A stretch of DNA of 64,000 nt from Cocleimonas flava (lineage in GTDB: Bacteria; Pseudomonadota; Gammaproteobacteria; Thiotrichales; Thiotrichaceae): the NCBI RefSeq assembly GCF_004339015.1, contig NZ_SMFQ01000003.1:372001-436000 (forward strand), given 5' to 3'. Positions 1-64,000 of this stretch are shown here, one piece after another (position 1 is the first letter of the stretch; each line of letters begins with the position of its first letter). The notes beneath the pieces are model-generated. The model was not told where the DNA came from, did no database searches, and was given only the letters and a program-made list of their open reading frames with translations. A program made the translations under genes and the position numbers.

Positions 1-719
1 TAGCCATCAGTGCGTTTATTCCTTGGTTAATCACCCCTCTACTTATGTTAGGTGGGGCATTCTTGTGTTATGAAGGTTTTGAAAAGATAGCCCATAAATT
101 CCTGCATTCATCCGATGAAAACGAACAACACCATAAAGAACAAATCAAAGCGATTCAAAACCCAGAAGTTGATATGGTCGAATTCGAGAAAGATAAAATC
201 AGTGGCGCGATAAGGACTGACTTTATTTTATCCGCAGAAATAGTAGTGATCGCCTTAGGAACCGTTAAAGATCAATCATTCCTGATTCAATCATTAGTGG
301 TATCAGGTATTGCTTTGTTTATTACGATAGCTGTCTATGGCCTGGTAGCAGGCATTGTGAGAATGGACGACGTCGGCCTTCATTTAATCAAAGAAAAAGC
401 AAAAACAATGTGGGGAAGTGTCAAGCGCACTATCGGTAGATGGATTTTGGTTTTCGCCCCCATTTTAATGAAAACGCTAACCATTGTCGGCACAGCAGCG
501 ATGTTTTTAGTGGGCGGTGGTATTTTGGTACATGGCTTTCATGATATTGGCGAAGGTTTCTTACACTTCAGCGAATCACTTAAAACATTACCACTGGGTG
601 GTTTTTGGTCAGCAATTACACCGACTCTATTGAATGGTTTATTTGGGATCCTGGCCGGTGGTTTACTGGTACTGGTGTTTAAAGTTCTGTCACCTGTTTA
701 TGCCAAATTCAAAAGCTAA
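1..719 (+). CDS. DUF808 / YedI-family inner membrane protein (5' end missing)
   Basis: Partial gene. The reading frame is open from base 3 to the stop at 717-719, so the first in-frame ATG (base 45) is internal and the true start lies before the window. The visible protein runs into the family signature TPLLMLGGAFLCYEG and continues with a charged stretch (residues EKDKISGAIRTD) and several hydrophobic segments typical of DUF808/YedI inner membrane proteins of about 300 residues. The molecular function of this family is not established. The gene ends at a strong hairpin shared with the convergent DUF3047 gene. Family assignment is confident; no role is claimed. Confidence 0.85.
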   Translation, partial: AISAFIPWLITPLLMLGGAFLCYEGFEKIAHKFLHSSDENEQHHKEQIKAIQNPEVDMVEFEKDKISGAIRTDFILSAEIVVIALGTVKDQSFLIQSLVVSGIALFITIAVYGLVAGIVRMDDVGLHLIKEKAKTMWGSVKRTIGRWILVFAPILMKTLTIVGTAAMFLVGGGILVHGFHDIGEGFLHFSESLKTLPLGGFWSAITPTLLNGLFGILAGGLLVLVFKVLSPVYAKFKS

Positions 720-750
720 TTTTAAATTACTACTGCTGATAAATACTTCA

Positions 751-781
751 AAGGTGAATGGTTTTATTAACCATTCACCTT
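751..781. terminator. bidirectional hairpin terminator
   Basis: A perfect 13-bp inverted repeat (AAGGTGAATGGTT, loop TTATT, AACCATTCACCTT) lies between the convergent DUF808 and DUF3047 genes. It is followed by an AT-rich tail rather than a clean T-run, so it probably serves as a shared terminator of moderate strength. Confidence 0.7.
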
Positions 782-817
782 ATTAAATTTTAACCTGTGT
801 AATAAATTCGGCTTCGC

Positions 818-1465
818 TCATTGCGCCGTAAAGAAAATATCTCCATATACCGCTGTAACTTGTCCCTTGCCGTTATCGGTGTCTGTCATGACGGCTACGG
901 CATCTATTTTCGTGAGATTTTTGCCATAAAGCGTCTTGAAGTCCTGCTTTACATTCCGTTTTTCTTTTTGCCAAACACCAGCACGATCCTGTTGACCTCT
1001 TACAGCTGTCATCTTTGCGTTTTTAGGCAGATACGCATTGCCCCACGATGCTCCGCGGTTTTGGTTACTCGACCAGACATAATTCAATGCTTTAGAGTTC
1101 CAGGGAAACAGTCCTCCATCAATAATGACGTATACACGGGCAGCATAATCATCGCCAGCTTTGCTCTGTTCATTTAAACCCTTGAGTTGACCATCTACTT
1201 TCCAACTCCAGTTAAGAAAAGGCGTTTTATTTAAATCGACTTTTATTTTCCTGACCAAGCCGGAAGCGGTTTTATTGCTGCTTGCTTTTAATGCTTTTCG
1301 TCCCGAATCACTAACAATGTTGTAACTAGTAGTTCCACTGAATGATTTTTGCTCCCACCCTGAAAGGTTGCCAGCAGAAAAATCTCCAACAGGAACTTTA
1401 TCAGCAGCTATTGCATTGCCACTGATCAGTGCTAGAGTGAATACTTGGATTATCTGTTTTAACAT
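818..1465 (-). CDS. DUF3047 family secreted protein
   Basis: About 215 residues. I chose the internal ATG (1463-1465) over the upstream ATG at 1484-1486. It begins a clean signal peptide (MLKQIIQVFTLALISGNAIA) and has AGGAG 11 bases upstream, which would otherwise fall inside the coding sequence. The mature part carries DUF3047-like patterns: WSWKVD, KAGDDYAARVYV, ALNYVWSS and MTDTDNGKGQ followed by YGDIFF. The fold is probably a secreted beta-sandwich of unknown ligand. It is monocistronic and convergent with the DUF808 gene. Confidence 0.8.
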   Translation of the reverse strand: MLKQIIQVFTLALISGNAIAADKVPVGDFSAGNLSGWEQKSFSGTTSYNIVSDSGRKALKASSNKTASGLVRKIKVDLNKTPFLNWSWKVDGQLKGLNEQSKAGDDYAARVYVIIDGGLFPWNSKALNYVWSSNQNRGASWGNAYLPKNAKMTAVRGQQDRAGVWQKEKRNVKQDFKTLYGKNLTKIDAVAVMTDTDNGKGQVTAVYGDIFFTAQ

Positions 1466-1641
1466 CAATGATGTATCTCCTATCATTTTTATCCTTGTTT
1501 ATAAAAATCAAATCTTAACGTTTTCAGACTCACTCATGTGTTTTTCAGGCTGAGTATAAGAATGAACATTATTACTTACGCATCCACCTTACATTCAGTT
1601 GCGTAAAGAGATGTAAATTAACTAACCACGTAAATAAAACC

Positions 1642-3774
1642 ATGAATAAAAAAATTATAATTGTCGCACTGATAGTCAGCATTATAGCTGCGTTCTTTCT
1701 TTTTGATTTGAAGCAATACCTGTCGCTTGATTATATCAAATCGCAGCAATCAGCCTTTCAAGCGTTCTACGCTGATAATACATTTCTTACTTTATTAATA
1801 TTCTTTGTCACTTATGTTGTCATTGCCGCATTGAGTTTACCCGGCGCTGCCATCATGACTATACTGGCGGGTACGTTATTCGGCTTAGTCACAGGAACGA
1901 TCATGGTTTCATTTGCGAGTACCTTAGGCGCAACCTTAGCTTTCCTCGCAACCAGGTATTTATTACAAGACACCATGGAGTCGCGTTACACTGAAAAATT
2001 AAAATCAGTGAATGCAGGCATCGAGAAAGAAGGTCCTTTCTACTTATTTGCCATGCGCCTTGTTCCGATATTTCCCTTCTTCTTAATTAATATCGTAATG
2101 GGACTCACCAAAATACCAACGTTGACCTTTGCTTTGGTTAGTCAGGTTGGAATGCTCGCTGGAACAATTGCCTATGTATTTGCAGGAACACAATTAGCAA
2201 AAATTGATTCCCTATCAGGTATTCTTTCTCCAGGTCTAATCTTTGCCTTCGCAGTATTAGGTTTATTCCCGCTTGCTGCGCGTAAAGTCATGGATAAGCT
2301 TCGTGCGAACAAAGTTTACGCTAACATTGATAAGCCAGAAAAGTTCGACAATAACCTGATTGTGATTGGTGCAGGCGCTGGTGGACTGGTCTCTTCCTAC
2401 ATCGCTGCAGCAGTAAAAGCCAAAGTAACCTTGATTGAAAAACACAAGATGGGTGGTGATTGTTTAAATACAGGTTGTGTACCAAGTAAAGCCATTATTC
2501 GTACTGCCAAATTACTCTCTGAAGCGCAACATGCACCTCAATACGGTATTGAGAAAATGGATGCCGAAGTTGATTTCAAATCGGTGATGAATCGTGTTCA
2601 CAATGTTATCCGTAAGATTGAACCACATGATTCTGTAGAACGTTACACAGAATTAGGGGTAAACGTGATTCAGGGCGAGGCTAAAATCATCGACCCTTAC
2701 AGAGTTGAAGTGAACGGCGAAGTATTAACCACTCGCAATATCATAATAGGTACAGGTGCCAGACCCTTTGTACCCAATATCCCGGGACTTGAGAGTGTTG
2801 ATTATTTAACCAGTGATACACTTTGGGATCTGGAAGAACTACCTGAAAAATTCATTGTACTTGGTGGCGGCCCAATTGGCGCTGAATTAACGCAAGCGTT
2901 TGCTCGCCTTGGTTCTAATGTAACGATGATTGAACGCGAAGAACGCATTTTGATTCGTGAAGATGAAGATGTTTCAGAGTTAGTCCTCGAAAGCTTCAAT
3001 GAAGATAAAGTACAAGTGCTAACGCAACATGATGCTGTTGAAGTAGTACAGAAAGACGGTCAGGATATATTGCTTTGTAAACATAACGATGAAATCGTTG
3101 AAGTACCCTTCGATAAATTGCTTATTGCAATAGGACGAAAAGCCAATATCTCTGGATTTGGTCTGGAAGAACTTGGCGTTGAAATAAACAAGAATGGAAC
3201 TATTACAGCGAATCAATTCCTCGAGACTAATTATCCAAATATTCATGTGGTTGGCGATGTGACTGGACCATACCAGTTTACACACACCGCCGCTCACATG
3301 GCATGGTTTGCCAGCGTCAATGCGCTGTTTGGCTTTGCTAAACGCTTTAAGGTTGATTATCGTGTCATCCCATGGGCAACCTTTACCGACCCTGAGGTTT
3401 CTCGAGTGGGATTGAACGAACAAGAAGCAAAAGAAAAAGGCATAGAATACGAAGTAACGACTTATGGTATTGATGATCTTGACCGTGCCATTGCTGATAG
3501 TGCTGATCATGGTTTTGTAAAGGTGCTTACTCCTCCCGGAAAAGACACGATTCTTGGCGTAACCATTGTCGGCAAGGACAGCAGTAGTTTAATTGCAGAA
3601 TTTGTATTAGCCATGAAATATAAACTGGGTTTAAATAAGATACTCGGAACCATTCATATATACCCAACCATGGCAGAAGCAAACAAATACGTTGCAGGTG
3701 ACTGGAAGCGTAAGAATGCACCTGAGAAACTACTAGTATGGGTTGAAAAATTCCACACATGGCGCAGAGGCTAA
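1642..3774 (+). CDS. VTT-domain membrane protein fused to a class I FAD disulfide oxidoreductase
   Basis: 710 residues in two parts. Residues 1-225 are a multi-pass VTT/TVP38-type (DedA-like, SNARE-associated) membrane domain with the characteristic RLVPIFPFFLIN stretch. From about residue 237 a pyridine-nucleotide disulfide oxidoreductase begins, with FAD motif GAGAGG (243-248), redox-active CLNTGC (C274, C279), an NAD(P) motif GGGPIG near 407 and the dimerisation domain to the end. The C-terminal motif is HIYPTMAE (672-679), with Tyr where lipoamide dehydrogenase has its catalytic His, so it resembles the mercuric-reductase-like branch. The N-terminal HMA domain and C-terminal Cys pair of true MerA are absent. 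The substrate is unknown; membrane-linked disulfide or quinone reduction is an inference. The desaturase gene starts 3 bases after the stop, implying translational coupling. Confidence 0.88.
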   Translation: MNKKIIIVALIVSIIAAFFLFDLKQYLSLDYIKSQQSAFQAFYADNTFLTLLIFFVTYVVIAALSLPGAAIMTILAGTLFGLVTGTIMVSFASTLGATLAFLATRYLLQDTMESRYTEKLKSVNAGIEKEGPFYLFAMRLVPIFPFFLINIVMGLTKIPTLTFALVSQVGMLAGTIAYVFAGTQLAKIDSLSGILSPGLIFAFAVLGLFPLAARKVMDKLRANKVYANIDKPEKFDNNLIVIGAGAGGLVSSYIAAAVKAKVTLIEKHKMGGDCLNTGCVPSKAIIRTAKLLSEAQHAPQYGIEKMDAEVDFKSVMNRVHNVIRKIEPHDSVERYTELGVNVIQGEAKIIDPYRVEVNGEVLTTRNIIIGTGARPFVPNIPGLESVDYLTSDTLWDLEELPEKFIVLGGGPIGAELTQAFARLGSNVTMIEREERILIREDEDVSELVLESFNEDKVQVLTQHDAVEVVQKDGQDILLCKHNDEIVEVPFDKLLIAIGRKANISGFGLEELGVEINKNGTITANQFLETNYPNIHVVGDVTGPYQFTHTAAHMAWFASVNALFGFAKRFKVDYRVIPWATFTDPEVSRVGLNEQEAKEKGIEYEVTTYGIDDLDRAIADSADHGFVKVLTPPGKDTILGVTIVGKDSSSLIAEFVLAMKYKLGLNKILGTIHIYPTMAEANKYVAGDWKRKNAPEKLLVWVEKFHTWRRG

Positions 3775-3777
3775 TTC

Positions 3778-4560
3778 ATGAATGACCTTATCGCGAACGA
3801 GCCACAAATTCGGCTGTTCGCTTTCTTTAGTATTCTTGCCATCATGATTGTATGGCAAGTTGTTAAGCCTAGACGTGCTTATCAAAAACCACTACAAGAA
3901 AAAGCTAAACGTTGGACCAGCCATGCCTTGATGATGGTGGTCTCTACGTTGCTGATAAGGTTAACTCTACCGTTTTCCGCCGCAGCCTTCGCGCTGTATA
4001 TTGCGGATAACAATCTTGCACTTTTCGGATTTAGTCTGCCTTTGATTATTGGCGTCATCCTTTTGGACTGCCTGATCTATTGGCAACATCGTATCTTCCA
4101 TAAAGTCCCTATATTATGGCGCTTACATCGCGTACACCATAGTGATGAAACGCTAGATGTCACTTCCGCGATACGCTTTCATCCGATTGAAATATTTCTT
4201 TCAATGTTGATTAAGTTTGTGGCTATCTGGATGTTTGGTTTAAGCGCAGCGACCGTGATTATTTTTGAAATTATCTTGAACGGCATGGCTATGTTTAATC
4301 ACAGCAATGCACGAATACCTGCTGATAATATTCTGCGATTAATCTTTGTTACACCTGACATGCATCGTGTTCATCACTCTGTTTACGGGAACGAAACAAA
4401 CAGTAATTACGGATTTAATATGTCTATCTGGGATCGCATCTTTGCTAGCTACATCGCACAACCTAAAGATGGACACGATGCCATGACAATTGGTTTAAAA
4501 GAATATCCGGGTGGTGAAAGTGGTTTAAAAGGCTTATTAGAAATGCCTTTTAAACGCTAA
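3778..4560 (+). CDS. sterol desaturase / fatty acid hydroxylase family protein
   Basis: 260-residue integral membrane protein with the histidine clusters that bind the di-iron centre in this superfamily: QHRIFH, HRVHHSDE and HRVHHSVYGNE, set between hydrophobic helices. Members hydroxylate or desaturate sterols, fatty acids or carotenoids; which lipid is used here cannot be read from the sequence. The start codon follows the upstream oxidoreductase stop by three bases, so the two are co-transcribed, and the flavin enzyme could supply electrons to this di-iron oxygenase (inference). Confidence 0.88.
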   Translation: MNDLIANEPQIRLFAFFSILAIMIVWQVVKPRRAYQKPLQEKAKRWTSHALMMVVSTLLIRLTLPFSAAAFALYIADNNLALFGFSLPLIIGVILLDCLIYWQHRIFHKVPILWRLHRVHHSDETLDVTSAIRFHPIEIFLSMLIKFVAIWMFGLSAATVIIFEIILNGMAMFNHSNARIPADNILRLIFVTPDMHRVHHSVYGNETNSNYGFNMSIWDRIFASYIAQPKDGHDAMTIGLKEYPGGESGLKGLLEMPFKR

Positions 4561-4666
4561 AAATTCAGTGAATTCAATTTCATAAATAACCAATTCATAA
4601 AGCATCATTATGTGTGCCATGGGTTAATTTAAGGCTTAGACAGAACAGCTATAAAAACAACTCTGC

Positions 4667-4697
4667 AAAAAAGTGCCCATAAGTAGGGGGGTGGCTA
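4667..4697 (-). repeat. CACCCCCC element copy 1
   Basis: Core at 4681-4693, read CACCCCCCTACTT on the minus strand, then ATGGGC and a T-run. It lies between two plus-strand genes, so the C-rich-to-T direction is antisense to both neighbours. This copy is not an obvious terminator for the hydroxylase gene. Confidence 0.85.
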
Positions 4698-4748
4698 AAG
4701 ATTAAAATCAATACCATTACTACCATTGAAAACTGCTAATATTTTGTC

Positions 4749-5378
4749 ATGAAAAAAATAGACTGGTATTTCGACTTTATTTCACCCTTCGCGTATTTGG
4801 CATTAAAGCGTTTCAATACGTTACCTAAAGATATTGAAATCAATCCCATCCCAATTTTATTTGCGGGATTACTCAATCACTACGACACTAAAGGACCTGC
4901 TGAAATTGAACGCATGCGCCAATATACCTTTCGGCATATTGTTTGGCTAGCTGAGCAATTTCAGATCCCTCTCACACTTCCGCCTGCACATCCTTTCAAT
5001 CCATTAAAGTATCTGCGGTTAAGTTTATTATTGGAAAACGATTTGAAATCGATTGAGACAATCTTTGATTTCATCTGGAAGGATGGACAATCTGCCGAGG
5101 ATGCCAGTAACTGGGAGAAACTAGCGATTGATTTTAGCATCAGTGATATAGATTCAAAAATCTCACAACAACACATCAAAGATCAGTTAATGAGCAATAC
5201 ACAACAAGCCGTTGATTTAGGTATTTTTGGTGTCCCTACTTTTGTTGTTGATGAAGAAATGTTTTTTGGTCAAGACTCAATGGAATTTCTAACATCTTAT
5301 CTACAAAACCCTGAAATTCTTAAATCACAAGCAATGCGCTCAGCGGATATTCTGCCCGAGGGAATTACCCGAAAATAA
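4749..5378 (+). CDS. 2-hydroxychromene-2-carboxylate isomerase family (DsbA-fold) protein
   Basis: 209 residues with a thioredoxin-like fold containing an all-helical insertion, as in HCCA isomerase / kappa-class GST proteins. The N-terminus WYFDFISPFAYLAL has the family SPFAY active-site region (no CxxC), and the C-terminal GIFGVPTFVVDEEMFFGQD is the cis-Pro loop and last strand. HCCA isomerases act in naphthalene catabolism with glutathione, but no aromatic-degradation genes are nearby, so a general glutathione-dependent isomerase or transferase is as likely. No strong ribosome binding site is seen before the ATG. Confidence 0.82.
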   Translation: MKKIDWYFDFISPFAYLALKRFNTLPKDIEINPIPILFAGLLNHYDTKGPAEIERMRQYTFRHIVWLAEQFQIPLTLPPAHPFNPLKYLRLSLLLENDLKSIETIFDFIWKDGQSAEDASNWEKLAIDFSISDIDSKISQQHIKDQLMSNTQQAVDLGIFGVPTFVVDEEMFFGQDSMEFLTSYLQNPEILKSQAMRSADILPEGITRK

Positions 5379-5384
5379 TAATCT

Positions 5385-5420
5385 AAAAAAACTGGCTATA
5401 AGTACGGGGGTGTCTTTTTT
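5385..5420 (-). repeat. CACCCCCC element copy 2
   Basis: Core 5400-5412, read CACCCCCGTACTT on the minus strand (one C to G change), flanked by A/T runs on both sides, so a terminator-like T-run exists in each direction. It begins seven bases after the isomerase stop and is also downstream of ilvC on the other strand. Confidence 0.85.
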
Positions 5421-5436
5421 CTGATCCACAAACGAA

Positions 5437-5465
5437 AAAAAAGCCCAGCAATTGCCAGGCTTTTA
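5437..5465. terminator. hairpin terminator between isomerase gene and ilvC
   Basis: AAAAGCC and GGCTTTT arms enclose the self-complementary GCAATTGC. T-runs occur on both strands (seven or more on the minus strand), giving a bidirectional intrinsic terminator that most likely serves ilvC. Confidence 0.75.
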
Positions 5466-5499
5466 ATAATCTTATGAAAGAATATTTAGTGCGTTTAGA

Positions 5500-5596
5500 T
5501 TTCGTTTAATATCAAGGCGTAGCTGTGCGGAGAATGTGAGCGTACATCAAGTACGTGACCATTCGAGCACAGATACAACGCAGAGATTAAGCGAAA
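5500..5596. repeat. 97-bp imperfect palindrome downstream of ilvC
   Basis: Arms pair around the centre GTAC-ATCAA-GTAC (5542-5554). Outward matches include GAATG/CATTC, GCTGTGC/GCACAG, GGCGT/ACGC, TTTAAT/ATTAAG and the outer TTTCG/CGAAA. It ends 14 bases from the ilvC stop. It could be a REP/MITE-like mobile palindrome or a stable 3' structure protecting the ilv message. No other copy is visible in this window. Confidence 0.75.
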
Positions 5597-5610
5597 GATG
5601 AATGCTCTAA

Positions 5611-6639
<1,029 letters not shown>

Positions 6640-6735
6640 TTAAAGTATATTACTTTGATAATTAAATAACGCTAATTAGTTCTTTCTAATTAATCAGTTA
6701 TGTTCTTTATTAAATGCAGTTTATAGATACAAAAA

Positions 6736-7230
6736 CTACACTGTTAGAGAGGCATTTCCTCGAGGAATTCCCATTGCACCAGATCGAACGACTTCTACTA
6801 TCTTATGGACTCTCATAGAATCCAGAAAGCCATCTAGCTTAAGGGGATTACCTGTTATTTCGATCGTATACATGTGATTACTAACATCGATGATACGACC
6901 ACGGAAAATATCTGAAAGACGTTTAATAGACTCACAAGATTCCATTTCTTTGGCAACGACTTTAACAAACATCATTTCACGCTCGATGTGAGAATAATCA
7001 GATAACTCCATCACTTTGACCACATCAATCAACTTGTTTAGTTGTTTGACGATTTGTTCGATAGACGCGTCATTACCTTTCGTTACGACGGTCATACGAG
7101 AAAGTGTTGGATCATCCGTTGCGGCAACAGTCAAAGATTCGATATTGTAACCACGTTGTGAAAACAAACCAGATACGCGAGATAATGCGCCAGCTTCATT
7201 TTCCATTAATAGTGAAATTATATGTCTCAT
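6736..7230 (-). CDS. ilvH: acetolactate synthase small (regulatory) subunit
   Basis: 164 residues, normal for IlvH. An N-terminal ACT domain (residues 2-75, including NEAGALSRVSGLF) binds valine for feedback control, and a C-terminal domain activates the large subunit. It starts 17 bases after the ilvI stop, and the pair makes the holoenzyme. The sequence GALSRVSGLFSQRGYNIESLTV is close to enteric IlvH, which supports valine sensitivity (inference). Confidence 0.96.
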   Translation of the reverse strand: MRHIISLLMENEAGALSRVSGLFSQRGYNIESLTVAATDDPTLSRMTVVTKGNDASIEQIVKQLNKLIDVVKVMELSDYSHIEREMMFVKVVAKEMESCESIKRLSDIFRGRIIDVSNHMYTIEITGNPLKLDGFLDSMRVHKIVEVVRSGAMGIPRGNASLTV

Positions 7231-7247
7231 AAATTTAACTCTCCGGG

Positions 7248-8996
7248 TTACTTCTTGGAATTCGCATCATCAATGGCATCTTGCTTATTAAGATACATTT
7301 CATTGTGACCATAACCCGCTGGAATCATTGGATATACATTACCTTGTTCTTCAACAACAAAATCAAGGAAGTGTAAGTTCTTCTTATCTTCAACGGCTTC
7401 GCGAAGCGCATCTTCAACCTCAGAAGGTTTCGTTATGCGTTTACCAATGTGCCCATAAGCTTCAGCTAATTTAACAAAATCAGGTAAAGATTGGTTATAC
7501 GTCATTGCATAACGTTCTTCGTAGAAGAACTCCTGCCACTGACGAACCATACCTAAGTAACCGTTGTTTAGGTTGATGATATTAAGCGGTAAACCGTACT
7601 GCTTACAACATCCCAACTCTTGAATACACATCTGAATACTGCCATCACCCGTAATGCAGGCAACCGTTTCATCGTGATTTGCAAATTGAACACCCATTGC
7701 TGCAGGTAGTCCGAAACCCATCGTGCCTAAGCCACCTGAATTAACCCAACGTTTAGGTTTATTGAAACGGTAGTACTGTGCTGCAAACATCTGATGCTGA
7801 CCAACGTCAGAAGCAACAAAAGCATCGCCGTTAGTTACTTTACATAGCATATCAACGACATACTGAGCTTTGATGATTTCATCACCCTGCTCGTAACTAA
7901 GACAATCAAGCGCTTGCCAGGCTTTAATCTCTTTCCACCATTCATCGTATGCAGATTTATCAGGAACAATATTTTGCTCCTTAATTTCAGCTAGCATCGA
8001 CTGCAAGACTTCTTTAACGTCACCTACGATAGGATTATGCGCGTGTCTATTTTTAGAGATAGATGCAGGATCTATATCGATATGGATTACTTTTGCGTCA
8101 GGTGAAAACTTTTTCAAATCTCCGGTTACACGGTCATCGAAACGTGCACCAACACAAATAATCAGGTCTGTATGATACATCGCACGATTCGCTTCAACCG
8201 TACCATGCATACCTAACATGCCGATAAACTGAGGATCATTCGACGGATAACAACCTAAGCCCATTAGAGTATTAGTCACTGGGAAATTGTATAAACGACC
8301 AAGTTCGGTAAGTTCATCTGCTGCTTTCGATGTAATTACACCACCACCCGCATAAAGCACTGGCTTTTTAGCTTGCCCGATCATTTTGATCGCAGACTTA
8401 ATTTGCTTCTTGTTACCTTTGATCGTTGGCTGATAAGAACGCATCACCAAATCTTTAGGGTATTTAAATTCTATTTTCTTTACAGCAGGATTTGTTAGGT
8501 CCTTAGGGATATCGACAAGTACTGGACCTGGACGACCTGTAGAAGCAATATGAAATGCTTTTTTCATCACAGGTGCTATGTCTTCTATACACGTCACTAA
8601 GAAATTGTGTTTCACACAAGGACGAGTAATACCAACAATATCAATTTCTTGAAAAGAGTCTTTACCAATCAAATCTTTAGGAACATTACCCGAGATTACG
8701 ACTAAAGGAACCGAATCCATATACGCATCGGCAATACCTGTGACGGCATTGGTAGCGCCAGGGCCAGAAGTTACAATACAGACACCAGGCTTATCGCTAG
8801 TCTTTGCATAACCTTCTGCAGCATGGACAGCACCCTGCTCATGACGAGCCAGTATGTGTCTTATCTCACCACGATTTTCTGCTTTATACAGTTCATCATA
8901 GAGAAAAAGAACTGCCCCTCCGGGATAACCAAATATGGTATCAACGTTTTCCGCTTTTAGACATTCTATAAATATCTCAGCGCCTGATAATTTCAC
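7248..8996 (-). CDS. ilvI: acetolactate synthase large (catalytic) subunit, biosynthetic
   Basis: 582 residues. This ThDP- and FAD-dependent enzyme condenses pyruvate with pyruvate or 2-ketobutyrate. Visible landmarks are the catalytic Glu in RHEQGAVHAAEGYA (E53) and the ThDP/Mg motif from GDG at residue 450 to NN near 478. The start is GTG (8994-8996) with GAGGAG about 6 bases upstream; no ATG is placed as well. It is the first gene of ilvIHC. The long leader (8997-9244) shows no branched-chain-rich leader peptide, so classical attenuation is not evident. Confidence 0.96.
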   Translation of the reverse strand: MKLSGAEIFIECLKAENVDTIFGYPGGAVLFLYDELYKAENRGEIRHILARHEQGAVHAAEGYAKTSDKPGVCIVTSGPGATNAVTGIADAYMDSVPLVVISGNVPKDLIGKDSFQEIDIVGITRPCVKHNFLVTCIEDIAPVMKKAFHIASTGRPGPVLVDIPKDLTNPAVKKIEFKYPKDLVMRSYQPTIKGNKKQIKSAIKMIGQAKKPVLYAGGGVITSKAADELTELGRLYNFPVTNTLMGLGCYPSNDPQFIGMLGMHGTVEANRAMYHTDLIICVGARFDDRVTGDLKKFSPDAKVIHIDIDPASISKNRHAHNPIVGDVKEVLQSMLAEIKEQNIVPDKSAYDEWWKEIKAWQALDCLSYEQGDEIIKAQYVVDMLCKVTNGDAFVASDVGQHQMFAAQYYRFNKPKRWVNSGGLGTMGFGLPAAMGVQFANHDETVACITGDGSIQMCIQELGCCKQYGLPLNIINLNNGYLGMVRQWQEFFYEERYAMTYNQSLPDFVKLAEAYGHIGKRITKPSEVEDALREAVEDKKNLHFLDFVVEEQGNVYPMIPAGYGHNEMYLNKQDAIDDANSKK

Positions 8997-9244
8997 GTAT
9001 TTCTCCTCACGTAATATCTACCTTTTCACAACGAACTAAAGTTCGACATAGTAATATGAAAACAACACTCTATCCAGTCCAATATAGCGTGTTTTGCGAT
9101 ATTCTAACCCCTTTTAGAAGAGTGTGTTTATGAGTATATTAATCCTATGTATTAGCTCGTAGTAATATACTTAAACCTTAAACGGCATTAATTGTTCAAT
9201 CTAGCGTAACAAATCAAAGTAATAATAAGGTGCTAATAATGATT
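8997..9244 (-). promoter_or_regulatory. ilvIHC leader / promoter region
   Basis: This is the gene-free stretch upstream of ilvI. It holds a 14-bp palindrome (CGAACT-AA-AGTTCG, 9032-9045) close to the start codon and an 8-bp inverted repeat (GTATATTA at 9134-9141, TAATATAC at 9163-9170). These could be leader stems or operator half-sites, for example for an Lrp-type regulator, but neither matches a site I can name. I found no T-box, no riboswitch and no attenuator peptide. Confidence 0.4.
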
Positions 9245-9277
9245 AAAGTCACCCCCCTACTTCAGGGCAGTTTTTTT
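9245..9277 (+). repeat. CACCCCCC element copy 3
   Basis: Core CACCCCCCTACTT at 9250-9262, then CAGGGC and a run of seven T. It lies between ilvI and tRNA-Met, both on the minus strand, so the C-rich-to-T direction is antisense to both. The tRNA has its own classical terminator 20 bases away, so this element is not needed for tRNA termination. Confidence 0.85.
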
Positions 9278-9292
9278 AAGTAGTTTAAATAC

Positions 9293-9321
9293 AAAAAAGG
9301 CCACACAGTTGTGTGGCCTTT
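9293..9321 (-). terminator. intrinsic terminator of tRNA-Met
   Basis: Perfect 11-bp stem (AAAGGCCACAC, loop of four bases, GTGTGGCCTTT) followed on the minus strand by a T-run. It lies 41 bases downstream of the tRNA 3' end. Confidence 0.88.
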
Positions 9322-9361
9322 CGAAGAAATTAAAGCTTAAATAACTTTAATGCCTTATATA

Positions 9362-9438
9362 TGGTGGCTATACCGAGATTCGAACTTGGGACCCCATCAT
9401 TATGAGTGATGTGCTCTAACCAGCTGAGCTATATAGCC
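9362..9438 (-). tRNA. tRNA-Met (elongator, anticodon CAT)
   Basis: 77 nt including an encoded 3' CCA. The acceptor arms GGCTATA/TATAGCC are perfect, the anticodon stem CATCA/TGATG is perfect around CTCATAA, and the T-loop is TTCGAAT. The A-C mismatch in the T-stem also occurs in the E. coli elongator tRNA-Met, whose body it closely follows (TAGCTCAG, GGTTAGAGCACATCA). The first acceptor pair is normal, unlike initiator tRNA, and the body differs from the lysidine-modified tRNA-Ile(CAT). Confidence 0.95.
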
Positions 9439-9632
9439 AAAACCGTTTTGCCAATCAGCAAAAACAAGGAGCGCTAATATAGTGATTGTAATACCTTGTG
9501 TCAACCATTCAAACACGAAAAATCATCACTTTATTAAAGATAAATATTCAGACAAGAGCAGACGTAAGAGGTAAAACATTTTATAATTGTTCGGTTCACT
9601 TCCACCATTAAATAAAAATAGAAATTATAATT

Positions 9633-12600
9633 ATGAGTCATCAAAGTTTTGACCCTGCAGCATTTAGAGATTTACCCAAACTACAACGGGCACTGATTCA
9701 AATCCTTGCGATTGTTTATGCGCCTGTAGCTGCAACACCATTAGCCAGTTGTGCTCATCGACTCGGCATTGATGACCCAAATATCAACGATAGCTTCACC
9801 TTGCACAGTTTACGCCCTATTCTTGTCGACCTGATTCATGATAACTGGGTAGAAGGTAGTCAAGGCAAGTACATGGTGCCAGCCGAGATTCGTGATGATA
9901 TTTTGTTAAACGCTATAGAAGAAGGCGTTTTTAATGCTTACGCCGATCAGGTGTTACAGTCCTTTTCCGCGACCGAATCGTTTGGCCGTATTCTCTGGCA
10001 AAGTGTTGAACACGGTCTTTCACACGCCAGAATTTACCTGTTTCAAGGTAAAACAGAGAAACTTGATCATACCTTAGCTCTTTTATTTGAACGCTATCAG
10101 TACCGCGAATCAGAGCTAATCAATCCCGGCTTTTACCCTTCGACGTTTGGTTCACCTGCAAATCCTAAATTATTGTCTGTGCTCAGTGATGAAATGTTCA
10201 GCATGGCTTTTATCGGTCTCTCTGAATACAGCCTTGATGGCTTGCATAAACAATCAGAGTTGTGGGAGCTATTAGAAGAAAGAAAACAAAACATACCTAA
10301 TTTAGCCAGTTTTGAATTCCAGCTACTGGAACCTCAGGCGAGATACAGCATTCTTTCAGGTAATTACGAGTTATTTCCTAAATTACCACCTGCGACAAGT
10401 ACACATACCAGTTCGATGTTATCGAATGATGAAAACAAAACGTACGACGATCGTCATATCTTCTGGCACCTGGCTAATTCTGCAAGGCAACTGGTTCACT
10501 CGAATAATGAAAGTGCTATACAGGCATACGACAATGCCACCGATATTTATCGCGAGGTGTATTCAAAACGTAAAAACGCTACGGTACTTTTTGGCAATGA
10601 ATTAGAAAAGTTCTACCTACTTGCTTTAATTACCTCTGGTGATACACAAAACTTGGCTGTTGCACAAAAAATATTCAAACTATTAGAGCAGGATATTGAC
10701 CACCAAATTCTAAGTGCCTACACCGACACCGCGGTCTCAGGCATATTTAACTTTAATGCGTCATTAAAAGAACTTGAAAGCAATACATACAGTGTTCTTT
10801 TCTATGCACTTATTAAACACTGGTTGGGACAAAAGCTCTCTGACGGTGTGCAAGATATTCTTGAGGCTAAATATAACCGTGCCAGTAATGGCCAGTACCT
10901 ATGGTTAAAAGCTGAATACGCACATGCACTGGGTCTATTTGCAGAGAAACAGGAAGACCAGGAAAAATTCAAACAGGAAGCTGAAAAATTACATCAGCAA
11001 TTAAACACATCAACACTATTCGACCTGGTTAAACCACAGGCAGAATGGGAACGCGCATTAAATGCAATGAATCAATTAGTCAGCACCGACAAACCTTTGG
11101 GTGGCGCTAATGATGAAGAGCGCGTTGTGTGGATGTTAGACGTTGATAAATACAATGAGTATTCCCTTACACCTAAATTACAGAAACGCACTGCGGCTGG
11201 CGGTTGGACTAAAGGACGTAATATTGCACTCAAACGTCTTAAGAAAGAAAGACAGGAATTACCGCAACTCAGTGAACAAGACCTTGATTTAGTATCGGCT
11301 ATTTTTGAGCAACCAGACTACGATGCTTACTATCACCGCGGCCCACAATTTACACTTGATCTCAATAGTGCATGGCCAAAGTTGGTCAATCACCCAAATT
11401 TATACTGGGATGGCGCACGCAATACGCCGATTGAATTATCACAAGGTGAATTCGAATTACTCGTTAGTGAAGAAAACGAAAATTTACGTATAAGCTTTTA
11501 CCCTGCTTTCGACAATAGTCAGGAAGACAGCCAGTACCTTATTGTCAAAGAAACGCCGACACGACTTTGTATTTATCAAAAGAATGAACAGGTCATGCGT
11601 CTCAGTGAAATTATTTCTAATGGCATAGTCATACCGCGTGAAGCTGAAAAAGATTTGCGTGAGACTTTGGGTACATTGGCACCTATGATCAGCATTCAGT
11701 CTGATCTGGAAGGTGTTGTAGATGCAGAGGAAATAGAACCGGATTCACGCATTCACGCCAACTTGCTGCCTTACGGCGAAGGATTAAGAGCGACATTACG
11801 TGTAAAACCCTTCGGAGAATTTGGTGCGTATTTCCCTCCCGGTCATGGACGCGCAAAACTATCTATTGAGCACGAAGGACAACGTTACAAAACTACCCGT
11901 GATCTGGAGAAAGAAAAAGACTTACTGGATTCTCTGCTTCAACATAGCAGCATACTTGGCGAAGAAGATGAGTTTAACGATGAATACCTGTTAGATGAGC
12001 CGCAGGATTGTCTGGAATTACTAGAGCAACTCCATAGAGAAGCCGCTGCTGGTGAAGACGGCGAAGAAGCCAATGTAATAATTGCATGGCCTGAAGGCGA
12101 AGTAATGCGTATCGCATCGCACTTTGATACCAATAATTTACGCCTAAGCATCAATAAAAGTGGCGACTGGTTCAGCCTTGAAGGCACTGTATCGACTGAC
12201 CCTAACCTTATCGTTTCGCTCAAACAACTATTGAATTTGTCAGCCAACAATAAAGGTCGCTTCCTGAAGATGGAAGATGGTCAGTATTTATCACTGACGC
12301 ATCAGTTTAGAAAGAAGCTGGATTCTATTCACCGTTATGCCGAAATAGATGGCGATGGCGCAAGAATTAGTGGACTTGCCTCGTTGGCCTTAGAAGACTT
12401 AACCGATATGGTTGGCGAACTGAGTGTCGATGAAGCGTGGGAAAAACATATACGCAATATCGAAGAACTCGACGATCACAACCCTCAAGTCCCTTCTACC
12501 CTCCAAACTGAATTACGTGAATACCAGGAAGATGGTTATAAATGGATGAGCCGACTTGCCAAATGGGGCGTAGGCGCATGTTTAGCCGATGACATGGGTC

Positions 12601-13886
12601 TCGGTAAAACCGTTCAAACCATAAGTATTTTACTAGAGCGAGCCAGCCTTGGACCTGTTTTGGTTGTTGCACCTACATCGGTGAGCAACAACTGGGAATC
12701 TGAAATACTTAAATTTTCTCCGACATTGAAACCGCATTTTTACCGTGAAGGTTGCCGTAAGACGCTACTAGAAAATGCAGGCGCATTTGACGTCGTCATT
12801 GCGAGTTATGGTCTGCTACAACAAGATGCTGAAGAGTTTATCGAGAAAAAATGGGGAACAATTGTTCTCGATGAAGCGCAAGCGATTAAAAACATTAACG
12901 CAAAACGTACTAAAACAGCTCATAAATTACAGGGTGATTTTAAACTTGTAACAACCGGTACCCCCATCGAAAATCATTTGGGTGAATTATGGAGTATTTT
13001 CAGATTCTTAAATCCTGGTCTACTTGGCACACAACAGCAGTTTATGCAGTACTACATCAGCCCTATTGAAAAGGACAACGATGCGGATGCGCGTAATCAT
13101 CTAAAGAAACTGATTCAACCGTTTATTTTACGCCGCACCAAAACTCAGGTACTAGATGAATTACCACCTAAGACTGAAATCACGGTAGAAATTCCGCTAT
13201 CTGAAGGTGAGCGTAGTTTATATGAAGCGGTTCGTAGCAGCGCACTTGAAAACCTTGCTCAAGACAAGAGCAAACCACAAAGTGGTGAGCACCTGAAAGT
13301 ACTTGCAGCGATTACCAAACTTCGTTTGGCCAGCTGTCATCCGAAACTGGTTATGGAAGACTCGACGCTATCCAGCAGTAAACTTGATCGCTTTGGTGAG
13401 TTGCTAGAAGAACTGATCGAAAACAACCACAAGGCCTTGGTGTTCAGTCAGTTTGTGAAATACCTATCCATTATCCGTGCCTATCTGGACGAACGTGGAA
13501 TCAAATACCAGTACCTAGATGGAAGTACGCCGGTCGCACAAAGAAAGGCTCGCGTAGATGCTTTTCAGGATGGTGAAGGCGAGTTATTCCTTATCAGTTT
13601 AAAAGCTGGTGGTTCTGGTTTGAACTTAACTGCTGCAGATTATGTTATTCACATGGACCCATGGTGGAACCCTGCCGTAGAAAATCAGGCATCGGATCGT
13701 GCGCATCGTATTGGACAAACACGCCCTGTGACAATTTATCGCCTTGTTGCTGAAAATACGATTGAGCAAAAAATCGTTAAATTACATCAGCACAAGAGAG
13801 ACTTAGCGGAAAGCTTGCTGGAAGGTTCTGATATGAGTGGTTCTATGAGCTCTGATCAAATGCTGGAATTGATGCGAGAAAATTAA
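9633..13886 (+). CDS. large SNF2-family DEAD/H helicase-like ATPase
   Basis: 1417 residues. The C-terminal ~450 residues form a complete Swi2/Snf2 motor: motif I ADDMGLGKTVQT (GLGKT about 989-993), motif Ia VVAPTSVSNNW, motif II DEAQ (1080-1083), TGTPIEN, then the second RecA-like domain with LVFSQF, LISLKAGGSGLNLT and the closing DRAHRIGQTRPVTIYRLV. The N-terminal ~950 residues have no domain I can name. They include a long helical region (20-480), apparently TPR-like in composition, and a middle part with acidic patches. The family remodels or translocates on DNA or displaces RNA polymerase; this gene's target is unknown. It stands alone, so a defence role has no support from context. Confidence 0.85.
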   Translation: MSHQSFDPAAFRDLPKLQRALIQILAIVYAPVAATPLASCAHRLGIDDPNINDSFTLHSLRPILVDLIHDNWVEGSQGKYMVPAEIRDDILLNAIEEGVFNAYADQVLQSFSATESFGRILWQSVEHGLSHARIYLFQGKTEKLDHTLALLFERYQYRESELINPGFYPSTFGSPANPKLLSVLSDEMFSMAFIGLSEYSLDGLHKQSELWELLEERKQNIPNLASFEFQLLEPQARYSILSGNYELFPKLPPATSTHTSSMLSNDENKTYDDRHIFWHLANSARQLVHSNNESAIQAYDNATDIYREVYSKRKNATVLFGNELEKFYLLALITSGDTQNLAVAQKIFKLLEQDIDHQILSAYTDTAVSGIFNFNASLKELESNTYSVLFYALIKHWLGQKLSDGVQDILEAKYNRASNGQYLWLKAEYAHALGLFAEKQEDQEKFKQEAEKLHQQLNTSTLFDLVKPQAEWERALNAMNQLVSTDKPLGGANDEERVVWMLDVDKYNEYSLTPKLQKRTAAGGWTKGRNIALKRLKKERQELPQLSEQDLDLVSAIFEQPDYDAYYHRGPQFTLDLNSAWPKLVNHPNLYWDGARNTPIELSQGEFELLVSEENENLRISFYPAFDNSQEDSQYLIVKETPTRLCIYQKNEQVMRLSEIISNGIVIPREAEKDLRETLGTLAPMISIQSDLEGVVDAEEIEPDSRIHANLLPYGEGLRATLRVKPFGEFGAYFPPGHGRAKLSIEHEGQRYKTTRDLEKEKDLLDSLLQHSSILGEEDEFNDEYLLDEPQDCLELLEQLHREAAAGEDGEEANVIIAWPEGEVMRIASHFDTNNLRLSINKSGDWFSLEGTVSTDPNLIVSLKQLLNLSANNKGRFLKMEDGQYLSLTHQFRKKLDSIHRYAEIDGDGARISGLASLALEDLTDMVGELSVDEAWEKHIRNIEELDDHNPQVPSTLQTELREYQEDGYKWMSRLAKWGVGACLADDMGLGKTVQTISILLERASLGPVLVVAPTSVSNNWESEILKFSPTLKPHFYREGCRKTLLENAGAFDVVIASYGLLQQDAEEFIEKKWGTIVLDEAQAIKNINAKRTKTAHKLQGDFKLVTTGTPIENHLGELWSIFRFLNPGLLGTQQQFMQYYISPIEKDNDADARNHLKKLIQPFILRRTKTQVLDELPPKTEITVEIPLSEGERSLYEAVRSSALENLAQDKSKPQSGEHLKVLAAITKLRLASCHPKLVMEDSTLSSSKLDRFGELLEELIENNHKALVFSQFVKYLSIIRAYLDERGIKYQYLDGSTPVAQRKARVDAFQDGEGELFLISLKAGGSGLNLTAADYVIHMDPWWNPAVENQASDRAHRIGQTRPVTIYRLVAENTIEQKIVKLHQHKRDLAESLLEGSDMSGSMSSDQMLELMREN

Positions 13887-13970
13887 CAAGTTTGTTTTAT
13901 TTGGCCTGACTAAATAACAAATTATGATAATAACTTGCTAAAAAAGGCTAAGAAGAGAAAATATAAAAAA

Positions 13971-14011
13971 TCACCCTATCTTGGTATGAAATTCAAATCA
14001 GGATAGGGTGA
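13971..14011. other. 10-bp perfect inverted repeat, function unknown
   Basis: TCACCCTATC (13971-13980) and GATAGGGTGA (14002-14011) are separated by 21 bases. It lies after the SNF2 gene and 142 bases before the LuxR-like gene. No T-run follows, so it is a poor intrinsic terminator. It could be an operator for the LuxR-like protein or a 3' stem. The arm resembles the CACCCCCC element only loosely. Confidence 0.5.
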
Positions 14012-14152
14012 CCAAATACTAAGAAGACTATTGCGAGTTTTCATTTAGTAAAGACTACTATATACACAAATATTTTCTCTGCAAGGTAGAGTTTCCTACC
14101 TGATAGTTTTAGATTATAATCCCATTTAATTATTCTTTATGAGTAAAAGTTA

Positions 14153-14932
14153 ATGAGTATTGATGATAAAACTACTTTCATTAGAAATGATTGTTTCATT
14201 CAACAGTTATACGACAACGATTCACCTTCAGGTAAATTCTCATTACTAGAAAAAGAAGTACGTAAAGCTGGCTTTAATGCAGCGCTGTATACCTTCATAC
14301 CCAAGCTATCTCAACTTTCAAACTCGTTAGAACCCGTATTTCAATACTCGAATATCTATCAACAAAGAATGCGCGACTATAAAAATAACCAAACGCATAG
14401 AGACGACTTTGTAATCAGACTATTTAAATCAGGCAACACACAGTGCATTGATTGGTGGGAGATATCAAAACAGATAGAGCTCACAAAAAAAGAAAAACAC
14501 GCAAACCATAAAACGAAAGAACACTTCGGGGTCAGTAGAGGAATCTCGTTTCCTACGCTAAACAATGATATGGGCATCGCCTATGTGAGTGTTATCAAGT
14601 TTAAAGATAACCCTTCTAACAACAACGTAAGTTCCGAAATGTTAGCGTATTTGAATCAGTGTTCTCAGGTCTACCACGATCATGCCATGACTCATCAAGA
14701 CCTTCGTTATCATTTTATTTTACCCATATTAAGAACACTCACCCCGAAAAAAGTAACACTCATTGAATACCTTATCTCAGGCAAGCCCATTAACTGTATT
14801 TCGAAACATGAGAACATCAGCACTCGTTATGCCGAGAAACTATTAATAGAGACACGCAAACAATTTGGGAATATTTCCACTAACGAATTGATCTATTTAA
14901 TGGGTTGCCTAAACATAGCAGACTATATCTAA
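14153..14932 (+). CDS. LuxR-like transcriptional regulator (divergent)
   Basis: 259 residues. The C-terminal ~60 residues fit a LuxR-type helix-turn-helix: LTPKKVTLIEYLISGKPINCISK, then ISTRYAEKLLIETRKQFG and STNELIYLMGCL. The N-terminal ~170 residues resemble an autoinducer-binding domain in layout (AALYTFIP, a DWWEI aromatic cluster, FGVSRGISFPTLNNDMGIAYVSV), but the conserved Trp/Tyr/Asp pocket is only partly visible. No luxI-type synthase is nearby, so it would be a solo regulator. The assignment rests mainly on the HTH pattern and is moderately confident. Confidence 0.65.
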   Translation: MSIDDKTTFIRNDCFIQQLYDNDSPSGKFSLLEKEVRKAGFNAALYTFIPKLSQLSNSLEPVFQYSNIYQQRMRDYKNNQTHRDDFVIRLFKSGNTQCIDWWEISKQIELTKKEKHANHKTKEHFGVSRGISFPTLNNDMGIAYVSVIKFKDNPSNNNVSSEMLAYLNQCSQVYHDHAMTHQDLRYHFILPILRTLTPKKVTLIEYLISGKPINCISKHENISTRYAEKLLIETRKQFGNISTNELIYLMGCLNIADYI

Positions 14933-14934
14933 GC

Positions 14935-14965
14935 AAAAAAAGTGCCCCAAAGTGGGGAGGTGCCT
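14935..14965 (-). repeat. CACCCCCC element copy 4
   Basis: Core 14950-14962, read CACCTCCCCACTT on the minus strand, then TGGGGC and seven T. It begins two bases after the LuxR-like stop but points against that gene. It is in terminator orientation for the convergent START-domain gene and forms an inverted pair with copy 5. Confidence 0.85.
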
Positions 14966-15010
14966 ACGATATAACACTGTTAAAAGACGATTAGAAAAAC
15001 GACAATAAAG

Positions 15011-15042
15011 AAAAGGTCACCCCCCTACTTTGAGGCCTTTTT
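15011..15042 (+). repeat. CACCCCCC element copy 5 (contains a stop codon)
   Basis: Core CACCCCCCTACTT at 15018-15030, then TGAGGCC and a T-run. Here the flanks do pair (AAAAGGTC with GGCCTTTT, one G-U). The TAG stop of the START-domain gene (15025-15027, minus strand) lies inside the core, so the element encodes the last residues of that protein. It is in terminator orientation for the LuxR-like gene. Confidence 0.88.
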
Positions 15043-15669
15043 ATATTTATCTTCCTTCGCAATACGACGTAAATTGTTTAACGTATGATAAGGAATATCC
15101 ACAGCCAGCGAGTTAACCAGCCACTTGGGAATATTACCCCCGGGATCAACACTCATCTGATACAGTATTTTTAATTTGCCATTCTGCAATGGCGTTAATT
15201 CCCAAAGACCTTGCATCTTGGAAATTCTCACAGTCTTTGGCAGTTTCTCGATCAATGCTGGTTTTGAGACAAAAGTAATAGTGATCTGATTACTTGTCTT
15301 ATTTTGTGTTTTTACAGATTGTACAACACTGTCGCGATCAATAACTGGCCATGGCATATCAGTGACTATATGATTATAAATCTCTGTCTCACTAACGCGT
15401 TTTATGGTTTTAGCGCTTTTGCAATTATGCACCCATCGAGGATACGAGCTAGTGTCCGCAATTACTGACAACACCGAATTAAGTGGATTATCAACAGTTA
15501 CCACGCCACGGAAGGACTTTAACGGTGAACCCTTGGTTTTTGACACAAACACCTGAATATTATCTTCTTCTTTTTCTAGGTACCAATTATCCTGCGTAGC
15601 AAATATTGGAACTGAAAAAATCAGCAGCATTGAAAATAGAAAACCGAGTTTAGTATAATTTTTAATCAT
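15025..15669 (-). CDS. secreted START-domain protein, paralogue A
   Basis: 214 residues with an N-terminal signal peptide (hydrophobic 8-24, ending IFAT) and a START / SRPBCC lipid-binding domain: EEDNIQVFVSKTKGSPLKSFRGVVTVD, then DTSSYPRWVHNCKSAK, then DMPWPVIDRDSV and YQMSVDPGGNIPKWLVNSLAVDIPYHTLNNLRRI. Bacterial START proteins bind hydrophobic ligands in a deep cavity; the ligand here is unknown. It is a tandem paralogue of the next gene, with long identical blocks. Its last codons and stop come from a CACCCCCC element. Confidence 0.82.
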   Translation of the reverse strand: MIKNYTKLGFLFSMLLIFSVPIFATQDNWYLEKEEDNIQVFVSKTKGSPLKSFRGVVTVDNPLNSVLSVIADTSSYPRWVHNCKSAKTIKRVSETEIYNHIVTDMPWPVIDRDSVVQSVKTQNKTSNQITITFVSKPALIEKLPKTVRISKMQGLWELTPLQNGKLKILYQMSVDPGGNIPKWLVNSLAVDIPYHTLNNLRRIAKEDKYKKASK

Positions 15670-15871
15670 GTCTTAGTTTTAACATAAATTAACACCTTAA
15701 AATCGATTTTAACTAAATACCAAGATATTAATTAAGGTGTGTACCCATGATTTTTCTATTCAACTCTCCCCGCACAATCAAATAACTGCATATAAATTCA
15801 GTCAAAGATTTAAACATTTATAAAATACTTATAGTGATTAGGCGTATTTAAAGCAGCTTAAATGAGATGAG

Positions 15872-16504
15872 TCACTGATACTGTGACTCTTTTGCAACTC
15901 GGCGTAAATTTTGTAATGTATAAAATGGAATATCAACCAACATCGAATTTACCAACCAATTGGGAATACTGCCACCCGGATCAACACTCATCTGAAACAG
16001 AATATTTAAGCGCCCATTATGCAAAGGAGTTAACACCCACAAGCCATTAATATTAGTGACTCGGATTGTATTAGATATTTTACCAATCATGCCTGGCTTC
16101 TCAGAAATCCTGATCGTGACTGTTTTAGTCGAAGGATTTTGTGTTTTTATTGATTGAATGATGCTGTCTCTATCAACAAATGGCCATGGCATATCAGTAA
16201 CTACATGACTAACAACTTCGTTGTAGCTCACAAACTTAACCATTTTGGCACTCTTGCAATGATATAACCAACGTGGGTACGAAGGCGCATCAGCAATGAC
16301 AGATAATACAGAATGTAAAGAACTATCAACGGTAACCACACCACGAAAAGTTTTAATAGCCGAGCCTTTTACCTTGGCAATATACACATCAATATTGTCT
16401 TCTTCTTTTTCTAACAACCAAGGATTTTCAACCCCAAATATTGGGGTTGAAATAAACATAGCTAAAGAAAAGAAAAAATAGTGCCTAATGTATTTTTTTA
16501 TCAT
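15872..16504 (-). CDS. secreted START-domain protein, paralogue B
   Basis: 210 residues, the same architecture as the gene downstream: a signal peptide of about 24 residues, then a START domain with KEEDNIDVYIAKVKGS, SVIADAPSYPRWLYHCKSAK, DMPWPFVDRDS and the shared QMSVDPGG block. The two genes are 202 bases apart and clearly arose by tandem duplication followed by divergence. Both have lost no obvious core element, so both are probably functional, perhaps with different ligands (inference). Confidence 0.82.
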   Translation of the reverse strand: MIKKYIRHYFFFSLAMFISTPIFGVENPWLLEKEEDNIDVYIAKVKGSAIKTFRGVVTVDSSLHSVLSVIADAPSYPRWLYHCKSAKMVKFVSYNEVVSHVVTDMPWPFVDRDSIIQSIKTQNPSTKTVTIRISEKPGMIGKISNTIRVTNINGLWVLTPLHNGRLNILFQMSVDPGGSIPNWLVNSMLVDIPFYTLQNLRRVAKESQYQ

Positions 16505-16540
16505 GTGTTATTTTAACAAATCGGCACGATTTAATCTGAT

Positions 16541-19500
16541 TTAAGCAAAACTCGGAAACTTATTTACCTGTGCTTCGATCATACCCGCATAGATACTATC
16601 GCTATCACCTTCATAAACCATCGCAGACGAAAGCTTACTCGCGAGGATAGCGTATTTCACTTTTTCCGGAAGCTTCGTTAGTCGAGTTTTAAATGCTTCG
16701 TTTTCACCAATCAAATGCGGCATGTGTAACAGCATCGCATTCTGGAACACCGTTCGATTACTTAAGTCAGGATTATTAGAAAAATAGCTAAAGATACGAG
16801 CATAGTGTTCATTAATCTCACGACTAATATCGTTAGAAATATCAGTGTATGGAATAGCCCCGTTATTTTGCGCGTATCGATCAAGTATCAATGTCGCTTC
16901 TCTTTCAGCCATTTCATTTAACTTGGCAATAACATCTTCTACATACTCGTCTTTATGGGTTAAGAACTCTTCTTCACTCAACATAAGATTTGCGATAATT
17001 TCGTAGGACGATGAAATAACACCACACTTATTCGCCGATGCATCACGGATGATAACTGTGCCCAGTCGCTGCAATTCTAAACGTGCCACTGGCGTGATAT
17101 AAGAATTTGCGCCTTCAACAATAACCTTGGCACTTGGTTCACCTTGAGCATTTAAATAGCGCTGGTAATTATCCTTATCGATAGTTTCAGGACGTCCGCC
17201 GGCAGGAATAAATAAGTCTGCCTCGACAGTAAACGCCAAACTATTAAACTCTTTATAGAATTTATCCGTAGAAATCCATTGCTCTTCCAGACCACCGTCC
17301 GTCATCACCACTTTCTTGTAAAGTTCTAACATGCCTTCTTTACGCGTTTGATTGCGGTACAGTAAAAAACCACCGAGATGTAATGACTCAGGGTCAAAGC
17401 CTTCGAGATCAGATTTTAATACCACTTTATCCAATGCCGTAACATCCAGACCAGCAGGATCAAACAAAGCACCAGAACCATCAATAATGAGTTTGATCTT
17501 TACCTTGGGACAACGATCCATCAATAAGCGCATGCCATTACCTGCAACATCACCATTTGGACCACCGGTGAACTTAACGCTGAATTCATCCTTATGCATA
17601 TCGATGCCTAATGACTTCATCGTTACTTCTGCAAAACGGATCACACCGATAGACGTCACCCCATAATCTTTATGGTTGATACCGACTTTTTTACTCGACA
17701 TTACACCAGGACCTAATAGGTAACCTCGCTTAACTGACTGCTTTGCGATAATCTCTATCATCACATCGTGCATATTCTCATCAGGACCCAGTTCGATAGG
17801 TTCGTCTTCTGCATAGTAATCCACAACTTTTGGATTTTTCGCTATACCATCTTCGGTAACAAAAAGATCGAAGAATGCATTGATAAATGCAAGCTGGAGT
17901 TTGTATAGGTGCTGGCGATTAGATTCTGCGTTGCTATTGCTATCGACACGCAATACCGCAACCATTTTAGAACCACCTTCATAGATATCTTTATTCTTAA
18001 GGTGTTGCGTATGTGCCAGTACGTAGTTTTCTTTAAACATTGTATTGGCACTGGTTATATAGTTATCACGTCCCTGGGTGATAATGGTTCTCCAACCACC
18101 ACGAGCGATATCAGAGAAGCCGATGTGATACGCAATTCCGTTTCTACTATAGAAGAAAGTGACACGATAAGGTCTATCTACTGGTAAATCTTCCGTGAAT
18201 CTTTCACCCAGTTCTTCGAGATATTCAGGTGATAATCTAAACGATAAAGCATGTTTTTGCTGCACAAAGAAATTCGTTTTCAGTGTGTATTTAATAAACG
18301 ATAAACCACAGCTAAAAACGGTTCTGCGGAAATCATCCAGGAATTTACGTCCTGAATTAAGTTCTGTAATAGCAGCAGTAGTGGCTGCTAGTTTTTCAGC
18401 ATAGACAGTTTCCCGATCCGTTTGCTTGGGATCAAAACGCGCATAAAACAAATCGACTAACTGCGTAGTGATTTCCGGGTGGTTATGAAACGATCTGCGT
18501 ATGCCTTCAAGAGTGAAACTGTCTGGATTGTTGTGTGCCAGATTGGTATGACAAAAGCTGATCATCGCATCAATCATGCTGGCATCAGTTCCAGAGGTAA
18601 TTCCTTTTTTTACCAGGGCTTTATAACTACGGGAGCGAGAAGAAAGAATCTGGGTGTTATAAATCTCTCGCTGTAAGGTTAAATACAACTCACTGTCCTT
18701 ACTCAAGATTGAGTTATCTCGCGGGCTTACATAAAACGTAGAGAGAAAATAAGGATGAATGCCATTACTCAAGGTCAAACTGTAAGAGCGTCTGAGTGAA
18801 ATATTCAAACGATTAAACACTTCTAATATCTGCGCCACATAGCCTCGAGATGGAGGGTTAGAAATTCCGAAAAGAATACGGTATTCCTTATCATCCCCCT
18901 GAGATTTAACACTTTCCAGATCCAGATGAATACCGTCATTAATATCCGTTTGTGCATACAAGCTTATCAATCGAGCGATTCGACCCGGAGGAGACACATG
19001 TACATACTCAGGACTATTGGCGAGTACAATTTTCAAATACGATTCAACATCTACCTGTCCACAATCAACGCATGTTTTTTTCAGTTCTTCTTTTATGGTG
19101 TTAACCAAGGTGTCATCGGCAAGTAAAGTACCATCAACAGCATCCTGTTCCAGAATTTGTGCTATGTCACTTTCAGATTTTGAGGAATAATCAAAACGCA
19201 AAGCCTCTAAGCCATGCTCTGTATCTGTAATCTTATTTCTGGAAGTCGTTACCTCGGCATAAGAAATGTTTTTTTCAGGGAGCTCTAACAGTGTTCTATA
19301 TAAGGAGCCTCTTTCATTTATCTGAGCCAGCATCGTAAGTTCTGGCTTATCGACAAGCAGTAAACGCTTGTGATATTCCATATTGTGAAGACTTTTGGTT
19401 AATAACGATAAAGCTTCAACTTCAGCCTGATTGAAAACGAAAAAAAGCGGATGCATTTCTTTCTGTAGCCATTCTAGATTTTCATCAGTTTGTTTTATCT

Positions 19501-19561
19501 CGTTCGAGATATCACGCTTAATCAACTGAGTAACAGAATCACTATTTTTTTGAAAATTCAT
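16541..19561 (-). CDS. NAD-specific glutamate dehydrogenase, ~115-kDa class
   Basis: 1006 residues. It oxidatively deaminates glutamate to 2-oxoglutarate with NAD. The catalytic part (about 480-900) shows GGWRTIITQGRDNY, the KNKDIYEGGSKM segment, the nucleotide-binding FTGGPNGDVAGNGM and VEGANSYITP. The length fits the ~1000-1100 residue class (yeast GDH2-like) rather than the ~1600-residue class common in proteobacteria or the 450-residue hexameric enzyme. The N-terminal ~450 residues are a divergent regulatory region with an ACT-like feel. It is transcribed away from the EamA gene across a 269-base divergent region and stands alone. The start is the first ATG, with only AAGG-like spacing upstream. 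Confidence 0.88.
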   Translation of the reverse strand: MNFQKNSDSVTQLIKRDISNEIKQTDENLEWLQKEMHPLFFVFNQAEVEALSLLTKSLHNMEYHKRLLLVDKPELTMLAQINERGSLYRTLLELPEKNISYAEVTTSRNKITDTEHGLEALRFDYSSKSESDIAQILEQDAVDGTLLADDTLVNTIKEELKKTCVDCGQVDVESYLKIVLANSPEYVHVSPPGRIARLISLYAQTDINDGIHLDLESVKSQGDDKEYRILFGISNPPSRGYVAQILEVFNRLNISLRRSYSLTLSNGIHPYFLSTFYVSPRDNSILSKDSELYLTLQREIYNTQILSSRSRSYKALVKKGITSGTDASMIDAMISFCHTNLAHNNPDSFTLEGIRRSFHNHPEITTQLVDLFYARFDPKQTDRETVYAEKLAATTAAITELNSGRKFLDDFRRTVFSCGLSFIKYTLKTNFFVQQKHALSFRLSPEYLEELGERFTEDLPVDRPYRVTFFYSRNGIAYHIGFSDIARGGWRTIITQGRDNYITSANTMFKENYVLAHTQHLKNKDIYEGGSKMVAVLRVDSNSNAESNRQHLYKLQLAFINAFFDLFVTEDGIAKNPKVVDYYAEDEPIELGPDENMHDVMIEIIAKQSVKRGYLLGPGVMSSKKVGINHKDYGVTSIGVIRFAEVTMKSLGIDMHKDEFSVKFTGGPNGDVAGNGMRLLMDRCPKVKIKLIIDGSGALFDPAGLDVTALDKVVLKSDLEGFDPESLHLGGFLLYRNQTRKEGMLELYKKVVMTDGGLEEQWISTDKFYKEFNSLAFTVEADLFIPAGGRPETIDKDNYQRYLNAQGEPSAKVIVEGANSYITPVARLELQRLGTVIIRDASANKCGVISSSYEIIANLMLSEEEFLTHKDEYVEDVIAKLNEMAEREATLILDRYAQNNGAIPYTDISNDISREINEHYARIFSYFSNNPDLSNRTVFQNAMLLHMPHLIGENEAFKTRLTKLPEKVKYAILASKLSSAMVYEGDSDSIYAGMIEAQVNKFPSFA

Positions 19562-19830
19562 AACCTTGGGACCTTGGTGGTTTTATAGTAGTTTAAAAAG
19601 ACCATATAGGTCTCATATACTCAAAAGGCAAACCCAAAACTCATATTTCACCACTTTAATGCTATTTATTAAACAATACTATAATCATTGAAATCATCAT
19701 TTAGTTTTCAGTAAAAATAATCAAAATTAGCGGCAATAAATTCCATTAAATTTTGATAGTTAAACTACACTTTGCTTCCTTTTCTTTTTTAAACATACCC
19801 ACATAAATTTTATAGTGCGCTGGATATTTC

Positions 19831-20712
19831 ATGATGACAAAAGTAACTGTACTTTTACTAATTTTTCTCGCCGCTATTTGGGGAAGCTCATTTATATTTA
19901 TGCGCGCAAGCGTTGAATCTTTTGGGCCTGTAGGTTTAATAGCTCTACGCATTATTGTTGCCGCATTGTGTATGTTTGTCTTTTTATTAAAGCGAAGACG
20001 GTTTCTGGAGTTTATAAAGCATTGGCGAATCCTGTTAATCGTTGGCTTATTAAACTCGGCAATACCTTTTCTCTTTTTAGCCTACGCGAGCCTTAACCTC
20101 ACGGGTGGCACTGTGTCTATTTTGAATGCCATGACACCAGTCTTTACGGCATGGATTACGCATATCTGGCTGCATGACAAAATGACGAAGTTGCAGTTCT
20201 TAGGGATGTTCCTGAGTATTACCGGCCTGGTTTTCCTTGCCTGGGATAAAGTCAGTCTGAATTTAGCCAGTTGGTTACCGATTCTGTCTGGCGTATCTGC
20301 TGCAATATCCTATGGTATTGCGACCAATCTTGCCAAAAGATACCTTGCTGATGTTTCGATTATGACTTCAACATCGGGCAGCCTGTTCTTCTCCGCTATT
20401 TTTATGAGTCTATTGCTCATTCCATTCATGCCAGATGTTCATAATATTCCATCAATTCACTGGATCTATGGAATTGCGCTAGGATCATTATGTACCGCGC
20501 TTGCCTATATTATTTACTTTAATCTAATTAAATCCATCGGCCCAATGAAAACCGCCAGTGTCACATTTTTAATTCCTATATTTTCATTCATCTGGGGATA
20601 TTTGCTACTCGGCGAAAGAGTGACACTAAGAATGTGGATAGCTACCGCAATCATCCTATGTGGTATGTGTCTTGTGATGGGACTAATCAAAAAAAGAAGC
20701 CCAAAACTATAA
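19831..20712 (+). CDS. EamA / drug-metabolite transporter (DMT) family permease
   Basis: 293 residues with about ten hydrophobic helices in two EamA repeats (residues 5-138 and 150-288). The typical first-helix IWGSSFIFMRASVESFGPVGLIALRI and the PVFTAWITHIWLHDKMT and IPIFSFIWGYLLLGERVT half-ends are visible. Members export amino acids, nucleosides or other metabolites; the substrate cannot be inferred. It is followed after 70 bases by a small lipoprotein gene. Confidence 0.88.
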   Translation: MMTKVTVLLLIFLAAIWGSSFIFMRASVESFGPVGLIALRIIVAALCMFVFLLKRRRFLEFIKHWRILLIVGLLNSAIPFLFLAYASLNLTGGTVSILNAMTPVFTAWITHIWLHDKMTKLQFLGMFLSITGLVFLAWDKVSLNLASWLPILSGVSAAISYGIATNLAKRYLADVSIMTSTSGSLFFSAIFMSLLLIPFMPDVHNIPSIHWIYGIALGSLCTALAYIIYFNLIKSIGPMKTASVTFLIPIFSFIWGYLLLGERVTLRMWIATAIILCGMCLVMGLIKKRSPKL

Positions 20713-20782
20713 GTACTGTTTGTTAATTTTAAGTTAATAAGAATATGCGATAATCTTACCTAAAATGCTATCAGGTAAGATC

Positions 20783-21028
20783 ATGAAGAGACCCATACTC
20801 GTTTTATCAATCACTGTAGTTACATTGCTTTCTGCATGTTCCACACAACAAGTAGTTGGTAGCGCCATTACTGTTGCGAAAGTACCGGTTAAAGCTGCAG
20901 GTGTTGTCGCAGGAACGGCTGGTAGCATCGTCGGTGGAACTGTGGGTGGAATAATTGCAGGCGGAACGGGAGCAAGGCTTGGAAGTGCAGCGGGTAGTGC
21001 AGCAGCCAAGAAAGCCGCTTCTTTTTAA
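20783..21028 (+). CDS. small glycine-rich lipoprotein
   Basis: 81 residues from the ATG at 20783; the ATG at 20765 would add six residues before a normal Lys-Arg signal start. Signal peptide MKRPILVLSITVVTLLSAC ends in a lipobox LLSAC, so the mature protein starts at Cys and is probably an outer-membrane lipoprotein. The rest is Gly/Ala rich with two hydrophobic GxxxG-type stretches (GTAGSIVGGTVGGIIAGG), as in OmpA-linked or SmpA-like small lipoproteins. No specific function is recognised. A GATAAT -10-like box lies at 20749-20754. Confidence 0.75.
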   Translation: MKRPILVLSITVVTLLSACSTQQVVGSAITVAKVPVKAAGVVAGTAGSIVGGTVGGIIAGGTGARLGSAAGSAAAKKAASF

Positions 21029-21044
21029 GAATATTAAATAAGGT

Positions 21045-21079
21045 AAGCCACCTCCCTACTTTGGAGGCTTTTTTTATTT
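21045..21079 (+). repeat. CACCCCCC element copy 6
   Basis: Core CACCTCCCTACTT at 21049-21061. The flanks AAGCC and GGCTT pair, with an inner TCC/GGA match, and a run of seven T follows. It makes a plausible intrinsic terminator for the lipoprotein gene, 17 bases after its stop, between convergent genes. Confidence 0.88.
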
Positions 21080-21135
21080 GTCATTTGTTCTAGTGATTAA
21101 AGCTAGCGTCTTTAATCTAGTTTTAAAAACCAGCT

Positions 21136-22278
21136 TTAATAATCCAGTGTCTTTAGATAAGAAATCACTTCGTCATAGCTACCTTTAAAACTAATCCGGT
21201 CTTTCTTTTTAGCGCTTTGATAATCATACATAGGGTCGTAATAATCGATCAATAATGATTTAACCAGAGGAATAAATCCTTCGACCGATCCTGTTTTATT
21301 CCTGAGTGTAATCGCTTCTTCCATCTGGGTTAACGCTTCTTTATAACGCACACCACCCAAACGTTTTTGAATTTTCCCTAAGCTATTGATGAGATGCTCA
21401 GATAGTTTTTCAGCGCCTAATTCTTCACCATAAACTTCATTAAAAGAGTGCTGAGTATCCAGAATATATTCTTCGATACTCACTTTATTACGCTCTTCTT
21501 GTGAGACTTCCAGCATGACCAATTTAGACGTTTGCATTACGTCAAAGAAAGCTTGTGGAATACCCACCGAACCAACGTTTCTAGCTTCATCTTCTACAAC
21601 CAGAAATTTATGTCCTGCAGCTTCTGCTTTGAGTAGCTGGACTGCAAGTGCATTCTCGAAATTAATCGGTGTTGGCTGCGGTGTAGCCGTTGGACCAAAA
21701 GCTGATCCTCTATGATTTGCCAAGCCTTCCAAATCAATGCTATTAGGTAATTGCTTTAACAATCTGGTTTTACCAGATCCGGTTCTTCCTCCCAGCACAA
21801 TCACCGGAATTTTCTGACTAATACGTTCAATGCTTTGAATCAGAAAAGTTCGCATGGCTTTGTATCCGCCATCGACACGAGGGAAAGGCTGCTGACCGTC
21901 CTCGAGACTATCGGCAATCCATTGCTGTGATATTTGCGAACGCAACCCACCACGAAAACAATAAAGCACACCATTAGGATTATCGCTAAAAAACCGATTC
22001 CACTTCTGTGTTCTTCGTTCTCGTATTTCAGGCGTAACTAATTTGGATCCTAAAACAATCGCTGAGTCTTGACCCTGTTCTTTATACCGTATGCCAACTG
22101 CTTCGCGTTCTGCATCATTCATCAACGGTATATTGACTGAATTGGGAAATGCACCCTGATTAAATTCTACAGGAGCGCGTACATCCAAAAGTGGAATATC
22201 ATTCACAAAAATATCTGTCAGGTTATTTACACTGGGTAAATTACCTTTGGGCAGCCCTTCTATCTTAAGGTCACTCAT
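21136..22278 (-). CDS. selU: tRNA 2-selenouridine synthase (MnmH/SelU)
   Basis: 380 residues. It converts 2-thiouridine at wobble position 34 of Lys, Glu and Gln tRNAs to 2-selenouridine through a geranylated intermediate. The N-terminal rhodanese domain carries the catalytic Cys in YCFRGGLRS (C107), and the P-loop is GGRTGSGKT (163-171). Length is normal. Its start overlaps the selD stop by 8 bases, so translation is coupled to the enzyme that makes its selenium donor. mnmA, which makes its thiouridine substrate, lies 2 kb away. Confidence 0.95.
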
Positions 22279-23347
22279 GAATTTGGATCATAGCTTGTGA
22301 CTCAGCATCAGGATTTTTTTCAGTGAGATAACCGATTGCTTCCAACGATAAGCCGGCAGCTTCAATAACAGCATGAAAAGATAGCTCATCATTTTCATCA
22401 ACGGCGATCAGCAAGCCACCACTGGTTTGAGGATCACAAACGATTGATTGTTGCGTTGGCGTCATTGCACTTATGTGCTCACCGTAACTATCGAAATTTC
22501 TTTGCGCGCCACCTGGCGAACAACCTTGATTGAGGTATTCCATCACGTGTGGCAATAACGGTAATTTACTGTAATTAATCACCGCATGAAGACCACTACC
22601 TTCACAAACTTCGCGTAAATGACCACCTAAACCAAAACCCGTTACATCTGTCAGTGCAGTCACACAATCAAGTTGTGCGAGCTTTTCACCAATGCTGTTT
22701 AATTGACACATCGAATCAGGCGCAAGGTGAGCATGCTCATCTTTAATCAATTTCTTCTTTTGGGCCGTAGATAAAATTCCGACACCCAAAGGTTTGGTCA
22801 AATAAAGTTTATTTCCCGCCTTGGCAGTTGAGTTTTGTTTGACCTGATTGCTCGCAACGGTTCCAGTAACCGCCAAACCAAAAATAGGTTCTGGAGCATC
22901 GATACTATGACCACCCGCTAATGACATTCCCGCATCTTTACACGCCTGACGTCCACCTTCTATGACTAACTGTCCTACCTCTGCCGGTAATTTATCTAAA
23001 GGCCAGCCAAAAATAGCAATTGCCATAATCGGTTTACCACCCATGGCGTATATATCACTAATGGCATTGGTGGCAGCAATGCGCCCAAAGGTGTAAGGAT
23101 CATCCACTATCGGCATAAAGAAATCTGTGGTACTGATGATTGCGGTTCCATTGCCCAAATCATAAACAGCAGCATCATCACGGGTGCTATTTCCTACAAG
23201 TAATGACTCATCAACCATTGGTGGAATATCACTTTGTAACATCACATCTAAAACTGCCGGTGATATTTTACAACCACAACCAGAACCGTGACTGTACTCA
23301 GTCATTTTTACATCAGCAATGTTGATTTGAACTTCGGAATTATTCAT
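22271..23347 (-). CDS. selD: selenophosphate synthase (selenide, water dikinase)
   Basis: 358 residues. It makes selenophosphate from selenide and ATP. The N-terminal catalytic motif is SHGSGCGCK with Cys (C24) at the nucleophile position and K27, so this is the Cys and not the selenocysteine form. The AIRS-type ATP-binding repeats follow, with [22 protein letters not shown] and [10 protein letters not shown]. It is the first gene of the selD-selU pair. No selA/selB or selC is in the window, so whether selenoproteins are made cannot be judged. Confidence 0.96.
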
Positions 23348-23519
23348 AGAAATTGTCTAACTTATTAATGGTAGTCGGATTATACTCGCATTTATACTAA
23401 GATGAATCTATCAATGAGTAACTAAGCCTTTAAATAAGAACTTATAGACATATACTTATTTGAAGCAACACATTGTTGATTAACACTTAAACCCTATTAG
23501 AATTTACTAACAAAATTAT

Positions 23520-25326
<1,807 letters not shown>

Positions 25327-25431
25327 TCGTTCGTTTAGAAAAAACATAGAAGCGACTAAAGCCATAGCCACCCAGCATAGTAAACAACAAGATCAATTAA
25401 CCAGTATAGATAAAAATAGGTAATTCAATCC

Positions 25432-26070
25432 GTGGAATCAAATACACAAAATCGTGCCATAGCCTTAGCTGCAGTTTTTCAATGCGTTGATGGTGTTTCT
25501 CAAGTGGCCAATACTGGCAAGGTAGACGACACTTTATTCAATACCTGTATCAATAGTGTATTAAACGATAACGCGGGTACAGCTGTTGAGTTATACGGTA
25601 GCTTAGACAACTTAAAGACTGGCCTGACATCCATGCTGTATCAATTAGGCTCTGGGCAAATGACCCCTGATGGTAAAGCCAAGGATATGGAGGCTACACG
25701 TTACGCTCTAGGCTTGCTACACCTTGAAAAGAAATTAAACAATAATCCTGAAATGTTTCAACAACTCCTTCAGGGAATCCAAGACACACAGAAAAAACTA
25801 GAGTTTTTCGATGTCGGCCATGAAAACATTACTGCTTCACTTGCTGAAATTTATACCAATACCGTGAGTAAAATCGGGCCAAAAATCATGGTAAAAGGTG
25901 AGCAATCTCATTTAGCAAATCCTGCCAATGCCTCTAAAATAAGAGCATTATTACTCGCGGGTATTCGTGCTGCATTATTATGGCGCCAAGCTGGTGGCAA
26001 TCGTTGGAAGTTACTGATTGAGCGCGGCAAATTACAAAAACAGGCAGACAGCTATTTAAACAGTTTGTAA
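25432..26070 (+). CDS. hflD: HflD (YcfC) family protein
   Basis: 212 residues, mostly helical, with family-typical LAAVFQCVDGVSQVA and LLAGIRAALLWRQAGGNRWKLLIERGKL. E. coli HflD is a peripheral inner-membrane protein that binds phage lambda CII; its native job is unclear. The start is GTG at 25432, which gives the conserved N-terminus; an AGG lies 12 bases upstream. Its place after mnmA is conserved in gammaproteobacteria, although purB does not follow here. Confidence 0.92.
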   Translation: MESNTQNRAIALAAVFQCVDGVSQVANTGKVDDTLFNTCINSVLNDNAGTAVELYGSLDNLKTGLTSMLYQLGSGQMTPDGKAKDMEATRYALGLLHLEKKLNNNPEMFQQLLQGIQDTQKKLEFFDVGHENITASLAEIYTNTVSKIGPKIMVKGEQSHLANPANASKIRALLLAGIRAALLWRQAGGNRWKLLIERGKLQKQADSYLNSL

Positions 26071-26110
26071 TACCCGTCTATTAACCCTATTCAAAACAGC
26101 TCAACTGCAT

Positions 26111-26983
26111 TTACGAATAGAGATTAGTACCATCTGGCAAACGCTTAAAACGCTTGTAAGACCAGCTGTATTGCTCAGGAAACTTATTGATCATCGTTTC
26201 AATCTGACTATTCATGGCATTACATGCAGTCACCAGATCTTTATCGTAAAGTGCTTTAACCCCTTCTTCGATATGAAGGTAATAGCCGTTACGTTTTCTC
26301 TCAGCGGCGATATAAAGCACAGGCGTATTATGACGCGCAGCCAATTTTGGCATTAGATTGGTGGTATAAGCCGGTTTACCAAAGAAGTCCGCATAGATTC
26401 CCTGATCCCTTCGCGGCTCCTGATCCGGCAAAATACAAATGGATTCCTTATTCGATAAGGCTTTGGTTAGCTCGCGAATTCCTTTAAACGTACTTGGGAC
26501 TAAACGTGCTCCGGTAGATTGCCTACCTTCCACAACCAATTCATTCAATGCGGGTAAATTGAGCGGACGATAGGCACTGGTTGTCTTGGTATGCATTGCC
26601 GTGATTAGACCAAGATACTCCCAACTCCCCAGATGCAGTACCACAACAATCAACCCATCGCCTTTTGCATAGGTAGTTTTGATTGTGTCTAAGGATTCCG
26701 GGTTTAATAATAAAGAAGCTATCTTATCCTTACCGGCCTTCCACAAAGTGGGGGTTTCAAGCAAGGCTTCCGCACTGGAACATAATGCTTCACGCCCTAC
26801 TTTCGTTTTCCATGCTGTAGATTTATCAGGATAGCAGCGATCAAGATTAAGTAAGGTTCTCTGACGCATATTTGCAGAAACGTACCAACCGATGAAGCCG
26901 ATGATTCGCCCAATTCTTTGATTAACACTCAGTGGTAAATAACTGATTAATTGTAGTGATGTATGTGCCAACCAATTTTTCAA
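26111..26983 (-). CDS. lipid A biosynthesis acyltransferase (LpxL/HtrB family)
   Basis: 290 residues. Family members transfer a secondary acyl chain onto Kdo2-lipid IVA at the inner membrane. The catalytic HX4E is visible as H117 and E122 in LHLGSWEYLGL, followed by the acyl-acceptor motif region SICILPDQEPRRDQGIYADFFGKPAYT and the C-terminal EQYSWSYKRFK. An N-terminal hydrophobic segment anchors it. Which acyl chain (LpxL, LpxM or an ornithine-lipid variant) cannot be decided from sequence alone. Confidence 0.88.
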   Translation of the reverse strand: MKNWLAHTSLQLISYLPLSVNQRIGRIIGFIGWYVSANMRQRTLLNLDRCYPDKSTAWKTKVGREALCSSAEALLETPTLWKAGKDKIASLLLNPESLDTIKTTYAKGDGLIVVVLHLGSWEYLGLITAMHTKTTSAYRPLNLPALNELVVEGRQSTGARLVPSTFKGIRELTKALSNKESICILPDQEPRRDQGIYADFFGKPAYTTNLMPKLAARHNTPVLYIAAERKRNGYYLHIEEGVKALYDKDLVTACNAMNSQIETMINKFPEQYSWSYKRFKRLPDGTNLYS

Positions 26984-27122
26984 AATCTAAAACTTCCTTT
27001 ATTTAAAACGTGTTATATAAATAATTGAGTAACTATAACTGAATATCTGAAATGTAAATCAGGCTTGTGAATCTGCTTACGAACGATAGGCAACCTGTAG
27101 ACATATTCAATCGAAAAAGGCC

Positions 27123-28055
27123 CTATCTTATAGGCAATATCACCTCGGTCAATAGGTCTGCTTGATCTGTGTTGGCCGGATCATTTAAATAAAACTCATA
27201 TCCTAAAGGATTTCGGCGTGTTTTGATTCTATGATTGCCACTATATGCCATAGCAGTAGACCAGGCATTGCCTAAGTGCTCGTAAAAACCGGTATGCGTA
27301 ATTTTTAAACCATTCTGCTCTTTTAAAAAACCGGCTATAAGTGGGGGGGTGACTTCCATTTCTTTATTAACCGGAACAGCACAGACAAAACTCGTCATTT
27401 TAGATAAGGGATCAACACTCTTCACTATTTTAAGCGGTGAAGAGGTTAGTGATATATCTTGCTCTTTCATATAATTAAACAAATAACTGAAATCATCCCT
27501 CATTACTTGTGACAAATCCGTAATCGCACAGGTTCTTTCTAGACCAATAAAGTGCTGCTCTTGAATTTTTGTCTTACCCTCTATCTCAACCTTTGAAGAA
27601 ACAGTGCCTGTCTCTAAGTAATCCTTCAGCATTTTCAAACCACGCTCATAATCCATGCCTATATGGGCTTTGATTTTCTTCGCTACAAAGAATAACAAGA
27701 AAGGAAAATGACTGTTCATTGTCCAGGTAACGCGTGTTGTCGATTGATCCTGCTTCTCTAGATCAAAGAATACTTTTGCAGTAGAGGTAAAGGGGCGTTT
27801 AAATTGTAAATCCATCGCTAATTGTTGATCTGTGATTTCTTCCAACACCATCTCACCGGCACCCACAAGCGTGCCATCCCAGTTATAACTCGCACCCACT
27901 TGAGATTGTGTATCACTATAATTTAGTTGGCTATCAGGCTCCATTATCAACCAGGGAGACCAGATCGGCCATTGACGAAAATCTATTAATGACGCCTTCA
28001 CATCGGCGATGGGTTTATTAATAACGGTTGAACGTTTCACTTGATACGCAGGCAT
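27123..28055 (-). CDS. SRPBCC domain fused to GyrI-like effector-binding domain
   Basis: 310 residues. Residues 1-150 are a polyketide-cyclase/SRPBCC hydrophobic-ligand fold (WPIWSPWLIMEP, VGASYNWDGTLVGAGEM). Residues 160-310 are a GyrI-like/AraC effector-binding domain that ends in FYLNDPANTDQADLLTEVILPI. No HTH is present, so it is a ligand-binding protein and not a regulator by itself. Odd point: a full CACCCCCC element lies inside the gene on the sense strand and encodes V235-L244 (VTPPLIAGFL) within the GyrI domain. A second copy sits 34 bases upstream of the start codon. The start has AAGGAAAG just upstream. Confidence 0.82.
   Translation of the reverse strand: MPAYQVKRSTVINKPIADVKASLIDFRQWPIWSPWLIMEPDSQLNYSDTQSQVGASYNWDGTLVGAGEMVLEEITDQQLAMDLQFKRPFTSTAKVFFDLEKQDQSTTRVTWTMNSHFPFLLFFVAKKIKAHIGMDYERGLKMLKDYLETGTVSSKVEIEGKTKIQEQHFIGLERTCAITDLSQVMRDDFSYLFNYMKEQDISLTSSPLKIVKSVDPLSKMTSFVCAVPVNKEMEVTPPLIAGFLKEQNGLKITHTGFYEHLGNAWSTAMAYSGNHRIKTRRNPLGYEFYLNDPANTDQADLLTEVILPIR
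27325..27355 (-). repeat. CACCCCCC element copy 7 (inside a coding sequence)
   Basis: Core 27339-27351, read CACCCCCCCACTT on the coding strand, then ATAGCC and a six-T run. The frame is kept through the element. Its flanks do not form an obvious stem. In the sense orientation it could act as an intragenic pause or terminator. Confidence 0.85.
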
Positions 28056-28088
28056 ATTCTTTCCTTGAAATTTTTATTAATTATAACC

Positions 28089-28120
28089 AAAAAAAACGCC
28101 TATAAGTGGGGAGGTGCCTT
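28089..28120 (-). repeat. CACCCCCC element copy 8 (5' leader)
   Basis: Core 28104-28116, read CACCTCCCCACTT on the minus strand, then ATAGGC and eight T. It lies in the divergent spacer, in the leader of the SRPBCC-GyrI gene and in sense orientation. No minus-strand gene precedes it whose transcript it could end. Confidence 0.85.
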
Positions 28121-28195
28121 TAAATATTTGTCTTAATGTAAAGTATCTGAGCATAGATTTTATTTAATGTTACAGAGTTATGATACAGTTTAAAA

Positions 28196-28753
28196 ATGAG
28201 CAATTTACCCGATAAAAAAGAACAAATCATTCAAGTGCATGCCAGCCTTATCAATATGGTTGTACAAACGCATTTAAATCCACAATTAAGACCTCAGCTT
28301 AGCGAAGTACTTAAGACCAGCGCGGCTAACGGCTGGCAAAACCTGGTTTTGAGAATCTATAAAATACTTGAAGGCGATCGTTCAACATCCTTACTTAACG
28401 ATCTGGATGAAGAAGATGGAATCATTATAGATGCCATTTTAAAAGGTATACAAAACCCAGCTACACTACCCGACCCAACAGCTAAAAATGCGAATCCAAC
28501 GATGGCTGCACCAGGTATTGCGCACATGGTAAATGAAGCAAGCAGAGGAAGTACTCAAGCCCTGACGCTTCTATCGACCATGGCTGAACAAATGAGTCAC
28601 GCTGGAGGAGATTTGACGATTTTAGCTGCCATTATGAAAAAATTAATCGACGGAGAAAGAGATCCAGAGATTTTGAGCAAAGGCATGGGAGCGCAAGGTG
28701 AGAGTCTGGTGAATGCAATTCTTGAGGAGCTTGCCAAGTTACAGATTCATTAA
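28196..28753 (+). CDS. conserved-looking hypothetical protein
   Basis: 185 residues, not recognised. No signal peptide or membrane segment. The composition is helical with two hydrophobic-periodic helices at each end and a Pro/Asn-rich linker in the middle (PATLPDPTAKNANPTMAAPG). Asp/Glu clusters are at 75-82 (LDEEDG). Codon use and the ATG start look like neighbouring genes, and a bidirectional terminator follows, so it is probably a real soluble protein. It is divergent from the SRPBCC-GyrI gene and may share its regulation. Confidence 0.7.
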   Translation: MSNLPDKKEQIIQVHASLINMVVQTHLNPQLRPQLSEVLKTSAANGWQNLVLRIYKILEGDRSTSLLNDLDEEDGIIIDAILKGIQNPATLPDPTAKNANPTMAAPGIAHMVNEASRGSTQALTLLSTMAEQMSHAGGDLTILAAIMKKLIDGERDPEILSKGMGAQGESLVNAILEELAKLQIH

Positions 28754-28798
28754 ACTGATATTGTAGTGAGTCAAAACGCTTCCAGTAAAAATTAACCA

Positions 28799-28832
28799 TA
28801 AAAAAAGGCTAGTAAAAACTAGCCTTTTTTTA
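28799..28832. terminator. bidirectional intrinsic terminator
   Basis: Perfect stem AAAAAAGGCTAGT / ACTAGCCTTTTTT with a four-A loop between convergent genes; T-runs occur on both strands. Confidence 0.9.
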
Positions 28833-28846
28833 TCATTTATCAGCCC

Positions 28847-29455
28847 TTACTTTTTTAGTGCTTCCTGCAATTTAGTAAGACCTGCGAAATCGCCTTTCGC
28901 TGCAAGCGTTGCTTGCTCATTCCAGGAATCCATCGCTTCTTTATTGTTGTTTAAACGCGCTCCAGATTTCTCAAGCATTTCACGAAGCTCATCATCGTCC
29001 GTTTCAGCAAGTTTAGTGAAAGTATCAATACCTAAACCTTTCAGTGTCGCTTCCATGCTTGGGCCTATTCCACTGAGTTTAGTGAAATCATCACCGGTCT
29101 TTTTAGCTTTTGCTGCTGCTTTTTTCGGTGCTGCTTTCTTGGCAGTAGCTTTTTTCGGCGCTGTTTTCTTAGGTGCTGCTTTAGCAGGCGTTTTTGCAGC
29201 TGCTTTTTTTGGAGCAGCAGTAGTTGTCGTGGCAGTGCTTACAGATGCTGCTTTTGTGCTACTTGCGGCTGTAGTTGCTGCTGAAGCAGTAGCTTCATTC
29301 AATCTGCTTTGTAAACGATTGATTTCTTTTTTTCGTTCTTCTAGTTCGGACTTCAATGAAGAACAGTCTGATTTATCGCCACCTTTTAACCAAAAAGTAT
29401 AGAACAACCATTCTGCAAGCCAGCCGACCAATATACCTAGAACAAATGCACCCAT
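28847..29455 (-). CDS. membrane-anchored Ala/Lys-rich (histone H1-like) protein with helix-hairpin-helix domain
   Basis: 202 residues from the ATG at 29453-29455, which has AGGAG seven bases upstream; the longer reading frame adds 19 unlikely residues. In order: one membrane helix (GAFVLGILVGWLAEWLFYTFWL), a short coiled-coil-like segment (about 30-55), an Ala/Lys/Pro-rich tail of repeated AAPKK / TAKKA units (about 65-125) like eukaryotic H1 or bacterial AlgP/HctB tails, then a C-terminal HhH-type domain (FTKLSGIGPSMEATLKGLGIDTFTKLAE). This HhH domain resembles that attached to some L21 proteins and DUF4332. A membrane-tethered nucleic-acid binder is an inference. Confidence 0.75.
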   Translation of the reverse strand: MGAFVLGILVGWLAEWLFYTFWLKGGDKSDCSSLKSELEERKKEINRLQSRLNEATASAATTAASSTKAASVSTATTTTAAPKKAAAKTPAKAAPKKTAPKKATAKKAAPKKAAAKAKKTGDDFTKLSGIGPSMEATLKGLGIDTFTKLAETDDDELREMLEKSGARLNNNKEAMDSWNEQATLAAKGDFAGLTKLQEALKK

Positions 29456-29736
29456 TACAAACTCCTGAATATGAAAGTAATTAACTCTTTCTATTGTCAC
29501 ACAAACACCCATAAAACTTCAAACAAATCACTTATTTTTTAATTATTTGCTGCTTCTTTGGGCAATTTATTTCTTATTTGCATACTTTGTTAATTATTGT
29601 AAGCCGATAAACGGTAGTTAAAACCCGAATAAAGAGTAAGTGGTAGTAACCATTACCATGACAGGCTGAACCTGCAATAAATATATCATTAAAATATCTT
29701 GCTTGAATCACACTTGCTAAAGTCTGTTAAATTTCA

Positions 29737-30951
29737 ATGAATACATATTCTTTTATAGTCACTATTTTTTCGTTTGCTATGATCTCGATCATCGGCACAC
29801 ATGAAAATACATCCGATATTTCAGCAGATAACTTAACGAATACATCACGCTATTCAAACATAGTTACAATCAAATCTATTTTAAACGAAAAAGATGCGTT
29901 TGATCTTTTTCATGATGAGTTTTCAGCAACCAGTATGTTGCATGATCAAATGGCAATAAACGAGCTTACTGAAGAAACAGAAATAATTGTAGAATTAACA
30001 GCACAATCAACAAAGAATATCTCAGAATTACATACTGTACAGACTGTTGTAGCTAGCTCTCCAAACAGATCTCAAAAAGCAAACCGTAACAATCATCGCT
30101 TAGCATTCTACAAGCAGCTAAATGCAAAAAACGAATCTATAAAGTCCAAAGAAAATCGTACAATTTCTGATTTAGAAAAAGAAAGTACTGCAGCAGAGTT
30201 AACCTTCAACTTTAACAAGCCTACGGAAGTAGCGCCTTCTACAACTTCAAGCGCTGCTTTATCTGTTACTTCAAAAAGCACCAAACAAGATATCAAAACT
30301 GCAGCCAAGATTTCGAAAGTTGCTAACGTTGATTATTGGGATACGGTTCATTCTATCGAATCCAAGCAGGGCAAATTACTTTACAGACCCAAAAATAAAA
30401 GTAGAAGTTGTACCTACACTACTTCGCCTTGTGGTCATCATCAATTAACGGTTCAGGCGTTAAAAGACATTGGCTGTAAATCACTTCAATGTCGTAAAGA
30501 TCGTTTGGACTATGCAAAGTCACTTGCCATGAGCAAGAAGCTATTAGCGAAAAATGAAAAACGTTTGAAGAAGAATGGTTATCAAAACCTGGAAGATTAT
30601 CAGAGATACTTAATCCACCAACAAGGCGCTAGTGGTATTAAAGTAATACTGGGTGCAAACAAAGGTGAGAAATTATTAAACAAAACTATCAAGAAAAACA
30701 TGGCGAATAATTCGCCTTACAGTTATCGGCAACTTAATCGTATGGGTAGTCGTCTAGCTGCCAATATATTCCTCAGTCACTGGAAACATAAGTGGGAAGA
30801 AGAGAAAAAACTGGTTGCAGGAATTAATCTGGCATCTAATCAAACGCCTAACGGATATAACGCGAATGATGACCAGATATCGGTAGAATCCTTCAGCCTA
30901 CCCCTATTTAATGAAAATGAGATACAATTGGCATTAAACTACAAATTCTAG
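29737..30951 (+). CDS. secreted protein with possible lysozyme-like C-terminal domain
   Basis: 404 residues. An N-terminal hydrophobic segment (about 4-20) suggests export. Residues 25-195 are low-complexity, Ser/Thr/Asn rich. Residues 198-370 are compact: VDYWDTVHSIESKQGKLLYRP, then SPCGHHQLTVQALKDIGCKSLQCRKDR with four Cys, then YQRYLIHQQGASGIKVILGA. An early Glu followed by a GHHQLT stretch recalls lysozyme/transglycosylase-like folds in which a small helical domain carries one catalytic Glu, but I cannot name the family. It is followed after 70 bases by the peroxidase gene on the same strand. Confidence 0.65.
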   Translation: MNTYSFIVTIFSFAMISIIGTHENTSDISADNLTNTSRYSNIVTIKSILNEKDAFDLFHDEFSATSMLHDQMAINELTEETEIIVELTAQSTKNISELHTVQTVVASSPNRSQKANRNNHRLAFYKQLNAKNESIKSKENRTISDLEKESTAAELTFNFNKPTEVAPSTTSSAALSVTSKSTKQDIKTAAKISKVANVDYWDTVHSIESKQGKLLYRPKNKSRSCTYTTSPCGHHQLTVQALKDIGCKSLQCRKDRLDYAKSLAMSKKLLAKNEKRLKKNGYQNLEDYQRYLIHQQGASGIKVILGANKGEKLLNKTIKKNMANNSPYSYRQLNRMGSRLAANIFLSHWKHKWEEEKKLVAGINLASNQTPNGYNANDDQISVESFSLPLFNENEIQLALNYKF

Positions 30952-30971
30952 AAACATAGGCTATGTTCTAG
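30948..30971 (+). terminator. weak hairpin overlapping the stop codon
   Basis: CTAGAAACATA and TATGTTCTAG pair with one bulged A. The stop codon of the upstream gene (30949-30951) is part of the stem. The tail is T-rich but interrupted, so this is a weak or partial terminator with possible read-through to the peroxidase gene. Confidence 0.45.
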
Positions 30972-31021
30972 TTTAATAAGAGTTTTTACACATAACCCCA
31001 ACTAATCTTTAAGTCATTACA

Positions 31022-32488
31022 ATGAAAATAATAACAAAAGTTCTGATTGAGAAATCAGCTTTTATATCTTTGGTATTAGCTACAAGTATTTTATCGTTTG
31101 CAGTCACAGCAAACGTAGAGGCGACCCAGCCTGCAAATACTGCGTCAACTCATCAACACTATGATCCTCAGCTTGATTTAGACTTATCTTCATTGATATC
31201 TCGTTACGCACTTACAGGAACCCCCAAAGCTGATCACCCACTACCTAATATTGAAAGCCCTAAAGCCCAGCTTGGGATGAAACTATTCTATTCAAAAACA
31301 CTGGGTGGAGATAACACAACAGCCTGCGCTAGCTGTCATCACCCAATGTTAGGTGGCGGTGATGATTTATCGCTTTCAATCGGGGTTGATTCAAAGAATC
31401 CGGATGTACTAGGCTCTGATCGTAAATTGATCGGCAAAAAACACGCTCAGGTCCCTAGAAATGCCCCAACAACGTTTAATGTCGCTTTCTGGAAAAAAGT
31501 CTTATTCCACGATATGAGAATAGAACGTGTCGGCAAGTATGACATTCATACACCTGATATGAGCTATCCAAAACCGGATGCACTCGCGGGTGAGACTCTA
31601 GTACAGGCTCAGGCACGCTTTCCGATAACATCGGTCGAAGAGATGCGCGGTGGTTATTTAAACGATTCACATAATCAAACACTACGCAGAGCGCTTGCAT
31701 CAAGACTTCAGGAAAACTGGCTGGAAGAATTTAGAAAAGGCTTTGAAGATCCCAATGGTAATGTAGAAGATTTAATCACCGAGCAAAACTATTCAGAGGC
31801 TATCGCTGAATACGAACGTTCACAGGTGTTTATCAACAATCCCTGGAAGGCTTATGTAGAAGGCGACAAACAGGCTATTTCTGCATCAGCGAAGAAAGGT
31901 GCATGGTTGTTTTATACCGATCAGAAAGACGGCGGTGCTGGTTGTGCATCTTGTCACTCAGGTGATTTCTTTACCGATGAGAAAGCCTATAACACTGCAA
32001 TACCTCAAATAGGCGTTGGAAAACAGAACGGCAAAACCGGTAATAATGATTACGGATGCAGTTTAATCACAAACAATCCAAAAGATAAATTCCGTTTCCG
32101 TACGCCATCACTGCTTAATGTAGAGATGACAGGCCCTTGGGGACACGACGGCGCATATACATCACTGGAAGCTATTACTCGTCACATGCTGTCACCTGTA
32201 GAGTCTGCCAAGCGTTATGAGACTAAACAACTTAAGCAGAAATCAATCGATACACGATTTGTGAAAGAAAATACTTTAGAAGCAATAGCAGAAGGCATTG
32301 ATTTAAAGGCAAAACCAAATCTAGTTGAGGACGACGTTACCCATCTGGTAAGTTTCTTAAAAACTTTGACAGACCCTTGTGTCAAAGATCGTGCCTGCAT
32401 GTCTAAATGGATACCCGATGTGGGTGATAATGATCCAGACGGACAAATGTTACATGCGATTAATGCGAGAACTGGTAAACCTCTGTAA
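31022..32488 (+). CDS. di-heme cytochrome c peroxidase (CcpA/MauG family)
   Basis: 488 residues, periplasmic, with a signal peptide of about 30 residues. Two CxxCH heme sites are present: CASCH at 102-106 and CASCH at 308-312, in the arrangement of bacterial di-heme peroxidases. FRTPSLLNVEMTGPWGHDGAYTSLEAITRHML provides the typical distal region of the second domain. The protein is longer than classic CcpA (about 320), as in MauG-like and cytochrome-c-peroxidase-like paralogues. It probably reduces peroxide or oxidises a partner protein; the substrate is not deducible. Confidence 0.88.
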   Translation: MKIITKVLIEKSAFISLVLATSILSFAVTANVEATQPANTASTHQHYDPQLDLDLSSLISRYALTGTPKADHPLPNIESPKAQLGMKLFYSKTLGGDNTTACASCHHPMLGGGDDLSLSIGVDSKNPDVLGSDRKLIGKKHAQVPRNAPTTFNVAFWKKVLFHDMRIERVGKYDIHTPDMSYPKPDALAGETLVQAQARFPITSVEEMRGGYLNDSHNQTLRRALASRLQENWLEEFRKGFEDPNGNVEDLITEQNYSEAIAEYERSQVFINNPWKAYVEGDKQAISASAKKGAWLFYTDQKDGGAGCASCHSGDFFTDEKAYNTAIPQIGVGKQNGKTGNNDYGCSLITNNPKDKFRFRTPSLLNVEMTGPWGHDGAYTSLEAITRHMLSPVESAKRYETKQLKQKSIDTRFVKENTLEAIAEGIDLKAKPNLVEDDVTHLVSFLKTLTDPCVKDRACMSKWIPDVGDNDPDGQMLHAINARTGKPL

Positions 32489-32578
32489 TGGGTGTAATAG
32501 CCTAGTCGTTATTGGCTATTGATAAGCCTAAAACACTGCTCTCCAATTTTTTAAAAGTCCCCTTAATGTTACTTATAT

Positions 32579-33583
32579 TTAAATAGCGTTGAGTTCTTCT
32601 AAAGACCAACGTGGTTTGGGTTGAATTTCCGCAGGTTCAGTTTGCCCCGCCTGTAAACGTAAAGCGCCAGCGTAAGCAATCATAGCGCCGTTATCAGTAC
32701 AATATTTCATCGGAGGAAAGAATACATCTGCCGGAAGTTCTTGCAGTTTTTCTCTGAGTCGCTTATTTGCCCCAACACCACCGGCGATAATTAAACGCTT
32801 CGCTTCGGCATCTTTTAAAGCACGCTTACATTTTATGAATAAGGTATCGACAACCGCTTCCTGAAAGGCGTGAGAAATATTTGCTTTAACCTGTTCAGTC
32901 TTGGTCGATGAATTCCAGGTCGTTAATGCGAATGTTTTCAAGCCACTATAACTAAAATCTAATCCGCCCTGGCGAATCATGGGACGTGGAAAGTCATACG
33001 CACCTGGCTCACCTTTTTCTGCTAATGCAGCAAGTACGGGACCACCAGGATAACCTAAACCTAGCATTTTAGCCGTTTTATCGAAGGCTTCGCCCACCGC
33101 ATCATCCAAAGATTCACCCATTATTCTGTAATCACCGATGGCTTTAACTTCTACCAACATGGTGTGTCCACCTGAGACCAGCAAAGCAACAAAAGGGAAA
33201 TCTATGGTTTGGTTTTCATCAAGCATCGGTGCCAGTAAATGACCTTCCATGTGATGTACGCCAACCGCTGGAATACCTAGACCCCACGCTAACGAACGCC
33301 CTATAGAAGCACCTACCATGAGTGCACCGATTAATCCGGGGCCGCGAGTATATGCAATGCCATCGATATCTTTAAAACTAAGACCGGATTCTTTCAGCGC
33401 AGCTTTAATTAAAGGCGTGGTTTTTTGGATATGATCACGTGAAGCAAGCTCAGGCACAACCCCACCGTATTCAGCATGTAAGGCTACCTGTGAATATAAC
33501 TGATCAGCGATAAGACCTTTATCAGTATCGTAGATTGCGATGCCGGTTTCATCGCATGATGATTCAATGCCTAGAACTTTCAT
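32579..33583 (-). CDS. tsaD: tRNA N6-adenosine threonylcarbamoyltransferase TsaD
   Basis: 334 residues, normal for bacterial TsaD. It transfers threonylcarbamoyl to A37 of ANN-decoding tRNAs as part of the TsaBDE complex. The N-terminal [14 protein letters not shown] is diagnostic, metal-binding His are in [10 protein letters not shown] (H111, H115), and the ASKHA-type motifs [15 protein letters not shown] and [14 protein letters not shown] are intact. Gene-end signals are not obvious downstream, where the peroxidase gene converges. Confidence 0.97.
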
Positions 33584-33691
33584 AAATGCGCTTACATATC
33601 CTATTGATAATAATCAGGTAAGAAACAAGAAAGCTATTCTACAAGGTAGTCTAGCTTTCAGAAAACATTTTTTGAAATGTAACAAATACCA

Positions 33692-35032
33692 TTAACTCTG
33701 ATTAGAGCTCGATGTGTTTCCGCTACTTTTCTTTTTGGCTTGTGCGTTTTGACCACCACGTCTACTCGAATTCTTATTACCGCTTTTATTCGCGTTATTA
33801 CGATTTCTGTAATTGGTTTTCTTATTTGGGCGACCACTACCACCCCCCGGCTTACGGGCAGGTTTTTGCTGGTCGTTCAGTGATGTTACAGGAACATCGT
33901 GATCAGGCTCAAAACCATCGATTAACTTACGCTCTAATAAGCGTCCAATTAATTTTTCAATATCTCTAAGTTGTTTGATCTCATCAGCGCTGACTAATGA
34001 AACCGCCTGACCTACTTCTCCAGCGCGTCCTGTACGACCAATTCTATGTACATAATCCTCAGGAACATTTGGTAGATCGAAGTTAACAACCTGAGGTAAC
34101 TGGTTGATATCTATACCTCTGGCAGCGATATCGGTTGCTACCAACACTCGCACATTATTCTTTTTAAATGCGGCTAATGCTTTTGTTCTCGCACCCTGGC
34201 TTTTATTACCGTGAATGGCTACTGCAGTAATCTGGTTCTTTTCTAATTGACGAGTAAGTCGATCAGCACCGTGTTTGGTACGTGAAAAAACTAATACCTG
34301 TTCCCAATTATTGTCATGTATCAGGTGAGCCAGCAATTCTGACTTCTGCTTTTTATCGACAGGACAAATCCACTGCTTAACCGTATCTGCCGTTGTATTT
34401 CTTGGTGTTACTGAAATCTCAACCGGATCATTCACCAATGTCTTTGCCAGTTTGCGAATTTCATTCGAGAACGTGGCTGAAAATAACAAGTTCTGTCTTT
34501 GACTAGGCAGATGGTAAATGATTTTACGGATATCGTGGATGAATCCCATATCCAACATGCGGTCGGCTTCATCCAGTACCAAAATTTCTAAATCATCAAA
34601 CTTCACTGCTTTTTGATGATGTAAATCCAGCAATCTTCCCGGTGTAGCGACCAGAATATCTGTACCGCGTTGAAGACGTTTAATCTGCGGGTTAATTTTC
34701 ACCCCGCCAAAAACAACCGTAGAGGTCAATTTTAAGTGTTTGCCATAGGCTTCAACACTTTCCTGAATCTGTGCTGCTAACTCACGGGTTGGTGTGATAA
34801 TTAAGGTTCTAACCTGTTTAGCTTTGGGTGGCTGACCTTTTCTGAGTAATTCTAGTATCGGTAAGGTAAAACCTGCTGTTTTACCAGTACCTGTCTGTGC
34901 TGCAGCCATTAGATCTCTGCCTTTTAATACGGCAGGAATTGCTTGTGCTTGAATGGGTGAAGGTTCGGTATAACCTTTTCGTGATAGTGCTTTTAGGATG
35001 TCTTCTGACAATCCTAGGTCTTCAAATTTCAT
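33692..35032 (-). CDS. rhlE: DEAD-box RNA helicase, RhlE-like
   Basis: 446 residues. The Q motif (SPIQAQAIP), Walker A AQTGTGKT (45-52), DEAD near 155, SAT (SATFSNE) and [10 protein letters not shown] are all present. The ordering and the [28 protein letters not shown] start are RhlE-like. The C-terminal ~60 residues are basic, Asn/Gly/Ser rich ([21 protein letters not shown]), a usual RNA-binding tail. The start has AGAGA seven bases upstream. The symbol is by similarity; RhlE paralogues are common. Confidence 0.9.
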
Positions 35033-35198
35033 GATAATCTCTTTATCTCGTTATTGTGTTCTTTTATTATTTTCAAGGAGAAAGATGATCAAAGAACACT
35101 GCACAATAATTGCATTATTGTTAATCGCGGGAGGTTACAGCATAAGCAAGCATAGTGCTATGATAATCAGGTTTTAAGAGCTTGATTGAGCAACTATT

Positions 35199-35642
35199 AT
35201 GAAAATATGGGTCGATGCGGACGCTTGTCCAACTCCAATTAAAGAAATCATCTTTCGCTTAGCTGCACGTAAGGAAATTATAACGACCCTGATTGCGAAT
35301 CACGCGATGCGAATTCCGCCCTCACCCTATATTAAATTTACGCAAGTCGCCTCTGGATTTGATGTTGCTGATAATGAAATCGTAAAGCGCCTGGAACCAG
35401 GTGATTTAGTGATTACTCAGGATATTCCGCTAGCAGCTGAAGCTATTGAGAAAGGTGCTGTGGCATTGAATCCGCGTGGCGAGTTATATACCACCGAAAA
35501 TATAAAACAGCGTTTGAATATGCGTGATTTTATGGAAACCTTACGTTCCAGCGGGATTAATTCGTCTGGCCCGGCACCACTAAACCATAAAGACCGTCAA
35601 AACTTTGCAAATAGTCTTGATAGGTTGCTTCATCAAAATTAG
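35199..35642 (+). CDS. yaiI: YaiI/YqxD family (UPF0178, DUF188) protein
   Basis: 147 residues, the normal length. It begins [21 protein letters not shown], continues [38 protein letters not shown] and ends [22 protein letters not shown], all typical of the family, a predicted PIN-like nuclease fold of unknown role. Its last 86 bases overlap the 3' end of the convergent peptidase gene. Confidence 0.92.
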
Positions 35643-36576
35643 TCGCTAATTTATTATCCGTTGTGGTCTTTGCATACTGACGCACAATAGGTTTTGCCGC
35701 TACCGTCGCTTTACCCGCAAGGAATATAGAAGGATCAACTTCTGTTTCATTGAGCGCTACTTCAAGATGCAAATGTGGTCCGGTTGAAACCCCTGTACTT
35801 CCCACCAGTCCAATCACATCTTCAGGGGTAACCTTCTGGCCCACTTCGACTAAAATTTCTCTTAAATGTGAATAACGGGTGATTACCGTATTCCCATGCT
35901 TAATATCGACATTATTACCGTAGCCTGACTTTCTGCCGGCAAAAACTACCGTTCCCTCACCCATTGCCTGAACATTGCTACCCGCTATTGCTGCGATATC
36001 AATACCCGAATGCATTCTTATATTGCCGTGTATGGGATGTTTTCTCATACCAAAGCCTGATGATAAAAATCCATCTTTTACCGGAAAGTTACTGATCTTT
36101 ATTACTTTGGAAGAAAACTGTTTAAGTTTTGCAGTGTCCTTAAGAGTTTTATCCAACGCCTTTTTCACTAGCTTGTTTGATTTTGTTGTTAAAGCAGGCT
36201 CAGCAGGCTCTTCATCGTTATTCAAAACAGTAACTGCATTATTTTGATCAAAATCACCGACACTCACTTCAGTGACTATCTTAACCGTATTGGTAGTTTT
36301 ATTTTCAACGATGGATTGTTGTTTAGCATTAGCCACGGGAACGCTTCTCATTTCTACAGGTACAAACTTGTTAGAATGGATATCGTTGTAGTCTGCCCCA
36401 TCTACGTCAACCGCGGCAAGCTTAAGTACTGGTTTAATAACCACGGGCTCATTTTGAGCAATGTTCATATTGACCACAAATACAATAGCAATTAAAACGA
36501 TCAGACTAGCGATTAAAAACATAGAAGGTTTAATAACGCCACTTCTATTGGTGGCATTACAATTGAAAATATCCAT
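35557..36576 (-). CDS. M23-family (LytM) peptidase, membrane-anchored
   Basis: 339 residues. One N-terminal membrane helix ([21 protein letters not shown]), a low-complexity linker (about 40-170), and a LytM/M23 zinc-metallopeptidase domain: [23 protein letters not shown] carrying the Zn ligand His and Asp, [22 protein letters not shown], and HLHLEV with the HxH motif. It cleaves or regulates cleavage of peptidoglycan cross-links in the periplasm. The last ~29 residues are encoded antisense to yaiI; the domain itself ends before that, so the overlap affects only a C-terminal extension. Confidence 0.9.
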
Positions 36577-36661
36577 ACTGATTTCACAGGGGCATAGGGA
36601 TTTTGAATATTAGCACAGTGGTTTATCTGATTTCAATCACCCATTTGGGTAATTAATAACC

Positions 36662-36693
36662 AAGCCACCCCCCTACTTATGAGGACTTTTTTG
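36662..36693 (+). repeat. CACCCCCC element copy 9
   Basis: Core CACCCCCCTACTT at 36666-36678, then ATGAGGA and a six-T run. It lies between two minus-strand genes (TauE-like, then M23), so the C-rich-to-T direction is antisense to both. Confidence 0.85.
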
Positions 36694-36733
36694 ATTCTAT
36701 ATAATCGAAATACGTAATTAAGTCCTAATGTTA

Positions 36734-36776
36734 AGGCAAGCCGTTATGTTGAGGTAAGCTGTTGTGTTTAGGTAAG
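36734..36776. repeat. 18-bp tandem duplication at the end of the TauE-like gene
   Basis: Units at 36734-36751 and 36752-36769 match at 14 of 18 positions, with a third partial unit (AGGTAAG) entering the coding sequence. The stop codon (36768-36770) falls within it. Confidence 0.6.
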
Positions 36777-37529
36777 TACAACCTTGATTAAACCGATAAT
36801 TGAAAGACAACATAAAGCAATCAGCACAATACGCTTCAGGGTTCTCTCAGTAAGAATAATGAATAATTTAGAACCGTAGGTTATCCCAATCAGCATTGGC
36901 AATATCAAAATAGCGGTGGTGAAGAATATTTCCTGATGCAGCAAGCCATTAAAATAAGCAGATACAAAAAAGGTAGGTTCTACAATAAAGAAGTAAACAA
37001 CCGCTGTGGCTCGAATGGTTCTGATAGGAAAGTTCGAACTGGTTAGCATTGACGCCAGAAATATCCCACCAATGGCTGCCATTCCATCATAAAAACCGGC
37101 AATCAGTCCTGTGGTATTTAATCGTATTTGTGTGACAGGTTTTTTAAAAGTAAATCTCGATAAACTAAAGGCTACGATAAACAATAAATAAACACTGATG
37201 AGTATTTGATGATAATCAGGATTTATATTGGCTAACAGTAGTACACCCAGAATATTACCTATCACTGCTGTAATAATCAGAGCTTTTAGTACTTTAAAAT
37301 CGATATCCACTTTGACATTTTTAAGCATAAACAAAGAGGCAATGATTTCCATAAGGATAACCATCACCACGATATATTTTACTTCCAACCAAAAGCTGGT
37401 ACTTGCGACCACTAACGCAGAAAAGCCAAAACCAATACAACCACGTACGATTGCGGCCAAAAACACGACACCAGCGAGTAATACTAATTGGCCGTAGCTA
37501 TCAATGAATAAAAAATCCAGGAAATTCAT
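36768..37529 (-). CDS. TauE/SafE (DUF81) family membrane permease
   Basis: 253 residues with about eight hydrophobic helices and the family start GQLVLLAGVVFLAAIVRGCIGFGFSAL, then LNTTGLIAGFYDGMAAIGGIFLASML in the second repeat. Members export sulfite, sulfoacetate or other sulfur-containing anions. The neighbours give no substrate clue. No strong ribosome binding site precedes the ATG. Confidence 0.87.
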   Translation of the reverse strand: MNFLDFLFIDSYGQLVLLAGVVFLAAIVRGCIGFGFSALVVASTSFWLEVKYIVVMVILMEIIASLFMLKNVKVDIDFKVLKALIITAVIGNILGVLLLANINPDYHQILISVYLLFIVAFSLSRFTFKKPVTQIRLNTTGLIAGFYDGMAAIGGIFLASMLTSSNFPIRTIRATAVVYFFIVEPTFFVSAYFNGLLHQEIFFTTAILILPMLIGITYGSKLFIILTERTLKRIVLIALCCLSIIGLIKVVLT

Positions 37530-37653
37530 TAGTGTAGTGTTATTTTCACGGCATTTGGACCTTAAGGGGAGAAAGAGTTCGGCAGAGAAACGGGATTCTG
37601 TCTATTTGATGGTCATACTGAAATAGTGCTAATAATGCATCAAATCAGGAACA

Positions 37654-38067
37654 TCAGGTGTGGCATATTGGGGAATCATCCGGGTTTTCGACACTGCTAA
37701 CAATGGTCTCGACGAATGCATTGAATTCATCCATTGAAATAACCTCCAGCATGCGATTCATGACATCGGGATTAACCTGAGCGACCGTTTGCTTGCCACC
37801 CGCTAATTGAATGTAGATACCGGCAGCATTGGTTTCGGTATCAGTGTCTTGCATCGCTTCTTCGAGCAATTTCTGATCCTCTTCGCCTAATACCTCATGG
37901 TAATCATCGAGCTCGTCCCATAGATCATCTGCGATATCTTCAGAGGTTTTGATCACGATTGTGTCTAACATCGGGTCAATAAACTCTTCCCACGCCAAAG
38001 ATTTCTTATCCAAAAAAGCAGTAAACTTTTCCGCGATTTCGCGATTAAAAAACAAATATTCCAACAT
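37654..38067 (-). CDS. acidic hypothetical protein
   Basis: 137 residues, strongly acidic in the middle (DDLWDELDDYHEVLGEEDQKLLEEAMQDTDTE), no membrane segment or signal peptide. The layout (MLEYLFFNREIAEKFTAFL, GIYIQLAGGKQTVAQVNPDVMNRML, then DEFNAFVETIVSSVENPDD) looks like a family conserved among gammaproteobacteria, but I do not know a function. It is 45 bases upstream of the SDR gene on the same strand and may be co-transcribed with it. Confidence 0.75.
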   Translation of the reverse strand: MLEYLFFNREIAEKFTAFLDKKSLAWEEFIDPMLDTIVIKTSEDIADDLWDELDDYHEVLGEEDQKLLEEAMQDTDTETNAAGIYIQLAGGKQTVAQVNPDVMNRMLEVISMDEFNAFVETIVSSVENPDDSPICHT

Positions 38068-38112
38068 TTATTTCATCTCTCACAGTATCTTATGATTGAT
38101 TAATCACGCTGA

Positions 38113-38955
38113 TTAATCGTTTAGCTCACCGCCCGCTACTTTAAGAATAAATTTATCCATCCACTTGGTAGGCAGTATACGTTTTAGCGTTCCCATAATA
38201 TAGGTTGGCTTAGTAACGTAATAATGCGCTTGTGGATTGTCTTTTTCCAGTGCATGAATCACTTTTTCCAATACAGCCTCGGGAGGAAGCGTAAATGAAT
38301 CGGTGTTGCCTTCTTTCTCCAGACGTTGAAGTGTTTTGCGATAGCGATCTCGATGCACGCTGGCTTCCATATCTACATTCGCTTTCAGCGCCAACAAAGC
38401 ATTAGGTCGAAAACGACTTTCGATAGGCCCAGGTTCAATCAATGACACTTTGATATTGGTGTCTGAAAGCTCTAAACGAAGAGTGTCTGCAAACCCTTCA
38501 ATCGCGTATTTACTGGCGTTGTACGCACCACGAAACGGCAGAGAAACCAAACCAAGTACCGAACTATTAAAAATCACCCGCCCTCGATTATTCTGACGCA
38601 TCATCACTAATAGACGATTGTTCAGCTCCATCCAGCCAAATACATTAGCGGCGAATTGTTTCTCAATGGTTTCACGCGTCAGGTCTTCAACCGCTCCAGG
38701 TTGGCCGTATGCGCCATTATGGAAAACGGCGTAAAGATTGGTTCCGACTAATAGCATCAACTCATTCGCTAAATCCTGAACGCTTTCTGAGTCGGCATAA
38801 TCAAGCTTCAAACATTTAAACCCTTCGCCGATTAAACGCTTTACATCCTCATCGGTTCTCGCCGTCACATAAACGTTATAATCACGTGCCATCAAACCTT
38901 TTGCGACATGATAACCAATACCGCTTGAGCAACCTGTTACTAATACTGTTTCCAT
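38113..38955 (-). CDS. short-chain dehydrogenase/reductase (SDR)
   Basis: 280 residues. The NAD(P) motif is TGCSSGIG (7-14), the catalytic Ser is in FNSSVLGLVSLP and the YNASK active-site motif is followed by YAIEGFADTLRLEL. IEPGPIESRF then matches the 17-beta-hydroxysteroid dehydrogenase-like branch of classical SDRs. The C-terminal ~60 residues (HYYVTKPTYIMGTLKRILPTKWMDKFILKVA) are hydrophobic/basic and may bind membrane. Substrate unknown. Confidence 0.88.
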   Translation of the reverse strand: METVLVTGCSSGIGYHVAKGLMARDYNVYVTARTDEDVKRLIGEGFKCLKLDYADSESVQDLANELMLLVGTNLYAVFHNGAYGQPGAVEDLTRETIEKQFAANVFGWMELNNRLLVMMRQNNRGRVIFNSSVLGLVSLPFRGAYNASKYAIEGFADTLRLELSDTNIKVSLIEPGPIESRFRPNALLALKANVDMEASVHRDRYRKTLQRLEKEGNTDSFTLPPEAVLEKVIHALEKDNPQAHYYVTKPTYIMGTLKRILPTKWMDKFILKVAGGELND

Positions 38956-39019
38956 AAAAAACCTCTGAGAATACGAGTGTGGTTATATAAATTGCCAGTA
39001 TCGTAACAAGTAAAAAGTT

Positions 39020-39052
39020 AAAACACACCCCCCCACTTACAGGCGATTTTTG
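39020..39052 (+). repeat. CACCCCCC element copy 10 (5' leader)
   Basis: Core CACCCCCCCACTT at 39026-39038, then ACAGGCG and a five-T run. It lies in the divergent spacer between the SDR and the hydrolase genes, about 50 bases upstream of the hydrolase start and in sense for it. Confidence 0.85.
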
Positions 39053-39101
39053 TTTTATAATCCTCCTATTCAATTAACTGCGACGTAACACATTCATTAC
39101 A

Positions 39102-39647
39102 ATGAAGATTAAAATATTAACGCTTCCTGGTTATCTGGGATCTGATGTAGGTCATTGGCAATCAATCTGGGAACAGCAGCTAGAAAATATCGAACGTGTT
39201 GAACAAGACAATTGGGAATTTCCACAGTTAACTGAATGGCTGGTTACTTTAGATACGCATATTCAGAAAACGGATGAGCCAATAGTGCTAGTCAGTCATA
39301 GTCTGGGTTGTTCATTGCTGAATCATTGGGCTTCCACCTTTCAATCTAAAAAGGTTATCGGTGCTTTACTGGTTGCACCTGCGGATATCGAATCCGATCG
39401 ACATACACCCGATATATTAAGAAATTTTGCCCCCATGCCGAAACAGACGCTACCGTTTCCCAGCATTGTGGTGAGCAGCGATAATGACCCTTATGTATCG
39501 ATTCAGCGTGCTGAATATTTTGCAGAATGCTGGGGCAGTCGTTTCATCAACTGCGGTTCGCATGGTCATTTAAATGCTGAGTCTGATCTGGGTGATTGGC
39601 CGTTTGGACAGGACTTAGTTAAGAACCTAGTTAAGAGCCTAGCCTAA
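39102..39647 (+). CDS. RBBP9/YdeN-family alpha/beta hydrolase
   Basis: 181 residues. It starts ILTLPGYLGSDVGHWQSIWE, has the nucleophile elbow SHSLGC, the acidic residue in VVSSDNDPYVSIQRAEYFA and the His in CGSHGHLNAES, so the Ser-Asp-His triad is complete. It is a serine hydrolase of unknown substrate. The C-terminus ends in a short repeated motif (LVKNLVKSLA), reflecting a local DNA duplication (AAGAACCTAGTT / AAGAGCCTAGCC). Confidence 0.9.
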   Translation: MKIKILTLPGYLGSDVGHWQSIWEQQLENIERVEQDNWEFPQLTEWLVTLDTHIQKTDEPIVLVSHSLGCSLLNHWASTFQSKKVIGALLVAPADIESDRHTPDILRNFAPMPKQTLPFPSIVVSSDNDPYVSIQRAEYFAECWGSRFINCGSHGHLNAESDLGDWPFGQDLVKNLVKSLA

Positions 39648-39720
39648 AACTTGGCAGAGGAGTTAAACCATGAATGAAAAAATCAGTATTTAAGGCGTCG
39701 TAATAGTATTAAACATTTAT

Positions 39721-39753
39721 TAAGTCACCCCCCTACTTTGGAGCACTTTTTTA
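39721..39753 (+). repeat. CACCCCCC element copy 11
   Basis: Core CACCCCCCTACTT at 39726-39738, then TGGAGC, ACTT and a T-run; AAGT before the core can pair with ACTT after it. It is in terminator orientation downstream of the hydrolase gene, between convergent genes. Confidence 0.88.
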
Positions 39754-39799
39754 GTGTTTTTTTTAGAGCGCTTTTTAAGAGAACTGGTTTAAACAATTT

Positions 39800-40228
39800 T
39801 TAGACCGTTTCCTTTTGCGTTTTTTTCAATAAAGAAAAGGCCTGTTTCATCGTCCCTTCATAATACCAAACCAAAGCGCACATTAAATATAAAGACAGTG
39901 ACGCCAAAAAATTCACATCTCTCATTAACGCTAATGCTACAGGATCTTTAAAATACCAATAAATAGCGTAACTGCCGTCGATACAGAACCAGACTATAAA
40001 TAACATTAAAGGTAGTTTTGACCATTGTCTTTCGGTCAAAACATGCAAACTCCATGAAGCAGTTAAATAGCTAAGAGTTGCCATGATAATACTGATAGGA
40101 ATATCCCAATCAGGTGCTTTGTAATAGAACGAACCGACAATCAACAAAGACAATCCAATAGCGAAAGTAAACAACTTCCACGGTCTTTTATATTCAATGA
40201 GTAATGTTTCCGATAACTTTTCTATCAA
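39800..40228 (-). CDS. hypothetical four-helix membrane protein
   Basis: 142 residues with about four hydrophobic segments (20-36, 44-62, 72-90, 105-123) and a basic C-terminus. The WFCIDGSYAIYWYFKDPVALALMRD stretch is the most distinctive. I recognise no family. Codon use is like that of its neighbours, and it lies downstream of creD on the same strand but beyond a terminator. Confidence 0.72.
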   Translation of the reverse strand: MIEKLSETLLIEYKRPWKLFTFAIGLSLLIVGSFYYKAPDWDIPISIIMATLSYLTASWSLHVLTERQWSKLPLMLFIVWFCIDGSYAIYWYFKDPVALALMRDVNFLASLSLYLMCALVWYYEGTMKQAFSLLKKTQKETV

Positions 40229-40295
40229 TTTAAAACCTCAATATTGTGTGCAGATATACATTTTGTTTTAGCTTGGGATATCGCCACACCGTTAC

Positions 40296-40331
40296 CAAAA
40301 AGTACCCCGAATACGAAACCGTATATCGGGG
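40296..40331 (-). terminator. intrinsic terminator of creD-like gene
   Basis: CCCCGA-ATACG and CGTAT-ATCGGGG pair around AAAC with one extra base, followed on the minus strand by a T-run (positions 40297-40301). Confidence 0.82.
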
Positions 40332-40378
40332 CAAATGCTTGGGGTTAAGCGTTAAAATATAATTATAATATCGATGTA

Positions 40379-42025
40379 TTACGTTGCAGAGACAGTCGGG
40401 TTATCGGTTAATCCATCGATACCTGTTTTATCTACTGGCTTATTAGACGGTTTGCGGGTTGTTATAGCATTGCCATTGTCTGGCTTATCATCCGAACCTG
40501 TATCAGTGTCTCTACCGATATTGCTTGTTAATACCATCAGTACTGCGAGAATCACGAGCAATAACACTGTGCCTGCTAACAGCGCGTAGTCCTCGAGTTT
40601 GAGTAAGGAATACAACAAGGTGTATAAACCAGCGAGTAACACCGTGATAATGATGCAGCGCTTTATATTCCTTATCGCCGCGTAAGCGTAGAGGCTGATC
40701 ATGATGATGATAATTCCTGCCGCTGATATATAGGCATTGAAGAAACCTGCATGCTCAGCCATAGAGAGCAAGGTTAAATAGAACATGGATAGAGCAAGAC
40801 CAATCACCCCGTACTGGACGATATGCAATCGACGACCAATACCCATTTCGAAAATCAGAAAGGTGATATAGGTTAAAGTAAAAAACAGCATGCCGTATTT
40901 AATCGCGCGGGTTATTTGAGAATACAGCGATACCGACTCGAATAAATTCACGCCCGCCTTAAATTCATTCACATTAAACTGCTGTTTTTCTAGCGTCCAC
41001 AATTGTGGGTAGTTACGTGCAAGGTTCGGCACTGACCAGGTAGCTTCGAAGCCATCACTGTCAACCTCGTGTTTATTGGGCAAAACACTTCCCTGAAAGC
41101 TTGGGTGTGGCCAATCTGATACGATCTCGACATCAGTGGTTTTACCAAATGGCGTGAAATAGAAACCCTGACTACCATTGATATTCAGATTCAGCTGGAA
41201 TGGATATTTAAGTGTCGTATCTGCCGCAGATGAGTTAATAGGAGACAAATCAATCGGCGCATGAAAACCACTAGCGATAGTATTGACGACTTTGGTACCG
41301 GGTTCAAAGTCGATCGATGTCTCATTATTCCAGTTAAGTCCTGAAACTTTATTAATCGCCTGAGTATCGGATATGCCCAGCGCTAACCATGAACGGTTCC
41401 AGTGAATTTTATCGATATGATTGGAAAGGCTATTAATATCTGGTCGTAGAAAATCGCCTGTCACGTTTAAATCAGCGGTATACACCAATGATTCATAAAG
41501 GCTGCGTTTACGCGTTTCGCCATTAAGCTTTACGCTGATATTTAAGTCATCTGGCAATACGATTGCTGTGCGCTGTTTATAGATGGTTTTATTGACTTTG
41601 CGCTCGTAGCCGTCTTTATCTGTTTTCACTTCTTCGGTTATGAATTTTTCTGTATATGGGATAAACAGTGCTGGTCCTTGCAGGTTTTGTTGTTGCCCCC
41701 AGGTACTGGCAATATCATTAAGTACGCCTCGATAGAGGTTACTGCGTTCGCGTACCACATCGCTGACCAGACTCAGCGGTATCATCATAAATCCGATTAA
41801 AACTGCGATGAGAATAAAACGAAAAACCAGTGAATCGCTTATAGTTTTGAGATCAGAAACATAACGCTTAACAATATGTTGATCACTATTTGCAGAATCA
41901 CCTTCAGTTGTTTCTGGCGTTTTAAGAATACCTATTTTCCTTGCCATAAAGATAGCGGCAAATAAAAACAGTGCGATGATTATGACTAAAAAAATGAATC
42001 CGATCAGACCAGCGATAATACCCAT
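40379..42025 (-). CDS. creD: CreD-family inner membrane protein
   Basis: 548 residues, longer than E. coli CreD (about 450). A membrane helix and a polar linker precede the family start SLVFRFILIAVLIGFMMIPLSLVSDVVRERSNLYRGVLNDIASTWG. A large periplasmic domain follows (GPALFIPYTEKF, HPSFQGSVLPNKHEV), then six or more C-terminal helices (YGMLFFTLTYITFLIFEMG, IQYG-like VQYGVIGLALSMFYL). The last ~50 residues are a polar tail rich in Asp/Thr/Asn. CreD responds to envelope stress and beta-lactams under CreBC control in enterics; no creBC is near here. The family is clear, the extensions are unusual. Confidence 0.88.
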   Translation of the reverse strand: MGIIAGLIGFIFLVIIIALFLFAAIFMARKIGILKTPETTEGDSANSDQHIVKRYVSDLKTISDSLVFRFILIAVLIGFMMIPLSLVSDVVRERSNLYRGVLNDIASTWGQQQNLQGPALFIPYTEKFITEEVKTDKDGYERKVNKTIYKQRTAIVLPDDLNISVKLNGETRKRSLYESLVYTADLNVTGDFLRPDINSLSNHIDKIHWNRSWLALGISDTQAINKVSGLNWNNETSIDFEPGTKVVNTIASGFHAPIDLSPINSSAADTTLKYPFQLNLNINGSQGFYFTPFGKTTDVEIVSDWPHPSFQGSVLPNKHEVDSDGFEATWSVPNLARNYPQLWTLEKQQFNVNEFKAGVNLFESVSLYSQITRAIKYGMLFFTLTYITFLIFEMGIGRRLHIVQYGVIGLALSMFYLTLLSMAEHAGFFNAYISAAGIIIIMISLYAYAAIRNIKRCIIITVLLAGLYTLLYSLLKLEDYALLAGTVLLLVILAVLMVLTSNIGRDTDTGSDDKPDNGNAITTRKPSNKPVDKTGIDGLTDNPTVSAT

Positions 42026-42350
42026 TGAGACACCTCGTTTAATAATGAATTAACGAGTACATCTTATAAATAAGTTTTGTAGATTCAGTGGGGGTGTAAT
42101 GGAAAAGCTAAGACTATCTTGTGCAGAAAATGTGGAGACAAGTAAATATTAAGTGTAAAAACTTCGAAAAAATATCAGAAAAGTTTCGGAACAACTGTGC
42201 AGTAAAGTGATCATTATTTACTGCACAGTGGCTCTAATAGCGGGATGATTGATCGTTAATTATTGGAAAGTTGACGATCTTTGGTTCTAAATACTAGGGT
42301 ATTAATATATTAGGACTCTAAATATCTTAGGGCTCTAATTCACAAAAACT
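42026..42350. other. creD upstream spacer with repeated CTCTAA motifs
   Basis: A gene-free stretch. It holds a 13-bp hairpin (42194-42229, listed separately) and five copies of (C/T)TCTAA: 42233, 42285, 42316, 42333 and 42349. The last three are spaced 17 and 16 bases, the last one reaching into the stop codon of the downstream-facing small gene. The creD promoter should be here, but I cannot point to a -35/-10 pair, and no CreB box was recognised. Confidence 0.45.
42194..42229. other. perfect 13-bp hairpin upstream of creD
   Basis: ACTGTGCAGTAAA (42194-42206) and TTTACTGCACAGT (42217-42229) with a ten-base loop. There is no T-run on either side, so it may be a weak terminator for the TIGR02647 gene or an operator for creD. 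Confidence 0.6.
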
Positions 42351-42587
42351 CTAATTAGCAATAATAAGTGTTGTTAAGGCTTGCGAATGCTCTGCTGCCT
42401 TGCGTCCAAGGTCTGTCAGATAACCACCATCCTTTTGCGTGATTAAACCTTTTTCGTGTAATCTTTCAGCCGCTGCAACAAATTCTGCTCTAGCGTCGTG
42501 ATGTACTTTAATTCCGTCTTGTTCATTTTTCAGATTAAACTGAGTTAACAAATTCAATTCATCGGTCAATTCTGAGTTAAATGGCAT
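42351..42587 (-). CDS. TIGR02647 family small protein
   Basis: 78 residues matching the TIGR02647 pattern closely: MPFNSELTDELNLLTQFNL, DGIKVHHDARAEFVAAAERLHEKGLITQKDGGYLTDLGRKAAEH. It looks like a small winged-helix-type fold found in gammaproteobacteria with no known function. AGGAGA lies 11 bases upstream of the ATG. The neighbouring spacers on both sides are repeat-rich. Confidence 0.88.
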   Translation of the reverse strand: MPFNSELTDELNLLTQFNLKNEQDGIKVHHDARAEFVAAAERLHEKGLITQKDGGYLTDLGRKAAEHSQALTTLIIAN

Positions 42588-42610
42588 TTTTATTATTTCT
42601 CCTATTGTGT

Positions 42611-42693
42611 GTTTCAGTAACAGTTTGTTTCAGTAACACTGTTTTGTGCGATAACACTGCTTTGTGCGATAACAATGTTGTGCGATAACTGTG
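42611..42693. repeat. short tandem repeat tract in spacer
   Basis: Two units of GTTTCAGTAACA(C/G)T (42611-42643) are followed by three units of TTGTGCGATAAC (42644-42693). The 333-base gap between the RND permease end and the small gene otherwise contains only the hairpin at 42810-42838. Replication slippage is the likely origin. Confidence 0.65.
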
Positions 42694-42809
42694 TAATGTC
42701 TGTAACTTCATCATAACTGTAGATGATTTAAAGACTTTTTGAAATACAAATCGTTTACGAATGATCTGAAATCCAACAGATACACGCAGTTGTTCTCAAA
42801 TTCAAACTA

Positions 42810-42838
42810 ACAGACCTGTTTAAATAATACAGGTCTGT
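42810..42838 (-). terminator. hairpin downstream of RND operon
   Basis: ACAGACCTGT and ACAGGTCTGT (perfect 10-bp stem, nine-base loop), 82 bases past the permease stop. The tail on the minus strand is T-rich but interrupted; it is the probable operon terminator. Confidence 0.6.
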
Positions 42839-42920
42839 GTGATGTTTCTAGTTTCTGACTTGCACCCGTTCTAACTGATCGCGCAAACTACTAAAAGCTT
42901 AGCAGAAAATTAACAATTAA

Positions 42921-45900
42921 TTATGCAGAAGTGCCAGTAATGATATGAACTCGTTTTCGTAGATACATAAAATACAATAACGGGATAACCACTAACGTCA
43001 GTACCGTAGAAACCAGAATACCAGAAATTAACGCCACTGCCAGACCACCAAAAATTGGATCATCAATAATAAAGAAAGCGCCAACCATAGCAGCCGCTGC
43101 AGTAAGCATAATCGGCATTGCTCTTACTGCACTGGAATTGATGATAGCTTCATTCAAATCAACACCCGCTCTCAACTGATCGTTAATAAAGTCTACCAGC
43201 AAGATCGAGTTCCTGACGATAATACCTGCTAACGCGATCATTCCAATCATAGAAGTTGCGGTAAATTGCTTATCCGCTATCCAGTGGGCAGGCATTACGC
43301 CAATAACCGTTAAGGGAATTGGAGACATGATTACCAGAGGAACAACATAAGAACGGAACTGAGCGACGATTAACAAGAAGATCATAATCATGCCAACACC
43401 ATAAGCGATTCCCATATCACGGAATGTTTCGAACGTGATTTGCCATTCGCCATCCCACTTTAAACTGTAAAAATAAGGATCATCCGGTGGTGAGAAATAA
43501 TGTTCGTTTATGTTCTTATCGTAAGCTGCCACCGGGGCTTCTTTAACCCCATTAGCAATACTAAACATGCCGTACAATGGACTGTCGGTATGTCCTGTCA
43601 TATCACCTGTAACGTATACGACTGGAAGCAAGTCTTTGTGATTAATTGAGTGCTCACGTGTTCCCTCTTGCACATGCACCACTTCAGACATAGGTACTAA
43701 TGCACCCTTAGTGCTTCGAATTTTTAAAGACAGGATTGATTCAATTTTATCTTTATTAGCAACAGGAAATTCAAGACGTATCGGTACCGCATATTTTAGG
43801 TTTTTATTATGGATAAATGTCACATCCTCACCACCTAACACAGTACTGATTGACGATGTAATCGCTGCTTGAGATACACCTAAATGCGCTGCTCTTTGAC
43901 GATCTACTTTTATTACCAGACGTTCCTGATTCGCTTCGACACTGTCATCAATATCAGAAATATCTTTAGTCGATTCGAAGACCTTTCTAACCTTGGACGC
44001 TATTTCAATTTGACCTTCGTGATCCAAACCATAAATCTCCGCCACCAATGGTGCTAATACGGGCGGTCCGGGAGGCACTTCAACGACTTTGACATTGGCG
44101 TTATATTTTTTGGCGATATCCTGCAATGAAATGCGAACAGCTAAAGCAATTTCATGACTTTGGCGTTTACGTTCATGTTTATCCGTTAAATTGACCTGAA
44201 TATCACCCAGATTTGATCCTTCACGCAAATAGTATTGACGTACTAAACCATTAAAGTTAATCGGTGCAGCGGTGCCGGTATAAATCTGGTAATCGCTAAT
44301 TTCTTCAACTTTGTCTAATTCGGTTGATAGCTCATTAAGCACTCTGGAAGTTTGTTCAAGAGTGGTACCTTCTGGCATATCAACCACAATCTGGAATTCA
44401 GACTTATTATCAAATGGCAGCATTTTCAGGATGACTTTCTGAAAAGGAAAAGCCAAAGAAAGTGATATGGCTATCAATATTGGAATAAAAACAAACAATA
44501 AGGTAAAGCGTTTCCACCCCCCACCTTTGGCGCGTAAAAATGGACTTAAGATAAAGTGAAAGAATTTATGTGATTTTGTTTCACCATCATCTTCTTGATG
44601 ATGACTGAAGTCGACCTTAGACAGCACCTTATTCGTCATCCATGGCGTAACAATATACGCAACACCCAAAGATAACAGCATACCAATGCTGGCATTAATG
44701 GGGATTGGGCTCATATACGGTCCCATCAAACCACTAACAAACGCCATTGGTAATAAAGCGGCAATTACCGCAAAAGTGGCAAGAATCGTTGGCCCCCCTA
44801 CTTCATCAACCGCTATCGGGATAACATCGACCAGTTTTTTCCCACCCAACACCATGTGACGATGGATATTTTCAACCACCACGATGGCATCATCGACCAG
44901 AATACCGATGGAAAATATTAACGCAAATAAGGAAACACGATTAAGCGTAAAGCCCCACGCCCATGACGCAAATAAAGTCAGAGCGAGCGTAATCACAACC
45001 GCTGTACCTACAATAAAGGCTTCTCGGTAACCCAAAGCAAGCCAGATTAATGCTGCTACTGCGAGTGTTTCAATGATCAGCTTATTAATTAATTTGTCAG
45101 ATTTAGCTTTAGCCGTATCACCATAATTACGCGTAACAGTCACATTGACGCCTTCCGGTATAAACGTACCTTTTAATTGTTCGATACGTTTAATGACATT
45201 ATTCGATACCGAAACAGCATTAATACTCGGTTGCTTTGCAATGGCTATGGTCACAGCTGGTGATTTTATACCTTCCTGCAATCCTTTATGACTTGCGCCT
45301 TTGGCTGTTGAGAATGACACATAGGTTTCAGGTGAATCTGCACCGTGTTTAATTGTGGCGACATCTTTTAAGAAGACCGGACTACCGTTAAATACACCGA
45401 CAACCAGATCACCTATTTCATCATCACTACTTAAGAAAGTACCGGCAACCACCTGAATTTCTGTATTATTATTAACGACAGACACCGCATCTTTAGCCGT
45501 ATTACTGGCTGCCAATGCATTGCGCAAATCATCTAATGAAATATTAAAACCGGCGATTTTTGCACTGTCTAATAACACATGCACCACGCGTTTAGAGGCG
45601 CCTACGGTATAAATGTCTCTAGTTCCCGGAATCCGTTTTAATTCAGCCTCAATCGCATGGGCAACTTGTGATAATTCAAACCCACCTTTATTTTCATCTT
45701 CAGTCCAGAGCGTCAGCGACACAATGGGTACGTCATCAATGCCCTTGGGTTTGATTAAAGGTTGTCCCACTCCCAGATTTTGCGGCAACCAATCCTGATT
45801 AGAGGCGATTTTATTGTAAAGTCTGACTAATGCATCGGTTCGATCTATACCCACTTTGTACTGAATAGTCAGCATAGACATACCAGGCATCGAGGTAGAA

Positions 45901-46193
45901 TAGATATGTTTTAAACCGGTTATTTCAGAAAGCACCTGCTCTGCGGGTGTACTCACCAAATTCTCGACTTCTTCAGCACTGGCACCCGGGAAGGCAATAA
46001 ATATATTGGCAAACGTAACATTTATTTGTGGATCTTCTTCACGCGGCGTCACCATTACCGCAAATACACCTAATAACAGGCCAATCAAAGCGATCAGTGG
46101 GGTAATTTCGGTCAATAAAAACGTTTTTGCGATTCTTCCCGAAATCCCTAACTTTTGATTTTCGCCGTTTACATCATTTGAAGAATCATTCAT
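42921..46193 (-). CDS. RND-family efflux permease (HAE/AcrB superfamily)
   Basis: About 1090 residues, full length for an RND inner-membrane pump with 12 helices and two large periplasmic loops. Visible landmarks are the early FANIFIAFPGASAEEVENLVSTPAEQVL, the proton-relay region in IGILVDDAIVVVENIHRHM, and GMIALAGIIVRNSILLVDFINDQL in the second half. I prefer the second ATG (46191-46193). It overlaps the adaptor stop (GATGAATGA arrangement) and has GAGG nine bases upstream; the first ATG adds five residues. Translationally coupled to the adaptor. No TolC-type channel gene is adjacent, so it would share one. Substrate unknown. Confidence 0.92.
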   Translation of the reverse strand: MNDSSNDVNGENQKLGISGRIAKTFLLTEITPLIALIGLLLGVFAVMVTPREEDPQINVTFANIFIAFPGASAEEVENLVSTPAEQVLSEITGLKHIYSTSMPGMSMLTIQYKVGIDRTDALVRLYNKIASNQDWLPQNLGVGQPLIKPKGIDDVPIVSLTLWTEDENKGGFELSQVAHAIEAELKRIPGTRDIYTVGASKRVVHVLLDSAKIAGFNISLDDLRNALAASNTAKDAVSVVNNNTEIQVVAGTFLSSDDEIGDLVVGVFNGSPVFLKDVATIKHGADSPETYVSFSTAKGASHKGLQEGIKSPAVTIAIAKQPSINAVSVSNNVIKRIEQLKGTFIPEGVNVTVTRNYGDTAKAKSDKLINKLIIETLAVAALIWLALGYREAFIVGTAVVITLALTLFASWAWGFTLNRVSLFALIFSIGILVDDAIVVVENIHRHMVLGGKKLVDVIPIAVDEVGGPTILATFAVIAALLPMAFVSGLMGPYMSPIPINASIGMLLSLGVAYIVTPWMTNKVLSKVDFSHHQEDDGETKSHKFFHFILSPFLRAKGGGWKRFTLLFVFIPILIAISLSLAFPFQKVILKMLPFDNKSEFQIVVDMPEGTTLEQTSRVLNELSTELDKVEEISDYQIYTGTAAPINFNGLVRQYYLREGSNLGDIQVNLTDKHERKRQSHEIALAVRISLQDIAKKYNANVKVVEVPPGPPVLAPLVAEIYGLDHEGQIEIASKVRKVFESTKDISDIDDSVEANQERLVIKVDRQRAAHLGVSQAAITSSISTVLGGEDVTFIHNKNLKYAVPIRLEFPVANKDKIESILSLKIRSTKGALVPMSEVVHVQEGTREHSINHKDLLPVVYVTGDMTGHTDSPLYGMFSIANGVKEAPVAAYDKNINEHYFSPPDDPYFYSLKWDGEWQITFETFRDMGIAYGVGMIMIFLLIVAQFRSYVVPLVIMSPIPLTVIGVMPAHWIADKQFTATSMIGMIALAGIIVRNSILLVDFINDQLRAGVDLNEAIINSSAVRAMPIMLTAAAAMVGAFFIIDDPIFGGLAVALISGILVSTVLTLVVIPLLYFMYLRKRVHIITGTSA

Positions 46194-47385
46194 CAGATGC
46201 TGCCTCATGAAGTTTTTGCTGGTGAGTTTTCAACAAAACAGCGGCATGCACAGGGTCAATTGCAACAATCTCACCAGAATCCAGACCTGCAAGGATGCGT
46301 ACCTTGCCATCAGGTGTTCGCCTACCTACTCTTACCTGACGTAATGTTGGAATACCTTTTTCATCGACCACATAAACACCAGTCACTTCACTACGATAGG
46401 CAACCGAAGACTCTGGAACAACCAGACGTTTCTCACTACCCACATTAAATCCAATTTTTACATAAACGCCTGGGAACAAGCCTTGTGGCGCAGAATCAAG
46501 CGACGCACGAACTTTAAACGCATTAGTTGTCTCATCCGCATAAGGGAAAATAGTTAATTTTTTAACGACGATTCCAGTCTTATCATCATCGGTATATACA
46601 CGTGCAGCTTTGTTTTTTCTCACCGCTAAAATTAATCGTTGTGGCACATGGGTAACAACTCGAATCTCTTGTAATGAAATACCCGTCATTATTGGTGTTC
46701 CGGCACTAACAACCTCACCTAATTCCACCAAACGTTCTGTAACGATGCCACTATAAGGAGCGACCACTTCGGTATAACTGAGTTGTTCGCCCGCTTTTGC
46801 CAAGCCTGCTTGCGCTGATGCCAGATTAGATCTGGCTGCATTAGTACGGGCTTTTGCTGCGTTCAGATTTGCTTTCGCCGACTCAACTCTTGCCAAAGTC
46901 GACTTCATGTTTGCTTCTGCCTGATCATACTGAGATCGGGCAATGATACGTTTTTCGTACAAACCCTTTACCCGATTAAATTCAGCGCGAGCAGCATTAT
47001 AGTTTGCGGTGGCTTCCCTAATCGCAGCTTCGGCCTGAACAACGGCTGCTGATGCACTGCTAATGGCAGCTTTAGATTCACTGACGGCGGCTTGTGCCTG
47101 ACGTAATCCTGATTTCTGATTTTCTGATGATATACGCGCAATTAGCGCATCCTTTTCGACAACATCTCCCACATCGTAGGATAATTTACTGATGACGCCT
47201 GCCGTTTGCGACGATACCGTACTTTTATTTACCGCCTCGATTTGGCCATCCAGCATTTGGTAATCCACGACGACTTCTTCTACTGCCACAGCGGTATTTA
47301 GCGGTGAAATCTCTGCTTTTCCGATTAATGGTAGTGCCAAAACGACGGAAACACCCATCAAAATAAGTTTGTGACGACGACTCAT
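46186..47385 (-). CDS. RND efflux periplasmic adaptor (membrane fusion protein)
   Basis: About 399 residues from the ATG at 47383-47385, whose signal peptide starts MSRRHKLILMGVSVVLALPLIG; the longer reading frame begins in the promoter region. The beta-barrel/lipoyl half-motif SQTAGVISKLSYDVGDVVEKDALIARI and its partner LSYTEVVAPYSGIVTERLVELGEVVSAGTPI flank a long Ala-rich coiled coil (residues ~95-195, many AxxxA repeats). It bridges the inner-membrane pump to an outer-membrane channel. A perfect palindrome lies 46 bases upstream of the start. Confidence 0.92.
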   Translation of the reverse strand: MSRRHKLILMGVSVVLALPLIGKAEISPLNTAVAVEEVVVDYQMLDGQIEAVNKSTVSSQTAGVISKLSYDVGDVVEKDALIARISSENQKSGLRQAQAAVSESKAAISSASAAVVQAEAAIREATANYNAARAEFNRVKGLYEKRIIARSQYDQAEANMKSTLARVESAKANLNAAKARTNAARSNLASAQAGLAKAGEQLSYTEVVAPYSGIVTERLVELGEVVSAGTPIMTGISLQEIRVVTHVPQRLILAVRKNKAARVYTDDDKTGIVVKKLTIFPYADETTNAFKVRASLDSAPQGLFPGVYVKIGFNVGSEKRLVVPESSVAYRSEVTGVYVVDEKGIPTLRQVRVGRRTPDGKVRILAGLDSGEIVAIDPVHAAVLLKTHQQKLHEAASDE

Positions 47386-47431
47386 GCTAAAATGCCTATA
47401 TATAAAAATTATAATTGTGAAGTTTAACAAG

Positions 47432-47455
47432 CTATATTAGATATGTCTAATATAG
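47432..47455. promoter_or_regulatory. perfect 10-4-10 palindrome, putative repressor operator
   Basis: CTATATTAGA, four bases, TCTAATATAG. It sits in the 113-base divergent region between the RND operon and the DUF4124 gene. The AT-rich arms recall operators of ArsR/BigR-type winged-helix repressors (inference). No regulator gene is next to it. Confidence 0.75.
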
Positions 47456-47498
47456 AGTTACTAGAAATGAATTTAGTCTTATTAATAGGCACCTCAAA

Positions 47499-47975
47499 AT
47501 GATAAAAATAATTAAATTAGCCAGTATCACAACGATTACTTCAGCACTACTAATTCTTTCTGCGAATACACACGCCGAAATTTATAAATGGGTCGATGAA
47601 AATGGCGGCGTTCATTACACTGCTCAACCACCAGTTCATAAAACCAAGCGAGTTAAAGCGAAAAATATCGAAGACGAAATCAAAGCAGCCGCAGGTAAAT
47701 ATAGACCACCTGCAGAAACAGCTGCAGCACCCAACAATGATTCAACAGATACACAGAAAACTGAAGTAAATGGTGAAACGCTTGCTGGTCCCGATAAAAA
47801 ATTAATAAATTATTGTAATAACCAGAAGAAGAACCTTGAACAACTTCGTAAAAACTTTCGTAATGTGTGGATTGATGTAAAAGGTGAGAAAACTAATCTT
47901 GATCAGGAACAACGAAAAGAAAAAGTAGCTTACTTGCAACAACGTATTGCAGAAGACTGTAAAGAAGTGAAATAA
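47499..47975 (+). CDS. DUF4124 domain secreted protein
   Basis: 158 residues. A signal peptide (about 27 residues, ending ANTHA) is followed at once by the DUF4124 signature EIYKWVDENGGVHYTAQPP, then a linker and a charged coiled-coil-like C-terminus (NNQKKNLEQLRKNFRN) with two Cys. DUF4124 proteins are periplasmic with unknown function. It shares its upstream region with the RND operon, whose operator palindrome may also control it. Confidence 0.88.
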   Translation: MIKIIKLASITTITSALLILSANTHAEIYKWVDENGGVHYTAQPPVHKTKRVKAKNIEDEIKAAAGKYRPPAETAAAPNNDSTDTQKTEVNGETLAGPDKKLINYCNNQKKNLEQLRKNFRNVWIDVKGEKTNLDQEQRKEKVAYLQQRIAEDCKEVK

Positions 47976-48016
47976 GTCTAAAAATAAAAGAGTAGATACC
48001 AAAGTGATTTAACTAA

Positions 48017-48049
48017 TAGTCACCCCCCTACTTATAGGCCGTTTTTTTT
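48017..48049 (+). repeat. CACCCCCC element copy 12
   Basis: Core CACCCCCCTACTT at 48021-48033, then ATAGGCC and eight T. It is in terminator orientation 45 bases after the DUF4124 gene; a separate strong terminator follows at 48071-48106. Confidence 0.88.
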
Positions 48050-48070
48050 AACCGCTTTATTATAACCATT

Positions 48071-48106
48071 CACTAAAAAGCCCGTTTTTAAACGGGCTTT
48101 TTAGTG
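48071..48106. terminator. strong bidirectional intrinsic terminator
   Basis: 17-bp perfect stem (CACTAAAAAGCCCGTTT and its complement) with a TT loop between convergent genes. Confidence 0.92.
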
Positions 48107-48126
48107 GCTGTTAGTTAATGATTACA

Positions 48127-50811
48127 TTAATTGCCGTTACCAGTACCTGTTCCCATCCAGATTATTTCATCTTTGCTATAACCTAAGACTTGGTAATTAG
48201 GCACAGCTTTGGTTATGGGTTCAAGAACAGGCATCCATGAACCGCCATTCTTGGTCAGATCTTCAGGTTTCATTTCCAAACCTTCCAGAACAGTTTCAGC
48301 AGCTTGATATCCACCAGGAGATTGAGGTGCAAACCAGTTCAAGGTCATACTGGTATCGCTCACCTTCATATAATTTGCATTATTTTCAATATCAACACTG
48401 GCGAGACCAGCGACGATATCATCATCCTCCACTGTTAAACCTAACTTCGCAAGCCCATGGATATTGTAAAAGTGCCATCTATACTTAGGGAATTCAAGCA
48501 AACCCATTAGCCCCATATCTACCGCCACTTTTTCCGTAACGGGAACAGGATTATTTAGCATGCCATCAGCTGCATGACAGGATTGACAGCCATCACTGCC
48601 AAAACCAATTGCTTGCTCTTTAGGTCTTACGCCATGACCCCCCAGAGTTACACCATTTGAAAAGGCAGGATAGTTTTCAACAACAGCAAGGAACGCTGGT
48701 ACTTGCTCTTCAGGCAAACTTGACGCCTGCATCTGCAAGAACATCTTCATCAAACTGCCGTCTGGTAATTTCATCGTAACCAGATCATCCGCTGATGCAA
48801 ATGGCGGATACCAATCATAATCAGCTGGCATTCCCATTGCGGCATTCATCCGCTTGAAGCTATTTAAGCCAGCATTGGATGCATCAAATCGACTGAAATT
48901 GAAGGGAACATCACTATCAAGTATGCCATCATTATTTTGATCCCACGCAGCAAACTTAGGGTCTGAACTGATCATGTAGTGTTCATAGCCGTAAGTCGCT
49001 TTATCGAAGTGAACCATATTCGGGAAGATTTGCATCATCGCCATGGCTTGTCTATTTGGATCTGTGGAGAAGAAGTCGTTAAGCGTTACCTGTCGAACTT
49101 CTGTAGGGGTTAAATCCAGCATATCCATTGCGGCAAATGCTTCTGCATTTCCTGGTCCTGTATCGGGCTTATTAGCGTAAAAGCGATACATTGAATATGC
49201 ATTGTAGTCCGCATCAGCTTCATTTTTTATCATTTCACCTTTGAAGAAACGTGCATCAAACACCATGCCGTTCGCCATCGGTTTAAATGGCGTAATCTTG
49301 GCATTCTGGGACCCACGAACCGCTAACGTTTGGGCTAAAAACGAGGTGCCTCCATTGAACCAAACTAACACTGGGGGCGCTTGATAAGCACTAAAATCAC
49401 CCGCAATATCGTCATGATCACCCGCATTCATGTGGTCTGCTGATATCAATAAAGAATCTTTACCTGCTGGATTACGACCAAATGATAAATGTGAACCCTC
49501 GCCATAAACAGAATAAGTAATCCCTCCACTTACCGGAATATGACAGGTTTCGCAGGCCATGGAATCAAGATGTTTGGAGCTATGGATTGATGCTTTCTTA
49601 CCATTCACAGGTTCTTCTGGTGTTGCTGAATCTACTAAAGACTCGATTCTATGACAGGTTGTACACATGATATTGCTTGGATCATCTGGGTCATTCTCTG
49701 TCCCGGGAGGTGGCGCAGGATAGTCTGCTGCAGCAAGGTCGCCCCCCACACTATGTCCGCGAACAAACTTATGTTTTGATACGGTATGGCACACGGTACA
49801 TTGGTTTTCTGCATCTTCGAAAGGACCGGTTTTAACGGTTGCGTGAACATCGTAACCTTCTTCAAATAAAGTCGCTCTTTTGTATCCAGTGCGCGCATGT
49901 TCGTGACAACGTAAACAGGTAGACTGCTTGGTAGCCCCTGCGGATTTTACCGCTGCAACACTTCTATCTTGAGCCACAGTTGGCCAAGGTGTATCGGGAT
50001 TACCATCGTTATCGGTATCCATCATCAAAGGCATATCGGGAATGGTGTCGCCATCTGTATCGATTTGTAAATCAGGAGAACCGTCCTGATCAAAATCACT
50101 ATTGTCGTGCGCGGCTTTGGCATAACCGAGTGGTGTCGGTGAAGCGCCATCAGCGGGAGCATGCACACTAACGACCATATTATCGCCTTCAGGAACTGAT
50201 TTATAAATATCGGCATGACATACCAGACAATCAATACCAGATTCCATAATATCACTAGCCTGCTTTTGCGGCTCGGGCAAACCCATCGCTGTTAACATGC
50301 CCTCGAACATACCTTCCATCACAGGTAGATATCGACCTGCATGACATTTGGCACATTCACCTAAATTTTCATTGCTAGTAAAGTTGACTAAACCCGAAGT
50401 TCCCGGAAGTCCGCAAGCTCTGTCTAACATGCCATGAGCACCACCACCAGGAAACATAACAGTATCACTGCGCGCGGCTAGTTTGTAATGAACGGTGTCC
50501 TTAAAATCTGCAATAGCCTCTGTGTGGCATTGCTGACAGAGTACCTGACTCACATTACGTTTAACCTCAGACTCTGGAATGACGGTGTCATTAACTATGT
50601 ATTGTTTAAGCTGTGCATCATAGACAAAATCGTGAGCATTTCTAGTAGCCTCGGCAGCATCTTCGTCTTTGCCGCTACTATTACAACCTGCCGTTATCAT
50701 TATCAGCAAAACCATCGCAATTAAACTGATTCTATTGAAAGGCTTACTAGCATGACTGCTGATCTGATAACTGCTTTTTCTGTTGATACTTCTTCCTAAT
50801 ATTTGCAACAT
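48127..50811 (-). CDS. octaheme cytochrome c lipoprotein with Ca-binding-type repeats
   Basis: About 894 residues from the ATG at 50809-50811, with GGGAG eight bases upstream; the upstream GTG has no spacing for one. The N-terminus is long and basic before a lipobox (MITAGC). Eight CxxCH sites are visible in order: CQQCH, CAKCH, CLVCH, CLRCH, CTVCH, CTTCH, CETCH and, far downstream, CQSCH. Between hemes 3 and 4 is an Asp-rich DxDxDGxxD tract (DFDQDGSPDLQIDTDGDTIPD) like thrombospondin type-3 calcium repeats. No octaheme nitrite/tetrathionate reductase catalytic motif (CxxCK) was found. It is a periplasmic or surface electron carrier of unknown role. Confidence 0.85.
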   Translation of the reverse strand: MLQILGRSINRKSSYQISSHASKPFNRISLIAMVLLIMITAGCNSSGKDEDAAEATRNAHDFVYDAQLKQYIVNDTVIPESEVKRNVSQVLCQQCHTEAIADFKDTVHYKLAARSDTVMFPGGGAHGMLDRACGLPGTSGLVNFTSNENLGECAKCHAGRYLPVMEGMFEGMLTAMGLPEPQKQASDIMESGIDCLVCHADIYKSVPEGDNMVVSVHAPADGASPTPLGYAKAAHDNSDFDQDGSPDLQIDTDGDTIPDMPLMMDTDNDGNPDTPWPTVAQDRSVAAVKSAGATKQSTCLRCHEHARTGYKRATLFEEGYDVHATVKTGPFEDAENQCTVCHTVSKHKFVRGHSVGGDLAAADYPAPPPGTENDPDDPSNIMCTTCHRIESLVDSATPEEPVNGKKASIHSSKHLDSMACETCHIPVSGGITYSVYGEGSHLSFGRNPAGKDSLLISADHMNAGDHDDIAGDFSAYQAPPVLVWFNGGTSFLAQTLAVRGSQNAKITPFKPMANGMVFDARFFKGEMIKNEADADYNAYSMYRFYANKPDTGPGNAEAFAAMDMLDLTPTEVRQVTLNDFFSTDPNRQAMAMMQIFPNMVHFDKATYGYEHYMISSDPKFAAWDQNNDGILDSDVPFNFSRFDASNAGLNSFKRMNAAMGMPADYDWYPPFASADDLVTMKLPDGSLMKMFLQMQASSLPEEQVPAFLAVVENYPAFSNGVTLGGHGVRPKEQAIGFGSDGCQSCHAADGMLNNPVPVTEKVAVDMGLMGLLEFPKYRWHFYNIHGLAKLGLTVEDDDIVAGLASVDIENNANYMKVSDTSMTLNWFAPQSPGGYQAAETVLEGLEMKPEDLTKNGGSWMPVLEPITKAVPNYQVLGYSKDEIIWMGTGTGNGN

Positions 50812-51256
50812 ATCTAACACTCCCTGAAAAACGACTAAGCACGTTTAGGCTGAAGATTTAAAACTCGTTTCGCCTTGTGAGTTGGTGATATTTCCTTATG
50901 CAAGCAGATTTCGTGTTTTTATTATTGATGCATTACACCACTCGATTAATCTCTAGTAGATAACGGAGTAAAATTATCAACAACGACAATTGTTAATTTT
51001 TATAAGAAGAATTGTTAATGAGTGATATTAAAATACACATATCGAACATAGATATTAAAAGAAAGAAAAGAGAGAAAAATATAAGAAACCAATAAATACA
51101 GATGAAAATCAGATAAAAAACAACTCAGAAATAAACAATTGTTAATTTCAACAGATAAGCATAAGCATATACTTATTTAATAATATTGGGGACTTTGCAG
51201 GCTGTTCTTTGTAAGAACGTAAAGTCAGTTTACATTTATTAAGAAGTATTTTTATC
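50812..51256. promoter_or_regulatory. divergent cytochrome control region
   Basis: 445 bases, very AT-rich. It contains three exact copies of AATTGTTAAT at 50988-50997, 51010-51019 and 51137-51146; copies 1 and 3 share a 13-base core CAATTGTTAATTT. Copies 1 and 2 start 22 bases apart, about two helical turns. The element may bind a regulator of both cytochrome genes. I cannot name the regulator. Confidence 0.55.
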
Positions 51257-53008
51257 ATGAGAACAATAATAATAAGATCACTTTCATTCTTTTATTTGAC
51301 TGTCTTTCTTTTCGCTTGTGGTGGCTCAAGTAGTTCCAGTGAATCAACTGTAACGACAAATGACAATCAAGATATCATTACTCCCGTTATACCAGCACCC
51401 CCCGAAGATACAGATAGCACAACGATTACATCCGTTGCGCAATCAGCACATGATTTTACCTCTGATCATTTCAGCGGTTCGGATAATTGTGCGCAATGCC
51501 ATGATGGCTTAAGTGATGATACGGGTGAAGATTTATCCATAGTCAATGCCTGGCAAACAACCATGATGGCTAATAGCGCTCGTGATCCGTTCTGGAAAGC
51601 AAAAGTTGCCAGCGAAGTGGTACGTAATCCGGAACACGGTAAAACAATCGAGGGTAAATGCGCCCGATGCCACATGCCAATGGCACATGTAGAATCAACT
51701 TTTAAAGATGAAACCGTAGACTTGTTTGATAATGGTTTTTTGTCTCCAGATAACCCTCATTTCAATCAAGCTGCTGAAGGCGTCAGTTGTACGGTTTGTC
51801 ACCAGATAGAAAATACCGCAGGATTTGGTACAGAAGCAGCAACATCAGGTAAGTTTGTGATTGCTGATAATACCGCCGACCCAAAGCTCTATGGACCATT
51901 CTCCAATCCAATTCAGGGACCTATGCTCAATAGCACAGGCTATACACCAGTTGAGAGCCAACATATTTCCGACTCTGCACTGTGTGGCAGTTGCCATGAT
52001 GTTAAAACCCCGATAATTGATACATCCGGAAACCTTACTGCTAATGAGTTTCCAGAACAGATGATTTACAGCGAATGGAAAAATAGCGATTTTGCAAAAC
52101 CAGGCAGCGAAGAAAGCTGCCAGAGTTGTCACATGCCATTAGCATCTGGCAAAGCAAAAATTGCGAGCAGACCCAGTTTTGTTGAAGCACGAGATCATTT
52201 TTCCAAGCATCAGTTTGTTGGTGCTAATACCGTCATGCTAGATATCTTACAGAACAATTCTACGACACTGGGTTTACCAGTGAATGACTTCAGTAATACG
52301 ATAAATTTAACAAAAGAAATGCTTAGAAGTTCAGCCGACATTGCGATTGAAAATCTACAACAGGAAAACCAGCAATTATCATTTAACGTTCATTTGAAGA
52401 ATAAAACCGGGCATAAATTCCCCAGTGGATTTCCCTCTCGAAGAGCATGGCTACATATTGAAGTGACTAATACAGACGGTGATCTGGTATTTGAATCTGG
52501 CGCAATCAATCACTTAGGACAAATATCTGGTGTAGATTCTGATAATGATAACGACACTACAAATAGCACTAATACAGAATATGAAAAACACCATGATCTG
52601 ATTACCTCAGCTGATCAAGTTCAAGTCTATGAAAGCATCATGGTTAATACGGACAATTCGGTTAATTACACCTTATTAAATAGCGCAGGCTATATCAAAG
52701 ATAATCGCTTATTAGCCAAAGGAATGGATAAGAGCCATATTCCGGTAAATATCGGCGCAAAGGGTAATGCAATTTCTGATGACAATTTTGATGCTGCAGA
52801 AGATGTCGTTACCTATCAACTGCAAAATATCCCTAATGGATCATACAGCGTGAAAGCCACATTGAATTATCAATCCATTTCCTACCGCTTCGCCACAGAC
52901 TTATTTAAGGATAAATATGCACATAGCTTAGTTAATGACTTCAAACTTATGTACGATAATGCACGTTTTCGTCATGAAGAAGTGATATCCGTAGAGGCTA
53001 ATTTATAA
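51257..53008 (+). CDS. pentaheme cytochrome c lipoprotein
   Basis: 583 residues. A signal peptide with lipobox LFAC is followed by a Ser-rich linker. Five CxxCH sites follow: CAQCH, CARCH, CTVCH, CGSCH and CQSCH, with intervening motifs DPFWKAKVASEVVRNPEHGKTIEGKC and CHMPMAHVE typical of cytochrome c552/c554-like multiheme proteins. After residue ~370 a beta-rich C-terminal domain begins (LSFNVHLKNKTGHKFPSGFPSRRAWLHIEV). It is divergent from the octaheme gene across a shared control region, so the two are likely partners in one electron chain (inference). Confidence 0.85.
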   Translation: MRTIIIRSLSFFYLTVFLFACGGSSSSSESTVTTNDNQDIITPVIPAPPEDTDSTTITSVAQSAHDFTSDHFSGSDNCAQCHDGLSDDTGEDLSIVNAWQTTMMANSARDPFWKAKVASEVVRNPEHGKTIEGKCARCHMPMAHVESTFKDETVDLFDNGFLSPDNPHFNQAAEGVSCTVCHQIENTAGFGTEAATSGKFVIADNTADPKLYGPFSNPIQGPMLNSTGYTPVESQHISDSALCGSCHDVKTPIIDTSGNLTANEFPEQMIYSEWKNSDFAKPGSEESCQSCHMPLASGKAKIASRPSFVEARDHFSKHQFVGANTVMLDILQNNSTTLGLPVNDFSNTINLTKEMLRSSADIAIENLQQENQQLSFNVHLKNKTGHKFPSGFPSRRAWLHIEVTNTDGDLVFESGAINHLGQISGVDSDNDNDTTNSTNTEYEKHHDLITSADQVQVYESIMVNTDNSVNYTLLNSAGYIKDNRLLAKGMDKSHIPVNIGAKGNAISDDNFDAAEDVVTYQLQNIPNGSYSVKATLNYQSISYRFATDLFKDKYAHSLVNDFKLMYDNARFRHEEVISVEANL

Positions 53009-53081
53009 AGATTCATCTTGTTTGGGTGGCTAAACGTAGTCTTCGACACTGAATAAAACCATGTATCTTGGTCCTTTATAC

Positions 53082-53115
53082 AAAAGCCACCCCCCTACTT
53101 TGAGCCGTTTTTTTA
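53082..53115 (+). repeat. CACCCCCC element copy 13
   Basis: Core CACCCCCCTACTT at 53088-53100, then TGAGCCG and seven T. It is in terminator orientation 80 bases after the pentaheme gene and separates it from proS, which follows on the same strand. Confidence 0.88.
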
Positions 53116-53247
53116 TAGGCCAATATCAGATTGTATAGATAGAAACCACGCCATCCTATCGTCGATATCCTTTATTATGAAAATAGTACTTGTGCTCAGT
53201 CACGCAAGGACTAAAATTGAGCGCTTTGATAATAACCAAGCTATTTC

Positions 53248-54960
53248 ATGAAAGTATCTCATTTCCCAATTTCCACCCTCCGCGAAACGCCTGCCGATGC
53301 AGAAATTAAAAGTCACCAGTTAATGCTAAAAGCCGGCATGATCAAACGTGTCTCATCAGGTCTATATACATGGGCGCCCTTTGGCCTCAAGGTAATGCGT
53401 AAAGTAGAAGAAATCGTTCGTGATGAACTCAATAAAGCGGGGTTAGTAGAATTACTCATGCCAACGGTACAACCGGCAGAGCTGTGGCAAGAGTCTGGTC
53501 GATGGGAACAATTTGGCCCTGAATTACTGCGCATGAACGACAGAAAAGGTGCTGAGTTCTGTTACGGTCCAACGCATGAAGAAATTATCACTGATTACGC
53601 TCGTAAAGAGTTGAAAAGTTATAAAGAACTTCCTGTGACTTATTATCAGATCCAAACAAAATTCCGTGATGAAGTTCGTCCTCGTTTTGGGGTAATGCGT
53701 TCACGTGAGTTCATCATGAAAGACGCATACTCATTCCATACCACACAGGAATCTTTGCAAGAAACTTACGATCAAATTCATGCGGCTTATTCGCGTATTT
53801 TTGAACGCATGGGATTAACCTTCAGACCTGTTCTTGCAGACTCTGGCGCGATTGGTGGCAGTACTTCACATGAATTCCATGTGTTGGCTGATTCTGGTGA
53901 AGATGCGATAGCATTTTCCGATAAAAGTGATTACGCCGCTAATATCGAACTCGCAGTGGCTCTTCCACCTAAAGGCGAGCGCCCTGAGCCGACTGAAGAA
54001 ATGCAAACGGTTGATACGCCGGATTCTCACACGATTGATGCGGTATCTGCATTCTTAAATAAACCCGCAGAATCTTCCATCAAGACATTAATTGTCGAAG
54101 GTGAAGAAGAAGGCGAAGTCGTTGCAATTCTGATGCAAGGCAATGACCAGTTAAACGAATTAAAAGCCGAGAAAATTGATGGCATTGGTTCACCATTAAC
54201 GCCAGCTACAGAAGAACAACTGCTTCAGGCTGTTGGCTGTAATGCCGGTTCTATTGGCCCTGTTGGTCTGAAGATCAGAATCTTTGCTGATCATGCCGTT
54301 AAGAACATGGCCGATTTTGTCTGTGGTGCGAATGTCGATGATAAACATCACATCGGCGTAAACTGGGGACGCGATTTACCAGAGCCCGAGTATGTCGATG
54401 TACGTAACGTTGTGGAAGGCGATCCTAGCCCTGACGGAAAAGGCACGCTCAGTATTCTTCGTGGAATAGAAGTCGGACATATCTTCCAGCTAGGCACTAA
54501 ATACTCAGAAGCGATGAATGCCACAGTATTAGGTGAAAACGGTAAACCAGAAATAATGACCATGGGTTGTTACGGCATCGGTATTACCCGCGTTGTCGCA
54601 GCAAGTATCGAACAAAGTCATGATGATAACGGCATTATCTGGCCAGCAGCATTAGCCCCTTTCCAGTTAAGTATTGTGCCTATTAATTACAATAAATCAG
54701 AAGACGTAAAAGCAGAAGCTGATGCCTTGTATGAAGAGTTGATTGCAGCCGGTTACGATGTATTACTGGATGATCGTAATATGCGCCCAGGTGCAATGTT
54801 CGCTGATCATGAGCTGATTGGTATTCCACATCGCATTGTTATTTCTGATCGTGGTTTGAAAGAAGGACAGGTTGAGTTTAAATCTCGTACAGATGACGAC
54901 GCAAATGATGTTCAACGTGCTGATATCATGCAATTTGTTGCGGATAAGTTAAAAGCCTAA
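53248..54960 (+). CDS. proS: prolyl-tRNA synthetase
   Basis: 570 residues, the bacterial-type ProRS with an inserted YbaK/INS editing domain (about 225-400). Class II motifs are visible: [28 protein letters not shown] (motif 1), [33 protein letters not shown] (motif 2) and [14 protein letters not shown] (motif 3). The anticodon-binding domain closes the protein. It aminoacylates and edits tRNA-Pro and stands alone with its own control region. No strong ribosome binding site precedes the ATG. Confidence 0.97.
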
Positions 54961-54977
54961 ATACAAGAAAAAAGTGG

Positions 54978-55007
54978 CTTGTCTTGGCTCACTAAGAGCC
55001 AGACAAG
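54978..55007. other. hairpin after proS
   Basis: CTTGTCTTGGCTC and GAGCC-AGACAAG pair with one bulge around ACTAA. No T-run follows, so it may be a 3' stabilising stem; termination is more likely at the CACCCCCC element 75 bases on. Confidence 0.55.
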
Positions 55008-55079
55008 TCCATCATAGATTTCGTAAGAAATTGTCGATGTACAATGCTAAATTTGGATGAGTGGCTTTTATAACCACTT

Positions 55080-55110
55080 AAGTCACCCCCCTACTTTTAG
55101 GCCTTTTTTA
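55080..55110 (+). repeat. CACCCCCC element copy 14
   Basis: Core CACCCCCCTACTT at 55084-55096, then TTAGGCC and a T-run. It is in terminator orientation downstream of proS and between convergent genes. Confidence 0.88.
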
Positions 55111-55144
55111 TATAAACAACAATTTCTTTTGTTTGTTTGTTTAA

Positions 55145-56353
55145 TCAAACCTTAGTAGCTAAACGTTTCTCCACAGGCATTCTGACTAACCAGAAAATAC
55201 TTGCCAATATAACGCCCACAAAAAGTATCCCGCCAATATTGACCGATTCCCAACCAAACTTGTTTTGAAAAATTCCTGCGGATAATGATGCAATAGTTAC
55301 CATCGAGAACACCATAAAATCATTCAACGCCTGAGACTTTGCCGTTTCTTCTGGCTTGTAAGTTTCAGTTAACAGTGTTGATGCGCCAATAAACAGAAAG
55401 TTCCAGCTGATTCCGAGTGCTACCAAAGCTACCCAAAAATGCCACACCGATGTACCTGATAGGTTTATCAATGTGCAAATCAACGCCAATACTGCTCCTG
55501 TTACCATGACTTTAATTACTCCCACCTTTTGAATGATTGTTCCGGTGAAGAAAGAAGGGGCAAACATGGCGAGTACATGCCACTGAATCACAAAAGCGGT
55601 TTGATCAAATGCATGTTGATGATGATGCATCGCTAAAGGTGTAGCGGTCATCACATACGTCATAACGCCATATCCCAACATACCGCAGATTACTGCAACA
55701 ATAAACGTCGGCTGCATGGCAATCTGTTTTAATGGCCGCCCAGTATGTTGCAAATCAACGATAGAAGCTGGCGGTAACTTTATGAAAAATAATACAATAA
55801 AAATTAAAACATAAAGTACGGTAACGTAAACAAAGCCGCCCACGAAAGGAATGTTATCGACCATTCCTCTACCAAAGTTAGCCAGATTTGGGCCGATAAA
55901 AGCAGCTATAACTCCACCTACCATCACATAAGAAATGGCTTTCGCACGATTACTGACTGCGACAACATCTACCGCAGCGAAACGAAAGTAAGTACCGAAT
56001 CCGTTAAATACTCCGATAGAAAACGAGGCAACAGCGAACAACCAGAAATTAGTGGTAAATACCGCATACACAGCCAAACAACCGCCTGTAATCCCAAACA
56101 AACTACCAAACATAAAACCAGCACGTCTTCCCCATTTACCCATCAGTAATGACGCTGGGATACTGGTTAACATCTGTGCCAGAAACTGTAAAGACAATGG
56201 CAAGGTAACCAAGATTTTATCATCTGTTAAGGTCAGACTTACCAAGGCAGATGCCGTTATCAATAACGATGAACCACTCATCAATAAGGCCTGACAAATG
56301 GCCAGAAAATACACGGAAAATGGCATTTTATCTGTGCTTATTAGTGCGCTCAT
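55145..56353 (-). CDS. major facilitator superfamily transporter
   Basis: 402 residues with twelve predicted helices in two halves. The cytoplasmic loop motif A is visible as MGKWGRRAGFMFGS between helices 2 and 3. The layout (MSGSSLLITASALVSLTLT, ASIPASLLMGKWGRR, VFNGFGTYFRFAAVDVV) resembles YqgE/YnfM-like efflux carriers, but the substrate is unknown. The start is the ATG overlapping the beginning of the divergent purH control region. Confidence 0.88.
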   Translation of the reverse strand: MSALISTDKMPFSVYFLAICQALLMSGSSLLITASALVSLTLTDDKILVTLPLSLQFLAQMLTSIPASLLMGKWGRRAGFMFGSLFGITGGCLAVYAVFTTNFWLFAVASFSIGVFNGFGTYFRFAAVDVVAVSNRAKAISYVMVGGVIAAFIGPNLANFGRGMVDNIPFVGGFVYVTVLYVLIFIVLFFIKLPPASIVDLQHTGRPLKQIAMQPTFIVAVICGMLGYGVMTYVMTATPLAMHHHQHAFDQTAFVIQWHVLAMFAPSFFTGTIIQKVGVIKVMVTGAVLALICTLINLSGTSVWHFWVALVALGISWNFLFIGASTLLTETYKPEETAKSQALNDFMVFSMVTIASLSAGIFQNKFGWESVNIGGILFVGVILASIFWLVRMPVEKRLATKV

Positions 56354-56445
56354 AGCTAAAGTTTTTTTCAGAAACGAAGTGCCACACCATAGAGGGTATG
56401 CGATACTCCGTCCATTCTATTTTTTCGATATAAGGATTTAATTAA

Positions 56446-58014
56446 ATGGCTGATAACCGTCCTGTGCAACGCGCATTATTAAGTGTTTCCGACAAAACTG
56501 GTTTGTTAGAATTTGCCAAAAACCTGCATGCTAAAGGCATCGAGCTTCTTTCTACAGGTGGCACCGCAAAACTACTGGCTGATAATAATGTGCCTGTAAT
56601 TGAGGTTTCAGACTACACAGGTTTTCCTGAAATGATGGACGGCCGTGTTAAAACGCTACACCCAAAAATACACGGCGGCATTCTCGCTCGCAGAGGCACT
56701 GACGATGCTGTTATGAAACAGCATGATATTCCGCCTATCGATCTTATTGTGGTTAACCTATACCCGTTTGCAGAAACGATCGCTAAAGAAGGTTGTAGCT
56801 TTGAAGATGCGATTGAAAATATCGATATCGGCGGTCCAACAATGGTTCGTGCCAGCGCAAAAAATCATGCGCATGTCACTATCGTAGTGAATCCATCGGA
56901 TTACGCGACGGTAGAGAAAGAGCTTGAAGAAAATAACGGAAGTATCTCTAAAGACACTCGTTTCAAGCTAGCCACAAAAGCTTTCGAACACACTGCGGGT
57001 TATGATGGCATGATCGCAAACTACTTAGGAAAAATCGTTGAGAATGACGAACCTAAAGGCTTCCCTTCGACGTTTAATGCACAATTCAAATTAGCACAAA
57101 CAACCCGTTACGGTGAAAATTCACACCAGTCTGCTGCTTTCTATGTTGAAGAAAATCAGCAAGAAGCGAATATCGCTACTGCAAAGCAATTACAAGGTAA
57201 GGAACTCTCTTACAATAATATTGCAGATACAGACGCGGCATTAGAATGCGTTAAACAATTCGATTCAGAGGCTGCCTGTGTCATCGTCAAACATGCTAAC
57301 CCGTGTGGCGTTGCTACTGGAGACAATATTCTGGAAGCGTACGAACGTGCATTTAGCACTGATCCAGAATCAGCCTTTGGTGGCATCATCGCGTTCAACA
57401 AAGAATTAGATGAAAAAACGGCAAAAGCAATCATCGAAAAACAATTCGTAGAAGTGATTATTGCTCCACACGTATCAGCGGGAGCTAGCGAAGCCGTTAG
57501 CAGCAAAGAAAACGTTCGTTTATTGGAATGTGGTGATTTTGCTGAATCCATTGCACGTTTAGATTTTAAACGCGTTAATGGTGGTTTATTGGTTCAAGAT
57601 GCAGATTTACAACTTTATGAAAAACTAGAAGTGGTTACTAAACGTAGCCCTAGCGATGAAGAAATGCGTGATCTTCTGTTTGCCTGGAAAATAGCGAAGT
57701 TTGTTAAATCTAACGCTATTGTTTATGCAAAGAATCAAATGACGATTGGCGTTGGCGCTGGTCAAATGAGTCGCATAAATTCTGCACGTATTGCAGGAAT
57801 CAAAGCGGAACATGCAGACTTAACAGTAACAGGCTCTGTAATGGCTTCTGATGCCTTCTTCCCTTTCCGTGATGGTATTGATGCCGCTGCAGAAGCAGGT
57901 ATTGCTGCTGTTATCCAACCCGGTGGATCTATGCGTGATGCAGAAGTGATTGAAGCTGCCGATGAAGCTGGCATGGCAATGGTATTCACTGGAATGCGCC
58001 ACTTCAGACATTAA
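56446..58014 (+). CDS. purH: bifunctional AICAR transformylase / IMP cyclohydrolase PurH
   Basis: 522 residues, normal. The N-terminal MGS-like cyclohydrolase (residues ~8-150: [47 protein letters not shown]) performs the last step to IMP. The C-terminal transformylase has the active-site KHANPCGVA and SGTMGS-like [12 protein letters not shown] segments. The start is the ATG at 56446 with AAGGA about nine bases upstream. It is followed two bases later by a CACCCCCC element. It is not linked to purD here, unlike the enteric order. Confidence 0.97.
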
Positions 58015-58048
58015 TAAAACACTGCTCATAAGTGGGGGGGTGTATTTA
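58014..58048 (-). repeat. CACCCCCC element copy 15
   Basis: Core 58030-58042, read CACCCCCCCACTT on the minus strand, then ATGAGC and a weak T-run. It abuts the purH stop but is oriented for minus-strand transcripts coming from the symporter gene. Confidence 0.85.
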
Positions 58049-58104
58049 AGTTTTGATATAACAATTATCGATAACTGATTGAATTAAAACCCTTTCCAAA
58101 TCAT

Positions 58105-58134
58105 AAAAAAGCAGAGTTAATACTCTGCTTTTTT
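58105..58134. terminator. bidirectional intrinsic terminator
   Basis: AAAAAAGCAGAGT, loop TAAT, ACTCTGCTTTTTT: a perfect 13-bp stem between the convergent purH and symporter genes. Confidence 0.92.
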
Positions 58135-58208
58135 ATGCCTTAAATTAGCTTTTTTGGTTTAGCTTACTTTACATAAGCTAAATTCAGCCAAGTTAATTAG
58201 AGACCAAC

Positions 58209-59567
58209 TTATCGGTCTCGTTTATGCGCGGCTTCGATAGCTTCGGCCATTTCTTTCTCGACCTCAGCATCGAATTCACCGATATCTTCTTCGTTGTGAG
58301 TGCCCGCCAACGGATCATTATAGACATCAATATCCAGCTTACCCTCACTTTTAGCGACTACGGTTGATACTGTCGCATCACCCGATACATTCACTGCTGT
58401 TCTGATCATATCCATCAGACGATCGACACCTAGGACTAAACCGATACCTTCAACAGGTAAGCCCACCTGGGTAAACACCATGGACAACATGATTAAACCA
58501 ACACCTGGCACACCGGCTGTTCCTATTGAGGCCAGTACCGACATCAAAATAACCGTTAAGTAACCACCTACACCCAGTTCGACATTATAAACATTAGCGA
58601 TAAACACGGTGGCTACACCCTGCATAATGGCTGTTCCATCCATATTGATGGTTGCACCAAAGGGAACGGTGAAGGAAGCGACAGAATTATTCACACCAAA
58701 ACGTTCGGTGACCGTTCTCATGGTAACCGGAATCGTCGCGTTAGAACTTGCCGTACTGAAGGCGAATACCTGAACATTTCTGATCTTCTTCAAGAACATC
58801 GCGGGACTCAGCCCTGAGAAAACCTTGAGTACTATCATCAGCGTGATAAACAAATGGAACATTAATGCGCCGACCAATACCAGTACATATCCGGCCAATG
58901 ACGCGAGTAGATCAAGACCTAAGGTAGCGACTGCTTTTGCAATCAACGCGAATACTGCATAAGGAGCGACTGCCATGACGATGTTAACCATCTTCATCAT
59001 AATTTCATTCGCAATCTCAGCACCTTCTACAAAAGGTTTGGCTTTTCGACCTACCAACAGCATGCTAATACCCAAGAGAATCGAGAAGAAAATCAACGGC
59101 AACATATCACCCTGAGCCATTGATTTAACAGGATTTGTTGGGATGATATCGATTAATACCTGCGTCAATGGTGGAGATTCTTTACCCGTAAAAGCCGCGG
59201 CTGAATCTACATTCATGCCTTTACCAATACCGAAGCTAACCGCGATGATGATTGCAGTAGCGATCGCGATTGCCGTAGTCATCATATACAGGGCAAATGA
59301 TTTACCACCGACGCGACCCAGCATTCTGATATCACCGATACCACACACACCACAAATCAGAGAGAAGAATACCAACGGAACAACGAGCATTTTCAAGGCA
59401 TTAACGAACATCTTGCCTACGACATGAAACAGTCCATTAACGATATAGGTATCGACAAACGAATTTGAAATCAAACCTGTCAGGTTAAGGACTAACCCCA
59501 CAAGTATCCCCAAAGCCATGCCCAACAGCACTTTGACCGTCAGACTCATTTTTTTCTTTTCACTCAT
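58209..59567 (-). CDS. dicarboxylate/amino-acid:cation symporter (DAACS family)
   Basis: 452 residues with the GltPh-like topology. The signature regions are SNATIPVTMRTVTERFGV, VPFGATINMDGTAIM (the HP1/TM7 NMDGT motif) and SIGTAGVPGVGLIMLSMVF. The substrate-site Asp is in DRLMDMIRTAVNVSGD. It takes up glutamate, aspartate or C4-dicarboxylates with Na+ or H+; which one cannot be decided. The C-terminal tail (~50 residues) is acidic with a basic end. Confidence 0.92.
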   Translation of the reverse strand: MSEKKKMSLTVKVLLGMALGILVGLVLNLTGLISNSFVDTYIVNGLFHVVGKMFVNALKMLVVPLVFFSLICGVCGIGDIRMLGRVGGKSFALYMMTTAIAIATAIIIAVSFGIGKGMNVDSAAAFTGKESPPLTQVLIDIIPTNPVKSMAQGDMLPLIFFSILLGISMLLVGRKAKPFVEGAEIANEIMMKMVNIVMAVAPYAVFALIAKAVATLGLDLLASLAGYVLVLVGALMFHLFITLMIVLKVFSGLSPAMFLKKIRNVQVFAFSTASSNATIPVTMRTVTERFGVNNSVASFTVPFGATINMDGTAIMQGVATVFIANVYNVELGVGGYLTVILMSVLASIGTAGVPGVGLIMLSMVFTQVGLPVEGIGLVLGVDRLMDMIRTAVNVSGDATVSTVVAKSEGKLDIDVYNDPLAGTHNEEDIGEFDAEVEKEMAEAIEAAHKRDR

Positions 59568-59887
59568 AAAATTATCTCCATGTTATTAATAATTCCAATC
59601 ATTTAGTCCTGAAACTGTTGAGTTTTATTATGATTATTTCTTTAATTAACTCGCCTAATACTAAAAAAGTGTAGTACAGAATAATTGGAAAGTGATACAA
59701 ATTGACTGAAATTTGCCTCATTTACACAAGCCAAAAAACATGTATGGCTAAGTGATTAATTTTAAATAAAATATATTTTCATATTTAGATTAAACTTCTG
59801 CAACAAACACTCGTATTACTTGAATTTGCTTGTTACTTGCTAGTTTCTTTGTGAGAATGAGACATTCAAAATAATGGAATAGTTTTT
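59568..59887. other. divergent spacer, nothing specific recognised
   Basis: 320 AT-rich bases between the symporter and the CopD-like gene. It must hold both promoters; I see no clear -35/-10 pair, no palindrome of note and no small ORF with a good start. Confidence 0.4.
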
Positions 59888-60337
59888 ATGTTTATGTCGA
59901 TTGCACTAGCACTTCATGTATTAGCAGTAGTAGTTTGGGTTGGCGGTATGTTTTTTGCACATCAGGCGTTGCGCCCTGCTGCGGTAGACACTTTAGAACC
60001 ACCGTTACGCTTAACACTCTGGGTTGCTACCTTTAAACGTTTTTTTCCATGGGTCTGGCTTTGTGTGATTGTCATTCTGGTGACAGGGTTATGGATGATG
60101 ACGCAATTCCCTAAAGCTATTTATATTCACAGCATGATGGGTTTAGGAATAATCATGATGCTACTCTTCATGCATGTATTTTTTGCACCGTATAATAAAT
60201 TGAAGAAAGCTGTCGCATCTGAAAGCTGGCCAGAAGGCGGAAAAGCTTTAGGTCAAATCAGAATGTTCGTAGGAATTAATACAGTGATAGGCATTGTTAC
60301 TATTATTGTTGCTACTGCCGGTAGATACTTCATTTAG
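59888..60337 (+). CDS. CopD-domain-like membrane protein
   Basis: 149 residues with four hydrophobic helices. It has the CopD-like start ALHVLAVVVWVGGMFFAHQALRP with a His and a Trp in helix 1, then a cluster LWVATFKRFFPWVWL and a His in IYIHSMMGLG. CopD proteins take part in copper uptake or heme/redox handling. Here there is no copper operon, so the job is open. It is likely an independent transcript ending at the terminator 30 bases later. Confidence 0.75.
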   Translation: MFMSIALALHVLAVVVWVGGMFFAHQALRPAAVDTLEPPLRLTLWVATFKRFFPWVWLCVIVILVTGLWMMTQFPKAIYIHSMMGLGIIMMLLFMHVFFAPYNKLKKAVASESWPEGGKALGQIRMFVGINTVIGIVTIIVATAGRYFI

Positions 60338-60367
60338 TAGTTCTATCTAATCTAGATAATAAAAAGA

Positions 60368-60393
60368 AAGCCTCCTGCTATGGGGGCTTTTTT
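60368..60393 (+). terminator. intrinsic terminator after the CopD-like gene
   Basis: AAGCCTCC and GGGGGCTT pair (one G-U) around TGCTAT, followed by a T-run. Confidence 0.82.
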
Positions 60394-60397
60394 ATGT

Positions 60398-60453
60398 CTG
60401 TTATTTATTAGCTGTTATTTATTAGCTGTTTTTTATTAGCTGTTATTTATTGA
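60398..60453. repeat. four tandem copies of a 14-bp unit
   Basis: Unit CTGTTATTTATTAG repeats at 60398, 60412, 60426 and 60440; units 1 and 2 are identical and units 3 and 4 differ at one or two places. It lies in the 334-base gap between the CopD-like gene and RhlB, which otherwise contains the terminator before it and CACCCCCC copy 16. Confidence 0.85.
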
Positions 60454-60599
60454 GTGATAACTAATTGGAGGTAATTAATCAGTATCAAATAGGATAGAAA
60501 TAAAATCTAGCCAGTTTTAGAGGCTGGTTAAACCAATATAAAATTAGGTAGGTTGAAACCAAGTGTTTATGAAAATCTAAGACAAATACCGTAGGAGAG

Positions 60600-60632
60600 T
60601 ATTGCACCCCCCTACTTTGAGGCCTTTTTTTT
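60600..60632 (+). repeat. CACCCCCC element copy 16
   Basis: Core CACCCCCCTACTT at 60605-60617, then TGAGGCC and eight T. It is in terminator orientation for plus-strand transcripts but 263 bases beyond the CopD-like stop and after its own terminator. Confidence 0.88.
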
Positions 60633-60671
60633 AGTTAGCTTTAATTAGCTTTAGCTAACAATGTAAAGCAG

Positions 60672-62084
60672 TTAAGACGCTTTGGGCTTGTTATCTGATT
60701 TGTTAGCCGTTTTATTCGCTGATTGGTTGCCTGATTTATTACGAGGGTTTTTGCCCTTATAACCACCACCATTGCGAGGCTTTCCAGAGTGTTTCTGGCC
60801 AGGTTTGTTACCGTTGTTATTCGGTCGCTGTGGCACACGATCACGGGTAATACGCTTACGTGGTTTCAAATCGTCTGCGAGTAACTCTGCAGTTACACTC
60901 GCCATCTCTATCGACATACCGATGTATTCTTCAATTTCTGGCAAGTAGAAGGCAGTATCTTCACAAGCAAAACTATGAGCTTCACCCGATGCACCAGCAC
61001 GAGCGGTACGACCTATACGATGTACATAATCTTCCGCGATTTGAGGTAGATCATAATTGAACACATGCGACACATCATCAATGTGTAATCCACGCGCAGC
61101 TACATCCGTAGCTATCAATACCTGATGCTTACCCGCTGCAAATTCTTTTAACAGACTCTGGCGTTTGTTCTGGCGTACATCACCCGAAATAAGCACGGCT
61201 TGAATGTCATTGCCGCGCAAGTAGTCATCAATGGTTTCAGCATTACGTTTGGTATTTACAAAAACAATCGCACGCTCTGGTTTCAACTTTTGAATCAAAC
61301 CAATCAACAGTGGGATTTTTTCATCGTTAGATGGATAGTAAACATACTGCGCAATTTTCTTGGTATTAACTGCTTCGGCTTTGATTTCCAGTTTTTCAGG
61401 CTGGTTCATGTGCTCGTAGGACAATTCCATGACACGATGCGATAAGGTGGCAGAAAACATCATGCTGAGTCTTTTGCCTGGATCTGGTAAACGTCTTAAT
61501 AAAAAGCGAATATCCTGAATAAAACCAAGATCAAGCATGCGGTCGGCTTCATCAAGGACTAAGCCCTGACACTCGTGCAGGCTGAATACTTTTTTCTTCC
61601 AGTAATCAATAATTCGACCAGGTGTTCCAATCAGAACATCAACACCTGCTTCTATGGCTTTTTGTTGTTGATCGTAACCGGTTCCACCGTAGGCTAAGGC
61701 AATTTTTAATTCGGTATTTTTGCTCAGCTTTTCAGCATCTTTGGCAATCTGAATCGCGAGTTCGCGGGTTGGAGCGAGTATTACAAAGCGCACTTGAGAT
61801 TGGTTGCGCTTATTCTTATTCGGTTTTGGGTGTTTGATTAAATGTTGAAACGCAGCTAATAAAAACGCCGCTGTCTTGCCGGTTCCTGTTTGTGCCTGAC
61901 CGGCGATGTCTCTGCCTTCGAGACTGATTGGCAATGTTTTAGCCTGAATGGGTGTACAAAATTCAAAGCCCATTTCAGTGATTGCTGACTTTAACTCTGG
62001 CAGTAATGGCAAATCGGCAAATTTGACATCACTTAAATGTGTTTGGTGTAATTCTACTGTTTCTTCTTTTGTCGTATTATTCAT
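60672..62084 (-). CDS. rhlB: DEAD-box RNA helicase, RhlB-like
   Basis: 470 residues. The start THLSDVKFADLPLLPELKSAITEMGFEFCTPIQAKTLP and [15 protein letters not shown] match RhlB, the helicase of the RNA degradosome in enterics. [24 protein letters not shown] and HRIGRTARAG are intact. The C-terminal ~70 residues are a basic Asn/Lys/Gly-rich tail. Whether it binds RNase E cannot be told from the sequence. Confidence 0.9.
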   Translation of the reverse strand: MNNTTKEETVELHQTHLSDVKFADLPLLPELKSAITEMGFEFCTPIQAKTLPISLEGRDIAGQAQTGTGKTAAFLLAAFQHLIKHPKPNKNKRNQSQVRFVILAPTRELAIQIAKDAEKLSKNTELKIALAYGGTGYDQQQKAIEAGVDVLIGTPGRIIDYWKKKVFSLHECQGLVLDEADRMLDLGFIQDIRFLLRRLPDPGKRLSMMFSATLSHRVMELSYEHMNQPEKLEIKAEAVNTKKIAQYVYYPSNDEKIPLLIGLIQKLKPERAIVFVNTKRNAETIDDYLRGNDIQAVLISGDVRQNKRQSLLKEFAAGKHQVLIATDVAARGLHIDDVSHVFNYDLPQIAEDYVHRIGRTARAGASGEAHSFACEDTAFYLPEIEEYIGMSIEMASVTAELLADDLKPRKRITRDRVPQRPNNNGNKPGQKHSGKPRNGGGYKGKNPRNKSGNQSANKTANKSDNKPKAS

Positions 62085-62134
62085 TTATTATTTCTATGTT
62101 ATGAAAGCTCTAATCGACATGATCTGAACTTTCC

Positions 62135-62977
62135 TTATGCGAGCCATGATAATTGCATAGCTTCCAGCACGGGTTTAGTGTCCGGCATCTTTGTGCGCCA
62201 GATTGAAAATGACTCAGCGGCTTGCTCTACTAACATCCCCAGCCCGTTCATTACTTTAGTAGCACCTTGATCTTCGCACCAAAATTCAAATGCAGTTGGT
62301 CTACCTCCGTACATCATATCATAACAATGCACGCCTGACGCTAAACAGCTTTCAGGGATCGGTGGCATGATGCCTTGAAGGCTAGCCGCTGTGCCATTGA
62401 TGATTAAATCGTATTCGCCTTCGATGTCATTAAAGCCGCCACCCGCTAATTCACATACTGGAGAGTTCTGCTGTGCCAGTTCCTGCATATCAGCGACTAA
62501 TTCTGTGGCGCGTTCCGGGGTGCGATTAGCGATAAATATTTGACTCGGTAATTGCATTAATAACGGTTGCAGAATACCTCTGACTGCACCACCTGCCCCT
62601 AGAATTAAAATGCGTTTGCCCTGTATCTGGCTGTGATGATTTTCTACCAGATCACGAACCAAGCCGATTCCATCGGTATTAGTACCGTAAATGCTGCCAT
62701 CTTCTCTAAATACCAGGGTATTTACTGCTCCCGCTTTTTTGGCATAATCACTTAATTCATCTGCCAATTCCCACGCTTCCTGTTTGAAGGGTACGGTTAC
62801 ATTTAAACCCATACCTCCGCCTTTACGAAAAGCTTCAACCGTTTCTTTGAATTCATCTGTAGGAGATAACAGCGCTTCATACATGATATCTTCGTCCGCT
62901 TGTTGCGCGAACATCTGATGAATCTGCGGTGATTTACTGTGGGCGATAGGGTTACCGATAACGGCGTATTTATCCAT
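62135..62977 (-). CDS. aroE: shikimate dehydrogenase
   Basis: 280 residues, normal. It reduces 3-dehydroshikimate with NADPH in aromatic amino-acid synthesis. Motifs are NPIAHSKSP (substrate Ser), NVTVPFKQEA (catalytic Lys), NTDGIGLVRDL (Asp) and the nucleotide-binding GAGGAVRG. A CACCCCCC element lies upstream and separates it from hemB on the same strand. Confidence 0.96.
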   Translation of the reverse strand: MDKYAVIGNPIAHSKSPQIHQMFAQQADEDIMYEALLSPTDEFKETVEAFRKGGGMGLNVTVPFKQEAWELADELSDYAKKAGAVNTLVFREDGSIYGTNTDGIGLVRDLVENHHSQIQGKRILILGAGGAVRGILQPLLMQLPSQIFIANRTPERATELVADMQELAQQNSPVCELAGGGFNDIEGEYDLIINGTAASLQGIMPPIPESCLASGVHCYDMMYGGRPTAFEFWCEDQGATKVMNGLGMLVEQAAESFSIWRTKMPDTKPVLEAMQLSWLA

Positions 62978-63029
62978 TTGTGTGAATCCTGTGCGTTTAT
63001 CTCTTATCCATCAAACATTATTGAGATAA

Positions 63030-63078
63030 TACACCCCACCACTTTCTAAAATAATGCCTATAAGTGGGGGGGTGCCTT
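63030..63078 (-). repeat. CACCCCCC element copy 17, with a facing half-copy
   Basis: Full core 63062-63074, read CACCCCCCCACTT on the minus strand, then ATAGGC and an interrupted T-run. It is in terminator orientation downstream of hemB. A degenerate core in the other orientation (CACCCCACCACTT, 63032-63044) faces it, and the two match at 12 of 13 positions. Together they make a long inverted repeat with a 17-base loop. Confidence 0.88.
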
Positions 63079-63130
63079 TGAATTAAGTGGGTATTTATTT
63101 TGGCTTACTGTAACTACAATATGGCGCTAT

Positions 63131-64000
<870 letters not shown>

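Follow-up and report, generated by a model that had tools for sequence, protein, structure and literature searches.

DNA labels that mark a bacterium's own kind during uptake have, to our knowledge, been described so far in only two bacterial families other than the group studied here. As far as the available part of its description goes, the uptake signal sequence (USS) of the Pasteurellaceae combines a 9-nt core with a pair of AT-rich regions, extends to at most 32 nt and occurs in dialects and as inverted repeats (PMC12616744). The uptake sequences (DUS) of the Neisseriaceae come, in the accessible part of the report, in eight dialects, which share a constant inner core and match phylogeny, and are read by the ComP receptor (PMC3630211). 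DUS words run uninterrupted for up to ~13 nt with the core CTG, and the available text describes them without T-tracts (PMC12616744). The element found here in Cocleimonas flava (G000) is unrelated in sequence to USS and DUS and lies outside both families.

In the C. flava logo the full unit spans ~32 bp and reads wAAGN-CACCCCCCYACTT-wNRGSCNY-TTTTTT, with fixed and free positions inside the unit and near-random flanks. Counted from the core start, the RGSC block occupies +15 to +18 and a run of six T, always in the same place, +21 to +26, so that the RGGC-like block and the T-run listed in the initial annotation are both real; an AAG at −4 to −2, 5′ of the core, was absent from that list. At the DNA level the unit is a C-run core (a G-run on the other strand) followed by two T-tracts at a spacing of roughly one helical turn. 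The 17 copies announced for the 64,000-nucleotide stretch of DNA that was analysed (the window) are all present, each with a core that matches the pattern CACCYCCSYACTT exactly (Table 1), and with one mismatch allowed the window yields 19 matches, where 100 dinucleotide shuffles lead one to expect 0.23. Across the whole genome (4.49 Mb, 10 contigs) the 13-mer count rises to 952 exact matches, 651 on one strand and 301 on the other, and the pattern read backwards occurs once. A 32-position matrix, built on 103 sites from 464 kb and then scanned over the same 464 kb, gave strongly bimodal scores, and nothing scored above 8 bits when this sequence was randomised once with a first-order Markov model. 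The 228 matrix sites in 835 kb, including three one-base-offset duplicates, extrapolate to ~1,200 sites per genome. The density is ~0.2–0.27 per kb, and the uptake sequences of Haemophilus and Neisseria are denser. A search of the window with Rfam at gathering scores returned nothing except one tRNA.

Table 1. Copies of the element in the window, with strand, matrix score and surroundings
Feature	Position	Strand	Bits	Context
32-bp element	4667..4698	-	48.2	tandem; T-run antisense to both neighbours
32-bp element, CACCCCCGTACTT core	5386..5417	-	41.6	exact core and matrix
32-bp element	9245..9276	+	42.0	divergent by protein genes
tRNA-Met	9362-9438	-		beyond element 9245..9276
32-bp element	14936..14967	-	40.4	inverted-pair partner of 15013..15044
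32-bp element	15013..15044	+	42.4	inverted-pair partner of 14936..14967; overlaps stop codon of START-domain gene 15025-15669 (minus strand)
32-bp element	21044..21075	+	40.5	convergent region
32-bp element	27325..27356	-	43.8	within reading frame 27123-28055, on its sense strand, translated VTPPLIAGF
32-bp element	28090..28121	-	43.9	divergent region
weak 18th copy	33836..33867	+	16.7	antisense within gene 33692-35032
32-bp element	36661..36692	+	40.9	T-run antisense to both neighbours
32-bp element	39021..39052	+	38.3	divergent region
32-bp element	39721..39752	+	45.9	convergent region
32-bp element	48016..48047	+	48.3	convergent region
32-bp element	53083..53114	+	47.3	two plus-strand genes flank
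32-bp element	55079..55110	+	45.9	convergent region
32-bp element	58016..58047	-	38.8	convergent region
32-bp element	60600..60631	+	44.6	convergent region
32-bp element	63048..63079	-	44.0	two minus-strand genes flank

Counts in relatives show that the unit is found again, in dialect form, in sister species. The general pattern CAYCCCCCNNNTTN9TTT is present in 128–892 copies in nine of the 12 genus genomes, in only 0–9 copies in the remaining three (G001, G004 and G005) and in 0–4 copies per genome in the order's 51 further genomes, with 0–2 matches for reversed controls. Of 369 genomes sampled across the class, 49 had a match and none had more than three save C. flava itself. Eighty related loci, with a best protein identity of 66%, entered none of these counts. 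Among the motif-poor species, G001 has no match to the general pattern in its whole genome, and its 30-kb sample also yielded none. The dialects keep the C-run and the T-tracts about one helical turn apart and differ in forms such as ACCCAT (G006), AAGTA (G007) and AAAAGA (G009). Dialect groups agree with well-supported clades in two single-gene trees of 11 taxa, ComEC and MurE, whose deep nodes are weak: G003 groups with G006 (ComEC tree), C. flava with G011, and G008 with G010, a pair that G009 joins in the MurE tree; the dialect forms of G008 and G010 are known from two copies and one copy. Word counts in 21–80-kb samples from other genera of the order (G015, G028, G044, G050, G037 and G021) gave top words that, where inspected, were all clustered or tandem, a rarer motif being able to escape such counts. 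A partial survey of the open-access literature found no prior report of such an element in this group.

We propose that the element is a candidate DNA uptake signal sequence, and judged from its sequence it probably works in a USS- or DUS-like manner. In favour of this reading, its anatomy matches the USS as set out in the available part of PMC12616744. The element shares with uptake sequences a copy number far above chance, a core and AT-rich tracts spanning ~32 nt, an orientation and location independent of transcription, dialects with a constant inner core that follow phylogeny, and inverted pairs of which some are terminator-like. It would act as a double-stranded mark on free DNA, recognised by a surface DNA receptor of pilin type, probably a type IV minor pilin, and made bendable by its T-tracts. 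Marked DNA would be imported preferentially, so that the cell takes in its own kind, and this bias could both spread and keep the copies as taken-up marked alleles replace unmarked ones. C. flava carries a gene for the ComEC channel and a ComP/PilE-type minor pilin (C3:457830-458138) that scores above the PF16732 cut-off, its gene adjoining an ORF that by eye resembles PilY1. Within the genus, ComEC was found in 11 of 12 genomes and a PF16732 pilin in nine of 12, and since the motif-poor G001, G004 and G005 also carry ComEC and the ComP-type pilin, the machinery does not seem to track the motif. In the draft genomes of the motif-rich G002, G009 and G010 (80–92% completeness) PF16732 was not found, nor was ComEC in G009.

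Another reader of double-stranded DNA is conceivable, although we regard it as unlikely: a nucleoid, segregation or recombination protein might recognise the unit as a chromosomal signal (Chi-, KOPS- or nucleoid-protein-like), the dialects following changes in that protein. Such a signal would agree with a placement that is set at the DNA level and free of orientation, with a mild strand bias that tracks GC skew and with positions kept between species, all six testable orthologous sites being retained between G011 and C. flava (one with a 1-bp deletion in the latter). However, Chi and KOPS are 8 bp long, unlike this mostly intergenic unit of ~32 bp with two T-tracts. The strand split, 134 forward against 94 reverse among the 228 sites of the 835-kb sample, tracks GC skew only in part, and the bias is just ~1.4–2.2 to 1 (sample and genome-wide, 651 to 301). 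Moreover, the loss of sites from three of 12 genus genomes is not what one expects of a conserved housekeeping reader. In published uptake sequences a general orientation bias was not observed, as far as the accessible part of PMC2346458 goes, and the mild strand bias seen here, which differs from that, counts against the uptake reading.

How do new copies of the proposed uptake signal arise? In a gene for a DinB-type polymerase the core arose by point substitution: where C. flava and G011 have the codons that spell it, seven other species have different ones, with no indel, which argues that the element is not a mobile insertion. In a gene of the fatty-acid-oxidation alpha type the copy came about through substitutions, and the A-tract has a one-residue indel at its edge. 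In a Mur-ligase loop of variable length, copies lie at the same place in C. flava, G011, G010, G007, G009 and G006, and three of these six species clearly use their own dialect there (ACCCAT in G006, AAGTA in G007 and AAAAGA in G009). Among these three of the 20 coding sites, the DinB-type and fatty-acid-oxidation genes point to origin by point mutation and not by insertion, the DinB copy being weak (18.4 bits, exact core, no T-tract). REP elements have many intergenic copies, inverted pairs and clade-specific forms, and the element resembles them in all three: its hundreds of copies are mostly intergenic, its variants are clade-specific, and the C. flava sample holds 19 inverted pairs within 120 bp against 6.1 expected (three offset duplicates removed), such pairs being found in G002 as well. 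Nevertheless, the reading as a small mobile repeat, REP/BIME-like or other, that owes its spread to a transposase such as RAYT is largely refuted and very improbable: besides the substitutions in the DinB-type gene and the retention of positions across species, a hairpin signal is absent over 183 copies, and the Y1 transposase family (PF01797) is unmatched in the motif-rich C. flava, G007, G008, G009 and G010, whereas it is matched in the motif-poor G001, G004 and G005; matches also occur in the motif-rich G002, G003, G006 and G011. A REP/RAYT element proper, a palindromic unit with its Y1 transposase, is therefore not what C. flava carries.

Transcript ends were the emphasis of the initial annotation, and a terminator or an RNA 3′-end or processing signal would explain the six T at a fixed place and the closeness of copies to gene 3′ ends. 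The element is nevertheless not a transcript-end signal, because its orientation classes are near-random and single copies give no stem signal. The 128 sites in 464 kb comprise 34 sense tandem, 24 antisense tandem, 16 divergent, 31 convergent, 20 coding and three edge sites. Terminating orientation downstream of a gene is seen in 65 of the 105 classified intergenic sites, where ~60 are expected from random orientation given the gene layout, and 40 of the 105 point the wrong way or are divergent. Thus, the count of eleven window copies in terminating orientation was about right but equals chance, and the nearness to 3′ ends is genuine but holds whichever way copies point, some of them being intragenic or divergent. 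The 20 coding copies speak against termination too; they are mostly antisense (16 versus four), and the accessible part of PMC2346458 reports that known uptake sequences, too, favour one orientation within genes. A hairpin test on single copies showed no signal (mean z −0.14, 183 sites of ≥30 bits), folds of ≤−6 kcal/mol occurring in 27% of these sites, and the arrangement of an intrinsic terminator, a G+C stem directly before the T-run and sense to the upstream gene, was not found. The suggestion that the sequence itself and not a stem is recognised is upheld by this result, by the fixed and free logo positions and by the sister-species dialects. Inverted pairs are a separate case, in which T-tracts face each other in 12 of 19 and cores in seven; the latter form a G/C stem and then T, and may therefore terminate transcription. 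As a main function, a terminator or RNA signal is ruled out by the orientation and hairpin tests, and as an overall explanation it is highly improbable. From the four options first offered (a protein, an RNA partner, a processing site or a DNA uptake-type signal), the orientation data disfavour the RNA and 3′-end readings and the uptake-type signal fits best. A phage-borne element is not favoured, the full pattern CACCCCCCYACTTNNRGSCNNTTTT, the only one searched, being present in one contig of a viral collection of 2.9 million.

The uptake signal proposed here likely represents a third, independently evolved family, which has five or more dialects, and vestigial states too, within one gammaproteobacterial genus of probably free-living, marine bacteria. 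If so, convergent self-marked DNA exchange extends beyond the two families by which it was defined. A third lineage that follows this logic, with its invariant core, its dialects and T-tracts in helical phase, but spells it in unrelated letters would provide an independent replicate, allowing a test of whether uptake bias by itself suffices to produce genomes of this kind. It would also allow dialect switching to be studied, the Mur-ligase site having different dialects at one position, and the question to be asked of why G001, G004 and G005 lack the motif and which pilin reads it. The element is no DUS proper, as its consensus is not a continuous word of up to ~13 nt with CTG. Unlike DUS it is ~32 bp long with T-tracts, and the ComP-type pilin of C. 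flava may simply be ordinary PilE. It shares with DUS, in the available part of PMC3630211, the dialects, inverted pairs, intragenic copies and relatives of which some have no obvious DUS. Nor is it the USS of the Pasteurellaceae: its core is a C-run (CAYCCCCC) without the inner core GCGG, and it belongs to what is probably another bacterial order, outside that family. In the genome set used, this order comprises one family and eight genera, in keeping with GTDB Thiotrichales (PMC10532065). The USS, as far as the accessible description goes, has two types that follow phylogeny (Hin-USS AAGTGCGGT and Apl-USS ACAAGCGGT), and dialects exist here as well. Likewise, in the parts of PMC12616744 and PMC2346458 available, the USS occurs in hundreds to thousands of copies, with inverted repeats and a one-orientation bias in coding regions, as does the present element, and both have a short invariant core and then two AT-rich tracts, up to 32 nt in total (PMC12616744).

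The seventeen cores that the initial annotation had picked out in the window as a dispersed repeat are all exact and at their stated positions, where chance would give a fraction of one, and the claim is borne out across the genome (G000, 4.49 Mb), which holds 952 exact cores and a single match to the reversed pattern. In a logo of 103 sites the unit spans about 32 bp: wAAG at -5 to -2 is separated by a single free position from the core CACCCCCCYACTT, which is followed by A/T, a loosely constrained base, the block R-G-S-C, two more loosely constrained bases and a run of six T. The flanks beyond the unit show mild A/T richness only. When 464 kb of G000 were scanned with a matrix derived from sites within that same sequence, scores were bimodal, with 128 sites at 14 bits or more (including one duplicate offset by one base), and one Markov-randomised copy of the 464 kb gave none above 8 bits. 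Another form of the core, CACCCCCCACCTT, is also found repeatedly in G000 (G000:C1:196159) and, within the genus, in G011 (L252) and above all in G007.

Multihaem-cytochrome-like genes in the window
Feature	Position	Strand	Remark
Multihaem-cytochrome-like gene	48127-50820	-	weak MtrC/MtrF-like domains
Multihaem-cytochrome-like gene	51257-53008	+	adjoins 48127-50820; weak MtrC/MtrF-like domains

Only some members of one genus have the exact core in large numbers: besides G000, there are 242 copies in G007, 628 in G008, 662 in G009, 316 in G010 and 990 in G011, while G001-G006 have 0-5 each and the order's 51 other genomes 0-4. G006 had seemed a non-carrier until unbiased word counting found its motif, ACC-CATCCCCCC-TGTTTTTT-ATATA-TTTTT; CATCCCCC has 28 matches in 99 kb of this genome, at least one of which is not an element. 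Other species-specific dialects are ACC-CATCCCCCCC-TTTTTT in G003, AC-CACCCCCCC-TSTTTTTCGATGATTTGTA in G002, where the post-core stretch TTTCGATGATTTGTA is nearly constant and less free than in G000, AAAGTA-CACCCCCC(C)-ACTTTTTTGCCCTTTT in G007 and AAAAGA-CACCCCCCTACTTTT in G009; G004 and G005 hold a few copies. Beyond whole-genome pattern counts, the genus comparison used drafts and samples: 57-200 kb from each of eight species (G002-G007, G009, G011), a 30-kb sample of G001 and, for G008 and G010, the match loci alone. Common to the dialects is a plan in which CAYCCCCC precedes two T-tracts, one near +11 to +16 and the other near +22 to +25, with roughly one helical turn between them; the earlier tract has shrunk to TT(W) in G000. 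This pattern occurs 892 times in G000, 291 in G002, 506 in G003, 665 in G006, 435 in G007, 876 in G011, 9 in G004, 5 in G005 and 0 in G001, and 264, 377 and 128 times in G008, G009 and G010, which it undercounts, their exact-core counts being higher. The order's other 51 genomes have 0-4 matches and reversed controls 0-2; among 369 genomes sampled from the class, 49 have any match and G000 alone has more than three.

Some observations were made alongside. A stretch from another family of the class (L302, G259) carries two element copies at 2839 and 4617, 1.8 kb apart, at a low-GC contig end (0.32, vs 0.43 in the preceding part) past an integrase-like ORF that by eye resembles an integron integrase; these copies are possibly imported DNA of the G000 genus. 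Among the 2.9 million viral contigs of the collection scanned, the sole one with the full pattern is L172 (IMGVR_UViG_3300036713_000359, 2418-2442), with one copy right before a 914-aa ORF. Many G006 elements (L164-L171) are immediately preceded by short minisatellite repeats of the CTGTCCT type. L224 (G003) contains a CRISPR-like array at about 8151-9555 and further on; its word family was counted 40 times, and the listed copies are spaced about 61 bases apart.

Single sites could be followed between species. In a Mur ligase gene identified by Pfam, which we take to be MurE, the loop between NLDDxFG and IGYG contains an antisense copy in G000, G011, G010, G007, G009 and G006, written in the species' own dialect in G006 (ACCCATCCCCCC..TTTTTT), G007 (AAGTACACCCCCCC..CTTTTC) and G009 (AAAAGACACCCCCC); the site looks degenerate in G008, the loop has no copy in G001, G002, G004 and G005, and a search for the orthologue in G003 found none. 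In a DinB-type polymerase (IMS family), SRGV is spelled AGT AGG GGG GTG in G000 and G011, creating the core, and with other codons, without an indel, in the seven other species compared (all of the genus but G001, G003 and G005); this copy is a weak member, with an exact core, no T-tract and 18.4 bits. The gene of a fatty-acid-oxidation alpha-type protein carries a full element (45.6 bits) made by substitutions (KWGGD vs WxGD); in the comparison of eight species, the edge of its A-tract also shows a one-residue indel. Of 53 sites in G011, 8 were matched in the G000 sample, two one-flank matches being dropped; the six with both flanks comprise five same-orientation copies, one of them (L159:18361) in poorly aligning surroundings, and one with a base deleted. 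These sites indicate that copies are kept in place between species, remade by point mutation and switched in dialect together. Insertion of a repeat would not produce this behaviour; a recognising protein that shifts its preference would.

The dialects agree with the supported clades of MurE-type and ComEC gene trees (11 taxa each), whose deep nodes are weak. G000 groups with G011 in both trees; G004 groups with G005, and G008 with G010, whose element forms are known from 2 and 1 copies. In the MurE-type tree, from which G003 is absent, G009 joins the latter pair and G006 pairs with motif-less G001; G003 and G006 come together in the ComEC tree only.

Placement was read against 412 genes predicted by a hexamer model, which missed at least one (window 14153-14932). 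Of the 128 sites, 20 are intragenic, 58 lie between tandem genes (T-run sense in 34, antisense in 24), 31 are convergent, 16 divergent and 3 at edges. Enrichment at gene ends is seen in part: gene 3′ ends are nearer to copies than 5′ ends, but irrespective of copy direction, as expected if a DNA element avoids promoters, and terminator-like orientation is found in 65 of 105 classified intergenic sites vs about 60 for random orientation given the gene layouts. The stem had been judged weak, and rightly so, since the 35 bases preceding the T-run fold no better than shuffled sequence (mean z -0.14 for the 183 of 228 sites that score at least 30 bits), with 27% of these sites reaching -6 kcal/mol or lower. 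A transcript-end signal is therefore rejected as the main function, orientation being near random and the bases upstream of the T-run not extra foldable. Inverted pairs within 120 bp number 19 after dropping 3 offset duplicates, and 7 of 12 T-facing pairs are spaced 40-42 bp, i.e. abutting. Inverted element pairs, with long hairpins possible, were also seen in L162 and L163 (G006) and in L205, L206 and L210 (G002); in another genus (L174, G015), CCACGGAA/ACACGGAA inverted repeats cluster in one stretch, 12905-18230.

Abundance, dialects and conserved positions are hallmarks of uptake signal sequences, of which the element is probably one; the main surviving rival of this reading is a chromosome-organising or recombination signal. 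G000 has ComEC and a pilin with an N-methylation motif that matches PF16732 (ComP, the DUS receptor), a family without a match in any of 14 control genomes. Both proteins are also found in motif-poor genomes (G001, G004 and G005 being the motif-poor ones), so they show capacity, not specificity. We found no prior report of such an element in this group in the open-access literature. One account (PMC12616744) gives the USS a length of up to 32 nt, made up of a 9-nt core and two AT-rich regions, with dialects and frequent inverted repeats, and names Pasteurellaceae and Neisseriaceae as the only families known to recognise DNA in this way. Inside genes, according to another (PMC2346458), one orientation of uptake sequences predominates, a bias resembling that of the coding copies here, 16 of 20 being antisense and 4 sense in C-strand reading. 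For DUS, PMC3630211 describes eight dialects tracking phylogeny, relatives without DUS, and inverted pairs; the element studied here has its 19 inverted pairs vs 6.1 expected.
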